From positions 1,488,001 through 1,552,000 of the forward strand of contig OY987230.1 of NCBI GenBank assembly GCA_963920705.1: a DNA stretch of 64,000 nucleotides, written 5' to 3'. Position 1 is the first letter of the stretch; each line of letters opens with the position of its first letter. Source of the stretch: Odiellus spinosus (taxonomy: Eukaryota > Arthropoda > Arachnida > Opiliones > Phalangiidae). Of the stretch, positions 1-64,000 are shown in pieces. Position numbers and translations under genes: made by a program. The notes under the pieces were generated by a model. It was not told where the DNA came from and ran no database searches. It was given only the letters and a program-made list of their open reading frames with translations.

Positions 1-562
1 AAAATTCGCTTTTTGATATTAGATGTTTTTTGAATTGTCCATATTTTCCATGTTTTTCAACTGATTTTTGAAAACTCTTATTATTTAAACTGTCCATGAA
101 TTGCTCTTTCGAATGACTTTGGTTTTGTCTAAATTGCAAAATTGTGACAAATATAAAATTGGTTAAAATTAAGCAAAAACGCTTAAAAATCCAAGATTAT
201 TGGATTCAAATGGACACAAAACTTTTGATTTTTAAGCGATTTAGACAAAATTAAGACCACTCGAAAGAGCAAATATTGGTCTATCAAAAGAACAAGAGTT
301 TTGGAAAATCCGTTGGAAAACATGGAAAATATGGACAATTCAAAAAACATCTAATATCAAAAAGCGAATTTTTAAAATCTGAAATTTGACTATTTTGATA
401 TTGTATGATTTCTTGAATTGGCCATATTTTTCTTGTTTTTCAACGGATTTTTGAAAACTCTTATTATTTAGACTGTCCATTAATTGCTCTTTCGAATGAC
501 TTTGGTTTTGTCTAAATTGCAAAATTGTGACAACTATAAAATTGGTTAAAATTAAGCAAAAA

Positions 563-621
563 CGCTTAAAAATCCAAGATTATTGGATTCAAATGGACAC
601 AAAACTTTTGATTTTTAAGCG
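563..621 (+). repeat. Perfect 12-bp inverted repeat (hairpin) inside Q
   Basis: CGCTTAAAAATC at 563-574 pairs perfectly with GATTTTTAAGCG at 610-621 across a 35-nt loop. Most monomers keep it. Variants that break one arm exist, for example CGCCTAAAAATC near 2480, 11281 and 20079. In units where Q abuts the other arm type, the right arm reads GAATTTTAAGCG, which lowers the pairing. It could form a cruciform or RNA stem; no function can be read from sequence. Confidence 0.85.
572..588 (+). repeat. Small nested hairpin ATCCAA-5-TTGGAT
   Basis: Six-base arms (572-577 and 583-588) flank the five bases GATTA inside the loop of the larger hairpin. This makes it the near-centre of the Q dyad. It recurs in almost every unit. 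It is disrupted by a 3-bp insertion near 23151-23166 and 30421-30436. Confidence 0.75.
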
Positions 622-678
622 ATTTAGACAAAATTAAGACCACTCGAAAGAGCAAATATTGGTCTATCTAAAAAACAA

Positions 679-843
679 GAGTTTTGGAAAATCCGTTGAA
701 AAACATGGAAAATATGGACAATTCAAAAAACATCTAATATCAAAAAGCGAATTTTGAAAATCTGAAATTTGACTATTTTGATATTCTATGATTTCTTGAA
801 TTGGCCATATTTTTCTTGTTTTTCAACGGATTTTTGAAAACTC
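679..843. repeat. P module: 165-bp near-perfect palindrome, reference copy
   Basis: The left arm (679-760) and the reverse complement of the right arm (762-843) agree at roughly 85% of positions when one or two 1-bp gaps are allowed. Both ends read GAGTTTT inward. Consistent differences tell the arms apart: the left carries CATGGAAAATATGGAC and the right, reverse-complemented, carries CAAGAAAAATATGGCC. The dyad centre lies in AAAATCTGAAA near 761. Orientation switches of neighbouring Q cores fall in the outer part of this module, around CAACGGATTTT. Confidence 0.92.
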
Positions 844-1226
844 TTATTATTTAGACAGTCCATTAATTGCTCTTTCGAATGACTTTGGTTTTGTCTAAAT
901 TGCAAAATTGTGACAAATATAAAATTGGTTAAAATAAAGCAAAAACGCTTAAAAATCCAAGATTATTGGATTCAAATGGACACAAAACTTTTGATTTTTA
1001 AGCGATTTAGACAGAATTAAGACCACTCGAAAGAGCAAATATTGGTCTATCTAAAAAACAAGAGTTTTGGAAAATCCGTTGAAAAACATGGAAAATATGG
1101 ACAATTCAAAAAACATCTAATATCAAAAAGCGAATTTTTAAAATCTGAAATTTGACTATTTTGATATTGTATGATTTCTTGAATTGGCCATATTTTTCTT
1201 GTTTTTCAACGGATTTTCCAAAACTA

Positions 1227-1444
1227 TTGTTTTTTAGATAGACCAAAATTTGGTCTTTCGAGTGGTCTTAATTTTGTCTAAATCGCTTAAAATTCAAAAG
1301 TTTTGTGTCCATTTGAATCCAATAATCTTGGATTTTTAAGCGTTTTTGCTTAATTTTAACCAATTTTATATTTGTCACAATTTTGCAATTTAGACAAAAC
1401 CAAAGTCATTCGAAAGAGCAATTAATGGACAGTCTGAATAATAA
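1227..1444 (-). repeat. Inverted Q core 1
   Basis: First isolated inverted core. The upstream switch reads CAACGGATTTT then CCAAAACTATTG. The right side returns to forward after a P module in reverse sense. It carries a private AGTCTGAATAAT near 1430. Its flanking forward markers lie at 887 and 1653. Confidence 0.88.
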
Positions 1445-3140
1445 GAGTTTTCAAAAATCCGTTGAAAAACAAGAAAAATATGGCCAATTCAAGAAATCAT
1501 AGAATATCAAAATAGTCAAATTTCAGATTTTCAAAATTCGCTTTTTGATATTAGATGTTTTTTGAATTGTCCATATTTTCCATGTTTTTCAACGGATTTT
1601 TGAAAACTCTTATTATTTAAACTGTCCATTAATTGCACTTTCGAATGACTTTGGTTTTGTCTAAATTACAAAATTGTGACAAATATAAAATTGGTTAAAA
1701 TAAAGCAAAAACGTTTAAAATCCAAGATTATTGGATTCAAATGGACACAAAACTTTTGATTTTTAAGCGATTTAGACAAAATTAAGACCACTCGAAAGAG
1801 CAAATATTGGTCTATCTAAAAAACAAGAGTTTTGGAAAATCCGTTGAAAAACATGTAAAATATGTACAATTCAAAAAAACATCTAATATCAAAAAGCGAA
1901 TTTTGAAAATCTGAAATTTGACTATTTTGATATTCTATGATTTCTTGAATTGTCCATATTTTCCATGTTTTTCAACGGATTTTTGAAAACCCTTATTATT
2001 TAAACTGTCCATTAATTGCTCTTTCGAATGACTTTGGTTTTGTCTAAATTGCAAAATTGTGACAAATATAAAATTGGTTAAAATAAAGCAAAAACGCTTA
2101 AAAATCCAAGATTATTGGATTCAAATGGACACAAAACTTTTGATTTTTAAGCGATTTAGACAAAATTAAGACCACTCGAAAGAGCAAATATTGGTCTATC
2201 AAAAGAACAAGAGTTTTGGAAAATCCGTTGAAAAACATGGAAAATATGGACAATTCAAAAAACATCTAATATCAAAAAGCGAATTTTTAAAATCTGAAAT
2301 TTGACTATTTTGATACTGTATGATTTCTTGAATTGGCCATATTTTTCTTGTTTTTCAACGGATTTTTGAAAACTCTTATTATTTAGACTGTCCATTAATT
2401 GCTCTTTCGAATGACTTTGGTTTTGTCTAAATTGCAAAATTGTGACAACTATAAAATTGTTTAAAATAAAGCAAAAACGCCTAAAAATCCAAGATTATTG
2501 GATTCAAATGGACACAAAACTTTTGATTTTTAAGCGATTTAGACAAAATTAAGACCACTCGAAAGAGCAAATATTGGTCTATCTAAAAAACAAGAGTTTT
2601 GGAAAATCCGTTGAAAAACATGGAAAATATGGACAATTCAAAAAACATCTAATATCAAAAAGCGAATTTTGAAAATCTGAAATTTGACTATTTTGATATT
2701 CTATGATTTCTTGAATTGGCCATATTTTTCTTGTTTTTCAACGGATTTTTGAAAACTCTTATTATTTAGACTGTCCATTAATTGCTCTTTCGAATGACTT
2801 TGGTTTTGTCTAAATTGCAAAATTGTGACAAATATAAAATTGGTTAAAATAAAGCAAAAACGCTTAAAAATCCAAGATTATTGGATTCAAATGGACACAA
2901 AACTTTTGATTTTTAAGCGATTTAGACAAAATTAAGACCACTCAAAAGAGCAAATATTGGTCTATCTAAAAAACAAGAGTTTTGGAAAATCCGTTGAAAA
3001 ACATGGAAAATATGGACAATTCAAAAACATCTAATATCAAAAAGCGAATTTTTAAAATCTGAAATTTGACTATTTTGATATTGTATGATTTCTTGAATTG
3101 GCCATATTTTTCTTGTTTTTCAACGGATTTTCCAAAACTA

Positions 3141-3358
3141 TTGTTTTTTAGATAGACCAAAATTTGGTCTTTCGAGTGGTCTTAATTTTGTTTAAATCGC
3201 TTAAAATTCAAAAGTTTTGTGTCCATTTGAATCCAATAATCTTGGATTTTTAAGCGTTTTTGCTTAATTTTAACCAATTTTATATTTGTCACAATTTTGC
3301 AATTTAGACAAAACCAAAGTCATTCGAAAGAGCAATTAATGGACAGTCTAAATAATAA
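3141..3358 (-). repeat. Inverted Q core 2
   Basis: Isolated inverted core, five monomers after core 1 (1,914 bp). It has a private TTTTGTTTAAATCGC near 3185 in place of TTTTGTCTAAATCGC. The switch has the CAACGG/ACTATTG form. Confidence 0.88.
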
Positions 3359-3905
3359 GAGTTTTCAAAAATCCGTTGAAAAACAAGAAAAATATGGCCA
3401 ATTCAAGAAATCATAGAATATCAAAATAGTCAAATTTCAGATTTTCAAAATTCGCTTTTTGATATTAGATGTTTTTTGAATTGTCCATATTTTCCATGTT
3501 TTTCAACGGATTTTTGAAAACTCTTATTATTTAAACTGCCCATTAATTGCTCTTTCGAATGACTTTGGTTTTGTCTAAATTGCAAAATTGTGACAAATAT
3601 AAAATTGGTTAAAATTAAGCAAAAACGCTTAAAAATCCAAGATTATTGGATTCAAATGGACACAAAACTTTTGATTTTTAAGCGATTTAGACAAAATTAA
3701 GACCACTCGAAAGAGCAAATATTGGTCTATCTAAAAAACAAGAGTTTTGGAAATTCGTTGAAAAACATGGAAAATATGGACAATTCAAAAAACATCTAAT
3801 ACCAAAAAGCGAATTTTTAAAATCTGAAATTTGACTATTTTGATATTGTATGATTTTTTGAATTGGCCATATTTTTCTTGTTTTTCAACGGATTTTCCAA
3901 AACTA

Positions 3906-4123
3906 TTGTTTTTTAGATAAACCAAAATTTGGTCTTTCGAGTGGTCTTAATTTTGTCTAAATCGCTTAAAATTCAAAAGTTTTGTGTCCATTTGAATCCA
4001 ATAATCTTGGATTTTTAAGCGTTTTTGCTTAATTTTAACCAATTTTATATTTGTCACAATTTTGCAATTTAGACAAAACCAAAGTCATTCGAAAGAGCAA
4101 TTAATGGACAGTCTAAATAATAA
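3906..4123 (-). repeat. Inverted Q core 3
   Basis: Two monomers after core 2 (765 bp), leaving one forward core between them. This is the closest pair in the left domain. It has AGATAAACC instead of AGATAGACC at its left end. Confidence 0.88.
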
Positions 4124-6968
4124 GAGTTTTCAAAAATCCGTTGAAAAACAAGAAAAATATGGCCAATTCAAGAAATCATAGAATATCAAAATAGTCAAAT
4201 TTCAGATTTTCAAAATTCGCTTTTTGATATTAGATGTTTTTTGAATTGTCCATATTTTCCATGTTTTTCAACGGATTTTTGAAATCTCTTATTATTTAAA
4301 CTGTCCATTAATTGCTCTTTCGAATGACTTTGGTTTTGTCTAAATTGCAAAATTGTGACAAATATAAAATTGGTTAAAATTAAGCAAAAACGCTTAAAAA
4401 TCCAAGATTATTGGATTCAAATGGACACAAAACTTTTGATTTTTAAGCGATTTAGACAAAATTAAGACCACTCGAAAGAGCAAATATTGGTCTATCTAAA
4501 AAACAAGAGTTTTGGAAAATCCGTTGAAAAACATGGAAAATATGGACAATTCAAAAAACATCTAATATCAAAAAGCGAATTTTGAAAATCTGAAATTTGA
4601 CTATTTTGATATTCTATGATTTCTTGAATTGGCCATATTTTTCTTGTTTTTCAACGGATTTTTGAAAACTCTTATTATTTAGACTGTCCATTAATTGCTC
4701 TTTCGAATAACTTTGGTTTTGTCTAAATTGCAAAATTGTGACAAATATAAAATTGGTTAAAATAAAGCAAAAACGCTTAAAAATCCAAGATTATTGGATT
4801 CAAATGGACACAAAACTTTTGATTTTTAAGCGATTTAGACAAAATTAAGACCACTCGAAAGAGCAAATATTGGTCTATCTAAAAAACAAGAGTTTTGGAA
4901 AATCCGTTGAAAAACATGGAAAATATGGACAATTCAAAAAACATCTAATATCAAAAAGCGAATTTTTAAAATCTGAAATTTGACTATTTTGATATTGTAT
5001 GATTTCTTGAATTGGCCATATTTTTCTTGTTTTTCAACGGATTTTTGAAAACTCTTATTACTTAGACTGTCCATTAATTGCTCTTTCGAATGACGTTGGT
5101 TTTGTCTAAATTGCAAAATTGTGACAAATATAAAATTGGTTAAAATAAAGCAAAAACGCTTAAAAATCCAAGATTATTGGATTCAAATGGACACAAAACT
5201 TTTGATTTTTAAGCGATTTAGACAAAATTAAGACCACTCGAAAGAGCAAATATTGGTCTATCTAAAAAACAAGAGTTTTGGAAAATCCGTTGAAAAACAT
5301 AGAAAATATGGACAATTCAAAAAACATCTAATATCAAAAAGCGAATTTTGAAAATCTGAAATTTGACTATTTTGATATTCTATGATTTCTTGAATTGGCC
5401 ATATTTTTCTTGTTTTTCAACGGATTTTTGAAAACTCTTATTATTTAGACTGTCCATTAATTGCTCTTTCGAATGACTTTGGTTTTATCTAAATTGCAAA
5501 ATTGTGACAAATATAAAATTGGTTAAAATAAAGCAAAAACGCTTAAAAATCCAAGATTATTGGATTCAAATGGACACAAAACTTTTGATTTTTAAGCGAT
5601 TTAGACAAAATTAAGACCACTCGAAAGAGCAAATATTGGTCTATCAAAATAACAAGAGTTTTGGAAAATCCGTTGAAAAACATGGAAAATATGGACAATT
5701 CAAAAAACATCTAATATCAAAAAGCGAATTTTTAAAATCTGAAATTTGACTATTTTGATATTGTATGATTTCTTGAATTGGCCATATTTTTCTTGTTTTT
5801 CAACGGATTTTTGAAAACTCTTATTATTTAGACTATCCATTAATTGCTCTTTCGAATGACTTTGGTTTTGTCTAAATTGCAAAATTGTGACAACTATAAA
5901 ATTGGTTAAAATAAAGCAAAAACGCTTAAAAATCCAAGATTATTGGATTCTAATGGACACAAAACTTTTGATTTTTAAGCGATTTAGACAAAATTAAGAC
6001 CACTCGAAAGAGCAAATATTGGTCTATCTAAAAAACAAGAGTTTTGGAAAATCCGTTGAAAAACATGGAAAATATGGACAATTCAAAAAACATCTAATAT
6101 CAAAAAGCGAATTTTGAAAATCTGAAATTTGACTATTTTGATATTCTATGATTTCTTGAATTGGCCATATTTTTCTTGTTTTTCAACGGATTTTTGAAAA
6201 CTCTTATTATTTAGACTGTCCATTAATTGCTCTTTCGAATGACTTTGGTTTTGTCTAAATTGCAAAATTGTGACAAATATAAAATTGGTTAAAATTAAGC
6301 AAAAACGCTTAAAAATCCAAGATTATTGGATTCAAATGGACACAAAACTTTTGATTTTTAAGCGATTTAGACAAAAGTAAGACCACTCGAAAGAGCAAAT
6401 ATTGGTCTATCTAAAAAACAAGAGTTTTGGAAAATCCGTTGAAAAACATGGAAAATATGGACAATTCAAAAAACATCTAATATCAAAAAGCGAATTTTGA
6501 AAATCTGAAATTTGACTATTTTGATATTCTATGATTTCTTGAGTTGGCCATATTTTTCTTGTTTTTCAACGGATTTTTGAAAACTCTTATTATTTAGTCT
6601 GTCCATTTATTGCTCTTTCGAATGACTTTGGTTTTGTCTAAATTGCAAAATTGTGACAAATATAAAATTGGTTAAAATAAAGCAAAAACGCTTAAAAATC
6701 CAAGATTATTGGATTCAAATGGACACAAAACTTTTGATTTTTAAGCGATTTAGACAAAATTAAGACCACTCGAAAGAGCAAATATTGGTCTATCTAAAAA
6801 ACAAGAGTTTTGGAAAATCCGTTGAAAAACATGGAAAATATGGACAATTCAAAAACATCTTATATCAAAAAGCGAATTTTTAAAATCTGAAATTTGACTA
6901 TTTTGATATTGTATGATTTCTTGAATTGGCCATATTTTTCTTGTTTTTCGACGGATTTTCCAAAACTA

Positions 6969-7186
6969 TTTTTTTTTAGATAGACCAAAATTTGGTCTTT
7001 CGAGTGGTCTTAATTTTGTCTAAATCGCCTAAAATTCAAAAGTTTTGTGTCCATTTGAATCCAATAATCTTGGATTTTTAAGCGTTTTTGCTTAATTTTA
7101 ACCAATTTTATATTTGTCACAATTTTGCAATTTAGACAAAACCAAAGTCATTCGAAAGAGCAATTAATGGACAGTCTAAATAATAA
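6969..7186 (-). repeat. Inverted Q core 4 (first with CGACGG / poly-T marker)
   Basis: The switch carries two shared private changes, CGACGG for CAACGG and a nine-T run before AGATAGACC, plus CGCCTAAAATTC. Many later inverted cores share the first two, pointing to one founding inversion copied many times. Confidence 0.88.
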
Positions 7187-8881
7187 GAGTTTTCAAAAAT
7201 CCGTTGAAAAACAAGAAAAATATGGCCAATTCAAGAAATCATAGAATATCAAAATAGTCAAATTTCAGATTTTCAAAATTCGCTTTTTGATATTAGATGT
7301 TTTTGGAATTGTCCATATTTTCCATGTTTTTCAACGGATTTTTGAAAACTCTTATTATTTAAACTGTGCATTAATTGCTCTTTCGAATGACTTTGGTTTT
7401 GTCTAAATTGCAAAATTGTGACAAATATAAAATTGGTTAAAATAAAGCAAAAACGCTTAAAAATCCAAGATTATTGGATTCAAATGGACACAAAACTTTT
7501 GATTTTTAAGCGATTTAGACAAAATTAAGACCACTCGAAAGAGCAAATATTGGTCTATCTAAAAAACAAGAGTTTTGGAAAATCCGTTGAAAAACATGGA
7601 AAATATGGACAATTCAAAAAACATCTAATATCAAAAAGCGAATTTTGAAAATCTTAAATTTGACTATTTTGATATTCTATGATTTCTTGAATTGGCCATA
7701 TTTTTCTTGTTTTTCAACGGATTTTTGAAAACTCTTATTATTTAGACTGTCCATTAATTGCTCTTTCGAATGACTTTGGTTTTGTCTAAATTGCAAAATT
7801 GTGACAAATATAAAATTGGTTAAAATTAAGCAAAAACGCTTAAAAATCCAAGATTATTGGATTCAAATGGACACAAAACTTTTGATTTTTAAGCGATTTA
7901 GACAAAAGTAAGACCACTCGAAAGAGCAAATATTGGTCTATCTAAAAAACAAGAGTTTTGGAAAATCCGTTGAAAAACATGGAAAATATGGACAATTCAA
8001 AAAACATCTAATATCAAAAAGCGAATTTTGAAAATCTGAAATTTGACTATTTTGATATTCTATGATTTCTTGAGTTGGCCATTTTTTTCTTGTTTTTCAA
8101 CGGATTTTTGAAAACTCTTATTATTTAGTCTGTCCATTTATTGCTCTTTCGAATGACTTTGGTTTTGTCTAAATTGCAAAATTGTGACAAATATAAAATT
8201 GGTTAAAATAAAGCAAAAACGCTTAAAAATCCAAGATTATTGGATTCAAATGGACACAAAACTTTTGATTTTTAAGCGATTTAGACAAAATTAAGACCAC
8301 TCGAAAGAGCAAATATTGGTCTATCTAAAAAACAAGAGTTTTGGAAAATCCGTTAAAAAACATGGAAAATATGGACAATTCAAAAAACATCTAATATCAA
8401 AAAGCGAATTTTGAAAATCTGAAATTTGACTATTTTGATATTCTATGATTTCTTGAGTTGGCCATATTTTTCTTGTTTTTCAACGGATTTTTGAAACTCT
8501 TATTATTTAGACTGTCCATTAATTGCTCTTTCGAATGACTTTGGTTTTGTCTAAATTGCAAAATTGTGACAAATATAAAATTGGTTAAAATAAAGCAAAA
8601 ACGCTTAAAAATCCAAGATTATTGGATTCAAATGGACACAAAACTTTTGATTTTTAAGCGATTTAGACAAAATTAAGACCACTCGAAAGAGCAAATATTG
8701 GTCTATCTAAAAAACAAGAGTTTTGGAAAATCCGTTGAAAAACATGGAAAATATGGACAATTCAAAAACATCTTATATCAAAAAGCGAATTTTTAAAATC
8801 TGAAATTTGACTATTTTGATATTGTATGATTTCTTGAATTGGCCATATTTTTCTTGTTTTTCGACGGATTTTCCAAAACTA

Positions 8882-9099
8882 TTTTTTTTTAGATAGACCA
8901 AAATTTGGTCTTTCGAGTGGTCTTAATTTTGTCTAAATCGCCTAAAATTCAAAAGTTTTGTGTCCATTTGAATCCAATAATCTTGGATTTTTAAGCGTTT
9001 TTGCTTAATTTTAACCAATTTTATATTTGTCACAATTTTGCAATTTAGACAAAACCAAAGTCATTCGAAAGAGCAATTAATGGACAGTCTAAATAATAA
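8882..9099 (-). repeat. Inverted Q core 5
   Basis: Carries CGACGG, the poly-T run and CGCCTAAAATTC, as core 4 does. It lies 1,913 bp after core 4 and is matched by core 8 exactly 6,503 bp downstream. Confidence 0.88.
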
Positions 9100-9482
9100 G
9101 AGTTTTCAAAAATCCGTTGAAAAACAAGAAAAATATGGCCAATTCAAGAAATCATAGAATATCAAAATAGTCAAATTTCAGATTTTCAAAATTCGCTTTT
9201 TGATATTAGATGTTTTTGGAATTGTCCATATTTTCCATGTTTTTCAACGGATTTTTGAAAACTCTTATTATTTAAACTGTCCATTAATTGCTCTTTCGAA
9301 TGACTTTGGTTTTGTCTAAATTGCAAAATTGTGACAAATATAAAATTGGTTAAAATTAAGCAAAAACGCTTAAAAATCCAAGATTATTGGATTCAAATGG
9401 ACACAAAACTTTTGATTTTTAAGCGATTTAGACAAAATTAAGACCACTCGAAAGAGCAAATATTGGTCTATCTAAAAAACAA

Positions 9483-9647
9483 GAGTTTTGGAAAATCCGT
9501 TGAAAAACATGGAAAATATGGACAATTCAAAAAACATCTAATATCAAAAAGCGAATTTTGAAAATCTGAAATTTGACTATTTTGATATTCTATGATTTCT
9601 TGAATTGTCCATATTTTCCATGTTTTTCAACGGATTTTTGAAAACTC
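9483..9647. repeat. Symmetrised P module (both arms CATGG type)
   Basis: Here the right arm carries TCCATATTTTCCATG, normally found only on the left arm (as its complement). This removes the diagnostic mismatches and gives a 39-bp perfect stretch in the two arms, from AAAATCCG to CAATTCAA. Similar hybrids occur near 1836-2000, 11.0-11.2, 13.3-13.5, 16.0-16.2, 17.5-17.7, 19.8-20.0 and 21.7-21.9 kb. Crossover or gene conversion between inverted arms would produce this. Confidence 0.85.
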
Positions 9648-10412
9648 TTATTATTTAGACTGTCCATTAATTGCTCTTTCGAATGACTTTGGTTTTGTCT
9701 AAATTGCAAAATTGTGACAACTATAAAATTGGTTAAAATAAAGCAAAACGCTTAAAAATCCAAGATTATTGGATTCAAATGGACACAAAACTTTTGATTT
9801 TTAAGCGATTTAGACAAAATTAAGACCACTCGAAAGAGCAAATATTGGTCTATCTAAAAAACAAGAGTTTTGGAAAATCCGTTGAAAAACATGGAAAATA
9901 TGGACAATTCAAAAAACATCTAATATCAAAAAGCGAATTTTGAGAATCTGAAATTTGACTATTTTGATATTCTATGATTTCTTGAATTGGCCATATTTTT
10001 CTTGTTCTTCAACGGATTTTTGAAAACTCTTATTATTTAGACTGTCCATTAATTGCTCTTTCGAATGACTTTGGTTTTGTCTAAATTGCAAAATTGTGAC
10101 AAATATAAAATTGGTTAAAATAAAGCAAAAACGCTTAAAAATCCAAGATTATTGGATTCAAATGGACACAAAACTTTTGATTTTTAAGCGATTTAGACAA
10201 AATTAAGACCACTCGAAAGAGCAAATATTGGTCTATCAAAAGAACAAGAGTTTTGGAAAATCCGTTGAAAAACATGGAAAATATGGACAATTCAAAAAAC
10301 ATCTAATATCAAAAAGCGAATTTTTAAAATCTGAAATTTGACTATTTTGATATTGTATGATTTCTTGAATTGGCCATATTTTTCTTGTTTTTCGACGGAT
10401 TTTCCAAAACTA

Positions 10413-10630
10413 TTTTTTTTTAGATAGACCAAAATTTGGTCTTTCGAGTGGTCTTAATTTTGTCTAAATCGCTTAAAATTCAAAAGTTTTGTGTCCATTT
10501 GAATCCAATAATCTTGGATTTTTAAGCGTTTTTGCTTAATTTTAACCAATTTTATATTTGTCACAATTTTGCAATTTAGACAAAACCAAAGTCATTCGAA
10601 AGAGCAATTAATGGACAGTCTAAATAATAA
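10413..10630 (-). repeat. Inverted Q core 6
   Basis: Carries CGACGG and the poly-T run but the ordinary CGCTTAAAATTC. It lies four monomers after core 5 and is repeated as core 9 at +6,503 bp. Confidence 0.88.
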
Positions 10631-12705
10631 GAGTTTTCAAAAATCCGTTGAAAAACAAGAAAAATATGGCCAATTCAAGAAATCATAGAATATCAAAATA
10701 GTCAAATTTCAGATTTTCAAAATTCGCTTTTTGATATTAGATGTTTTTGGAATTGTCCATATTTTCCATGTTTTTCAACGGATTTTTGAAAACTCTTATT
10801 ATTTAAACTGTCCATTAATTGCTCTTTCGAATGACTTTGGTTTTGTCTAAATTGCAAAATTGTGACAAATATAAAATTGTTTAAAATAAAGCAAAAACGC
10901 TTAAAAATCCAAGATTATTGGATTCAAATGGACACAAAACTTTTGATTTTTAAGCGATTTAGACAAAATTAAGACCACTCGAAAGAGCAAATATTGGTCT
11001 ATCTAAAAAACAAGAGTTTTGGAAAATCAGTTGAAAAACATGGAAAATATGGACAATTCAAAAAACATCTAATATCAAAAAGCGAATTTTGAAAATCTGA
11101 AATTTGACTATTTTGATATTCTATGATTTCTTGAATTGTCCATATTTTCCATGTTTTTCAACGGATTTTTGAAAACTCTTATTATTTAGACTGTCCATTA
11201 ATTGCTCTTTCGAATGACTTTGGTTTTGTCTAAATTGCAAAATTGTGACAACTATAAAATTGGTTAAAATAAAGCAAAAACGCCTAAAAATCCAAGATTA
11301 TTGGATTCAAATGGACACAAAACTTTTGATTTTTACGCGATTTAGACAAAATTAAGACCACTCGAAAGAGCAAATATTGGTCTATCTAAAAAACAAGAGT
11401 TTTGGAAAATCCGTTGAAAAACATGGAAAATATGGACAATTCAAAAAACATCTAATATCAAAAAGCGAATTTTGAAAATCTGAAATTTGACTATTTTGAT
11501 ATTCTATGATTTCTTGAATTGGCCATATTTTTCTTGTTTTTCAACGGATTTTTGAAAACTCTTATTATTTAGACTGTCCATTAATTGCTCTTTCGAATGA
11601 CTTTGGTTTTGTCTAAATTGCAAAATTGTGACAAATATAAAATTGGTTAAAATTAAGCAAAAACGCTTAAAAATCCAAGATTATTGGATTCAAATGGACA
11701 CAAAACTTTTGATTTTTAAGCGATTTAGACAAAATTAAGACCACTCGAAAGAGCAAATATTGGTCTATCTAAAAAACAAGAGTTTGGAAAATCCGTTGAA
11801 AAACATGGAAAATATGGACAATTCAAAAAACATCTAATATCAAAAAGCGAATTTTGAAAATCTGAAATTTGACTATTTTGATATTCTATGATTTCTTGAG
11901 TTGGCCATATTTTTCTTGTTTTTCAACGGATTTTTGAAACTCTTATTATTTAGACTGTCCATTAATTGCTCTTTCGAATGACTTTGGTTTTGTCTAAATT
12001 GCAAAATTGTGACAAATATAAAATTGGTTAAAATTAAGCAAAAACGCTTAAAAATCCAAGATTATTGGATTCAAATGGACACAAAACTTTTGATTTTTAA
12101 GCGATTTAGACAAAATTAAGACCACTCGAAAGAGCAAATATTGGTCTATCTAAAAAACAAGAGTTTGGAAAATCCGTTGAAAAACATGGAAAATATGGAC
12201 AATTCAAAAAACATCTAATATCAAAAAGCGAATTTTGAAAATCTGAAATTTGACTATTTTGATATTCTATGATTTCTTGAGTTGGCCATATTTTTCTTGT
12301 TTTTCAACGGATTTTTGAAACTCTTATTATTTAGACTGTCCATTAATTGCTCTTTCGAATGACTTTGGTTTTGTCTAAATTGCAAAATTGTGACAAATAT
12401 AAAATTGGTTAAAATAAAGCAAAAACGCTTAAAAATCCAAGATTATTGGATTCAAATGGACACAAAACTTTTGATTTTTAAGCGATTTAGACAAAATTAA
12501 GACCACTCGAAAGAGCAAATATTGGTCTATCTAAAAAACAAGAGTTTTGGAAAATCCGTTGAAAAACATGGAAAATATGGACAATTCAAAAACATCTAAT
12601 ATCAAAAAGCGAATTTTTAAAATCTGAAATTTGACTATTTTGATATTGTATGATTTCTTGAATTGGCCATATTTTTCTTGTTTTTCGACGGATTTTCCAA
12701 AACTA

Positions 12706-12923
12706 TTTTTTTTTAGATAGACCAAAATTTGGTCTTTCGAGTGGTCTTAATTTTGTCTAAATCGCTTAAAATTCAAAAGTTTTGTGTCCATTTGAATCCA
12801 ATAATCTTGGATTTTTAAGCGTTTTTGCTTAATTTTAACCAATTTTATATTTGTCACAATTTTGCAATTTAGACAAAACCAAAGTCATTCGAAAGAGCAA
12901 TTAATGGACAGTCTAAATAATAA
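12706..12923 (-). repeat. Inverted Q core 7
   Basis: Preceded by a P module with five rather than six A in TTCAAAAACATC, a marker often linked to these switches. It is repeated as core 10 at +6,503 bp. The next forward unit has the private CGAATTACTTTGG near 13124, which is also copied at +6,503 bp. Confidence 0.88.
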
Positions 12924-15384
12924 GAGTTTTCAAAAATCCGTTGAAAAACAAGAAAAATATGGCCAATTCAAGAAATCATAGAATATCAAAATAGTCAAAT
13001 TTCAGATTTTCAAAATTCGCTTTTTGATATTAGATGTTTTTGGAATTGTCCATATTTTCCATGTTTTTCAACGGATTTTTGAAAACTCTTATTATTTAAA
13101 CTGTCCATTAATTGCTCTTTCGAATTACTTTGGTTTTGTCTAAATTGCAAAATTGTGACAAATATAAAATTGGTTAAAATAAAGCAAAAACGCTTAAAAA
13201 TCCAAGATTATTGGATTCAAATGGACACAAAACTTTTGATTTTTAAGCGATTTAGACAAAATTAAGACCACTCGAAAGAGCAAATATTGGTCTATCTAAA
13301 AAACAAGAGTTTTGGAAAATCAGTTGAAAAACATGGAAAATATGGACAATTCAAAAAACATCTAATATCAAAAAGCGAATTTTGAAAATCTGAAATTTGA
13401 CTATTTTGATATTCTATGATTTCTTGAATTGTCCATATTTTCCATGTTTTTCAACGGATTTTTGAAAACTCTTATTATTTAGACTGTCCATTAATTGCTC
13501 TTTCGAATGACTTTGGTTTTGTCTAAATTGCAAAATTGTGACAACTATAAAATTGGTTAAAATAAAGCAAAAACGCCTAAAAATCCAAGATTATTGGATT
13601 CAAATGGACACAAAACTTTTGATTTTTACGCGATTTAGACAAAATTAAGACCACTCGAAAGAGCAAATATTGGTCTATCTAAAAAACAAGAGTTTTGGAA
13701 AATCCGTTGAAAAACATGGAAAATATGGACAATTCAAAAAACATCTAATATCAAAAAGCGAATTTTGAAAATCTGAAATTTGACTATTTTGATATTCTAT
13801 GATTTCTTGAATTGGCCATATTTTTCTTGTTTTTCAACGGATTTTTGAAAACTCTTATTATTTAGACTGTCCATTAATTGCTCTTTCGAATGACTTTGGT
13901 TTTGTCTAAATTGCAAAATTGTGACAAATATAAAATTGGTTAAAATTAAGCAAAAACGCTTAAAAATCCAAGATTATTGGATTCAAATGGACACAAAACT
14001 TTTGATTTTTAAGCGATTTAGACAAAATTAAGACCACTCGAAAGAGCAAATATTGGTCTATCTAAAAAACAAGAGTTTTGGAAAATCCGTTGAAAAACAT
14101 GGAAAATATGGACAATTCAAAAAACATCTAATATCAAAAAGCGAATTTTGAAAATCTGAAATTTGACTATTTTGATATTCTATGATTTCTTGAATTGGCC
14201 ATATTTTTCTTGTTTTTCAACGGATTTTTGAAAACTCTTATTATTTAGACTGTCCATTAATTGCTCTTTCGAATGACTTTGGTTTTGTCTAAATTGCAAA
14301 ATTGTGACAAATATAAAATTGGTTAAAATTAAGCAAAAACGCTTAAAAATCCAAGATTATTGGATTCAAATGGACACAAAACTTTTGATTTTTAAGCGAT
14401 TTAGACAAAAGTAAGACCACTCGAAAGAGCAAATATTGGTCTATCTAAAAAACAAGAGTTTTGGAAAATCCGTTGAAAAACATGGAAAATATGGACAATT
14501 CAAAAAACATCTAATATCAAAAAGCGAATTTTGAAAATCTGAAATTTGACTATTTTGATATTCTATGATTTCTTGAGTTGGCCATTTTTTTCTTGTTTTT
14601 CAACGGATTTTTGAAAACTCTTATTATTTAGTCTGTCCATTTATTGCTCTTTCGAATGACTTTGGTTTTGTCTAAATTGCAAAATTGTGACAAATATAAA
14701 ATTGGTTAAAATAAAGCAAAAACGCTTAAAAATCCAAGATTATTGGATTCAAATGGACACAAAACTTTTGATTTTTAAGCGATTTAGACAAAATTAAGAC
14801 CACTCGAAAGAGCAAATATTGGTCTATCTAAAAAACAAGAGTTTTGGAAAATCCGTTAAAAAACATGGAAAATATGGACAATTCAAAAAACATCTAATAT
14901 CAAAAAGCGAATTTTGAAAATCTGAAATTTGACTATTTTGATATTCTATGATTTCTTGAGTTGGCCATATTTTTCTTGTTTTTCAACGGATTTTTGAAAC
15001 TCTTATTATTTAGACTGTCCATTAATTGCTCTTTCGAATGACTTTGGTTTTGTCTAAATTGCAAAATTGTGACAAATATAAAATTGGTTAAAATAAAGCA
15101 AAAACGCTTAAAAATCCAAGATTATTGGATTCAAATGGACACAAAACTTTTGATTTTTAAGCGATTTAGACAAAATTAAGACCACTCGAAAGAGCAAATA
15201 TTGGTCTATCTAAAAAACAAGAGTTTTGGAAAATCCGTTGAAAAACATGGAAAATATGGACAATTCAAAAACATCTTATATCAAAAAGCGAATTTTTAAA
15301 ATCTGAAATTTGACTATTTTGATATTGTATGATTTCTTGAATTGGCCATATTTTTCTTGTTTTTCGACGGATTTTCCAAAACTA

Positions 15385-15602
15385 TTTTTTTTTAGATAGA
15401 CCAAAATTTGGTCTTTCGAGTGGTCTTAATTTTGTCTAAATCGCCTAAAATTCAAAAGTTTTGTGTCCATTTGAATCCAATAATCTTGGATTTTTAAGCG
15501 TTTTTGCTTAATTTTAACCAATTTTATATTTGTCACAATTTTGCAATTTAGACAAAACCAAAGTCATTCGAAAGAGCAATTAATGGACAGTCTAAATAAT
15601 AA
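15385..15602 (-). repeat. Inverted Q core 8 (copy of core 5)
   Basis: Sits 6,503 bp after core 5 and shares its CGCCTAAAATTC and the preceding ACATCTTATATC variant, so it belongs to the second copy of the large duplication. Confidence 0.88.
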
Positions 15603-16915
15603 GAGTTTTCAAAAATCCGTTGAAAAACAAGAAAAATATGGCCAATTCAAGAAATCATAGAATATCAAAATAGTCAAATTTCAGATTTTCAAAATTCGCT
15701 TTTTGATATTAGATGTTTTTGGAATTGTCCATATTTTCCATGTTTTTCAACGGATTTTTGAAAACTCTTATTATTTAAACTGTCCATTAATTGCTCTTTC
15801 GAATGACTTTGGTTTTGTCTAAATTGCAAAATTGTGACAAATATAAAATTGGTTAAAATTAAGCAAAAACGCTTAAAAATCCAAGATTATTGGATTCAAA
15901 TGGACACAAAACTTTTGATTTTTAAGCGATTTAGACAAAATTAAGACCACTCGAAAGAGCAAATATTGGTCTATCTAAAAAACAAGAGTTTTGGAAAATC
16001 CGTTGAAAAACATGGAAAATATGGACAATTCAAAAAACATCTAATATCAAAAAGCGAATTTTGAAAATCTGAAATTTGACTATTTTGATATTCTATGATT
16101 TCTTGAATTGTCCATATTTTCCATGTTTTTCAACGGATTTTTGAAAACTCTTATTATTTAGACTGTCCATTAATTGCTCTTTCGAATGACTTTGGTTTTG
16201 TCTAAATTGCAAAATTGTGACAACTATAAAATTGGTTAAAATAAAGCAAAACGCTTAAAAATCCAAGATTATTGGATTCAAATGGACACAAAACTTTTGA
16301 TTTTTAAGCGATTTAGACAAAATTAAGACCACTCGAAAGAGCAAATATTGGTCTATCTAAAAAACAAGAGTTTTGGAAAATCCGTTGAAAAACATGGAAA
16401 ATATGGACAATTCAAAAAACATCTAATATCAAAAAGCGAATTTTGAGAATCTGAAATTTGACTATTTTGATATTCTATGATTTCTTGAATTGGCCATATT
16501 TTTCTTGTTCTTCAACGGATTTTTGAAAACTCTTATTATTTAGACTGTCCATTAATTGCTCTTTCGAATGACTTTGGTTTTGTCTAAATTGCAAAATTGT
16601 GACAAATATAAAATTGGTTAAAATAAAGCAAAAACGCTTAAAAATCCAAGATTATTGGATTCAAATGGACACAAAACTTTTGATTTTTAAGCGATTTAGA
16701 CAAAATTAAGACCACTCGAAAGAGCAAATATTGGTCTATCAAAAGAACAAGAGTTTTGGAAAATCCGTTGAAAAACATGGAAAATATGGACAATTCAAAA
16801 AACATCTAATATCAAAAAGCGAATTTTTAAAATCTGAAATTTGACTATTTTGATATTGTATGATTTCTTGAATTGGCCATATTTTTCTTGTTTTTCGACG
16901 GATTTTCCAAAACTA

Positions 16916-17133
16916 TTTTTTTTTAGATAGACCAAAATTTGGTCTTTCGAGTGGTCTTAATTTTGTCTAAATCGCTTAAAATTCAAAAGTTTTGTGTCCA
17001 TTTGAATCCAATAATCTTGGATTTTTAAGCGTTTTTGCTTAATTTTAACCAATTTTATATTTGTCACAATTTTGCAATTTAGACAAAACCAAAGTCATTC
17101 GAAAGAGCAATTAATGGACAGTCTAAATAATAA
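16916..17133 (-). repeat. Inverted Q core 9 (copy of core 6)
   Basis: 6,503 bp after core 6. The upstream forward unit has the same CTATCAAAAGAACAAG variant as the unit preceding core 6. Confidence 0.88.
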
Positions 17134-19208
17134 GAGTTTTCAAAAATCCGTTGAAAAACAAGAAAAATATGGCCAATTCAAGAAATCATAGAATATCAAA
17201 ATAGTCAAATTTCAGATTTTCAAAATTCGCTTTTTGATATTAGATGTTTTTGGAATTGTCCATATTTTCCATGTTTTTCAACGGATTTTTGAAAACTCTT
17301 ATTATTTAAACTGTCCATTAATTGCTCTTTCGAATGACTTTGGTTTTGTCTAAATTGCAAAATTGTGACAAATATAAAATTGTTTAAAATAAAGCAAAAA
17401 CGCTTAAAAATCCAAGATTATTGGATTCAAATGGACACAAAACTTTTGATTTTTAAGCGATTTAGACAAAATTAAGACCACTCGAAAGAGCAAATATTGG
17501 TCTATCTAAAAAACAAGAGTTTTGGAAAATCAGTTGAAAAACATGGAAAATATGGACAATTCAAAAAACATCTAATATCAAAAAGCGAATTTTGAAAATC
17601 TGAAATTTGACTATTTTGATATTCTATGATTTCTTGAATTGTCCATATTTTCCATGTTTTTCAACGGATTTTTGAAAACTCTTATTATTTAGACTGTCCA
17701 TTAATTGCTCTTTCGAATGACTTTGGTTTTGTCTAAATTGCAAAATTGTGACAACTATAAAATTGGTTAAAATAAAGCAAAAACGCCTAAAAATCCAAGA
17801 TTATTGGATTCAAATGGACACAAAACTTTTGATTTTTACGCGATTTAGACAAAATTAAGACCACTCGAAAGAGCAAATATTGGTCTATCTAAAAAACAAG
17901 AGTTTTGGAAAATCCGTTGAAAAACATGGAAAATATGGACAATTCAAAAAACATCTAATATCAAAAAGCGAATTTTGAAAATCTGAAATTTGACTATTTT
18001 GATATTCTATGATTTCTTGAATTGGCCATATTTTTCTTGTTTTTCAACGGATTTTTGAAAACTCTTATTATTTAGACTGTCCATTAATTGCTCTTTCGAA
18101 TGACTTTGGTTTTGTCTAAATTGCAAAATTGTGACAAATATAAAATTGGTTAAAATTAAGCAAAAACGCTTAAAAATCCAAGATTATTGGATTCAAATGG
18201 ACACAAAACTTTTGATTTTTAAGCGATTTAGACAAAATTAAGACCACTCGAAAGAGCAAATATTGGTCTATCTAAAAAACAAGAGTTTGGAAAATCCGTT
18301 GAAAAACATGGAAAATATGGACAATTCAAAAAACATCTAATATCAAAAAGCGAATTTTGAAAATCTGAAATTTGACTATTTTGATATTCTATGATTTCTT
18401 GAGTTGGCCATATTTTTCTTGTTTTTCAACGGATTTTTGAAACTCTTATTATTTAGACTGTCCATTAATTGCTCTTTCGAATGACTTTGGTTTTGTCTAA
18501 ATTGCAAAATTGTGACAAATATAAAATTGGTTAAAATTAAGCAAAAACGCTTAAAAATCCAAGATTATTGGATTCAAATGGACACAAAACTTTTGATTTT
18601 TAAGCGATTTAGACAAAATTAAGACCACTCGAAAGAGCAAATATTGGTCTATCTAAAAAACAAGAGTTTGGAAAATCCGTTGAAAAACATGGAAAATATG
18701 GACAATTCAAAAAACATCTAATATCAAAAAGCGAATTTTGAAAATCTGAAATTTGACTATTTTGATATTCTATGATTTCTTGAGTTGGCCATATTTTTCT
18801 TGTTTTTCAACGGATTTTTGAAACTCTTATTATTTAGACTGTCCATTAATTGCTCTTTCGAATGACTTTGGTTTTGTCTAAATTGCAAAATTGTGACAAA
18901 TATAAAATTGGTTAAAATAAAGCAAAAACGCTTAAAAATCCAAGATTATTGGATTCAAATGGACACAAAACTTTTGATTTTTAAGCGATTTAGACAAAAT
19001 TAAGACCACTCGAAAGAGCAAATATTGGTCTATCTAAAAAACAAGAGTTTTGGAAAATCCGTTGAAAAACATGGAAAATATGGACAATTCAAAAACATCT
19101 AATATCAAAAAGCGAATTTTTAAAATCTGAAATTTGACTATTTTGATATTGTATGATTTCTTGAATTGGCCATATTTTTCTTGTTTTTCGACGGATTTTC
19201 CAAAACTA

Positions 19209-19426
19209 TTTTTTTTTAGATAGACCAAAATTTGGTCTTTCGAGTGGTCTTAATTTTGTCTAAATCGCTTAAAATTCAAAAGTTTTGTGTCCATTTGAAT
19301 CCAATAATCTTGGATTTTTAAGCGTTTTTGCTTAATTTTAACCAATTTTATATTTGTCACAATTTTGCAATTTAGACAAAACCAAAGTCATTCGAAAGAG
19401 CAATTAATGGACAGTCTAAATAATAA
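19209..19426 (-). repeat. Inverted Q core 10 (copy of core 7)
   Basis: 6,503 bp after core 7, and followed by the same CGAATTACTTTGG unit near 19627. Last inverted core inside the 6.5-kb duplication. Confidence 0.88.
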
Positions 19427-21120
19427 GAGTTTTCAAAAATCCGTTGAAAAACAAGAAAAATATGGCCAATTCAAGAAATCATAGAATATCAAAATAGTCA
19501 AATTTCAGATTTTCAAAATTCGCTTTTTGATATTAGATGTTTTTGGAATTGTCCATATTTTCCATGTTTTTCAACGGATTTTTGAAAACTCTTATTATTT
19601 AAACTGTCCATTAATTGCTCTTTCGAATTACTTTGGTTTTGTCTAAATTGCAAAATTGTGACAAATATAAAATTGGTTAAAATAAAGCAAAAACGCTTAA
19701 AAATCCAAGATTATTGGATTCAAATGGACACAAAACTTTTGATTTTTAAGCGATTTAGACAAAATTAAGACCACTCGAAAGAGCAAATATTGGTCTATCT
19801 AAAAAACAAGAGTTTTGGAAAATCAGTTGAAAAACATGGAAAATATGGACAATTCAAAAAACATCTAATATCAAAAAGCGAATTTTGAAAATCTGAAATT
19901 TGACTATTTTGATATTCTATGATTTCTTGAATTGTCCATATTTTCCATGTTTTTCAACGGATTTTTGAAAACTCTTATTATTTAGACTGTCCATTAATTG
20001 CTCTTTCGAATGACTTTGGTTTTGTCTAAATTGCAAAATTGTGACAACTATAAAATTGGTTAAAATAAAGCAAAAACGCCTAAAAATCCAAGATTATTGG
20101 ATTCAAATGGACACAAAACTTTTGATTTTTACGCGATTTAGACAAAATTAAGACCACTCGAAAGAGCAAATATTGGTCTATCTAAAAAACAAGAGTTTTG
20201 GAAAATCCGTTGAAAAACATGGAAAATATGGACAATTCAAAAAACATCTAATATCAAAAAGCGAATTTTGAAAATCTGAAATTTGACTATTTTGATATTC
20301 TATGATTTCTTGAATTGGCCATATTTTTCTTGTTTTTCAACGGATTTTTGAAAACTCTTATTATTTAGACTGTCCATTAATTGCTCTTTCGAATGACTTT
20401 GGTTTTGTCTAAATTGCAAAATTGTGACAAATATAAAATTGGTTAAAATTAAGCAAAAACGCTTAAAAATCCAAGATTATTGGATTCAAATGGACACAAA
20501 ACTTTTGATTTTTAAGCGATTTAGACAAAATTAAGACCACTCGAAAGAGCAAATATTGGTCTATCTAAAAAACAAGAGTTTGGAAAATCCGTTGAAAAAC
20601 ATGGAAAATATGGACAATTCAAAAAACATCTAATATCAAAAAGCGAATTTTGAAAATCTGAAATTTGACTATTTTGATATTCTATGATTTCTTGAGTTGG
20701 CCATATTTTTCTTGTTTTTCAACGGATTTTTGAAACTCTTATTATTTAGACTGTCCATTAATTGCTCTTTCGAATGACTTTGGTTTTGTCTAAATTGCAA
20801 AATTGTGACAAATATAAAATTGGTTAAAATAAAGCAAAAACGCTTAAAAATCCAAGATTATTGGATTCAAATGGACACAAAACTTTTGATTTTTAAGCGA
20901 TTTAGACAAAATTAAGACCACTCGAAAGAGCAAATATTGGTCTATCTAAAAAACAAGAGTTTTGGAAAATCCGTTGAAAAACATGGAAAATATGGACAAT
21001 TCAAAAACATCTAATATCAAAAAGCAAATTTTTAAAATCTGAAATTTGACTATTTTGATATTGTATGATTTCTTGAATTGGCCATATTTTTCTTGTTTTT
21101 CGACGGATTTTCCAAAACTA

Positions 21121-21338
21121 TTTTTTTTTAGATAGACCAAAATTTGGTCTTTCGAGTGGTCTTAATTTTGTCTAAATCGCTTAAAATTCAAAAGTTTTGT
21201 GTCCATTTGAATCCAATAATCTTGGATTTTTAAGCGTTTTTGCTTAATTTTAACCAATTTTATATTTGTCACAATTTTGCAATTTAGACAAAACCAAAGT
21301 CATTCGAAAGAGCAATTAATGGACAGTCTAAATAATAA
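21121..21338 (-). repeat. Inverted Q core 11
   Basis: 1,912 bp after core 10. The P module before it has AAAAAGCAAATTT in place of AAAAAGCGAATTT near 21021. Matched by core 15 at +7,270 bp. Confidence 0.88.
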
Positions 21339-23418
21339 GAGTTTTCAAAAATCCGTTGAAAAACAAGAAAAATATGGCCAATTCAAGAAATCATAGAATA
21401 TCAAAATAGTCAAATTTCAGATTTTCAAAATTCGCTTTTTGATATTAGATGTTTTTGGAATTGTCCATATTTTCCATGTTTTTCAACGGATTTTTGAAAA
21501 CTCTTATTATTTAAACTGTCCATTAATTGCTCTTTCGAATTACTTTGGTTTTGTCTAAATTGCAAAATTGTGACAAATATAAAATTGGTTAAAATAAAGC
21601 AAAAACGCTTAAAAATCCAAGATTATTGGATTCAAATGGACACAAAACTTTTGATTTTTAAGCGATTTAGACAAAATTAAGACCACTCGAAAGAGCAAAT
21701 ATTGGTCTATCTAAAAAACAAGAGTTTTGGAAAATCCGTTGAAAAACATGGAAAATATGGACAATTCAAAAAACATCTAATATCAAAAAGCGAATTTTGA
21801 AAATCTGAAATTTGACTATTTTGATATTCTATGATTTCTTGAATTGTCCATATTTTCCATGTTTTTCAACGGATTTTTGAAAACTCTTATTATTTAGACT
21901 GTCCATTAATTGCTCTTTCGAATGACTTTGGTTTTGTCTAAATTGCAAAATTGTGACAACTATAAAATTGGTTAAAATAAAGCAAAACGCTTAAAAATCC
22001 AAGATTATTGGATTCAAATGGACACAAAACTTTTGATTTTTAAGCGATTGAGACAAAATTAAGACCACTCGAAAGAGCAAATATTGGTCTATCTAAAAAA
22101 CAAGAGTTTTGGAAAATCCGTTGAAAAACATGGAAAATATGGACAATTCAAAAAACATCTAATATCAAAAAGCGAATTTTGAGAATCTGAAATTTGACTA
22201 TTTTGATATTCTATGATTTCTTGAATTGGCCATATTTTTCTTGTTTTTCAACGGATTTTTGAAAACTCTTATTATTTAGACTGTCCATTAATTGCTCTTT
22301 CGAATGACTTTGGTTTTGTCTAAATTGCAAAATTGTGACAAATATAAAATTGGTTAAAATAAAGCAAAAACGCTTAAAAATCCAAGATTATTGGATTCAA
22401 ATGGACACAAAACTTTTGATTTTTAAGCGATTTAGACAAAATTAAGACCACTCGAAAGAGCAAATATTGGTCTATCAAAAGAACAAGAGTTTTGGAAAAT
22501 CCGTTGAAAAACATGGAAAATATGGACAATTCAAAAAACATCTAATATCAAAAAGCGAATTTTTAAAATCTGAAATTTGACTATTTTGATATTGTATGAT
22601 TTCTTGAATTGGCCATATTTTTCTTGTTTTTCAACGGATTTTTGAAAACTCTTATTATTTAGACTGTCCATTAATTACTCTTTCGAATGACTTTGGTTTT
22701 GTCTAAATTGCAAAATTGTGACAACTATAAAATTGGTTAAAATAAAGCAAAACGCTTAAAAATCCAAGATTATTGGATTCAAATGGACACAAAACTTTTG
22801 ATTTTTAAGCGATTTAGACAAAATTAAGACCACTCGAAAGAGCAAATATTGGTCTATCTAAAAAACAAGAGTTTTGGAAAATCCGTTGAAAAACATGGAA
22901 AATATGGACAATTCAAAAAACATCTAATATCAAAAAGCGAATTTTGAAAATCTGAAATTTGACTATTTTGATATTCTATGATTTCTTGAGTTGGCCATAT
23001 TTTTCTTGTTTTTCAACGGATTTTTGAAAACTCTTATTATTTAGACTGTCCATTAATTGCTCTTTCGAATGACTTTGGTTTTGTCTAAATTGCAAAATTG
23101 TGACAAATATAAAATTGGTTAAAATAAAGCAAAAACGCTTAAAAATCCAAGATTATTATGGTATTCAAATGGACACAAAACTTTTGATTTTTAAGCGATT
23201 TAGACAAAATTAAGACCACTCGAAAGAGCAAATATTGGTCTATCTAAAAAACAAGAGTTTTGGAAAATCCGTTGAAAAACATGGAAAATATGGACAATTC
23301 AAAAACATCTAATATCAAAAAGCGAATTTTTAAAATCTGAAATTTGACTATTTTGATATTGTATGATTTCTTGAATTGGCCATATTTTTCTTGTTTTGCG
23401 ACGGATTTTCCAAAACTA

Positions 23419-23636
23419 TTGTTTTTTAGATAGACCAAAATTTGGTCTTTCGAGTGGTCTTAATTTTGTCTAAATCGCTTAAAATTCAAAAGTTTTGTGT
23501 CCATTTGAATCCAATAATCTTGGATTTTTAAGCGTTTTTGCTTAATTTTAACCAATTTTATATTTGTCACAATTTTGCAATTTAGACAAAACCAAAGTCA
23601 TTCGAAAGAGCAATTAATGGACAGTCTAAATAATAA
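23419..23636 (-). repeat. Inverted Q core 12
   Basis: The switch reads TGCGACGG, a private base change, followed by ACTATTG with no poly-T run. Matched by core 16 at +7,270 bp. The forward unit before it holds the 3-bp insertion in the Q loop. Confidence 0.88.
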
Positions 23637-24565
23637 GAGTTTTCAAAAATCCGTTGAAAAACAAGAAAAATATGGCCAATTCAAGAAATCATAGAATATC
23701 AAAATAGTCAAATTTCAGATTTTCAAAATTCGCTTTTTGATATTAGATGTTTTTGGAATTGTCCATATTTTCCATGTTTTTCAACGGATTTTTGAAAACT
23801 CTTATTATTTAAACTGTACATTAATTGCTCTTTCGAATGACTTTGGTTTTGTCTAAATTGCAAAATTGTGACAAATATAAAATTGGTTAAAATAAAGCAA
23901 AAACGCTTAAAAATCCAAGATTATTGGATTCAAATGGACACAAAACTTTTGATTTTTAAGCGATTTAGACAAAATTAAGACCACTCGAAAGAGCAAATAT
24001 TGGTCTATCTAAAAAACAAGAGTTTTGGAAAATCCGTTGAAAAACATGTAAAATATGGACAATTCAAAAAACATCTAATATCAAAAAGCGAATTTTGAAA
24101 ATCTGAAATTTGACTATTTTGATATTCTATGATTTCTTGAATTGGCCATATTTTTCTTGTTTTTCAACGGATTTTTGAAAACTCTTATTATTTAGACTGT
24201 CCATTAATTGCTCTTTCGAATGACTTTGGTTTTGTCTAAATAACAAAATTGTGACAAATATAAAATTGGTTAAAATTAAGCAAAAACGCTTAAAAATCCA
24301 AGATTATTGGATTCAAATGGACACAAAACTTTTGATTTTTAAGCGATTTAGACAAAATTAAGACCACTCGAAAGAGCAAATATTGGTCTATCTAAAAAAC
24401 AAGAGTTTGGAAAATCCGTTGAAAAACATGGAAAATATGGACAATTCAAAAAACATCTAATATCAAAAAGCGAATTTTGAAAATCTGAAATTTGACTATT
24501 TTGATATTCTATGATTTCTTGAATTGGCCATATTTTTCTTGTTTTTCAACGGATTTTCCAAAACT

Positions 24566-24783
24566 ATTTTTTTTAGATAGACCAAAATTTGGTCTTTCGA
24601 GTGGTCTTAATTTTGTCTAAATCGCTTAAAATTCAAAAGTTTTGTGTCCATTTGAATCCAATAATCTTGGATTTTTAAGCGTTTTTGCTTAATTTTAACC
24701 AATTTTATATTTGTCACAATTTTGCAATTTAGACAAAACCAAAGTCATTCGAAAGAGCAATTAATGGACAGTCTAAATAATAA
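24566..24783 (-). repeat. Inverted Q core 13
   Basis: The switch has CAACGG and an eight-T run, mixing the two switch types seen elsewhere. The P module on its right carries CAAGTAAAATATGG. It is 1,531 bp upstream of core 14. Confidence 0.87.
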
Positions 24784-24899
24784 GAGTTTTCAAAAATCCG
24801 TTGAAAAACAAGTAAAATATGGCCAATTCAAGAAATCATAGAATATCAAAATAGTCAAATTTCAGATTTTCAAAATTCGCTTTTTGATATTAGATGTTT

Positions 24900-27300
24900 T
24901 TGGAATTGTCCATATTTTCCATGTTTTTCAACGGATTTTTGAAAACTCTTATTATTTAAACTGTCCATTAATTGCTCTTTCGAATGACTTTGGTTTTGTC
25001 TAAATTGCAAAATTGTGACAAATATAAAATTGTTTAAAATAAAGCAAAAACGCTTAAAAATCCAAGATTATTGGATTCAAATGGACACAAAACTTTTGAT
25101 TTTTAAGCGATCTAGACAAAATTAAGACCACTCGAAAGAGCAAATATTGGTCTATCTAAAAAACAAGAGTTTTGGAAAATCCGTTGAAAAACATGGAAAA
25201 TATGGACAATTCAAAAAACATCTAATATCAAAAAGCGAATTTTGAAAATCTGAAATTTGACTATTTTGATATTCTATGATTTCTTGAATTTTCCATATTT
25301 TCCATGTTTTTCAACGGATTTTTGAAAACTCTTATTATTTAGACTGTCCATTAATTGCTCTTTCGAATGACTTTGGTTTTGTCTAAATTGCAAAATTGTG
25401 ACAACTATAAAATTGGTTAAAATAAAGCAAAACGCTTAAAAATCCAAGATTATTGGATTCAAATGGACACAAAACTTTTGATTTTTAAGCGATTTAGACA
25501 AAATTAAGACCACTCGAAAGAGCAAATATTGGTCTATCTAAAAAACAAGAGTTTTGGAAAATCCGTTGAAAAACATGGAAAATATGGACAATTCAAAAAA
25601 CATCTAATATCAAAAAGCGAATTTTGAGAATCTGAAATTTGACTATTTTGATATTCTATGATTTCTTGAATTGGCCATATTTTTCTTGTTTTTCAACGGA
25701 TTTTTGAAAACTCTTATTATTTAGACTGTCCATTAATTGCTCTTTCGAATGACTTTGGTTTTGTCTAAATTGCAAAATTGTGACAAATATAAAATTGGTT
25801 AAAATAAAGCAAAAACGCTTAAAAATCCAAGATTATTGGATTCAAATGGACACAAAACTTTTGATTTTTAAGCGATTTAGACAAAATTAAGACCACTCGA
25901 AAGAGCAAATATTGGTCTATCAAAAGAACAAGAGTTTTGGAAAATCCGTTGAAAAACATGGAAAATATGGACAATTCAAAAAACATCTAATATCAAAAAG
26001 CGAATTTTTAAAATCTGAAATTTGACTATTTTGATATTGTATGATTTCTTGAATTGGCCATATTTTTCTTGTTTTTCGACGGATTTTCCAAAACTATTTT
26101 TTTTTAGATAGACCAAAATTTGGTCTTTCGAGTGGTCTTAATTTTGTCTAAATCGCTTAAAATTCAAAAGTTTTGTGTCCATTTGAATCCAATAATCTTG
26201 GATTTTTAAGCGTTTTTGCTTAATTTTAACCAATTTTATATTTGTCACAATTTTGCAATTTAGACAAAACCAAAGTCATTCGAAAGAGCAATTAATGGAC
26301 AGTCTAAATAATAAGAGTTTTCAAAAATCCGTTGAAAAACAAGAAAAATATGGCCAATTCAAGAAATCATAGAATATCAAAATAGTCAAATTTCAGATTT
26401 TCAAAATTCGCTTTTTGATATTAGATGTTTTTGGAATTGTCCATATTTTCCATGTTTTTAAACGGATTTTTGAAAACTCTTATTATTTAAACTGTCCATT
26501 AATTGCTCTTTCGAATGACTTTGGTTTTGTCTAAATTGCAAAATTGTGACAAATATAAAATTGTTTAAAATAAAGCAAAAACGCTTAAAAATCCAAGATT
26601 ATTGGATTCAAATGGACACAAAACTTTTGATTTTTAAGCGATTTAGACAAAATTAAGACCACTCGAAAGAGCAAATATTGGTCTATCTAAAAAACAAGAG
26701 TTTTGGAAAATCCGTTGAAAAACATGGAAAATATGGACAATTCAAAAAACATCTAATATCAAAAAGCGAATTTTGAAAATCTGAAATTTGACTATTTTGA
26801 TATTCTATGATTTCTTGAATTTTCCATATTTTCCATGTTTTTCAACGGATTTTTGAAAACTCTTATTATTTAGACTGTCCATTAATTGCTCTTTCGAATG
26901 ACTTTGGTTTTGTCTAAATTGCAAAATTGTGACAACTATAAAATTGGTTAAAATAAAGCAAAACGCTTAAAAATCCAAGATTATTGGATTCAAATGGACA
27001 CAAAACTTTTGATTTTTAAGCGATTTAGACAAAATTAAGACCACTCGAAAGAGCAAATATTGGTCTATCTAAAAAACAAGAGTTTTGGAAAATCCGTTGA
27101 AAAACATGGAAAATATGGACAATTCAAAAAACATCTAATATCAAAAAGCGAATTTTGAGAATCTGAAATTTGACTATTTTGATATTCTATGATTTCTTGA
27201 ATTGGCCATATTTTTCTTGTTTTTCAACGGATTTTTGAAAACTCTTATTATTTAGACTGTCCATTAATTGCTCTTTCGAATGACTTTGGTTTTGTCTAAA
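24900..27300 (+). repeat. Tandem duplication of four monomers (offset 1,531 bp)
   Basis: TTGTTTAAAAT at 25030 and 26561, GAATTTTCCATATTTT near 25287 and 26818, AAGCAAAACGCTT near 25430 and 26960, and TTTGAGAATCTG near 25624 and 27155 repeat in the same order, all with an offset near 1,531 bp. Confidence 0.82.
26097..26314 (-). repeat. Inverted Q core 14
   Basis: Carries CGACGG and the poly-T run. It begins the second copy of a 1,531-bp duplication; the downstream P arm has the private TTTTTAAACGG near 26457. Confidence 0.88.
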
Positions 27301-28390
27301 TTGCAAAATTGTGACAACTATAAAATTGGTTAAAATAAAGCAAAAACGCCTAAAAATCCAAGATTATTGGATTCAAATGGACACTAAACTTTTGATTTTT
27401 AAGCGATTTAGACAAAATTAAGACCACTCGAAAGAGCAAATATTGGTCTATCTAAAAGACAAGAGTTTTGGAAAATCCGTTGAAAAACATGGAAAATATG
27501 GACAATTCAAAAAACATCTAATATCAAAAAGCGAATTTTGAAAATCTGAAATTTGACTATTTTGATATTCTATGATTTCTTGAATTGGCCATATTTTTCT
27601 TGTTTTTCAACGGATTTTTGAAAACTCTTATTATTTAGACTGTCCATTAATTGCTCTTTCGAATGACTTTGGTTTTGTCTAAATTGCAAAATTGTGACAA
27701 ATATAAAATTGGTTAAAATTAGGCAAAAACGCTTAAAAATCCAAGATTATTGGATTCAAATGGACACAAAACTTTTGATTTTTAAGCGATTTAGACAAAA
27801 TTAAGACCACTCGAAAGAGCAAATATTGGTCTATCTAAAAAACAAGAGTTTGGAAAATCCGTTGAAAAACATGGAAAATATGGACAATTCAAAAAACATC
27901 TAATATCAAAAAGCGAATTTTGAAAATCTGAAATTTGACTATTTTGATATTCTATGATTTCTTGAGTTGGCCATATTTTTCTTGTTTTTCAACGGATTTT
28001 TGAAACTCTTATTATTTAGACTGTCCATTAATTGCTCTTTCGAATGACTTTGGTTTTGTCTAAATTGCAAAATTGTGACAAATATAAAATTGGTTAAAAT
28101 AAAGCAAAAACGCTTAAAAATCCAAGATTATTGGATTCAAATGGACACAAAACTTTTGATTTTTAAGCGATTTAGACAAAATTAAGACCACTCGAAAGAG
28201 CAAATATTGGTCTATCTAAAAAACAAGAGTTTTGGAAAATCCGTTGAAAAACATGGAAAATATGGACAATTCAAAAACATCTAATATCAAAAAGCGAATT
28301 TTTAAAATCTGAAATTTGACTATTTTGATATTGTATGATTTCTTGAATTGGCCATATTTTTCTTGTTTTTCGACGGATTTTCCAAAACTA

Positions 28391-28608
28391 TTTTTTTTTA
28401 GATAGACCAAAATTTGGTCTTTCGAGTGGTCTTAATTTTGTCTAAATCGCTTAAAATTCAAAAGTTTTGTGTCCATTTGAATCCAATAATCTTGGATTTT
28501 TAAGCGTTTTTGCTTAATTTTAACCAATTTTATATTTGTCACAATTTTGCAATTTAGACAAAACCAAAGTCATTCGAAAGAGCAATTAATGGACAGTCTA
28601 AATAATAA
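28391..28608 (-). repeat. Inverted Q core 15 (copy of core 11)
   Basis: 7,270 bp after core 11, with CGACGG and the poly-T run. It has normal GCGAATTT upstream where core 11 has GCAAATTT, so core 11's change arose after the duplication. Confidence 0.88.
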
Positions 28609-30688
28609 GAGTTTTCAAAAATCCGTTGAAAAACAAGAAAAATATGGCCAATTCAAGAAATCATAGAATATCAAAATAGTCAAATTTCAGATTTTCAAAA
28701 TTCGCTTTTTGATATTAGATGTTTTTGGAATTGTCCATATTTTCCATGTTTTTCAACGGATTTTTGAAAACTCTTATTATTTAAACTGTCCATTAATTGC
28801 TCTTTCGAATGACTTTGGTTTTGTCTAAATTGCAAAATTGTGACAAATATAAAATTGGTTAAAATAAAGCAAAAACGCTTAAAAATCCAAGATTATTGGA
28901 TTCAAATGGACACAAAACTTTTGATTTTTAAGCGATTTAGACAAAATTAAGACCACTCGAAAGAGCAAATATTGGTCTATCTAAAAAACAAGAGTTTTGG
29001 AAAATCCGTTGAAAAACATGGAAAATATGGACAATTCAAAAAACATCTAATATCAAAAAGCGAATTTTGAAAATCTGAAATTTGACTATTTTGATATTCT
29101 ATGATTTCTTGAATTGTCCATATTTTCCATGTTTTTCAACGGATTTTTGAAAACTCTTATTATTTAGACTGTCCATTAATTGCTCTTTCGAATGACTTTG
29201 GTTTTGTCTAAATTGCAAAATTGTGACAACTATAAAATTGGTTAAAATAAAGCAAAACGCTTAAAAATCCAAGATTATTGGATTCAAATGGACACAAAAC
29301 TTTTGATTTTTAAGCGATTTAGACAAAATTAAGACCACTCGAAAGAGCAAATATTGGTCTATCTAAAAAACAAGAGTTTTGGAAAATCCGTTGAAAAACA
29401 TGGAAAATATGGACAATTCAAAAAACATCTAATATCAAAAAGCGAATTTTGAGAATCTGAAATTTGACTATTTTGATATTCTATGATTTCTTGAATTGGC
29501 CATATTTTTCTTGTTTTTCAACGGATTTTTGAAAACTCTTATTATTTAGACTGTCCATTAATTGCTCTTTCGAATGACTTTGGTTTTGTCTAAATTGCAA
29601 AATTGTGACAAATATAAAATTGGTTAAAATAAAGCAAAAACGCTAAAAAATCCAAGATTATTGGATTCAAATGGACACAAAACTTTTGATTTTTAAGCGA
29701 TTTAGACAAAATTAAGACCACTCGAAAGAGCAAATATTGGTCTATCAAAAGAACAAGAGTTTTGGAAAATCCGTTGAAAAACATGGAAAATATGGACAAT
29801 TCAAAAAACATCTAATATCAAAAAGCGAATTTTTAAAATCTGAAATTTGACTATTTTGATATTGTATGATTTCTTGAATTGGCCATATTTTTCTTGTTTT
29901 TCAACGGATTTTTGAAAACTCTTATTATTTAGACTGTCCATTAATTACTCTTTCGAATGACTTTGGTTTTGTCTAAATTGCAAAATTGTGACAACTATAA
30001 AATTGGTTAAAATAAAGCAAAACGCTTAAAAATCCAAGATTATTGGATTCAAATGTACACAAAACTTTTGATTTTTAAGCGATTTAGACAAAATTAAGAC
30101 CACTCGAAAGAGCAAATATTGGTCTATCTAAAAAACAAGAGTTTTGGAAAATCCGTTGAAAAACATGGAAAATATGGACAATTCAAAAAACATCTAATAT
30201 CAAAAAGCGAATTTTGAGAATCTGAAATTTGACTATTTTGATATTCTATGATTTCTTGAATTGGCCATATTTTTCTTGTTTTTCAACGGATTTTTGAAAA
30301 CTCTTATTATTTAGACTGTCCATTAATTGCTCTTTCGAATGACTTTGGTTTTGTCTAAATTGCAAAATTGTGACAAATATAAAATTGGTTAAAATAAAGC
30401 AAAAACGCTTAAAAATCCAAGATTATTATGGTATTCAAATGGACACAAAACTTTTGATTTTTAAGCGATTTAGACAAAATTAAGACCACTCGAAAGAGCA
30501 AATATTGGTCTATCTAAAAAACAAGAGTTTTGGAAAATCCGTTGAAAAACATGGAAAATATGGACAATTCAAAAACATCTAATATCAAAAAGCGAATTTT
30601 TAAAATCTGAAATTTGACTATTTTGATATTGTATGATTTCTTGAATTGGCCATATTTTTCTTGTTTTTCGACGGATTTTCCAAAACTA

Positions 30689-30906
30689 TTTTTTTTTAGA
30701 TAGACCAAAATTTGGTCTTTCGAGTGGTCTTAATTTTGTCTAAATCGCTTAAAATTCAAAAGTTTTGTGTCCATTTGAAGCCAATAATCTTGGATTTTTA
30801 AGCGTTTTTGCTTAATTTTAACCAATTTTATATTTGTCACAATTTTACAATTTAGACAAAACCAAAGTCATTCGAAAGAGCAATTAATGGACAGTCTAAA
30901 TAATAA
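30689..30906 (-). repeat. Inverted Q core 16 (copy of core 12)
   Basis: 7,270 bp after core 12. It has private changes TTTGAAGCCAATAATC near 30776 and TTTTACAATTT near 30844, and the poly-T run that core 12 lacks. Confidence 0.88.
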
Positions 30907-32601
30907 GAGTTTTCAAAAATCCGTTGAAAAACAAGAAAAATATGGCCAATTCAAGAAATCATAGAATATCAAAATAGTCAAATTTCAGATTTTCAAAATT
31001 CGCTTTTTGATATTAGATGTTTTTGGAATTGTCCATATTTTCCATGTTTTTCAACGGATTTTTGAAAACTCTTATTATTTAAACTGTACATTAATTGCTC
31101 TTTCGAATGACTTTGGTTTTGTCTAAATTGCAAAATTGTGACAAATATAAAATTGGTTAAAATAAAGCAAAAACGCTTAAAAATCCAAGATTATTGGATT
31201 CAAATGGACACAAAACTTTTGATTTTTAAGCGATTTAGACAAAATTAAGACCACTCGAAAGAGCAAATATTGGTCTATCTAAAAAACAAGAGTTTTGGAA
31301 AATCCGTTGAAAAACATGGAAAATATGGACAATTCAAAAAACATCTAATATCAAAAAGCGAATTTTGAAAATCTGAAATTTGACTATTTTGATATTCTAT
31401 GATTTCTTGAATTGTCCATATTTTCCATGTTTTTCAACGGATTTTTGAAAACTCTTATTATTTAGACTGTCCATTAATTGCTCTTTCGAATGACTTTGGT
31501 TTTGTCTAAATTGCAAAATTGTGACAACTATAAAATTGGTTAAAATAAAGCAAAACGCTTAAAAATCCAAGATTATTGGATTCAAATGGACACAAAACTT
31601 TTGATTTTTAAGCGATTTGGACAAAATTAAGACCACTCGAAAGAGCAAATATTGGTCTATCTAAAAAACAAGAGTTTTGGAAAATCCGTTGAAAAACATG
31701 GAAAATATGGACAATTCAAAAAACATCTAATATCAAAAAGCGAATTTTGAGAATCTGAAATTTGACTATTTTGATATTCTATGATTTCTTGAATTGGCCA
31801 TATTTTTCTTGTTTTTCAACTGATTTTTGAAAACTCTTATTATTTAGACTGTCCATTAATTGCTCTTTCGAATGACTTTGATTTTGTCTAAATTGCAAAA
31901 TTGTGACAAATATAAAATTGGTTAAAATAAAGCAAAAACGCTTAAAAATCCAAGATTATTGGATTCAAATGGACACAAAACTTTTGATTTTTAAGCGATT
32001 TAGACAAAATTAAGACCACTCGAAAGAGCAAATATTGGTCTATCAAAAGAACAAGAGTTTTGGAAAATCCGTTGAAAAACATGGAAAATATGGACAATTC
32101 AAAAAACATCTAATATCAAAAAGCGAATTTTTAAAATCTGAAATTTGACTATTTTGATACTGTATGATTTCTTGAATTGGCCATATTTTTCTTGTTTTTC
32201 AACGGATTTTTGAAAACTCTTATTATTTAGACTGTCCATTAATTGCTCTTTCGAATGACTTTGGTTTTGTCTAAATTGCAAAATTGTGACAAATATAAAA
32301 TTGGTTAAAATAAAGCAAAAACGCTTAAAAATCCAAGATTATTGGATTCAAATGGACACAAAACTTTTGATTTTTAAGCGATTTAGACAAAATTAAGACC
32401 ACTCGAAAGAGCAAATATTGGTCTATCTAAAAAACAAGAGTTTTGGAAAATCCGTTGAAAAACATGGAAAATATGGACAATTCAAAAACATCTAATATCA
32501 AAAAGCGAATTTTTAAAATCTGAAATTTGACTATTTTGATATTGTATGATTTCTTGAATTGGCCATATTTTTCTTGTTTTTCGACGGATTTTCCAAAACT
32601 A

Positions 32602-32819
32602 TTGTTTTTTAGATAGACCAAAATTTGGTCTTTCGAGTGGTCTTAATTTTGTCTAAATCGCTTAAAATTCAAAAGTTTTGTGTCCATTTGAATCCAATAA
32701 TCTTGGATTTTTAAGCGTTTTTGCTTAATTTTAACCAATTTTATATTTGTCACAATTTTGCAATTTAGACAAAACCAAAGTCATTCGAAAGAGCAATTAA
32801 TGGACAGTCTAAATAATAA
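32602..32819 (-). repeat. Inverted Q core 17
   Basis: Carries CGACGG with the ACTATTG (no poly-T) end. Last core with the CGACGG marker, so the marked lineage spans about 6.9-32.8 kb. Confidence 0.88.
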
Positions 32820-34513
32820 GAGTTTTCAAAAATCCGTTGAAAAACAAGAAAAATATGGCCAATTCAAGAAATCATAGAATATCAAAATAGTCAAATTTCA
32901 GATTTTCAAAATTCGCTTTTTGATATTAGATGTTTTTGGAATTGTCCATATTTTCCATGTTTTTCAACGGATTTTTGAAAACTCTTATTATTTAAACTGT
33001 CCATTAATTGCTCTTTCGAATGACTTTGGTTTTGTCTAAATTGCAAAATTGTGACAAATATAAAATTGGTTAAAATAAAGCAAAAACGCTTAAAAATCCA
33101 AGATTATTGGATTCAAATGGACACAAAACTTTTGATTTTTAAGCGATTTAGACAAAATTAAGACCACTCGAAAGAGCAAATATTGGTCTATCTAAAAAAC
33201 AAGAGTTTTGGAAAATCCGTTGAAAAACATGTAAAATATGGACAATTCAAAAAACATCTAATATCAAAAAGCGAATTTTGAAAATCTGAAATTTGACTAT
33301 TTTGATATTCTATGATTTCTTGAATTGTCCATATTTTCCATGTTTTTCAACGGATTTTTGAAAACTCTTATTATTTAGACTGTCCATTAATTGCTCTTTC
33401 GAATGACTTTGGTTTTGTCTAAATTGCAAAATTGTGACAACTATAAAATTGGTTAAAATAAAGCAAAACGCTTAAAAATCCAAGATTATTGGATTCAAAT
33501 GGACACAAAACTTTTGATTTTTAAGCGATTTAGACAAAATTAAGACCACTCGAAAGAGCAGATATTGGTCTATCTAAAAAACAAGAGTTTTGGAAAATCC
33601 GTTGAAAAACATGGAAAATATGGACAATTCAAAAAACATCTAATATCAAAAAGCGAATTTTGAAAATCTGAAATTTGACTATTTTGATATTCTATGATTT
33701 CTTGAATTGGCCATATTTTTCTTGTTTTTCAACGGATTTTTGAAAACTCTTATTATTTAGACTGTCCATTAATTGCTCTTTCGAATGACTTTGGTTTTGT
33801 CTAAATTGCAAAATTGTGACAAATATAAAATTGGTTAAAATTAAGCAAAAACGCTTAAAAATCCAAGATTATTGGATTCAAATGGACACAAAACTTTTGA
33901 TTTTTAAGCGATTTAGACAAAATTAAGACCACTCGAAAGAGCAAATATTGGTCTATCTAAAAAACAAGAGTTTGGAAAATCCGTTGAAAAACATGGAAAA
34001 TATGGACAATTCAAAAAACATCTAATATCAAAAAGCGAATTTTGAAAATCTGAAATTTGACTATTTTGATATTCTATGATTTCTTGAATTGGCCATATTT
34101 TTCTTGTTTTTCAACGGATTTTTGAAAACTCTTATTATTTAGACTGTCCATTAATTGCTCTTTCGAATGACTTTGGTTTTGTCTAAATTGCAAAATTGTG
34201 ACAAATATAAAATTGGTTAAAATAAAGCAAAAACGCTTAAAAATCCAAGATTATTGGATTCAAATGGACACAAAACTTTTGATTTTTAAGCGATTTAGAC
34301 AAAATTAAGACCACTCGAAAGAGCAAATATTGGTCTATCTAAAAAACAAGAGTTTTGGAAAATCCGTTGAAAAACATGGAAAATATGGACAATTCAAAAA
34401 ACATCCAATATCAAAAAGCGAATTTTTAAAATCTGAAATTTGACTATTTTGATATTGTATGATTTCTTGAATTGGCCATATTTTTCTTGTTTTTCAACGG
34501 ATTTCCAAAACTA

Positions 34514-34731
34514 TTGTTTTTTAGATAGACCAAAATTTGGTCTTTCGAGTGGTCTTGATTTTGTCTAAATCGCTTAAAATTCAAAAGTTTTGTGTCCATT
34601 TGAATCCAATAATCTTGGATTTTTAAGCGTTTTTGCTTAATTTTAACCAATTTTATATTTGTCACAATTTTGCAATTTAGACAAAACCAAATTCATTCGA
34701 AAGAGCAATTAATGGACAGTCTAAATAATAA
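34514..34731 (-). repeat. Inverted Q core 18
   Basis: Last isolated inverted core of the left domain. It has a 1-bp shortening at the switch (CGGATTTCCAAAAC), plus GTGGTCTTGATTTT and AACCAAATTCATTCG as private changes. Confidence 0.87.
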
Positions 34732-36420
34732 GAGTTTTCAAAAATCCGTTGAAAAACAAGAAAAATATGGCCAATTCAAGAAATCATAGAATATCAAAAT
34801 AGTCAAATTTCAGATTTTCAAAATTCGCTTTTTGATATTAGATGTTTTTTGAATTGTCCATATTTTCCATGTTTTTCAACGGATTTTTGAAAACTCTTAT
34901 TATTTAAACTGTCCATTAATTGCTCTTTCGAATGACTTTGGTTTTGTCTAAATTGCAAAATTGCGACAAATATAAAATTGGTTAAAATTAAGCAAAAACG
35001 CTTAAAAATCCAAGATTATTGGATTCAAATGGACACAAAACTTTTGATTTTTAAGCGATTTAGACAAAATTAAGACCACTCGAAAGAGCAAATATTGGTC
35101 TATCTAAAAAACAAGAGTTTTGGAAAATCCGTTGAAAAACATGGAAAATATGGACAATTTAAAAAACATCTAATATCAAAAAGCGAATTTTGAAAATCTG
35201 AAATTTGACTATTTTGATATTCTATGATTTCTTGAATTGGCCATATTTTTCTTGTTTTTCAACGGATTTTTGAAAACTCTTATTATTTAGACTGTCCATT
35301 AATTGCTCTTTCGAATGACTTTGGTTTTGTCTAAATTGCAAAATTGTGACAAATATAAAATTGGTTAAAATAAAGCAAAAACGCTTAAAAATCCAAGATT
35401 ATTGGATTCAAATGGACACAAAACTTTTGATTTTTAAGCGATTTAGACAAAATTAAGACCACTCGAAAGAGCAAATATTGGTCTATCTAAAAAACAAGAG
35501 TTTTCAAAAATCAGTTGAAAAACATGGAAAATATGGACAATTCAAAAAACATCTAATATCAAAAAGCGAATTTTGAAAATCTGAAATTTGACTATTTTGA
35601 TATTCTATGATTTCTTGAATTGGCCATATTTTTCTTGTTTTTCAACGGATTTTTGAAAACTCTTATTATTTAGACTGTCCATTAATTGCTCTTTCGAATG
35701 ACTTTGGTTTTGTCTAAATTGCAAAATTGTGACAAATATAAAATTGGTTAAAATAAAGCAAAAACGCTTAAAAATCCAAGATTATTGGATTCAAATGGAC
35801 ACAAAACTTTTGATTTTTAAACGATTTAGACAAAATTAAGACCACTCGAAAGAGCAAATATTGGTCTATCTAAAAAACAAGAGTTTTGGAAAATCCGTTG
35901 AAAAACATGGAAAATGTGGACAATTCAAAAAACATCTAATAACAAAAAGCGAATTTTGAAAATCTGAAATTTGACTATTTTGATATTCTATGATTTCTTG
36001 AATTGGCCATATTTTTCTTGTTTTTCAACGGATTTTTGAAAACTCTTATTATTTAGACTGTCAATTAATTGCTCTTTCGAATGACTTTGGTTTTGTCTAA
36101 ATTGCAAAATTGTGACAAATATAAAATTGGTTAAAACTAAGCAAAAACGCTTAAAAATCCAAAATTATTGGATTCAAATGGACACAAAACTTTTGATTTT
36201 TAAGCGATTTAGACAAAATTAAGACCACTCGAAAGAGTAAATATTGGTCTATCTAAAAAACAAGAGTTTTGGAAAATCCGTTGAAAAAAATGGAAAATAT
36301 GGACAATTCAAAAAACATCTAATATCAAAAAGCGAATTTTTAAAATCTGAAATTTGACTATTTTGATATTCTATGATTTCTTGAATTGGCCATATTTTTC
36401 TTGTTTTTCAACGGATTTTT

Positions 36421-36455
36421 GAAAACTCTTATTATTCCAAAACTCTTAATTTTAG
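36421..36455. other. Atypical forward-to-inverted junction (domain boundary)
   Basis: The sequence continues as forward Q for GAAAACTCTTATTATT and then turns into CCAAAACTCTTAATTTTAG of an inverted core. Ordinary switches change inside CAACGGATTTT. The marker distance across this switch is 530 bp rather than about 514, so some 16-17 bp are extra. This is the only switch of this form in the window, and it starts the longest inverted run. Confidence 0.85.
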
Positions 36456-39343
36456 ATAGACCAATATTTGCTCTTTCGAGTGGTCTTAATTTTGTCTAAA
36501 TCGCTTAAAAATCAAAAGTTTTGTGTCCATTTGAATCCAATAATCTTGGATTTTTAAGCGTTTTTGCTTAATTTTAACCAATTTTATATTTGTCACAATT
36601 TTGAAATTTAGACAAAACCAAAGTCATTCGAAAGAGCAATTAATGGACAGTCTAAATAATAAGAGTTTTCAAAAATCCGTTGAAAAACAAGAAAAATATG
36701 GCCAATTCAAGAAATCATAGAATATCAAAATAGTCAAATTTCAGATTTTCAAAATTCGCTTTTTGATATTAGATGTTTTTTGAATTGTCCATATTTTCCA
36801 TGTTTTTCAACGGATTTTCCAAAACTCTTGTTTTTTAGATAGACCAATATTTGCTCTTTCGAGTGGTCGTAATTTTGTCTAAATCGCTTAAAAATCAAAA
36901 GTTTTGTGTCCATTTGAATCCAATAATCTTGGATTTTTAAGCGTTTTTGCTTAATTTTAACCAATTTTATATTTGTCACAATTTTGCAATTTAGACAAAA
37001 CCAAAGTCATTCGAAAGAGCAATTAATGGACAGTCTAAATAATAAGAGTTTTCAAAAATCCGTTGAAAAACAAGAAAAATATGGCCAATTCAAAAAACAT
37101 CTAATATCAAAAAGCGAATTTTTAAAATCTGAAATTTGACTATTTTGATATTGTATGATTTCTTGAATTGGCCATATTTTTCTTGTTTTTCAACGGATTT
37201 TCCAAAACTATTGTTTTTTAGAAAGACCAAAATTTGGTCTTTCGAGTGGTCTTAATTTTGTCTAAATCGCTTAAAATTCAAAAGTTTTGTGTCCATTTGA
37301 ATCCAATAATCTTGGATTTTTAAGCGTTTTTGCTTAATTTTAACCAATTTTATATTTGTCACGTTTTGGCAATTTAGACAAAACCAAAGTCATTCGAAAG
37401 AGCAAATAATGGACAGTCTAAATAATACGAGTTTTCAAAAATCCGTTGAAAAACAAGAAAAATATGGCCAATTCAAGAAATCATAGAATATCAAAATAGT
37501 CAAATTTCAGATTTTCAAAATTCGCTTTTTGATATTAGATGTTTTTTGAATTGTCCATATTTTCCATGTTTTTCAACGGATTTTCCAAAACTCTAATTTT
37601 TTAGATAGACCAATATTTGCTCTTTCGAGTGGTCTTAATTTTGTCTAAATCGCTTAAAAATCAAAAGTTTTGTGTCCATTTGAATCCAATAATCTTGGAT
37701 TTTTAAGCGTTTTTGCTTTATTTTAACCAATTTTATATTTGTCACAATTTTGCAATTTAGACAAAACCAAAGTCATTCGAAAGAGCAATTAATGGACAGT
37801 CTAAATAATAAGAGTTTTCAAAAATCCGTTGAAAAACAAGAAAAATATGGCCGATTCAAGAAATCATAGAATATCAAAATAGTCAAATTTCAGATTTTCA
37901 AAATTCGCTTTTTGATATTAGATGTTTTTTGAATTGTCCATATTTTCCATGTTTTTCAACGGATTTTCCAAAACTCTAATTTTTTAGATAGACCAATATT
38001 TGCTCTTTCGAGTGGTCTTAATTTTGTCTAAATCGCTTAAAAATCAAAAGTTTTGTGTCCATTTGAATCCAATAATCTTGGATTTTTAAGCGTTTTTGCT
38101 TAATTTTAACCAATTTTATATTTGTCACAATTTTGCAATTTAGACAAAACCAAAGTCATTCGAAAGAGCAATTAATGGACAGTCTAAATAATAAGAGTTT
38201 TCAAAAATCCGTTGAAAAACAAGAAAAATTTGGCCAATTCAAAAAACATCTAATATCAAAAAGCGAATTTTTAAAATCTGAAATTTGACTATTTTGATAT
38301 TGTATGATTTCTTGAATTGGCCATATTTTTCTTGTTTTTCAACGGATTTTCCAAAACTATTGTTTTTTAGATAGACCAAAATTTGGTCTTTCGAGTGGTC
38401 TTAATTTTGTCTAAATCGCTTAAAAATCAAAAGTTTTGTGTCCATTTGAATCCAATAATCTTGGATTTTTAAGCGTTTTTGCTTAATTTTAACCAATTTT
38501 ATATTTGTCACAATTTTGCAATTTAGACAAAACCAAAGTCATTCGAAAGAGCAATTAATGGACAGTTTAAATAATAAGAGTTTTCAAAAATCCGTTGAAA
38601 AACATGAAAAATATGGACAATTCAAAAAACATCTAATATCAAAAAGCGAATTTTGAAAATCTGAAATTTGACTATTTTGATATTGTATGATTCCTTGAAT
38701 TGGCCATATTTTTCTTGTTTTTCAACGGATTTTCCAAAACTATTGTTTTTTAGATAGACCAAAGTTTGGTCTTTCGAGTGGTCTTAATTTTGTCTAAATC
38801 GCTTAAAATTCAAAAGTTTTGTGTCCATTTGAATCCAATAATCTTGGATTTTTAAGCGTTTTTGCTTAATTTTAACAAATTTTATGTTTGTCACAATTTT
38901 GCAATTTAGACAAAACCAAAGTCATTCGAAAGAGCAATTAATGGACAGTCTAAATAATAAGAGTTTTCAAAAATCCGTTGAAAAACAAGAAAAATATGGC
39001 CAATTCAAGAAATCATAGAATATCAAAATAGTCAAATTTCAAATTTTAAAAATTCGCTTTTTGATATTAGATGTTTTTTGAATTGTCCATATTTTCCATG
39101 TTTTTCAACGGATTTTCCAAAACTCTTGTTTTTTAGATAGACCAATATTTGCTCTTTCGAGTGGTCTTAATTTTGTCTAAATCGCTTAAAATTCAAAAGT
39201 TTGATGTCCATTTGAATCCAATAATCTTAGATTTTTAAGCGTTTTTGCTTAATTTTAACCAATTTTATATTTGTCACAATTTTGCAATTTAGACAAAACC
39301 AAAGTCATTCGAAAGAGCAATTAATGGACAGTCTAAATAATAA
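36445..39343 (-). repeat. Run of eight consecutive inverted monomers
   Basis: Marker ends at 36619, 37002, 37385, 37768, 38151, 38534, 38917 and 39300 are spaced exactly 383 bp. Several P modules are inverted with Q, so those units are the mirror image of the left domain. The P modules after the third and fifth cores (near 37081 and 38221) instead have AAAAAACATCTAATATC in forward sense, and both their arms are of the CAAGAAAA type. Confidence 0.92.
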
Positions 39344-40657
39344 GAGTTTTCAAAAATCCGTTGAAAAACAAGAAAAATATGGCCAATTCAAAAAACATCT
39401 AATATCCAAAAGCGAATTTTTAAAATCTGAAATTTGACTATTTTGATATTGTATGATTTCTTGAATTGGCCATATTTTTCTTGTTTTTCAACGGATTTTT
39501 GAAAACTCTTATTATTTAGACTGTCCATTAATTGCTCTTTCGAATGACTTTGGTTTTGTCTAAATTGCAAAATTGTGACAAATATAAAATTGGTTAAAAT
39601 TAAGCAAAAACGCTTAAAAATCCAAGATTATTGGATTCAAATGGACACAAAACTTTTGATTTTTAAGCGATTTAGACAAAATTAAGACCACTCGAAAGAG
39701 CAAATATTGGTCTATCTGAAAATCAAGAGTTTTGGAAAATCCGTTGAAAAACATGGAAAATATGGACAATTCAAAAAACATCTAATATCAAAAAGCGAAT
39801 TTTTAAAATCTGAAATTTGACTATTTTGATATTCTATGATTTCTTGAATTGGCCATATTTTTCTTGTTTTTCAACGGATTTTTGAAAACTCTTATTATTT
39901 CGACTGTCCATTAATTGCTCTTTCGAATGACTTTGGTTTTGTCTAAATTGCAAAATTGTGACAAATATAAAATTGGTTAAAATTAAGCAAAAACGCTTAA
40001 AAATCCAAGATTATTGGATTCAAATGGACACAAAACTTTTGAATTTTAAGCGATTTAGACAAAATTAAGACCACTCGAAAGACCAAATTTTGTTCTATCT
40101 AAAAAACAATGGTTTTGGAAAATCCGTTGAAAAACAAGAAAAATATGGCCAATTCAAGAAATCATAGAATATCAAAATAGTCAAATTTCAGATTTTAAAA
40201 ATTCGCTTTTTGATATTAGATGTTTTTTTAATTGTCCATATTTTCCATGTTTTTCAACGAATTTTTGAAAACTCTTATTATTTAAACTGTCCATTAATTG
40301 CTCTTTCGAATGACTTTGGTTTTGTCTAAATTGCAAAATTGTGACAAATATAAAATTGGTTAAAATAAAGCAAAAACGCTTAAAAATCCAAGATTATTGG
40401 ATTCAAATGGACACAAAACTTTTGATTTTTAAGCGATTTAGACAAAATTAAGACCACTCGAAAGAGCAAATATTGGTCTATCTAAAAAACAAGAGTTTTG
40501 GAAAATCCGTTGAAAAACATGGAAAATATGGACAATTCAAAAAACATCTAATATCAAAAAGCGAATTTTTAAAATCTGAAATTTGACTATTTTGATACTG
40601 TATGATTTCTTGAATTGGCCATATTTTTCTTGTTTTTCAACGGATTTTTGAAAACTA
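39344..40657 (+). repeat. Forward stretch with three forward Q cores
   Basis: Forward markers lie near 39552, 39935 and 40318. The second core's right end is the switched type (GACCAAATTTTGTTCTATC near 40081) followed by a P module in reverse sense. The block around 40.0-41.0 kb resembles 54.2-55.1 kb at +14,202 bp, sharing GATACTGTATG and AATTTTTTCTAAATCGC. Confidence 0.88.
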
Positions 40658-42024
40658 TTGTTTTTTAGATAGACCAAAATTTGGTCTTTCGAGTGGTCTT
40701 AATTTTTTCTAAATCGCTTAAAATTCAAAAGTTTTGTGTCCATTTGAATCCAATAATCTTGGATTTTTAAGCGTTTTTGCTTAATTTTAACCAATTTTAT
40801 ATTTGTCACAATTTTGCAATTTAGACAAAACCAAAGTCATTCGAAAGAGCAATTAATGGAGAGTTTAAATAATAAGAGTTTTCAAAAATCCGTTGAAAAA
40901 CATGGAAAATATGGACAATTCAAAAAACATCTAATATCAAAAAGCGAATTTTGAAAATCTGAAATTTGACTATTTTGATATTGTATGATTTCTTGAATTG
41001 GCCATATTTTTCTTGTTTTTCAACGGATTTTCCAAAACTATTGTTTTTTAGATAGACCAAAATTTGGTCTTTCGAGTGGTCTTAATTTTGTCTAAATCGC
41101 TTAAAATTCAAAAGTTTTGTGTCCATTTGAATCCAATAATCTTGGATTTTTAAGCGTTTTTGCTTAATTTTAACCAATTTTATATTTGTCACAATTTTGC
41201 AATTTAGACAAAACCAAAGTCATTCGAAAGAGCAATTAATGGACAGTTTAAATAATAAGAGTTTTCAAAAATCCGTTGAAAAACATGGAAAATATGGACA
41301 ATTCAAAAAACATCTAATATCAAAAAGCGAATTTTGAAAATCTGAAATTTGACTATTTTGATATTGTATGATTTCTTGAATTGGCCATATTTTTCTTGTT
41401 TTTCAACGGATTTTCCAAAACTATTGTTTTTTAGATAGACCAAAATTTGGTCTTTCGAGTGGTCTTAATTTTGTCTAAATCGCTTAAAAATCAAAAGTTT
41501 TGTGTCCATTTGAATTTAATAATCTTGGATTTTTAAGCGTTTTTGCTTAATTTTAACCAGTTTTATATTTGTCACAATTTTGCAATTTAGACAAAACCAA
41601 AGTCATTCGAAAGAGCAATTAATGGACAGTTTAAATAATAAGAGTTTTCAAAAATCCGTTGAAAAACATGGAAAATATGGACAATTCAAAAAACATCTAA
41701 TATCAAAAAGCGAATTTTGAAAATCTGAAATTTGACTATTTTGATATTGTATGATTTCTTGAATTGGCCATATTTTTCTTGTTTTTCAACGGATTTTCCA
41801 AAACTATTGTTTTTTAGATAGACCAAAATTTGGTCTTTCGAGTGGTCTTAATTTTGTCTAAATCGCTTAAAATTCAAAAGTTTTGTGTCCATTTGAATCC
41901 AATAATCTTGGATTTTTAAGCGTTTTTGCTTAATTTTAACCAATTTTATATTTGTCACAATTTTGCAATTTAGACAAAACCAAAGTCATTCGAAAGAGCA
42001 ATTAATGGACAGTCTAAATAATAA
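40658..42024 (-). repeat. Run of four inverted cores with P turned relative to Q
   Basis: Marker ends at 40832, 41215, 41598 and 41981 (383-bp steps). Unlike the 36.4-39.3 kb run, the P modules after the first three cores are in forward sense while Q is inverted. Q ends carry GTTTAAATAATAAG and GACCAAAATTTGGTC. The third core has TTTGAATTTAATAATC, shared with 46904 and 48819. Repeated at +5,393 bp. Confidence 0.9.
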
Positions 42025-42177
42025 GAGTTTTCAAAAATCCGTTGAAAAACAAGTAAAATATGGCCAATTCAAGAAATCATAGAATATCAAAATAGTCAAA
42101 TTTCAGATTTTCAAAATTCGCTTTTTGATATTAGATGTTTTTTGAATTGTCCATATTTTCCATGTTTTTCAACGGAT

Positions 42178-42260
42178 TTTCCAAAACTCTTGTTTTTTAG
42201 ATAGACCAATATTTGCTCTTTCGAGTGGTCTTAATTTTGTCCATTAATTGCTCTTTCGAA
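42178..42260. other. Atypical inverted-to-forward junction with partial core
   Basis: An inverted core starts (TTGTTTTTTAGATAGACC, GCTCTTTCGAGTGG) but after about 50 bp, at TTTTGTC, it joins CCATTAATTGCTCTTTCG of a forward core. Two related GCTCTTTCGA motifs therefore lie about 35 bp apart in the same direction. The marker distance is 287 bp instead of about 252. Microhomology TGTCC/TGTCT at the join fits end-joining or template switching. Confidence 0.85.
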
Positions 42261-43370
42261 TGACTTTGGTTTTGTCTAAATTGCAAAATTGTGACAAATA
42301 TAAAATTGGTTAAAATTAAGCAAAAACGCTTAAAAATCCAAGATTATTGGATTCAAATGGACACAAAACTTTTGAATTTTAAGCGATTTAGACAAAATTA
42401 AGACCACTCGAAAGAGCAAATATTGGTCTATCTAAAAAACAAGAGTTTTGGAAAATCCGTTGAAAAACATGGAAAATATGGACAATTCAAAAAACATCTA
42501 ATATCAAAAAGCGAATTTTGAAAATCTGAAATTTGACTATTTTGATATTCTATGATTTCTTGAATTGGCCATATTTTTCTTGTTTTTCAACGGATTTTTG
42601 AAAACTCTTATTATTTAGACTGTCCATTAATTGCTCTTTCGAATGACTTTGGTTTTGTCTAAATTGCAAAATTGTGACAAATATAAAATTGGTTAAAATA
42701 AAGCAAAAACGCTTAAAAATCCAAGATTATTGGATTCAAATGGACACAAAACTTTTGATTTTTAAGCGATTTAGACAAAATTAAGACCACTCGAAAGAGC
42801 AAATATTGGTCTATCTAAAAAACAAGAGTTTTGGAAAATCCGTTGAAAAACATTGAAAATATGGACAATTCAAAAAACATCTAATATCAAAAAGCGAATT
42901 TTGAAAATCTGAAATTTGACTATTTTGATATTCTATGATTTCTTGAATTGGCCATATTTTTCTTGTTTTTCAACGGATTTTTGAAAACTCTTATTATTTA
43001 GATTGTCCATTAATTGCTCTTTTGAATGACTTTGGTTTTGTCTAAATTGCAAAATTGTGACAAATATAAAATTGGTTAAAATTAAGCAAAAACGCTTAAA
43101 AATCCAAGATTATTGGATTCAAATGGACACAAAACTTTTGATTTTTAAGCGATTTAGACAAAATTAAGACCACTCGAAAGAGCAAATATTGGTCTATCTA
43201 AAAAACAAGAGTTTTGGAAAATCCGTTGAAAAACATGGAAAATATGGACAATTCAAAAAACATCTAATATCAAAAAGCGAATTTTGAAAATCTGAAATTT
43301 GACTATTTTGATTTTGTATGATTTCTTGAATTGGCCATATTTTTCTTGTTTTAACGGATTTTTGAAAACT
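42240..43370 (+). repeat. Forward stretch, three monomers
   Basis: Forward markers begin at 42268 and repeat near 42651 and 43034. The first unit's Q reads CTTTTGAATTTTAAGCG yet ends in the ordinary CAAATATTGGTC, a mix of two normally linked variants. The third has GATTGTCCATTAATTGCTCTTTTGAATG, a paired variant copied near 44147. Confidence 0.87.
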
Positions 43371-43588
43371 ATTGTTTTTTAGATAGACCAAAATTTGGTC
43401 TTTCGAGTGGTCATAATTTTGTCTAAATCGATAAAATTCAAAAGTTTTGTGTCCATTTGAATCCAATAATCTTGGATTTTTAAGCGTTTTTGCTTAATTT
43501 TAACCAATTTTATATTGGTCACAATTTTGCAATTTAGACAAAACCAAAGTCATTCGAAAGAGCAATTAATGGACAGTCTAAATAATAA
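43371..43588 (-). repeat. Inverted Q core (43.4 kb)
   Basis: Preceded by a 2-bp deletion in the P arm (CTTGTTTTAACGG). It contains CATAATTTTGTCTAAATCGATAAAATTC, with part of CGCTT lost, so one hairpin arm is broken. Copied 1,148 bp downstream without the 2-bp deletion. Confidence 0.88.
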
Positions 43589-44518
43589 GAGTTTTCAAAA
43601 ATCCGTTGAAAAACAAGAAAAATATGGCCAATTCAAGAAATCATAGAATATCCAAACAGTCAAATTTCAGATTTTCAAAATTCGCTTTTTGATATTAGAT
43701 GTTTTTTGAATTGTCCATATTTTCCATGTTTTTCAACGGATTTTTGAAAACTCTTATCATTTAAACTGTCCATTAATTGCTCTTTCGAATGACTTTGGTT
43801 TTGTCTAAATTGCAAAATTGTGACAAATATAAAATTGGTTAAAATTAAGCAAAAACGCTTAAAAATCCAAGATTATTGGATTCAAATGGACACAAAACTT
43901 TTGATTTTTAAGCGATTTAGACAAAATTAAGACCACTCGAAAGAGCAAATATTGGTCTATCTAAAAAACAAGAGTTTTGGAAAATCCGTTGAAAAACATG
44001 GAAAATATGGACAATTCAAAAAACATCTAATATCAAAAAGCGAATTTTGAAAATCTGAAATTTGACTATTTTGATATTCTATGATTTCTTGAATTGGCCA
44101 TATTTTTCTTGTTTTTCAACGGATTTTTGAAAACTCTTATTATTTAGATTGTCCATTAATTGCTCTTTTGAATGACTTTGGTTTTGTCTAAATTGCAAAA
44201 TTGTGACAAATATAAAATTGGTTAAAATTAAGCAAAAACGCTTAAAAATCCAAGATTATTGGATTCAAATGGACACAAAACTTTTGATTTTTAAGCGATT
44301 TAGACAAAATTAAGACCACTCGAAAGAGCAAATATTGGTCTATCTAAAAAACAAGAGTTTTGGAAAATCCGTTGAAAAACATGGAAAATATGGACAATTC
44401 AAAAAACATCTAATATCAAAAAGCGAATTTTGAAAATCTGAGATTTGACTATTTTGATTTTGTATGATTTCTTGAATTGGCCATATTTTTCTTGTTTTTC
44501 AACGGATTTTTGAAAACT

Positions 44519-44736
44519 ATTGTTTTTTAGATAGACCAAAATTTGGTCTTTCGAGTGGTCATAATTTTGTCTAAATCGATAAAATTCAAAAGTTTTGTGT
44601 CCATTTGAATCCAATAATCTTGGATTTTTAAGCGTTTTTGCTTAATTTTAACCAATTTTATATTTGTCACAATTTTGCAATTTAGACAAAACCAAAGTCA
44701 TTCGAAAGAGCAATTAATGGACAGTCTAAATAATAA
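44519..44736 (-). repeat. Inverted Q core (44.5 kb), copy of the 43.4-kb core
   Basis: Shares the CGATAAAATTC hairpin-breaking variant and the following ATATCCAAACAGTC and CTTATCATTTAAAC variants with the copy 1,148 bp upstream. This defines a three-monomer duplication across about 42.9-45.0 kb. Confidence 0.88.
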
Positions 44737-46050
44737 GAGTTTTCAAAAATCCGTTGAAAAACAAGAAAAATATGGCCAATTCAAGAAATCATAGAATATC
44801 CAAACAGTCAAATTTCAGATTTTCAAAATTCGCTTTTTGATATTAGATGTTTTTTGAATTGTCCATATTTTCCATGTTTTTCAACGGATTTTTGAAAACT
44901 CTTATCATTTAAACTGTCCATTAATTGCTCTTTCGAATGACTTTGGTTTTGTCTAAATTGCAAAATTGTGACAAATATAAAATTGGTTAAAATTAAGCAA
45001 AAACGCTTAAAAATCCAAGATTATTGGATTCAAATGGACACAAAACTTTTGATTTTTAAGCGATTTAGACAAAATTAAGACCACTCGAAAGAGCAAATAT
45101 TGGTCTATCTAAAAAACAAGAGTTTTGGAAAATCCGTTGAAAAACATGGAAAATATGGACAATTCAAAAAACATCTAATATCAAAAAGCGAATTTTGAAA
45201 ATCTGAAATTTGACTATTTTGATATTCTATGATTTCTTGAATTGGCCATATTTTTCTTGTTTTTCAACGGATTTTTGAAAACTCTTATTATTTAGACTGT
45301 CCATTAATTGCTCTTTCGAATGACTTTGGTTTTGTCTAAATTGCAAAATTGTGACAAATATAAAATTGGTTAAAATAAAGCAAAAACGCTTAAAAATCCA
45401 AGATTATTGGATTCAAATGGACACAAAACTTTTGATTTTTAAGCGATTTAGACAAAATTAAGACCACTCGAAAGAGCAAATATTGGTCTATCTAAAAAAC
45501 AAGAGTTTTGGAAAATCCGTTGAAAAACATGGAAAATATGGACAATTCAAAAAACATCTAATATCAAAAAGCGAATTTTGAAAATCTGAAATTTGACTAT
45601 TTTGATATTCTATGATTTCTTGAATTGGCCATATTTTTCTTGTTTTTCAACGGATTTTTGAAAACTCTTATTATTTAGACTGTCCATTAATTGCTCTTTC
45701 GAATGACTTTGGTTTTGTCTAAATTGCAAAATTGTGACAAATATAAAATTGGTTAAAATAAAGCAAAAACGCTTAAAAATCCAAGATTATTGGATTCAAA
45801 TGGACACAAAACTTTTGATTTTTAAGCGATTTAGACAAAATTATGACCACTCGAAAGACCAAATTTTGGTCTATCTAAAAAACAATAGTTTTCAAAAATC
45901 CGTTGAAAAACAAGAAAAATATGGCCAATTCAAGAAATCATACAAAATCAAAATAGTCAAATTTCAGATTTTCAAAATTCGCTTTTTGATATTAGATGTT
46001 TTTTGAATTGTCCATATTTTCCATGTTTTTCAACGGATTTTCCAAAACTC
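44737..46050 (+). repeat. Forward stretch, three monomers
   Basis: Three forward cores follow the 44.5-kb inverted core. The last ends with GACCAAATTTTGGTC and CAATAGTTTTCAAAAATCC and is followed by a P module in reverse sense with TCATACAAAATC. A 90-codon open frame across this unit is a by-product of the repeat phase. Confidence 0.86.
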
Positions 46051-47800
46051 TTGTTTTTTAGATAGACCAATATTTGCTCTTTCGAGTGGTCTTAATTTTG
46101 TCTAAATCGCTTAAAAATCAAAAGTTTTGTGTCCATTTGAATCCAATAATCTTGGATTTTTAAGCGTTTTTGCTTAATTTTAACCAATTTTATATTTGTC
46201 ACAATTTTGCAATTTAGACAAAACCAAAGTCATTCGAAAGAGCAATTAATGGAGAGTTTAAATAATAAGAGTTTTCAAAAATCCGTTGAAAAACATGGAA
46301 AATATGGACAATTCAAAAAACATCTAATATCAAAAAGCGAATTTTGAAAATCTGAAATTTGACTATTTTGATATTGTATGATTTCTTGAATTGGCCATAT
46401 TTTTCTTGTTTTTCAACGGATTTTCCAAAACTATTGTTTTTTAGATAGACCAAAATCTGGTCTTTCGAGTGGTCTTAATTTTGTCTAAATCGCTTAAAAT
46501 TCAAAAGTTTTGTGTCCATTTGAATCCAATAATCTTGGATTTTTAAGCGTTTTTGCTTAATTTTAACCAATTTTATATTTGTCACAATTTTGCAATTTAG
46601 ACAAAACCAAAGTCATTCGAAAGAGCAATTAATGGACAGTTTAAATAATAAGAGTTTTCAAAAATCCGTTGAAAAACATGGAAAATATGGACAATTCAAA
46701 AAACATCTAATATCAAAAAGCGAATTTTGAAAATCTGAAATTTGACTATTTTGATATTGTATGATTTCTTGAATTGGCCATATTTTTCTTGTTTTTCAAC
46801 GGATTTTCCAAAACTATTGTTTTTTAGATAGACCAAAATTTGGTCTTTCGAGTGGTCTTAATTTTGTCTAAATCGCTTAAAAATCAAAAGTTTTGTGTCC
46901 ATTTGAATTTAATAATCTTGGATTTTTAAGCGTTTTTGCTTAATTTTAACCAGTTTTATATTTGTCACAATTTTGCAATTTAGACAAAACCAAAGTCATT
47001 CGAAAGAGCAATTAATGGACAGTTTAAATAATAAGAGTTTTCAAAAATCCGTTGAAAAACATGGAAAATATGGACAATTCAAAAAACATCTAATATCAAA
47101 AAGCGAATTTTGAAAATCTGAAATTTGACTATTTTGATATTGTATGATTTCTTGAATTGGCCATATTTTTCTTGTTTTTCAACGGATTTTCCAAAACTAT
47201 TGTTTTTTAGATAGACCAAAATTTGGTCTTTCGAGTGGTCTTAATTTTGTCTAAATCGCTTAAAATTCAAAAGTTTTGTGTCCATTTGAATACAATAATC
47301 TTGGATTTTTAAGCGTTTTTGCTTAATTTTAACCAATTTTATATTTGTCACAATTTTGCAATTTAGACAAAACCAAAGTCATTCGAAAGAGCAATTAATG
47401 GACAGTCTAAATAATAAGAGTTTTCAAAAATCCGTTGAAAAACAAGTAAAATATGGCCAATTCAAGAAATCATAGAATATCAAAATAGTCAAATTTCAGA
47501 TTTTCAAAATTCGCTTTTTGATATTAGATGTTTTTTGAATTGTCCATATTTTCCATGTTTTTCAACGGATTTTCCAAAACTCTTGTTTTTTAGATAGACC
47601 AATATTTGCTCTTTCGAGTGGTCTTAATTTTGTCTAAATCGCTTAAAAATCAAAAGTTTTGTGTCCATTTGAATCCAATAATCTTGGATTTTTTGGCGTT
47701 TTTGCTTAATTTTAACCAATTTTATATTTGTCACAATTTTGCAATTTAGACAAAACCAAAGTCATTCGAAAGAGCAATTAATGGACAGTCTAAATAATAA
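46051..47800 (-). repeat. Run of five inverted cores
   Basis: Marker ends at 46225, 46608, 46991, 47374 and 47757, all 383 bp apart. The first four correspond to 40.7-42.0 kb at +5,393 bp. The last has GATTTTTTGGCG, which destroys one arm of the 12-bp hairpin. Cores two to five recur at +1,915 bp. Confidence 0.9.
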
Positions 47801-47965
47801 GAGTTTTCAAAAATCCGTTGAAAAACAAGAAAAATATGGCCAATTCAAAAAACATCTAATATCAAAAAGCGAATTTTTAAAATCTGAAATTTGACTATTT
47901 TGATATTTTATGATTTCTTGAATTGGCCATATTTTTCTTGTTTTTCAACGGATTTTTGAAAACTC
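47801..47965. repeat. P module with 48-bp perfect arms at a switch point
   Basis: Both arms are of the CAAGAAAA type, giving 48 perfectly paired outer bases on each side, from GAGTTTTC to CAATTCAA, around a 69-bp centre. The flanking cores are inverted on the left and forward on the right, so the pairing continues outward into them. The result is a palindrome of roughly 600 bp centred near 47883. Confidence 0.87.
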
Positions 47966-48348
47966 TTATTATTTAGACTGTCCATTAATTGCTCTTTCGA
48001 ATGACTTTGGTTTTGTCTAAATTGCAAAATTGTGACAAATATAAAATTGGTTAAAATTAAGCAAAAACGCTTAAAAATCCAAGATTATTGGATTCAAATG
48101 GACACAAAACTTTTGATTTTTAAGCGATTTAGACAAAATTAAGACCACTCGAAAGAGCAAATATTGGTCTATCTGAAAATCAAGAGTTTTGGAAAATCCG
48201 TTGAAAAACATGGAAAATATGGACAATTCAAAAAACATCTAATATCAAAAAGCGAATTTTGAAAATCTGAAATTTGACTATTTTGATATTGTATGATTTC
48301 TTGAATTGGCCATATTTTTCTTGTTTTTCAACGGATTTTCCAAAACTA
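47966..48348 (+). repeat. Single forward monomer between two inverted runs
   Basis: One forward core (marker at 48009) with the CTATCTGAAAATCAAGAG variant, shared with units near 39714, 57746 and 60423. It is the reverse situation of the left domain, where single inverted cores sit among forward ones. Confidence 0.88.
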
Positions 48349-49715
48349 TTGTTTTTTAGATAGACCAAAATCTGGTCTTTCGAGTGGTCTTAATTTTGTC
48401 TAAATCGCTTAAAATTCAAAAGTTTTGTGTCCATTTGAATCCAATAATCTTGGATTTTTAAGCGTTTTTGCTTAATTTTAACCAATTTTATATTTGTCAC
48501 AATTTTGCAATTTAGACAAAACCAAAGTCATTCGAAAGAGCAATTAATGGACAGTTTAAATAATAAGAGTTTTCAAAAATCCGTTGAAAAACATGGAAAA
48601 TATGGACAATTCAAAAAACATCTAATATCAAAAAGCGAATTTTGAAAATCTGAAATTTGACTATTTTGATATTGTATGATTTCTTGAATTGGCCATATTT
48701 TTCTTGTTTTTCAACGGATTTTCCAAAACTATTGTTTTTTAGATAGACCAAAATTTGGTCTTTCGAGTGGTCTTAATTTTGTCTAAATCGCTTAAAAATC
48801 AAAAGTTTTGTGTCCATTTGAATTTAATAATCTTGGATTTTTAAGCGTTTTTGCTTAATTTTAACCAGTTTTATATTTGTCACAATTTTGCAATTTAGAC
48901 AAAACCAAAGTCATTCGAAAGAGCAATTAATGGACAGTTTAAATAATAAGAGTTTTCAAAAATCCGTTGAAAAACATGGAAAATATGGACAATTCAAAAA
49001 ACATCTAATATCAAAAAGCGAATTTTGAAAATCTGAAATTTGACTATTTTGATATTGTATGATTTCTTGAATTGGCCATATTTTTCTTGTTTTTCAACGG
49101 ATTTTCCAAAACTATTGTTTTTTAGATAGACCAAAATTTGGTCTTTCGAGTGGTCTTAATTTTGTCTAAATCGCTTAAAATTCAAAAGTTTTGTGTCCAT
49201 TTGAATCCAATAATCTTGGATTTTTAAGCGTTTTTGCTTAATTTTAACCAATTTTATATTTGTCACAATTTTGCAATTTAGACAAAACCAAAGTCATTCG
49301 AAAGAGCAATTAATGGACAGTCTAAATAATAAGAGTTTTCAAAAATCCGTTGAAAAACAAGTAAAATATGGCCAATTCAAGAAATCATAGAATATCAAAA
49401 TAGTCAAATTTCAGATTTTCAAAATTCGCTTTTTGATATTAGATGTTTTTTGAATTGTCCATATTTTCCATGTTTTTCAACGGATTTTCCAAAACTCTTG
49501 TTTTTTAGATAGACCAATATTTGCTCTTTCGAGTGGTCTTAATTTTGTCTAAATCGCTTAAAAATCAAAAGTTTTGTGTCCATTTGAATCCAATAATCTT
49601 GGATTTTTTGGCGTTTTTGCTTAATTTTAACCAATTTTATATTTGTCACAATTTTGCAATTTAGACAAAACCAAAGTCATTCGAAAGAGCAATTAATGGA
49701 CAGTCTAAATAATAA
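48349..49715 (-). repeat. Run of four inverted cores (copy at +1,915 bp)
   Basis: Marker ends at 48523, 48906, 49289 and 49672. Each is exactly 1,915 bp (5 x 383) after a member of the preceding run, with shared CAAAATCTGGTC, TTTGAATTTAATAATC and GATTTTTTGGCG in the same order. Confidence 0.9.
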
Positions 49716-52240
49716 GAGTTTTCAAAAATCCGTTGAAAAACAAGAAAAATATGGCCAATTCAAAAAACATCTAATATCAAAAAGCGAATTTTTAAAATCT
49801 GAAATTTGACTATTTTGATATTGTATGATTTCTTGAATTGGCCATATTTTTCTTGTTTTTCAACGGATTTTTGAAAACTCTTATTATTTAGACTGTCCAT
49901 TAATTGCTCTTTCGAATGACTTTGGTTTTGTCTAAATTGCAAAATTGTGACAAATATAAAATTGGTTAAAATAAAGCAAAAACGCTTAAAAATCCAAGAT
50001 TATTGGATTCAAATGGACACAAAACTTTTGATTTTTAAGCAATTTAGACAAAATTAAGACCACTCGAAAGAGCAAATATTGGTCTATCTGTAAATCAAGA
50101 GTTTTGGAAAATCCGTTGAAAAACATGGAAAATATGGACAATACAAAAAACATCTAATATCAAAAAGCGAATTTTTAAAATCTGAAATTTGACTATTTTG
50201 ATATTGTATGATTTCTTGAATTGGCCATATTTTTCTTGTTTTTCAACGGATTTTTGAAAACTCTTATTATTTAGACTGTCCATTAATTGCTCTTTCGAAT
50301 GACTTTGGTTTTGTCTAAATTGCAAAATTGTGACAAATATAAAATTGGTTAAAATTAAGCAAAAACGCTTAAAAATCCAAGATTATTGGATTCAAATGGA
50401 CACAAAACTTTTGAATTTTAAGCGATTTAGACAAAATTAAGACCACTCAAAAGACCAAATTTTGGTCTATCTAAAAAACAATAGTTTTGGAAAATCCGTT
50501 GAAAAACAAGAAAAATATGGCCAATTCAAGAAATCATACAATATCAAAATAGTCAAATTTCTGATTTTCAAAATTCGCTTTTTGATATTACATGTTTTTT
50601 GAATTGTCAATATTTTCCATGTTTTTCAACGGATTTTCCAAAACTCTTGTTTTTTAGATCGACCAATATTTGCTCTTTCGAGTGGTCTTAATTTTGTCTA
50701 AATCGCTTAAAAATCAAAAGCTTTGTGTCCATTTGAATCCAATAATCTTGGATTTTTAAGCGTTTTTGCTTTATTTTAACCAATTTTATATTTGTCACAA
50801 TTTTGCAATTTAGACAAAACCAAAGTCATTCGAAAGAGCAATTAATGGACAGTCTAAATAATAAGAGTTTTCAAAAATCCGTTGAAAAACAAGAAAAATA
50901 TGGCCAATTCAAGAAATCATAGAATATCAAAATAGTCAAATTTCAGATTTTCAAAATTCGCTTTTTGATTTTAGATGTTTTTTGAATTGTCCATATTTTC
51001 CATGTTTTTCAACGGATTTTTAAAAACTCTTATTATTTAAACTGTCCATTAATTGCTCTTTCGAATGACTTTGGTTTTGTCTAAATTGCAAAATTCTGAC
51101 AAATATAAAATTGGTTAAAATAAAGCAAAAACGCTTAAAAATCCAAGATTATTGGATTCAAATGGACACAAAACTTTTGATTTTTAAGCGATTTAGACAA
51201 AATTAAGACCACTCGAAAGAGCAAATATTGGTCTATCTAAAAAACAAGAGTTTTGGAAAATCCGTTGAAAAACATGGAAAATATGGACAATTCAAAAAAC
51301 ATCTAATATCAAAAAGCGAATTTTTAAAATCTGAAATTTGACTATTTTGATATTCTATGATTTCTTGAATTGGCCATATTTTTCTTGTTTTTCAACGGAT
51401 TTTTGAAAACTCTTATTATTTAGACTGTCCATTAATTGCTCTTTCGAATGACTTTGGTTTTGTCTAAATTGCAAAATTGTGACAAATATAAAATTGGTTA
51501 AAATTAAGCAAAAACGCTTAAAAATCCAAGATTATTGGATTCAAATGGACACAAAACTTTTGAATTTTAAGCGATTTAGACAAAATTAAGACCACTCGAA
51601 AGACCAAATTTTGTTCTATCTAAAAAACAATGGTTTTGGAAAATCCGTTGAAAAACAAGAAAAATATGGCCAATTCAAGAAATCATAGAATATCAAAATA
51701 GTCAAATTTCAGATTTTAAAAATTCGCTTTTTGATATTAGATGTTTTTTGAATTGTCCATATTTTCCATGTTTTTCAACGGATTTTTGAAAACTCTTATT
51801 ATTTAAACTGTCCATTAATTGCTCTTTCGAATGACTTTGGTTTTGTCTAAATTGCAAAATTGTGACAAATATAAAATTGGTTAAAATAAAGCAAAAACGC
51901 TTAAAAATCCAAGATTATTGGATTCAAATGGACACAAAACTTTTGATTTTTAAGCGATTTAGACAAAATTAAGACCACTCGAAAGAGCAAATATTGGTCT
52001 ATCTAAAAAACAAGAGTTTTGGAAAATCCGTTGAAAAACATGGAAAATATGGACAATTCAAAAAACATCTAATATCAAAAAGCGAATTTTTAAAATCTGA
52101 AATTTGACTATTTTGATACTGTATGATTTCTTGAATTGGCCATATTTTTCTTGTTTTTCAACGAATTTTTGAAAACTATTGTTTTTTAGATAGACCAAAA
52201 TTTGGTCTTTCGAGTGGTCTTAATTTTTTCTAAATCGCTT
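49560..52240. repeat. Seven-monomer duplication, copy 1 (offset 2,681 bp)
   Basis: 2,681 bp equals 7 x 383 exactly. Shared landmarks with the next copy are CTGTAAATCAAGAG near 50089, GACAATACAAAAAAC near 50139, TTACATGTTTT near 50588, AAAAGCTTTGTG near 50717, AAATTCTGAC near 51092 and GTTCTATCTAAAAAACAATGG near 51613. It includes an isolated inverted core at 50647-50864. Boundaries are estimated from a chimeric core at 52.2 kb. Confidence 0.85.
50647..50864 (-). repeat. Isolated inverted Q core (50.6 kb)
   Basis: Left end reads TTAGATCGACC, with AAAAGCTTTGTG and GCTTTATTTTAACC. Unlike most isolated inverted cores it keeps the CAATATTTGCTC end of the ordinary forward type; the P module before it is in reverse sense, so no arm-type change is needed. 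Confidence 0.87.
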
Positions 52241-52396
52241 AAAAATCAAAAGCTTTGTGTCCATTTGAATCCAATAATCTTGGATTTTTTGGCGTTTTTG
52301 CTTAATTTTAACCAATTTTATATTTGTCACAATTTTGCAATTTAGACAAAACCAAAGTCATTCGAAAGAGCAATTAATGGACAGTCTAAATAATAA
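52179..52396 (-). repeat. Chimeric inverted Q core at the duplication joint
   Basis: Its left part (CAACGAATTTTTG upstream, AATTTTTTCTAAATCGC) matches the core at 54860 and the block near 40.7 kb. Its right part (GATTTTTTGGCG) matches the core at 49498. The change occurs between about 52220 and 52290, next to AAAAGCTTTGTG. It is best read as the unequal-crossover point joining the two 2,681-bp copies. Confidence 0.8.
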
Positions 52397-54920
52397 GAGT
52401 TTTCAAAAATCCGTTGAAAAACAAGAAAAATATGGCCAATTCAAAAAACATCTAATATCAAAAAGCGAATTTTTAAAATCTGAAATTTGACTATTTTGAT
52501 ATTGTATGATTTCTTGAATTGGCCATATTTTTCTTGTTTTTCAACGGATTTTTGAAAACTCTTATTATTTAGACTGTCCATTAATTGCTCTTTCGAATGA
52601 CTTTGGTTTTGTCTAAATTGCAAAATTGTGACAAATATAAAATTGGTTAAAATTAAGCAAAAACGCTTAAAAATCCAAGATTATTGGATTCAAATGGACA
52701 CAAAACTTTTGATTTTTAAGCAATTTAGACAAAATTAAGACCACTCGAAAGAGCAAATATTGGTCTATCTGTAAATCAAGAGTTTTGGAAAATCCGTTGA
52801 AAAACATGGAAAATATGGACAATACAAAAAACATCTAATATCAAAAAGCGAATTTTTAAAATCTGAAATTTGACTATTTTGATATTGTATGATTTCTTGA
52901 ATTGGCCATATTTTTCTTGTTTTTCAACGGATTTTTGAAAACTCTTATTATTTAGACTGTCCATTAATTGCTCTTTCGAATGACTTTGGTTTTGTCTAAA
53001 TTGCAAAATTGTGACAAATATAAAATTGGTTAAAACTAAGCAAAAACGCTTAAAAATCCAAGATTATTGGATTCAAATGGACACAAAACTTTTGAATTTT
53101 AAGCGATTTAGACAAAATTAAGACCACTCAAAAGACCAAATTTTGGTCTATCTAAAAAACAATAGTTTTGGAAAATCCGTTGAAAAACAAGAAAAATATG
53201 GCCAATTCAAGAAATCATACAATATCAAAATAGTCAAATTTCAGATTTTCAAAATTCGCTTTTTGATATTACATGTTTTTTGAATTGTCAATATTTTCCA
53301 TGTTTTTCAACGGATTTTCCAAAACTCTTGTTTTTTAGATCGACCAATATTTGCTCTTTCGAGTGGTCTTAATTTTGTCTAAATCGCTTAAAAATCAAAA
53401 GCTTTGTGTCCATTTGAATCCAATAATCTTGGATTTTTAAGCGTTTTTGCTTTATTTTAACCAATTTTATATTTGTCACAATTTTGCAATTTAGACAAAA
53501 CCAAAGTCATTCGAAAGAGCAATTAATGGACAGTCTAAATAATAAGAGTTTTCAAAAATCCGTTGAAAAACAAGAAAAATATGGCCAATTCAAGAAATCA
53601 TAGAATATCAAAATAGTCAAATTTCAGATTTTCAAAATTCGCTTTTTGATTTTAGATGTTTTTTGAATTGTCCATATTTTCCATGTTTTTCAACGGATTT
53701 TTAAAAACTCTTATTATTTAAACTGTCCATTAATTGCTCTTTCGAATGACTTTGGTTTTGTCTAAATTGCAAAATTCTGACAAATATAAAATTGGTTAAA
53801 ATAAAGCAAAAACGCTTAAAAATCCAAGATTATTGGATTCAAATGGACACAAAACTTTTGATTTTTAAGCGATTTAGACAAAATTAAGACCACTCGAAAG
53901 AGCAAATATTGGTCTATCTAAAAAACAAGAGTTTTGGAAAATCCGTTGAAAAACATGGAAAATATGGACAATTCAAAAAACATCTAATATCAAAAAGCGA
54001 ATTTTTAAAATCTGAAATTTGACTATTTTGATATTCTATGATTTCTTGAATTGGCCATATTTTTCTTGTTTTTCAACGGATTTTTGAAAACTCTTATTAT
54101 TTAGACTGTCCATTAATTGCTCTTTCGAATGACTTTGGTTTTGTCTAAATTGCAAAATTGTGACAAATATAAAATTGGTTAAAATTAAGCAAAAACGCTT
54201 AAAAATCCAAGATTATTGGATTCAAATGGACACAAAACTTTTGAATTTTAAGCGATTTAGACAAAATTAAGACCACTCGAAAGACCAAATTTTGTTCTAT
54301 CTAAAAAACAATGGTTTTGGAAAATCCGTTGAAAAACAAGAAAAATATGGCCAATTCAAGAAATCATAGAATATCAAAATAGTCAAATTTCAGATTTTAA
54401 AAATTCGCTTTTTGATATTAGATGTTTTTTGAATTGTCCATATTTTCCATGTTTTTCAACGGATTTTTGAAAACTCTTATTATTTAAACTGTCCATTAAT
54501 TGCTCTTTCGAATGACTTTGGTTTTGTCTAAATTGCAAAATTGTGACAAATATAAAATTGGTTAAAATAAAGCAAAAACGCTTAAAAATCCAAGATTATT
54601 GGATTCAAATGGACACAAAACTTTTGATTTTTAAGCGATTTAGACAAAATTAAGACCACTCGAAAGAGCAAATATTGGTCTATCTAAAAAACAAGAGTTT
54701 TGGAAAATCCGTTGAAAAACATGGAAAATATGGACAATTCAAAAAACATCTAATATCAAAAAGCGAATTTTTAAAATCTGAAATTTGACTATTTTGATAC
54801 TGTATGATTTCTTGAATTGGCCATATTTTTCTTGTTTTTCAACGAATTTTTGAAAACTATTGTTTTTTAGATAGACCAAAATTTGGTCTTTCGAGTGGTC
54901 TTAATTTTTTCTAAATCGCT
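52241..54920. repeat. Seven-monomer duplication, copy 2 (offset 2,681 bp)
   Basis: Immediately follows copy 1 and keeps the same variants at +2,681 bp, including the isolated inverted core at 53328-53545. Differences are few (TTAAAACTAAGC near 53031 and CAGATTTTC rather than CTGATTTTC near 53242), indicating a recent event. Confidence 0.85.
53328..53545 (-). repeat. Isolated inverted Q core (53.3 kb), copy of the 50.6-kb core
   Basis: Exactly 2,681 bp after its partner, with the same TTAGATCGACC and AAAAGCTTTGTG changes. Confidence 0.88.
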
Positions 54921-55842
54921 TAAAATTCAAAAGTTTTGTGTCCATTTGAATCCAATAATCTTGGATTTTTAAGCGTTTTTGCTTAATTTTAACCAATTTT
55001 ATATTTGTCACAATTTTGCAATTTAGACAAAACCAAAGTCATTCGAAAGAGCAATTTATGGAGAGTTTAAATAATAAGAGTTTTCAAAAATCCGTTGAAA
55101 AACATGGAAAATATGGACAATTCAAAAAACATCTAATATCAAAAAGCGAATTTTGAAAATGTGAAATTTGACTATTTTGATATTGTATGATTTCTTGAAT
55201 TGGCCATATTTTTCTTGTTTTTCAACGGATTTTCCAAAACTATTGTTTTTTAGATAGACCAAAATTTGGTCTTTCGAGTGGTCTTAATTTTGTCTAAATC
55301 GCTTAAAATTCAAAAGTTTTGTGTCCATTTGAATCCAATAATCTTGGATTTTTAAGCGTTTTTGCTTAATTTTAACCAATTTTATATTTGTTACAATTTT
55401 GCAATTTAGACAAAACCAAAGTCATTCGAAAGAGCAATTAATGGACAGTTTAAATAATAAGAGTTTTCAAAAATCCGTTGAAAAACATGGAAAATATGGA
55501 CAATTCAAAAAACCTCTAATATCAAAAAGCGAATTTTGAAAATCTGAAATTTGACAATTTTATATTGTATGATTTCTTGAATTGGCCATATTTTTCTTGT
55601 TTTTCAACGGATTTTCCAAAACTATTGTTTTTTAGATAGACCAAAATTTGGTCTTTCGAGTGGTCTTAATTTTGTCTAAATCGCTTAAAATTCAAAAGTT
55701 TTGTGTCCATTTGAATCCAATAACCTTGGATTTTTAAGCGTTTTTGCTTAATTTTAACCAATTTTATATTTGTCACAATTTTGCAATTTAGACAAAACCA
55801 AAGTCATTCGAAAGAGCAATTAATGGACAGTCTTAATAATAA
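54860..55842 (-). repeat. Run of three inverted cores
   Basis: Marker ends at 55034, 55417 and 55799. The first has GCAATTTATGGAGAG and resembles 40.7 kb. The P module after the second core has AACCTCTAATATC and the shortened GACAATTTTATATTG, both copied 1,148 bp downstream. TTTGTTACAATT near 55389 is private. Confidence 0.88.
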
Positions 55843-56390
55843 GAGTTTTCAAAAATCCGTTGAAAAACAAGAAAAATATGGCCAATTCAAGAAATCATAG
55901 AATATCAAAATAGTCAAATTTCAGATTTTCAAAATTCGCTTTTTGATATTAGATGTTTTTTGAATTGGCCATATTTTCCATGTTTTTCAACGGATTTTTG
56001 AAAACTCTTATTATTTAAACTGTCCATTAATTGCTCTTTCGAATGACTTTGGTTTTGTCTAAATTGCAAAATTGTGACAAATATAAAATTGGTTAAAATA
56101 AAGCAAAAACGCTTAAAAATCCATGATTATTGGATTCAAATGGACACAAAACTTTTGATTTTTAAGCGATTTAGACAAAATTAAGACCACTCGAAAGAGC
56201 AAATATTGGTCTATCTAAAAAACAAGAGTTTTGGAAAATACGTTGAAAAACATGGAAAATATGGACAATTCAAAAAACATCTAATATCAAAAAGCGAATT
56301 TTGAAAATCTGAAATTTGACTATTTTGATATTGTATGATTTCTTGAATTGGCCATGTTTTTCTTGTTTTTCAACGGATTTTCCAAAACTA

Positions 56391-57373
56391 TTGTTTTTTA
56401 GATAGGCCAAAATTTGGTCTTTCGAGTGGTCTTAATTTTGTCTAAATCGCTTAAAATTCAAAAGTTTTGTGTCCATTTGAATCCAATAATCTTGGATTTT
56501 TAAGCGTTTTTGCTTAATTTTAACCAATTTTATATTTGTCACAATTTTGCAATTTAGACAAAACCAAAGTCATTCGAAAGAGCAATTAATGGACAGTTTA
56601 AATAATAAGAGTTTTCAAAAATCCGTTGAAAAACATGGAAAATATGGACAATTCAAAAAACCTCTAATATCAAAAAGCGAATTTTGAAAATCTGAAATTT
56701 GACAATTTTATATTGTATGATTTCTTGAATTGGCCATATTTTTCTTGTTTTTCAACGGATTTTCCAAAACTATTGTTTTTTAGATAGACCAAAATTTGGT
56801 CTTTCGAGTGGTCTTAATTTTGTCTAAATCGCTTAAAATTCAAAAGTTTTGTGTCCATTTGAATCCAATAATCTTGGATTTTTAAGCGTTTTTGCTTAAT
56901 TTTAACCAATTTTATATTTGTCACAATTTTGCAATTTAGACAAAACCAAAGTCATTCGAAAGAGCAATTAATGGACAGTTTAAATAATAAGAGTTTTCAA
57001 AAATCCGTTGAAAAACATGGAAAATATGGACAATTCAAAAAACATCTAATATCAAAAAGCGAATTTTTAAAATCTGAAATTTGACTATTTTGATATTCTA
57101 TGATTTTTTGAATTGGCCATATTTTTCTTGTTTTTCAACGGATTTTCCCAAACTATTGTTTTTTAGATAGACCAAAATTTGGTCTTTCGAGTGGTCTTAA
57201 TTTTGTCTAAATCGCTTAAAATTCAAAAGTTTTGTGTCCATTTGAATCCAATAATCTTGGATTTTTAAGCGTTTTTGCTTAATTTTAACCAATTTTATAT
57301 TTGTCACAATTTTGCAATTTAGACAAAACCAAAGTCATTCGAAAGAGCAATTAATGGACAGTCTAAATAATAA
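56391..57373 (-). repeat. Run of three inverted cores (partly a copy at +1,148 bp)
   Basis: Marker ends at 56565, 56947 and 57330. The first two correspond to 55417 and 55799 at +1,148 bp and share the 1-bp-shortened P centre. The first has AGATAGGCC near 56401. One forward core (gap 55843-56390) separates the two runs. Confidence 0.88.
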
Positions 57374-59450
57374 GAGTTTTCAAAAATCCGTTGAAAAACA
57401 AGAAAAATATGGCCAATTCAAGAAATCATACAATATCAAAATAGTCAAATTTCAGATTTTAAAAATTCGCTTTTTGATATTAGATGTTTTTTGGATTGGC
57501 CATATTTTTCTTGTTTTTCAACGGATTTTTGAAAACTCTTATTATTTAGACTGTCCATTAATTGCTCTTTCGAATGACTTTGGTTTTGTCTAAATTGCAA
57601 AATTGTGACAAATATAAAATTGGTTAAAATTAAGCAAAAACGCTTAAAAATCCAAGATTATTGGATTCAAATGGACACAAAACTTTTGATTTTTAAGCGA
57701 TTTAGACAAAATTAAGACCACTCGAAAGAGCAAATATTGGTCTATCTGAAAATCAAGAGTTTTGGAAAATCCGTTGAAAAACATGGAAAATATGGACAAT
57801 TCAAAAAACATCTAATATCAAAAAGCGAATTTTGAAAATCTGAAATTTGACTATTTTGATATTCTATGATTTCTTTAATTGGCCATATTTTTCTTGTTTT
57901 TCAACGGATTTTTGAAAACTTATTATTTAGACTGTCCATTAATTGCTCTTTCGAATGACTTTGGTTTTGTCTAAATTGCAAAATTGTGACAAATATAAAA
58001 TTGGTTAAAATTAAGCAAAAAGGCTTAAAAATCCAAGATTATTGGATTCAAATGGACACAAAACTTTTGAATTTTAAGCGATTTAGACAAAATTAAGACC
58101 ACTCGAAAGACCAAATTTTGGTCTATCTAAAAAACAATAGTTTTCAAAAATCCGTTGAAAAACAAGAAAAATATTTCCAATTCAAGAAATCATACAATAT
58201 CAAAATAGTCAAATTTCAGATTTTCAAAATTCGCTTTTTGATATTAGATGTTTTTTGAATTGTCCATATTTTCCATGTTTTTCAACGGATTTTTGAAAAC
58301 TCTTATTATTTAAACTGTTCATTAATTGCTCTTTCGAATGACTTTGGTTTTGTCTAAATTGCAAAATTGTGACAAATATAAAATTGGTTAAAATTAAGCA
58401 AAAACGCTTAAAAATCCAAGATTATTGGATTCAAATGGACACAAAACTTTTGAATTTTAAGCGATTTAGACAAAATTAAGACCACTCGAAAGACCAAATT
58501 TTGGTCTATCTAAAAAACAATAGTTTTGGAAAATCCGTTGAAAAACAAGAAAAATATGGCCAATTCAAGAAATCATACAATATCAAAATAGTCAAATTTC
58601 AGATTTTCAAAATTCGCTTTTTGATATTAGATGTTTTTTGAATTGTCCATATTTTCCATGTTTTTCAACGGATTTTTGAAAACTCTTATTATTTAAACTG
58701 TCCATTAATTGCTCTTTCGAATGACTTTGGTTTTGTCTAAATTGCAAAATTGTGACAAATATAAAATTGGTTAAAATTAAGCAAAAACGCTTAAAAATCC
58801 AAGATTATTGGATTCAAATGGACACAAAACTTTTGAATTTTAAGCGATTTAGACAAAATTAAGACCACTCGAAAGACCAAATTTTGGTCTATCTAAAAAA
58901 CAATAGTTTTGGAAAATCCGTTGAAAAACAAGAAAAATATGGCCAATTCAAGAAATCATACAATATCAAAATAGTCAAATTTCAGATTTTCAAAATTCGC
59001 TTTTTGATATTAGATGTTTTTTGAATTGTCCATATTTTCCATGTTTTTCAACGGATTTTTGAAAACTCTTATTATTTAAACTGTCCATTAATTGCTCTTT
59101 CGAATGACTTTGGTTTTGTCTAAATTGCAAAATTGTGACAAATATAAAATTGGTTAAAATTAAGCAAAAACGCTTAAAAATCCAAGATTATTGGATTCAA
59201 ATGGACACAAAACTTTTGAATTTTAAGCGATTTAGACAAAATTAAGACCACTCGAAAGACCAAATTTTGGTCTATCTAAAAACAATAGTTTTGGAAAATC
59301 CGTTGAAAAACATGGAAAATATGGACAATTCAAAAAACATCTAATATCAAAAAGCGAATTTTGAAAATCTGAAATTTAACTATTTTGATATTGTATGATT
59401 TCTTGAATTGGCCATACTTTTCTTGTTTTTCAACGGATTTTTGAAAACTA
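57374..59450 (+). repeat. Forward run of five cores, mostly with P reversed (Q+P-)
   Basis: Markers at 58346, 58729 and 59112 are exactly 383 bp apart. In the last four units Q is forward with GAATTTTAAGCG and GACCAAATTTTGGTC. For the first three of these the P module that follows is in reverse sense (TCATACAATATC then GATATTAGATG). The units near 58.4-59.2 kb are almost identical, indicating a recent local amplification of this state. Confidence 0.88.
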
Positions 59451-60051
59451 TTGTTTTTTAGATAGACCAAAATTTGGTCTTTCGAGTGGTCTTAATTTTG
59501 TCTAAATCGCTTAAAATTCAAAAGTTTTGTGTCCATTTGAATCCAATAATCTTAGATTTTTAAGCGTTTTTGCTTAATTTTAACCAATTTTATATTTGTC
59601 ACAATTTTGCAATTTAGACAAAACCAAAGTCATTCGAAAGAGCAATTAATGGACAGTTTAAATAAAAAGAGTTTTCAAAAATCCGTTGAAAAACATGGAA
59701 AATATGGACAATTCAAAAAACATCTAATATCAAAAAGCGAATTTTGAAAATCTGAAATTTGACTATTTTGATATTGTATGATTTCTTGAATTGGCCATAT
59801 TTTTCTTGTTTTTCAACGGATTTTCCAAAACTATTGTTTTTTAGATAGACCAAAATTTGGTCTTTCGAGTGGTCTTAATTTTGTCTAAATCGCTTAAAAT
59901 TCAAAAGTTTTGTGTCCATTTGAATCCAATAATCTTGGATTTTTAAGCGTTTTTGCTTAATTTTAACCAATTTTATATTTGTCACAATTTTGCAATTTAG
60001 ACAAAACCAAAGTCATTCGAAAGAGCAATTAATGGACAGTCTAAATAATAA
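59451..60051 (-). repeat. Run of two inverted cores
   Basis: Marker ends at 59625 and 60008, 383 bp apart. The first has AATCTTAGATTTTTAAGCG and GTTTAAATAAAAAG. The second begins a stretch that resembles 57.2-57.8 kb at +2,678 bp. Confidence 0.88.
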
Positions 60052-60982
60052 GAGTTTTCAAAAATCCGTTGAAAAACAAGAAAAATATGGCCAATTCAAG
60101 AAATCATACAATATCAAAATAGTCAAATTTCAGATTTTAAAAATTCGCTTTTTGATATTAGATGTTTTTTGAATTGGCCATATTTTTCTTGTTTTTCAAC
60201 GGTTTTTTGAAAACTCTTATTATTTAGACTGTCCATTAATTGCTCTTTCGAATGACTTTGGTTTTGTCTAAATTGCAAAATTGTGACAAATATAAAATTG
60301 GTTAAAATTAAGCAAAAACGCTTAAAAATCCAAGATTATTGGATTCAAATGGACACAAAACTTTTGATTTTTAAGCGATTTAGACAAAATTAAGACCACT
60401 CGAAAGAGCAAATATTGGTCTATCTGAAAATCAAGAGTTTTGGAAAATCCGTTGAAAAGCATGGAAAATATGGACAATTCAAAAAACATCTAATATCAAA
60501 AAGCGAATTTTTAAAATCTGAAATTTGACTATTTTGATATTCTATGATTTCTTGAATTGTCCATATTTTCCATGTTTTTCAACGGATTTTTGAAAACTCT
60601 TATTATTTAAACTGTCCATTAATTGCTCTTTCGAATGACTTTGGTTTTGTCTAAATTGCAAAATTGTGACAAATATAAAATTGGTTAAAATTAAGCAAAA
60701 ACGCTTAAAAATCCAAGATTATTGGATTCAAATGGACACAAAACTTTTGAATTTTAAGCGATTTAGACAAAATTAAGACCACTCGAAAGACCAAATTTTG
60801 GTCTATCTAAAAAACAATAGTTTTGGAAAATCCGTTGAAAAACAAGAAAAATATGGCCAATTCAAGAAATCATACAATATCAAAATAGTCAAATTTCAGA
60901 TTTTCAAAATTCGCTTTTTGATATTAGATGCTTTTTGAATAGTCCATATTTTCCATGTTTTTCAACGGATTTTCCAAAACTC
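60052..60982 (+). repeat. Forward stretch, two monomers
   Basis: Two forward cores with CTATCTGAAAATCAAG in the first and the switched end GACCAAATTTTGGTC in the second. TTGAAAAGCATGG near 60456 and GATGCTTTTTGAATAGTCC near 60926 are private changes in the P arms. Confidence 0.85.
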
Positions 60983-63497
60983 TTGTTTTTTAGATAGACC
61001 AATATTTGCTCTTTCGAGTGGTCTTAATTTTGTCTAAATCGCTTAAAAATCAAAAGTTTTGTGTCCATTTGAATCCAATAATCTTGGATTTTTAAGCGAT
61101 TTTGCTTAATTTTAACCAATTTTATATTTGTCACAATTTTGCAATTTAGACAAAACCAAAGTCATTCGAAAGAGCAATTAATGGACAGTTTAAATAATAA
61201 GAGTTTTCAAAAATCCGTTGAAAAACATGGAAAATATGAACAATTCAAAAAACATCTAATATCAAAAAGCGAATTTTGAAAATCTGAAATTTGACTATTT
61301 TGATATTCTATGATTTCTTGAATTGGCCATATTTTTCTTGTTTTTCAACGGATTTTTGAAAACTCTTATTATTTAGACTGTCCATTAATTGCTCTTTCGA
61401 ATGACTTTGGTTTTGTCTCAATTGCAAAATTGTGACAAATATAAAATTGGTTAAAATTAAGCAAAAACGCTTAAAAATCCAAGATTATTGGATTCAAATG
61501 GACACAAAACTTTTGATTTTTAAGCGATTTAGACAAAATTAAGACCACTCGAAAGAGCAAATTTTGGTCTATCTAAAAAACAATAGGTTTGGAAAATCCG
61601 TTGAAAAACAAGAAAAATATGGCCAATTCAAGAAATCATACAATATCAAAATAGTCAAATTTCAGATTTTCAAAATTCGCTTTTTGATATTAGATGTTTT
61701 TTGAATTGTCCATATTTTTCTTGTTTTTCAACGGATTTTCCAAAACTATTGTTTTTTAGATAGACCAAAATTTGGTCTTTCGAGTGGTCTTAATTTTGTC
61801 TGAATCGCTTAAAATTCAAAAGTTTTGTGTCCATTTGAATCCAATAATCTTTAATTTTTAAGCGTTTTTGCTTAATTTTAACCAATTTTATATTTGTCAC
61901 AATTTTGCAATTTAGACAAAACCAAAGTCATTCGAAAGAGCAATTAATGGACAGTCTAATAATAAGAGTTTTCAAAAATCCGTTGAAAAACAAGAAAAAT
62001 ATGGCCAATTCAAGAAATCATACAATATCAAAATAGTCAAACTTCAGATTTTAAAAATTCGCTTTTTGATATTAGATGTTTTTTGAATTGGCCATATTTT
62101 TCTTGTTTTTCAACGGATTTTTGAAAACTCTTATTATTTAGACTGTCCATTAATTGCTCTTTCGAATGACTTTGGTTTTGTCTAAATTGCAAAATTGTGA
62201 CAAGTATAAAATTGGTTAAAATTAAGCAAAAACGCTTAAAAATCCAAGATTATTGGATTCAAATGGACACAAAACTTTTGAATTTTAAGCGATTTAGACA
62301 AAATTAAGACCACTCGAAAGAGCAAATATTGGTCTATCTAAATAACAAGAGTTTTGGAAAATCCGTTGAAAAACATGGAAAATATGGACAATTCAAAAAA
62401 CATCTAATATCAAAAAGCGAATTTTGAAAATCTGATATTTGACTATTTTGATATTGTATGATTTCTTGAATTAGCCATATTTTTCTTGTTTTTCAACGGA
62501 TTTTCCAAAACTATTGTTTTTTAGATAGACCAAAATTTGGTCTTTCGAGTGGTCTTAATTTTGTCTAAATCTCTTAAAATTCAAAAGTTTTGTGTCCATT
62601 TGAATCCATTAATCTTGGATTTTTAAGCGTTTTTGCTTAATTTTAACCAATTTTATATTTGTCACAATTTTGCAATTTAGACAAAACCAAAGTCATTCGA
62701 AAGAGCAATTAATGGACAGTCTAAATAATAAGAGTTTTCAAAAATCCGTTGAAAAACAAGAAAAATATGGCCAATTCAAAAAACATCTAATATCAAAAAG
62801 CGAATTTTGAAAATCTGAAATTTGACTATTTTGATATTCTATGATTTCTTGAATTGTCCATATTTTTCTTGTTTTTCAACGGATTTTTGAAAACTCTTAT
62901 TATTTAGACTGTCCATTAATTGCTCTTTCGAATGACTTTGGTTTTGTCTAAATTGCAAAATTGTGCCAAATATAAAATTGGTTAAAATTAAGCAAAAACG
63001 CTTAAAAATTCAAGATTATTGGATTCAAATGGACACAAAACTTTTGAATTTTAAGCGATTTAGACAAAATTAAGATAACTCGAAAGAGCAAATATTGGTC
63101 TATCTAAAAAACAAGAGTTTTGGAAAATCCGTTGAAAAACATGGAAAATATGGACAATTCAAAAAACATCTAATATCAAAAAGCGAATTTTTAAAATCTG
63201 AAATTTGACTATTTTGATATTGTATGATTTCTTGAATTGGCCATATTTTTCTTGTTTTTCAACGGATTTTGGAAAACTATTGTTTTTTAGATAGACCAAA
63301 ATTTGCTCTTTCGAGTGGTCTTAATTTTGTCTAAATCACTTAAAATTCAAAAGTTTTGTGTCCATTTGAATCCATTAATCTTGGATTTTTAAGCGTTTTT
63401 GCTTAATTTTAACCAATTTATTATTTGTCACAATTTTGCAATTTAGACAAAACCAAAGTCATTCGAAAGAGCAATTAATGGACAGTCTAAATAATAA
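60983..63497. repeat. Strictly alternating region: 766-bp head-to-head dimers
   Basis: Inverted cores at 60983-61200, 61749-61966, 62514-62731 and 63280-63497 are separated by single forward cores, with inverted marker ends at 61157, 61923, 62688 and 63454 (steps of 766, 765, 766). The higher-order unit is therefore a two-monomer inverted pair. Several units also have distinctive substitutions (TTAGCCATATT, AAATCTCTTAAAATTC, AATCTTTAATTTT), so this end is more diverged than the rest. Confidence 0.88.
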
Positions 63498-64000
63498 GAG
63501 TTTTCAAAAATCCGTTGAAAAACAAGAAAAATATGGCCAATTCAAAAAACATCTAATATCAAAAAGGGAATTTTGAAAATCTGAAATTTGACTATTTTGA
63601 TATTCTATGATTTCTTGAATTGTCCTTATTTTTCTTGTTTTTCAACGGATTTTTGAAAACTCTTATTATTTAGACTGTCCATTAATTGCTCTTTCGAATG
63701 ACTTTGGTTTTGTCTAAATTGCAAAATTGTGACAAATATAAAATTGGTTAAAATTAAGCAAAAACGCTTAAAAATCCAAGATTATTGGATTCAAATGGAC
63801 ACAAAACTTTTGATTTTTAAGCGATTTAGACAAAATTAAGACCACTCGAAAGAGCAAATATTGGTCTATCTAAAAAACAAGAGTTTTGGAAAATCCGTTG
63901 AAAAACATGGAAAATATGGACAATTCAAAAAACATCTAATATCAAAAAGCGAATTTTTAAAATCTGAAATTTGACTATTTTGATATTGTATGATTTCTTG
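63498..64000 (+). repeat. Forward repeat running off the window end
   Basis: A P module with AAAAAGGGAATTT (private), a complete forward core, and most of a further P module that stops at the window edge. There is no sign of a unique flank. Confidence 0.9.

Follow-up and report, generated by a model that had tools for sequence, protein, structure and literature searches.

The window analysed here, a 64,000-base stretch of the Odiellus spinosus assembly, is filled by a tandem repeat that TRF places at 11-64000 with a period of 383 bp and 167.1 copies. Orientation was called by a two-orientation circular alignment over all 64,000 bases, which resolves each monomer into two tiles, P of 129 bp and Q of 254 bp, that flip separately and whose borders are inverted copies of an 18-bp box, TGTTTTTCAACGGATTTT; we placed the tile limits at the box centres. 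The principal features are as follows.

1..64000, both orientations: 383-bp satellite array (TRF), decoded segments 96-100% identical to the two-orientation consensus
1..36434, + strand: mostly + domain, with 77 Q+P+ and 18 Q-P- monomers
761..1143, + strand: canonical (F) monomer, from one P dyad centre to the next, folding as one hairpin
817..834, + strand: left 18-bp box TGTTTTTCAACGGATTTT at the P/Q boundary, the longest stretch of perfect arm-to-arm identity
826..1079, + strand: example Q tile, 254 bp, of which the middle ~104 bp form the asymmetric part
1071..1088, - strand: inverted copy of TGTTTTTCAACGGATTTT, right box at the Q/P boundary
1080..1208, + strand: example P tile, 129 bp, with its limits at the box centres
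1200..1582, - strand: first reversed Q-P- unit that is complete; its two borders both fall in the left box
7127..21188, + strand: duplication 6,503 bp apart that carries reversed units along (13630-21188 matches 7127-14686 at 98.9%)
36435..64000: mosaic domain in which P and Q tiles switch separately, with 76 switches
42173..42460: sole mixed Q tile of the window; at 288 bp it includes a 35-bp local duplication and one step out of register

Two modules that change orientation in register

Decoding gave 110 Q tiles in the + orientation, 56 in the - orientation and one mixed, nearly the split of about 111 to 56 given by the first-pass annotation, and the persistence of the 383-bp register claimed there is confirmed by tile lengths of 252-257 bp in 165 of 167 Q tiles and 127-130 bp in 166 of 168 P tiles. 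P is not orientation-free either: 115 P tiles are +, 41 are - and 11 are mixed. The same decoder found no switch in 30 simulated uniform monomers carrying 2% mutation or in six real uniform arrays (L005, L016, L018, L019, L021 and L024), so the switches in the window are not an artefact of decoding. All 37 switches counted before 36.4 kb lie in the left box zone, and the 18 complete reversed units of that domain are without exception Q-P- pairs that begin and end in this zone. One 3-kb window of the duplication is 100% identical between its copies. Because these 18 units are uniform in type and were in part duplicated 6,503 bp apart, the 56 reversed Q copies need not equal 56 events. The common Q-P- unit does not result from a single simple inversion.

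Dyad architecture of the monomer

Self-alignment and folding both reveal dyad symmetry at the level of the whole monomer. The two half-monomers are inverted homologues over ~140 bp on each side of the P centre, with an arm identity of 77% at 0-54 and 74-140 bp from that centre and of 95% in between, where the 18-bp box zone lies. The outer Q arms (offsets 83-150 paired with their mirror) reach a score of 37, the best of 500 shuffles being -4, whereas the central ~104 bp of Q align with their inverse no better than shuffles do. The division first proposed, a 165-bp palindrome and a 218-bp asymmetric core, is therefore too generous about the asymmetry, which is confined to those ~104 bp. Folded as single-stranded DNA, the monomer at 761..1143 reaches -93.8 kcal/mol, while 100 shuffles give -34.7 (sd 4.0), a z of -14.9. 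A reading of the box as a protein site under special conservation is disfavoured, as its columns do not stand out as the best conserved in the monomer: of 383 windows of 18 bp, 31 lie lower than the left box and 158 lower than the right box.

Uniform and mixed arrays across the genome

Satellite arrays are usually pictured as running one way. This satellite fills megabases of the genome, with an estimated ~56,000 copies and 45,903 exact matches to a central 26-mer, and both the window and the sampled satellite loci consist of the long tandem arrays of one unit that define satellite DNA. The sampled loci, which were picked by best matches and by position rather than randomly, differ from one another, some being uniform and others near random in Q orientation. 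In mixed arrays a run of one orientation lasts one to a few monomers, and the Q autocorrelation is 0.06 at lag 1 (n=318). Longer domains of one orientation are also present (L005, L020). Both tile orientations occur in 10 of 10 2-kb samples from 0-3.0 Mb of contig C6, within whose block the uniform array L005 also sits; one end of C6 is (TTAGG)n. The loci L035 and L036, which are without satellite, were left out of every count, L037-L041 are not satellite, and L011 and L012 were counted as mixed in the tests of linkage and of tiles switched at both ends and left out of the Q autocorrelation.

Switch junctions and their linked variants

Of 31 sequences examined, 24 contain switches, 366 in all. 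These occupy only 21 offsets, and 282 of them lie in the box zones; switches placed at random in simulation occupied 74 offsets, and a box zone drawn slightly wider took in 26 of 118. These counts exclude switches less than 40 bp from a sequence end and the first 4 kb of L023, a locus that was also left out of the column counts. Two box classes predominate among the switches, a further class sits at offsets 33/339, and there are a handful of other classes.

Switched boundaries carry variants that unswitched boundaries largely lack. At the a-end of the sampled tiles, site 93 is A in 126 of 131 switched and 21 of 491 unswitched cases; at the b-end, two of the three marker bases were present in 33 of 526 matched ends. 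Exact-string counts over the whole genome repeat this pattern in both junction classes. RF switched boundaries comprise 5,843 with A and 346 with G (marker in 5,843/6,189), compared with 762 A and 35,502 G (762/36,264) at unswitched boundaries matching that class, and FR switched boundaries comprise 7,517 with the marker and 1,398 without (total 8,915), compared with 459 and 41,158 (total 41,617) at their unswitched counterparts. By linkage and by genome-wide counts alike, these are conserved and diverged inversion junctions. In the arm alignment the markers do not match what the other arm has at the mirror position, which indicates that the other arm was not their supplier. Association with the switch decays along the tile, from an r2 of 0.87 at site 301 to ~0.5 at sites 280, 274 and 234, and is 0.06 between the two tile ends (291 of 362 tiles, those with a mixed-state neighbour having been dropped). 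The 16% of FR switches (1,398/8,915) and 6% of RF switches (346/6,189) that lack the marker imply that further origins or later exchanges exist, and some further flips beyond any founders are possible.

Two further observations concern the distribution of switches among tiles and segments. Q tiles switched at both ends are rarer than expected in mixed arrays (29 versus 46.5, Fisher P = 1.8e-5), and segments that carry several switches recur at ~98% identity within and between contigs, including a 6.6-kb stretch with 6-7 switches common to contigs C157 and C6 at 98.2%.

A foldback transposon carrying the same monomers

Monomers of 383 bp are also found inside dispersed copies of a foldback transposon, which combine long terminal inverted repeats (TIRs) containing tandem repeats with target-site duplications. 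Among the 27 exact TIR ends are 13 inward-facing pairs, and the four element copies that were fetched contain 383-bp monomers of ~92-96% identity in an inverted layout. Target duplications of 9 bp flank all three copies for which both flanks were fetched, L046 being the fourth copy. In L044 the 1,054-bp arms are 100% complementary and contain 149-bp tandem repeats, and the longest open reading frame listed encodes 97 aa.

Origin of the mixed orientation

We consider it probable that a few founder switches, kept in register by the dyad monomer, spread through copying. In this reading the satellite is of pericentromere type, with an inverted dimer as its monomer, and would have undergone exchange or template switching between antiparallel stretches at mirror positions. 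Strand polarity would thereby change, and the 383-bp register would survive, since each half of the monomer is homologous to the other in mirror image. A small number of switches, mostly in the 18-bp box, would have been founded in this way and then tagged by variants arising on them, the marker presumably being the derived allele. Tandem duplication, unequal exchange and exchange between chromosomes could subsequently have copied and shuffled these founders until orientation in mixed arrays approached randomness at the scale of the monomer. In a toy simulation of 40 runs per scenario, copying by itself produced mixed arrays in 0/40 runs, copying with segment inversion in 1/40 (r2 1.00), copying with 2% flips in 22/40 (median r2 0.91) and flips without copying in 40/40 (r2 0.01); the median tag frequency of 0.00 under copying with 2% flips indicates a tag that had become rare or had disappeared in those runs. 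Copying alone thus failed to reproduce the data in this model, and this counts against the founder reading, as do the unmarked switches, the matched b-ends with two marker bases and the form of the common Q-P- unit. A broader proposition, which we advance tentatively, is that a monomer homologous to its own reverse complement makes the array blind to polarity, leaving orientation freely shuffled and junction variants as a record of exchange. If so, antiparallel arrays would recombine in register and founder variants would log exchange within and between chromosomes.

The first-pass annotation suggested that exchange between neighbouring P copies could invert the intervening Q. Its anatomical core fares well, as most switch points do lie in box zones of the palindromic P arms and the dyad offers a natural reason for the preserved register. 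An ongoing and reversible version of this process, in which orientation remains live, could also draw on the near-random orientation of mixed arrays, on the unmarked switches and on the toy runs that became mixed under copying with rare flips, and nevertheless seems unlikely to us. Free flipping would erase the variants linked to switched boundaries in the sampled tiles and genome-wide, flips-only runs lose this association, and P flips as well; a Q tile with both ends switched is the direct product expected of a Q flip, so the deficit of such tiles also argues against free Q inversion. The foldback element presents a different potential source, having either delivered monomers to the arrays both ways round or founded the satellite, with its inverted layout giving rise to the switches. 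The paired TIR ends, the inverted monomers and the target duplications are compatible with such a role, for which Tetris and TIR-220 as described in PMC4079207 provide a precedent, and yet the junction at the centre of the element breaks the register, R offset 45 joining F 186 in two copies and R 196 joining F 337 in the remaining pair, unlike the array switches. This difference in junction layout argues against the element as their direct source. The TIR, furthermore, has no match in the window or in L005-L034, the 27 exact ends all fall outside C6, C47, C54, C71, C100, C112, C157, C158 and C261, none of 752 array Q tiles has more than one of six element-typical bases, and capture of the satellite by the element is equally possible, all of which makes origin from the element quite improbable. 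Mirror-arm polarisation, tried for element-to-array polarity, gave 1 informative site of 9.

Selection for the dyad layout and mixed orientation, for instance through a hairpin or cruciform at the centromere, would accord with the very strong single-strand hairpin, with the presence of both orientations in every C6 sample and with similar proposals for Tribolium satellites (PMC13081366). Uniform stretches exist, however, even within the C6 block, and the box columns lack exceptional conservation, and we regard this explanation as very unlikely. Satellite arrays are often misassembled, and an assembly or library artefact would have to account for a few junction classes recurring every one to a few monomers on several contigs alongside uniform arrays that were also assembled; at this density the switches should fall well inside single long reads, and an artefact appears extremely unlikely.

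Relation to other satellites

Rfam returned 0 matches at the gathering score, two monomers showed no similarity to phage records, and a 26-letter box pattern had 0 matches in each of the genome-contig and viral-contig collections. The window has no exact match on either strand to the CENP-B box, TTCGNNNNANNCGGG, and does not resemble a CENP-B-box satellite in this respect. Literature searches for a 383-bp satellite listed a plant paper in which "383 bp" occurs once (PMC12406709) and two papers that appear unrelated by title.

The closest parallel is in Tribolium madens, where PMC13081366 describes a TmSat2 monomer that is a large imperfect palindrome, TmSat1/TmSat2 arrays that change orientation, and conserved inversion sites that have diverged from the normal subunits, at 12 positions in the case of INV_2, and proposes exchange between arrays on different chromosomes. 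The harvestman satellite shares the monomer-level dyad and diverged junctions resembling founder junctions. In contrast to the inverted subarrays of several kilobases reported there, of which an array mostly has two, mixed arrays here lack few, kilobase-long inverted subarrays and switch every one to a few monomers; by comparison of the descriptions, the separate flipping of two modules of one monomer with the register kept is also a difference. The same paper cites a 385-bp satellite with 80-bp inverted repeats in Trichogramma brassicae, a unit of nearly the same length, and a 1061-bp satellite with ~470-bp inverted segments in Tribolium brevicornis, both similar in dyad symmetry as described, and its discussion of them makes no mention of orientation shuffling.

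Because the orientation of every tile can be read directly and most switches are tagged, long reads would allow rates of exchange between arrays, chromosomes and opposite strands to be measured. The satellite also allows a further test of the Tribolium-based idea that dyad layout matters at (peri)centromeres, where it may itself have a role. The dispersed element, in turn, may be a second case of a foldback transposon linked to a satellite. According to PMC4079207, Tetris of Drosophila virilis is a non-coding foldback transposon whose long TIRs contain tandem repeats that also form satellite-like TIR-220 arrays. The harvestman element resembles it in its long TIRs and tandem repeats and in target duplications of 9 bp, compared with 8-10 bp in Tetris, and differs in scale, with TIR-220 arrays reaching up to 66 copies and the array copies here estimated at ~56,000.

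Results and Discussion

A single 383-bp satellite makes up the window (C6:1488001-1552000, in a 443-Mb genome assembled in 286 contigs), and its monomer matches its own reverse complement at 69% along its length, with a score of 449 (best of 30 shuffles, 40). When split at the centre of the P module, the two half-monomers are 77% identical over 0-54 bp, 95% over 54-74 bp and 77% over 74-140 bp; beyond that, over ~52 bp per half, similarity between the halves is not above shuffles. The monomer is therefore an inverted dimer in which only ~104 bp at the middle is asymmetric, and the first-pass annotation's division into a 165-bp palindrome and a 218-bp asymmetric core does not hold, as the dyad reaches ~140 bp per side. 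The predicted single-strand fold is one hairpin of -93.8 kcal/mol, compared with -34.7 (s.d. 4.0) in 100 shuffles. The longest identity between the arms is an 18-bp perfect match, TGTTTTTCAACGGATTTT (the box), which splits the monomer into a P tile of 129 bp and a Q tile of 254 bp.

Circular two-orientation alignment of the window decoded 113 switches, which partition it into 43,944 bp of one polarity and 20,056 bp of the opposite one; 74 of these switches could be resolved only to within the box or its mirror. Q tiles number 110 +, 56 - and one mixed, in agreement with the roughly 111/56 reported from first inspection, and P tiles 115 +, 41 - and 11 mixed. The array up to 36.4 kb is predominantly + (77 Q+P+ monomers, 18 Q-P-) and the left box zone holds 37/37 of the switches counted there; beyond that point, with 76 switches, P and Q tiles flip separately. 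The window also contains a duplication spaced 6,503 bp apart, with 100% identity across one 3-kb interval.

Twenty 10-kb pieces from nine contigs (L005-L024) were surveyed for comparison. Switches were absent from L005, L016, L018, L019, L021, L024 and the satellite portion of L023, few in L006 (4), L017 (4) and L020 (6), and many in L007-L015 and L022 (10 to 32 per piece). Within mixed arrays, Q orientation has an autocorrelation of 0.06 at lag 1 (n=318), not exceeding 0.13 at lags 2-7, whereas that of P orientation is -0.28 at lag 1 (n=243). In L006, positions 1-3489 and 6512-10000 are 99.97% identical over 3,489 bp at a spacing of 6,511 bp, cut by the piece ends, an identity that would make amplification there very recent. 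At L023 1 to ~2060 (contig C158), a uniform satellite array borders dissimilar sequence, part of which is GC-rich and contains runs of G.

Both orientations were present in 10/10 2-kb samples across C6:0-3.0 Mb, and L005 (10 kb, C6 1438-1448 kb) is uniform despite lying inside this block. The satellite was absent from single 1-kb C6 samples at 3.5, 4, 4.5, 5 and 6 Mb and from a 2-kb sample at 8 Mb; by these samples, the array therefore begins at the contig start and stops between 3.0 and 3.5 Mb. The ends of the 24.9-Mb contig contrast, with satellite at one and (TTAGG)n near the other (399 units across the 2 kb of L036, C6:24907001-24909000), a placement that would fit a chromosome with its (peri)centromere at one end. 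Genome-wide, a 26-mer from the centre of Q is present 23,106 + 22,797 times; sampled sequence containing 752 Q tiles has it 615 times, from which we estimate, by scaling from a non-random sample, ~56,000 copies, or 21 Mb and 5% of the genome.

A set of 31 sequences yielded 366 switches, confined to 21 offsets: 282 in the box zones, 43 at offsets 33/339, 32 at offsets 75/298 and nine others. Randomly placed simulated switches occupied 74 offsets, with 26/118 inside a slightly wider box zone. Two rare offset-98 switches in L014 (5359 and 6715) give a long near-perfect palindrome within Q.

Switched boundaries carry linked variants. In the sampled sequence, site 93 is A in 126/131 Q ends facing a P of opposite polarity and in 21/491 matched ends; at the other Q end, 147/165 switched ends have C-T at 274/280 plus T or a gap at 301, and among 526 matched ends 4 have C-T-T and 33 more have C-T with G. 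Exact strings counted genome-wide gave 5,843 A and 346 G when switched against 762 and 35,502 when matched for site 93, and 7,517 marked and 1,398 unmarked against 459 and 41,158 for the other end. The unmarked share of switched boundaries, 6% for one kind of switch (RF) and 16% for the other (FR), leaves room for additional switch origins; L017 and L020, both near-uniform, supply six of seven sampled unmarked FR strings, and L022 the seventh. In the alignment of the half-monomers, the mirror-arm positions hold bases other than the marker bases, so the markers were not acquired from that arm by copying in a flip. Inspection by eye shows the unmarked alleles in a stray copy, which suggests, without proving it, that the markers are the derived state:

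C1:1799501-1801000, 696 to about 1306 of the piece (L043): short stray satellite, away from arrays; one border is a box start

The correlation of variants with the switch declines along the tile (r2 of 0.87, then about 0.5, and 0.06 between the two ends). Mixed arrays show a deficit of Q tiles with a switch at each end (29 observed, 46.5 expected, P = 1.8e-5) and a slight excess of such P tiles (58 observed, 49.6 expected, P = 0.06). Contigs C157 and C6 have in common a 6.6-kb segment at 98.2% identity that contains 6-7 switches, and the duplication inside the window is a further case of a recurring multi-switch segment.

Because switches occupy few offsets, carry linked markers, show a both-ends deficit in Q and recur in multi-switch segments, we read them as descending from few founders and spreading by copying. 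The first-pass proposal that Q is inverted repeatedly and freely by exchange between P copies is not favoured, given the linked markers and the deficit of doubly switched Q tiles. In toy simulations, flipping alone gave mixed arrays in 40/40 runs with an r2 of 0.01, copying alone in 0/40, copying with segment inversion in 1/40, and copying with 2% flips in 22/40 with a median r2 of 0.91, though at a median tag frequency of 0.00. At the founding events, antiparallel repeats exchanging at mirror positions would stay in register; a single-tile inversion, occurring once, would yield one FR and one RF junction jointly, and the common Q-P- unit would take either two flips of tiles or a detour through an array of opposite orientation. 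The FR lineage differs from GACCAATATTTGCTC by two changes to GACCAAAATTTGGTC, a sequence with perfect complementarity between its 7-bp arms (180 copies, with 477 canonical and intermediates of 11 and 2); this is compatible with hairpin-templated synthesis, but only suggestive of it.

According to PMC13081366, macro-dyad arrays had been documented exclusively in Tribolium. As described there, T. madens satellites resemble this one in having dyad monomers and inversion sites that are conserved and diverged, and differ in forming subarrays kilobases long, unlike the monomer-scale shuffling seen here. Among the matches listed from the open-licence literature, no title or abstract start describes monomer-scale in-register orientation shuffling.

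A genome-wide string count also located dispersed satellite copies of fixed layout on large contigs, and all four loci fetched contain a foldback (long-TIR) element with 383-bp monomers:

L044 595-5458, contig C1: foldback element
L045 322-5176, contig C5: foldback element
L046, contig C2: foldback element
L047 487-6007, contig C3: foldback element

The element ends in GGCTCCGTCAACTTGGCCCCCCC. In L044 its 1,054-bp arms are 100% complementary, 149-bp tandem repeats are followed by the 383-bp monomers, and the longest listed ORF is 97 aa. Across the four loci the monomers are inverted about the centre, with identity of about 92-96%; the L044 and L045 copies are 99.8% alike on different contigs, and 9-bp target duplications flank L044, L045 and L047 (3/3 copies retrieved with both flanks). 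The 36-letter end occurs 27 times genome-wide, as 13 inward pairs 3.6-5.8 kb apart and one single, in an exact-match search that diverged ends escape. Satellite strings lie inside at least 7/13 pairs (the four fetched loci, C2:2.55 Mb, C4:19.30 Mb and C5:7.09 Mb). Tetris (PMC4079207) is a precedent for a foldback element carrying satellite monomers. Nine clear differences separate element from array monomers; six hardly occur outside the element and the other three (143C, 147A and 148C) co-occur in 55/752 array tiles, a pattern that points to related monomers, with transfer conceivable in either direction. Within L044, a satellite monomer holds, beside the box, an insert of ~115 bp (2345-2459) that contains a palindrome, is flanked on both sides by GGATTTTCCAAA and looks like a small inverted-repeat element.
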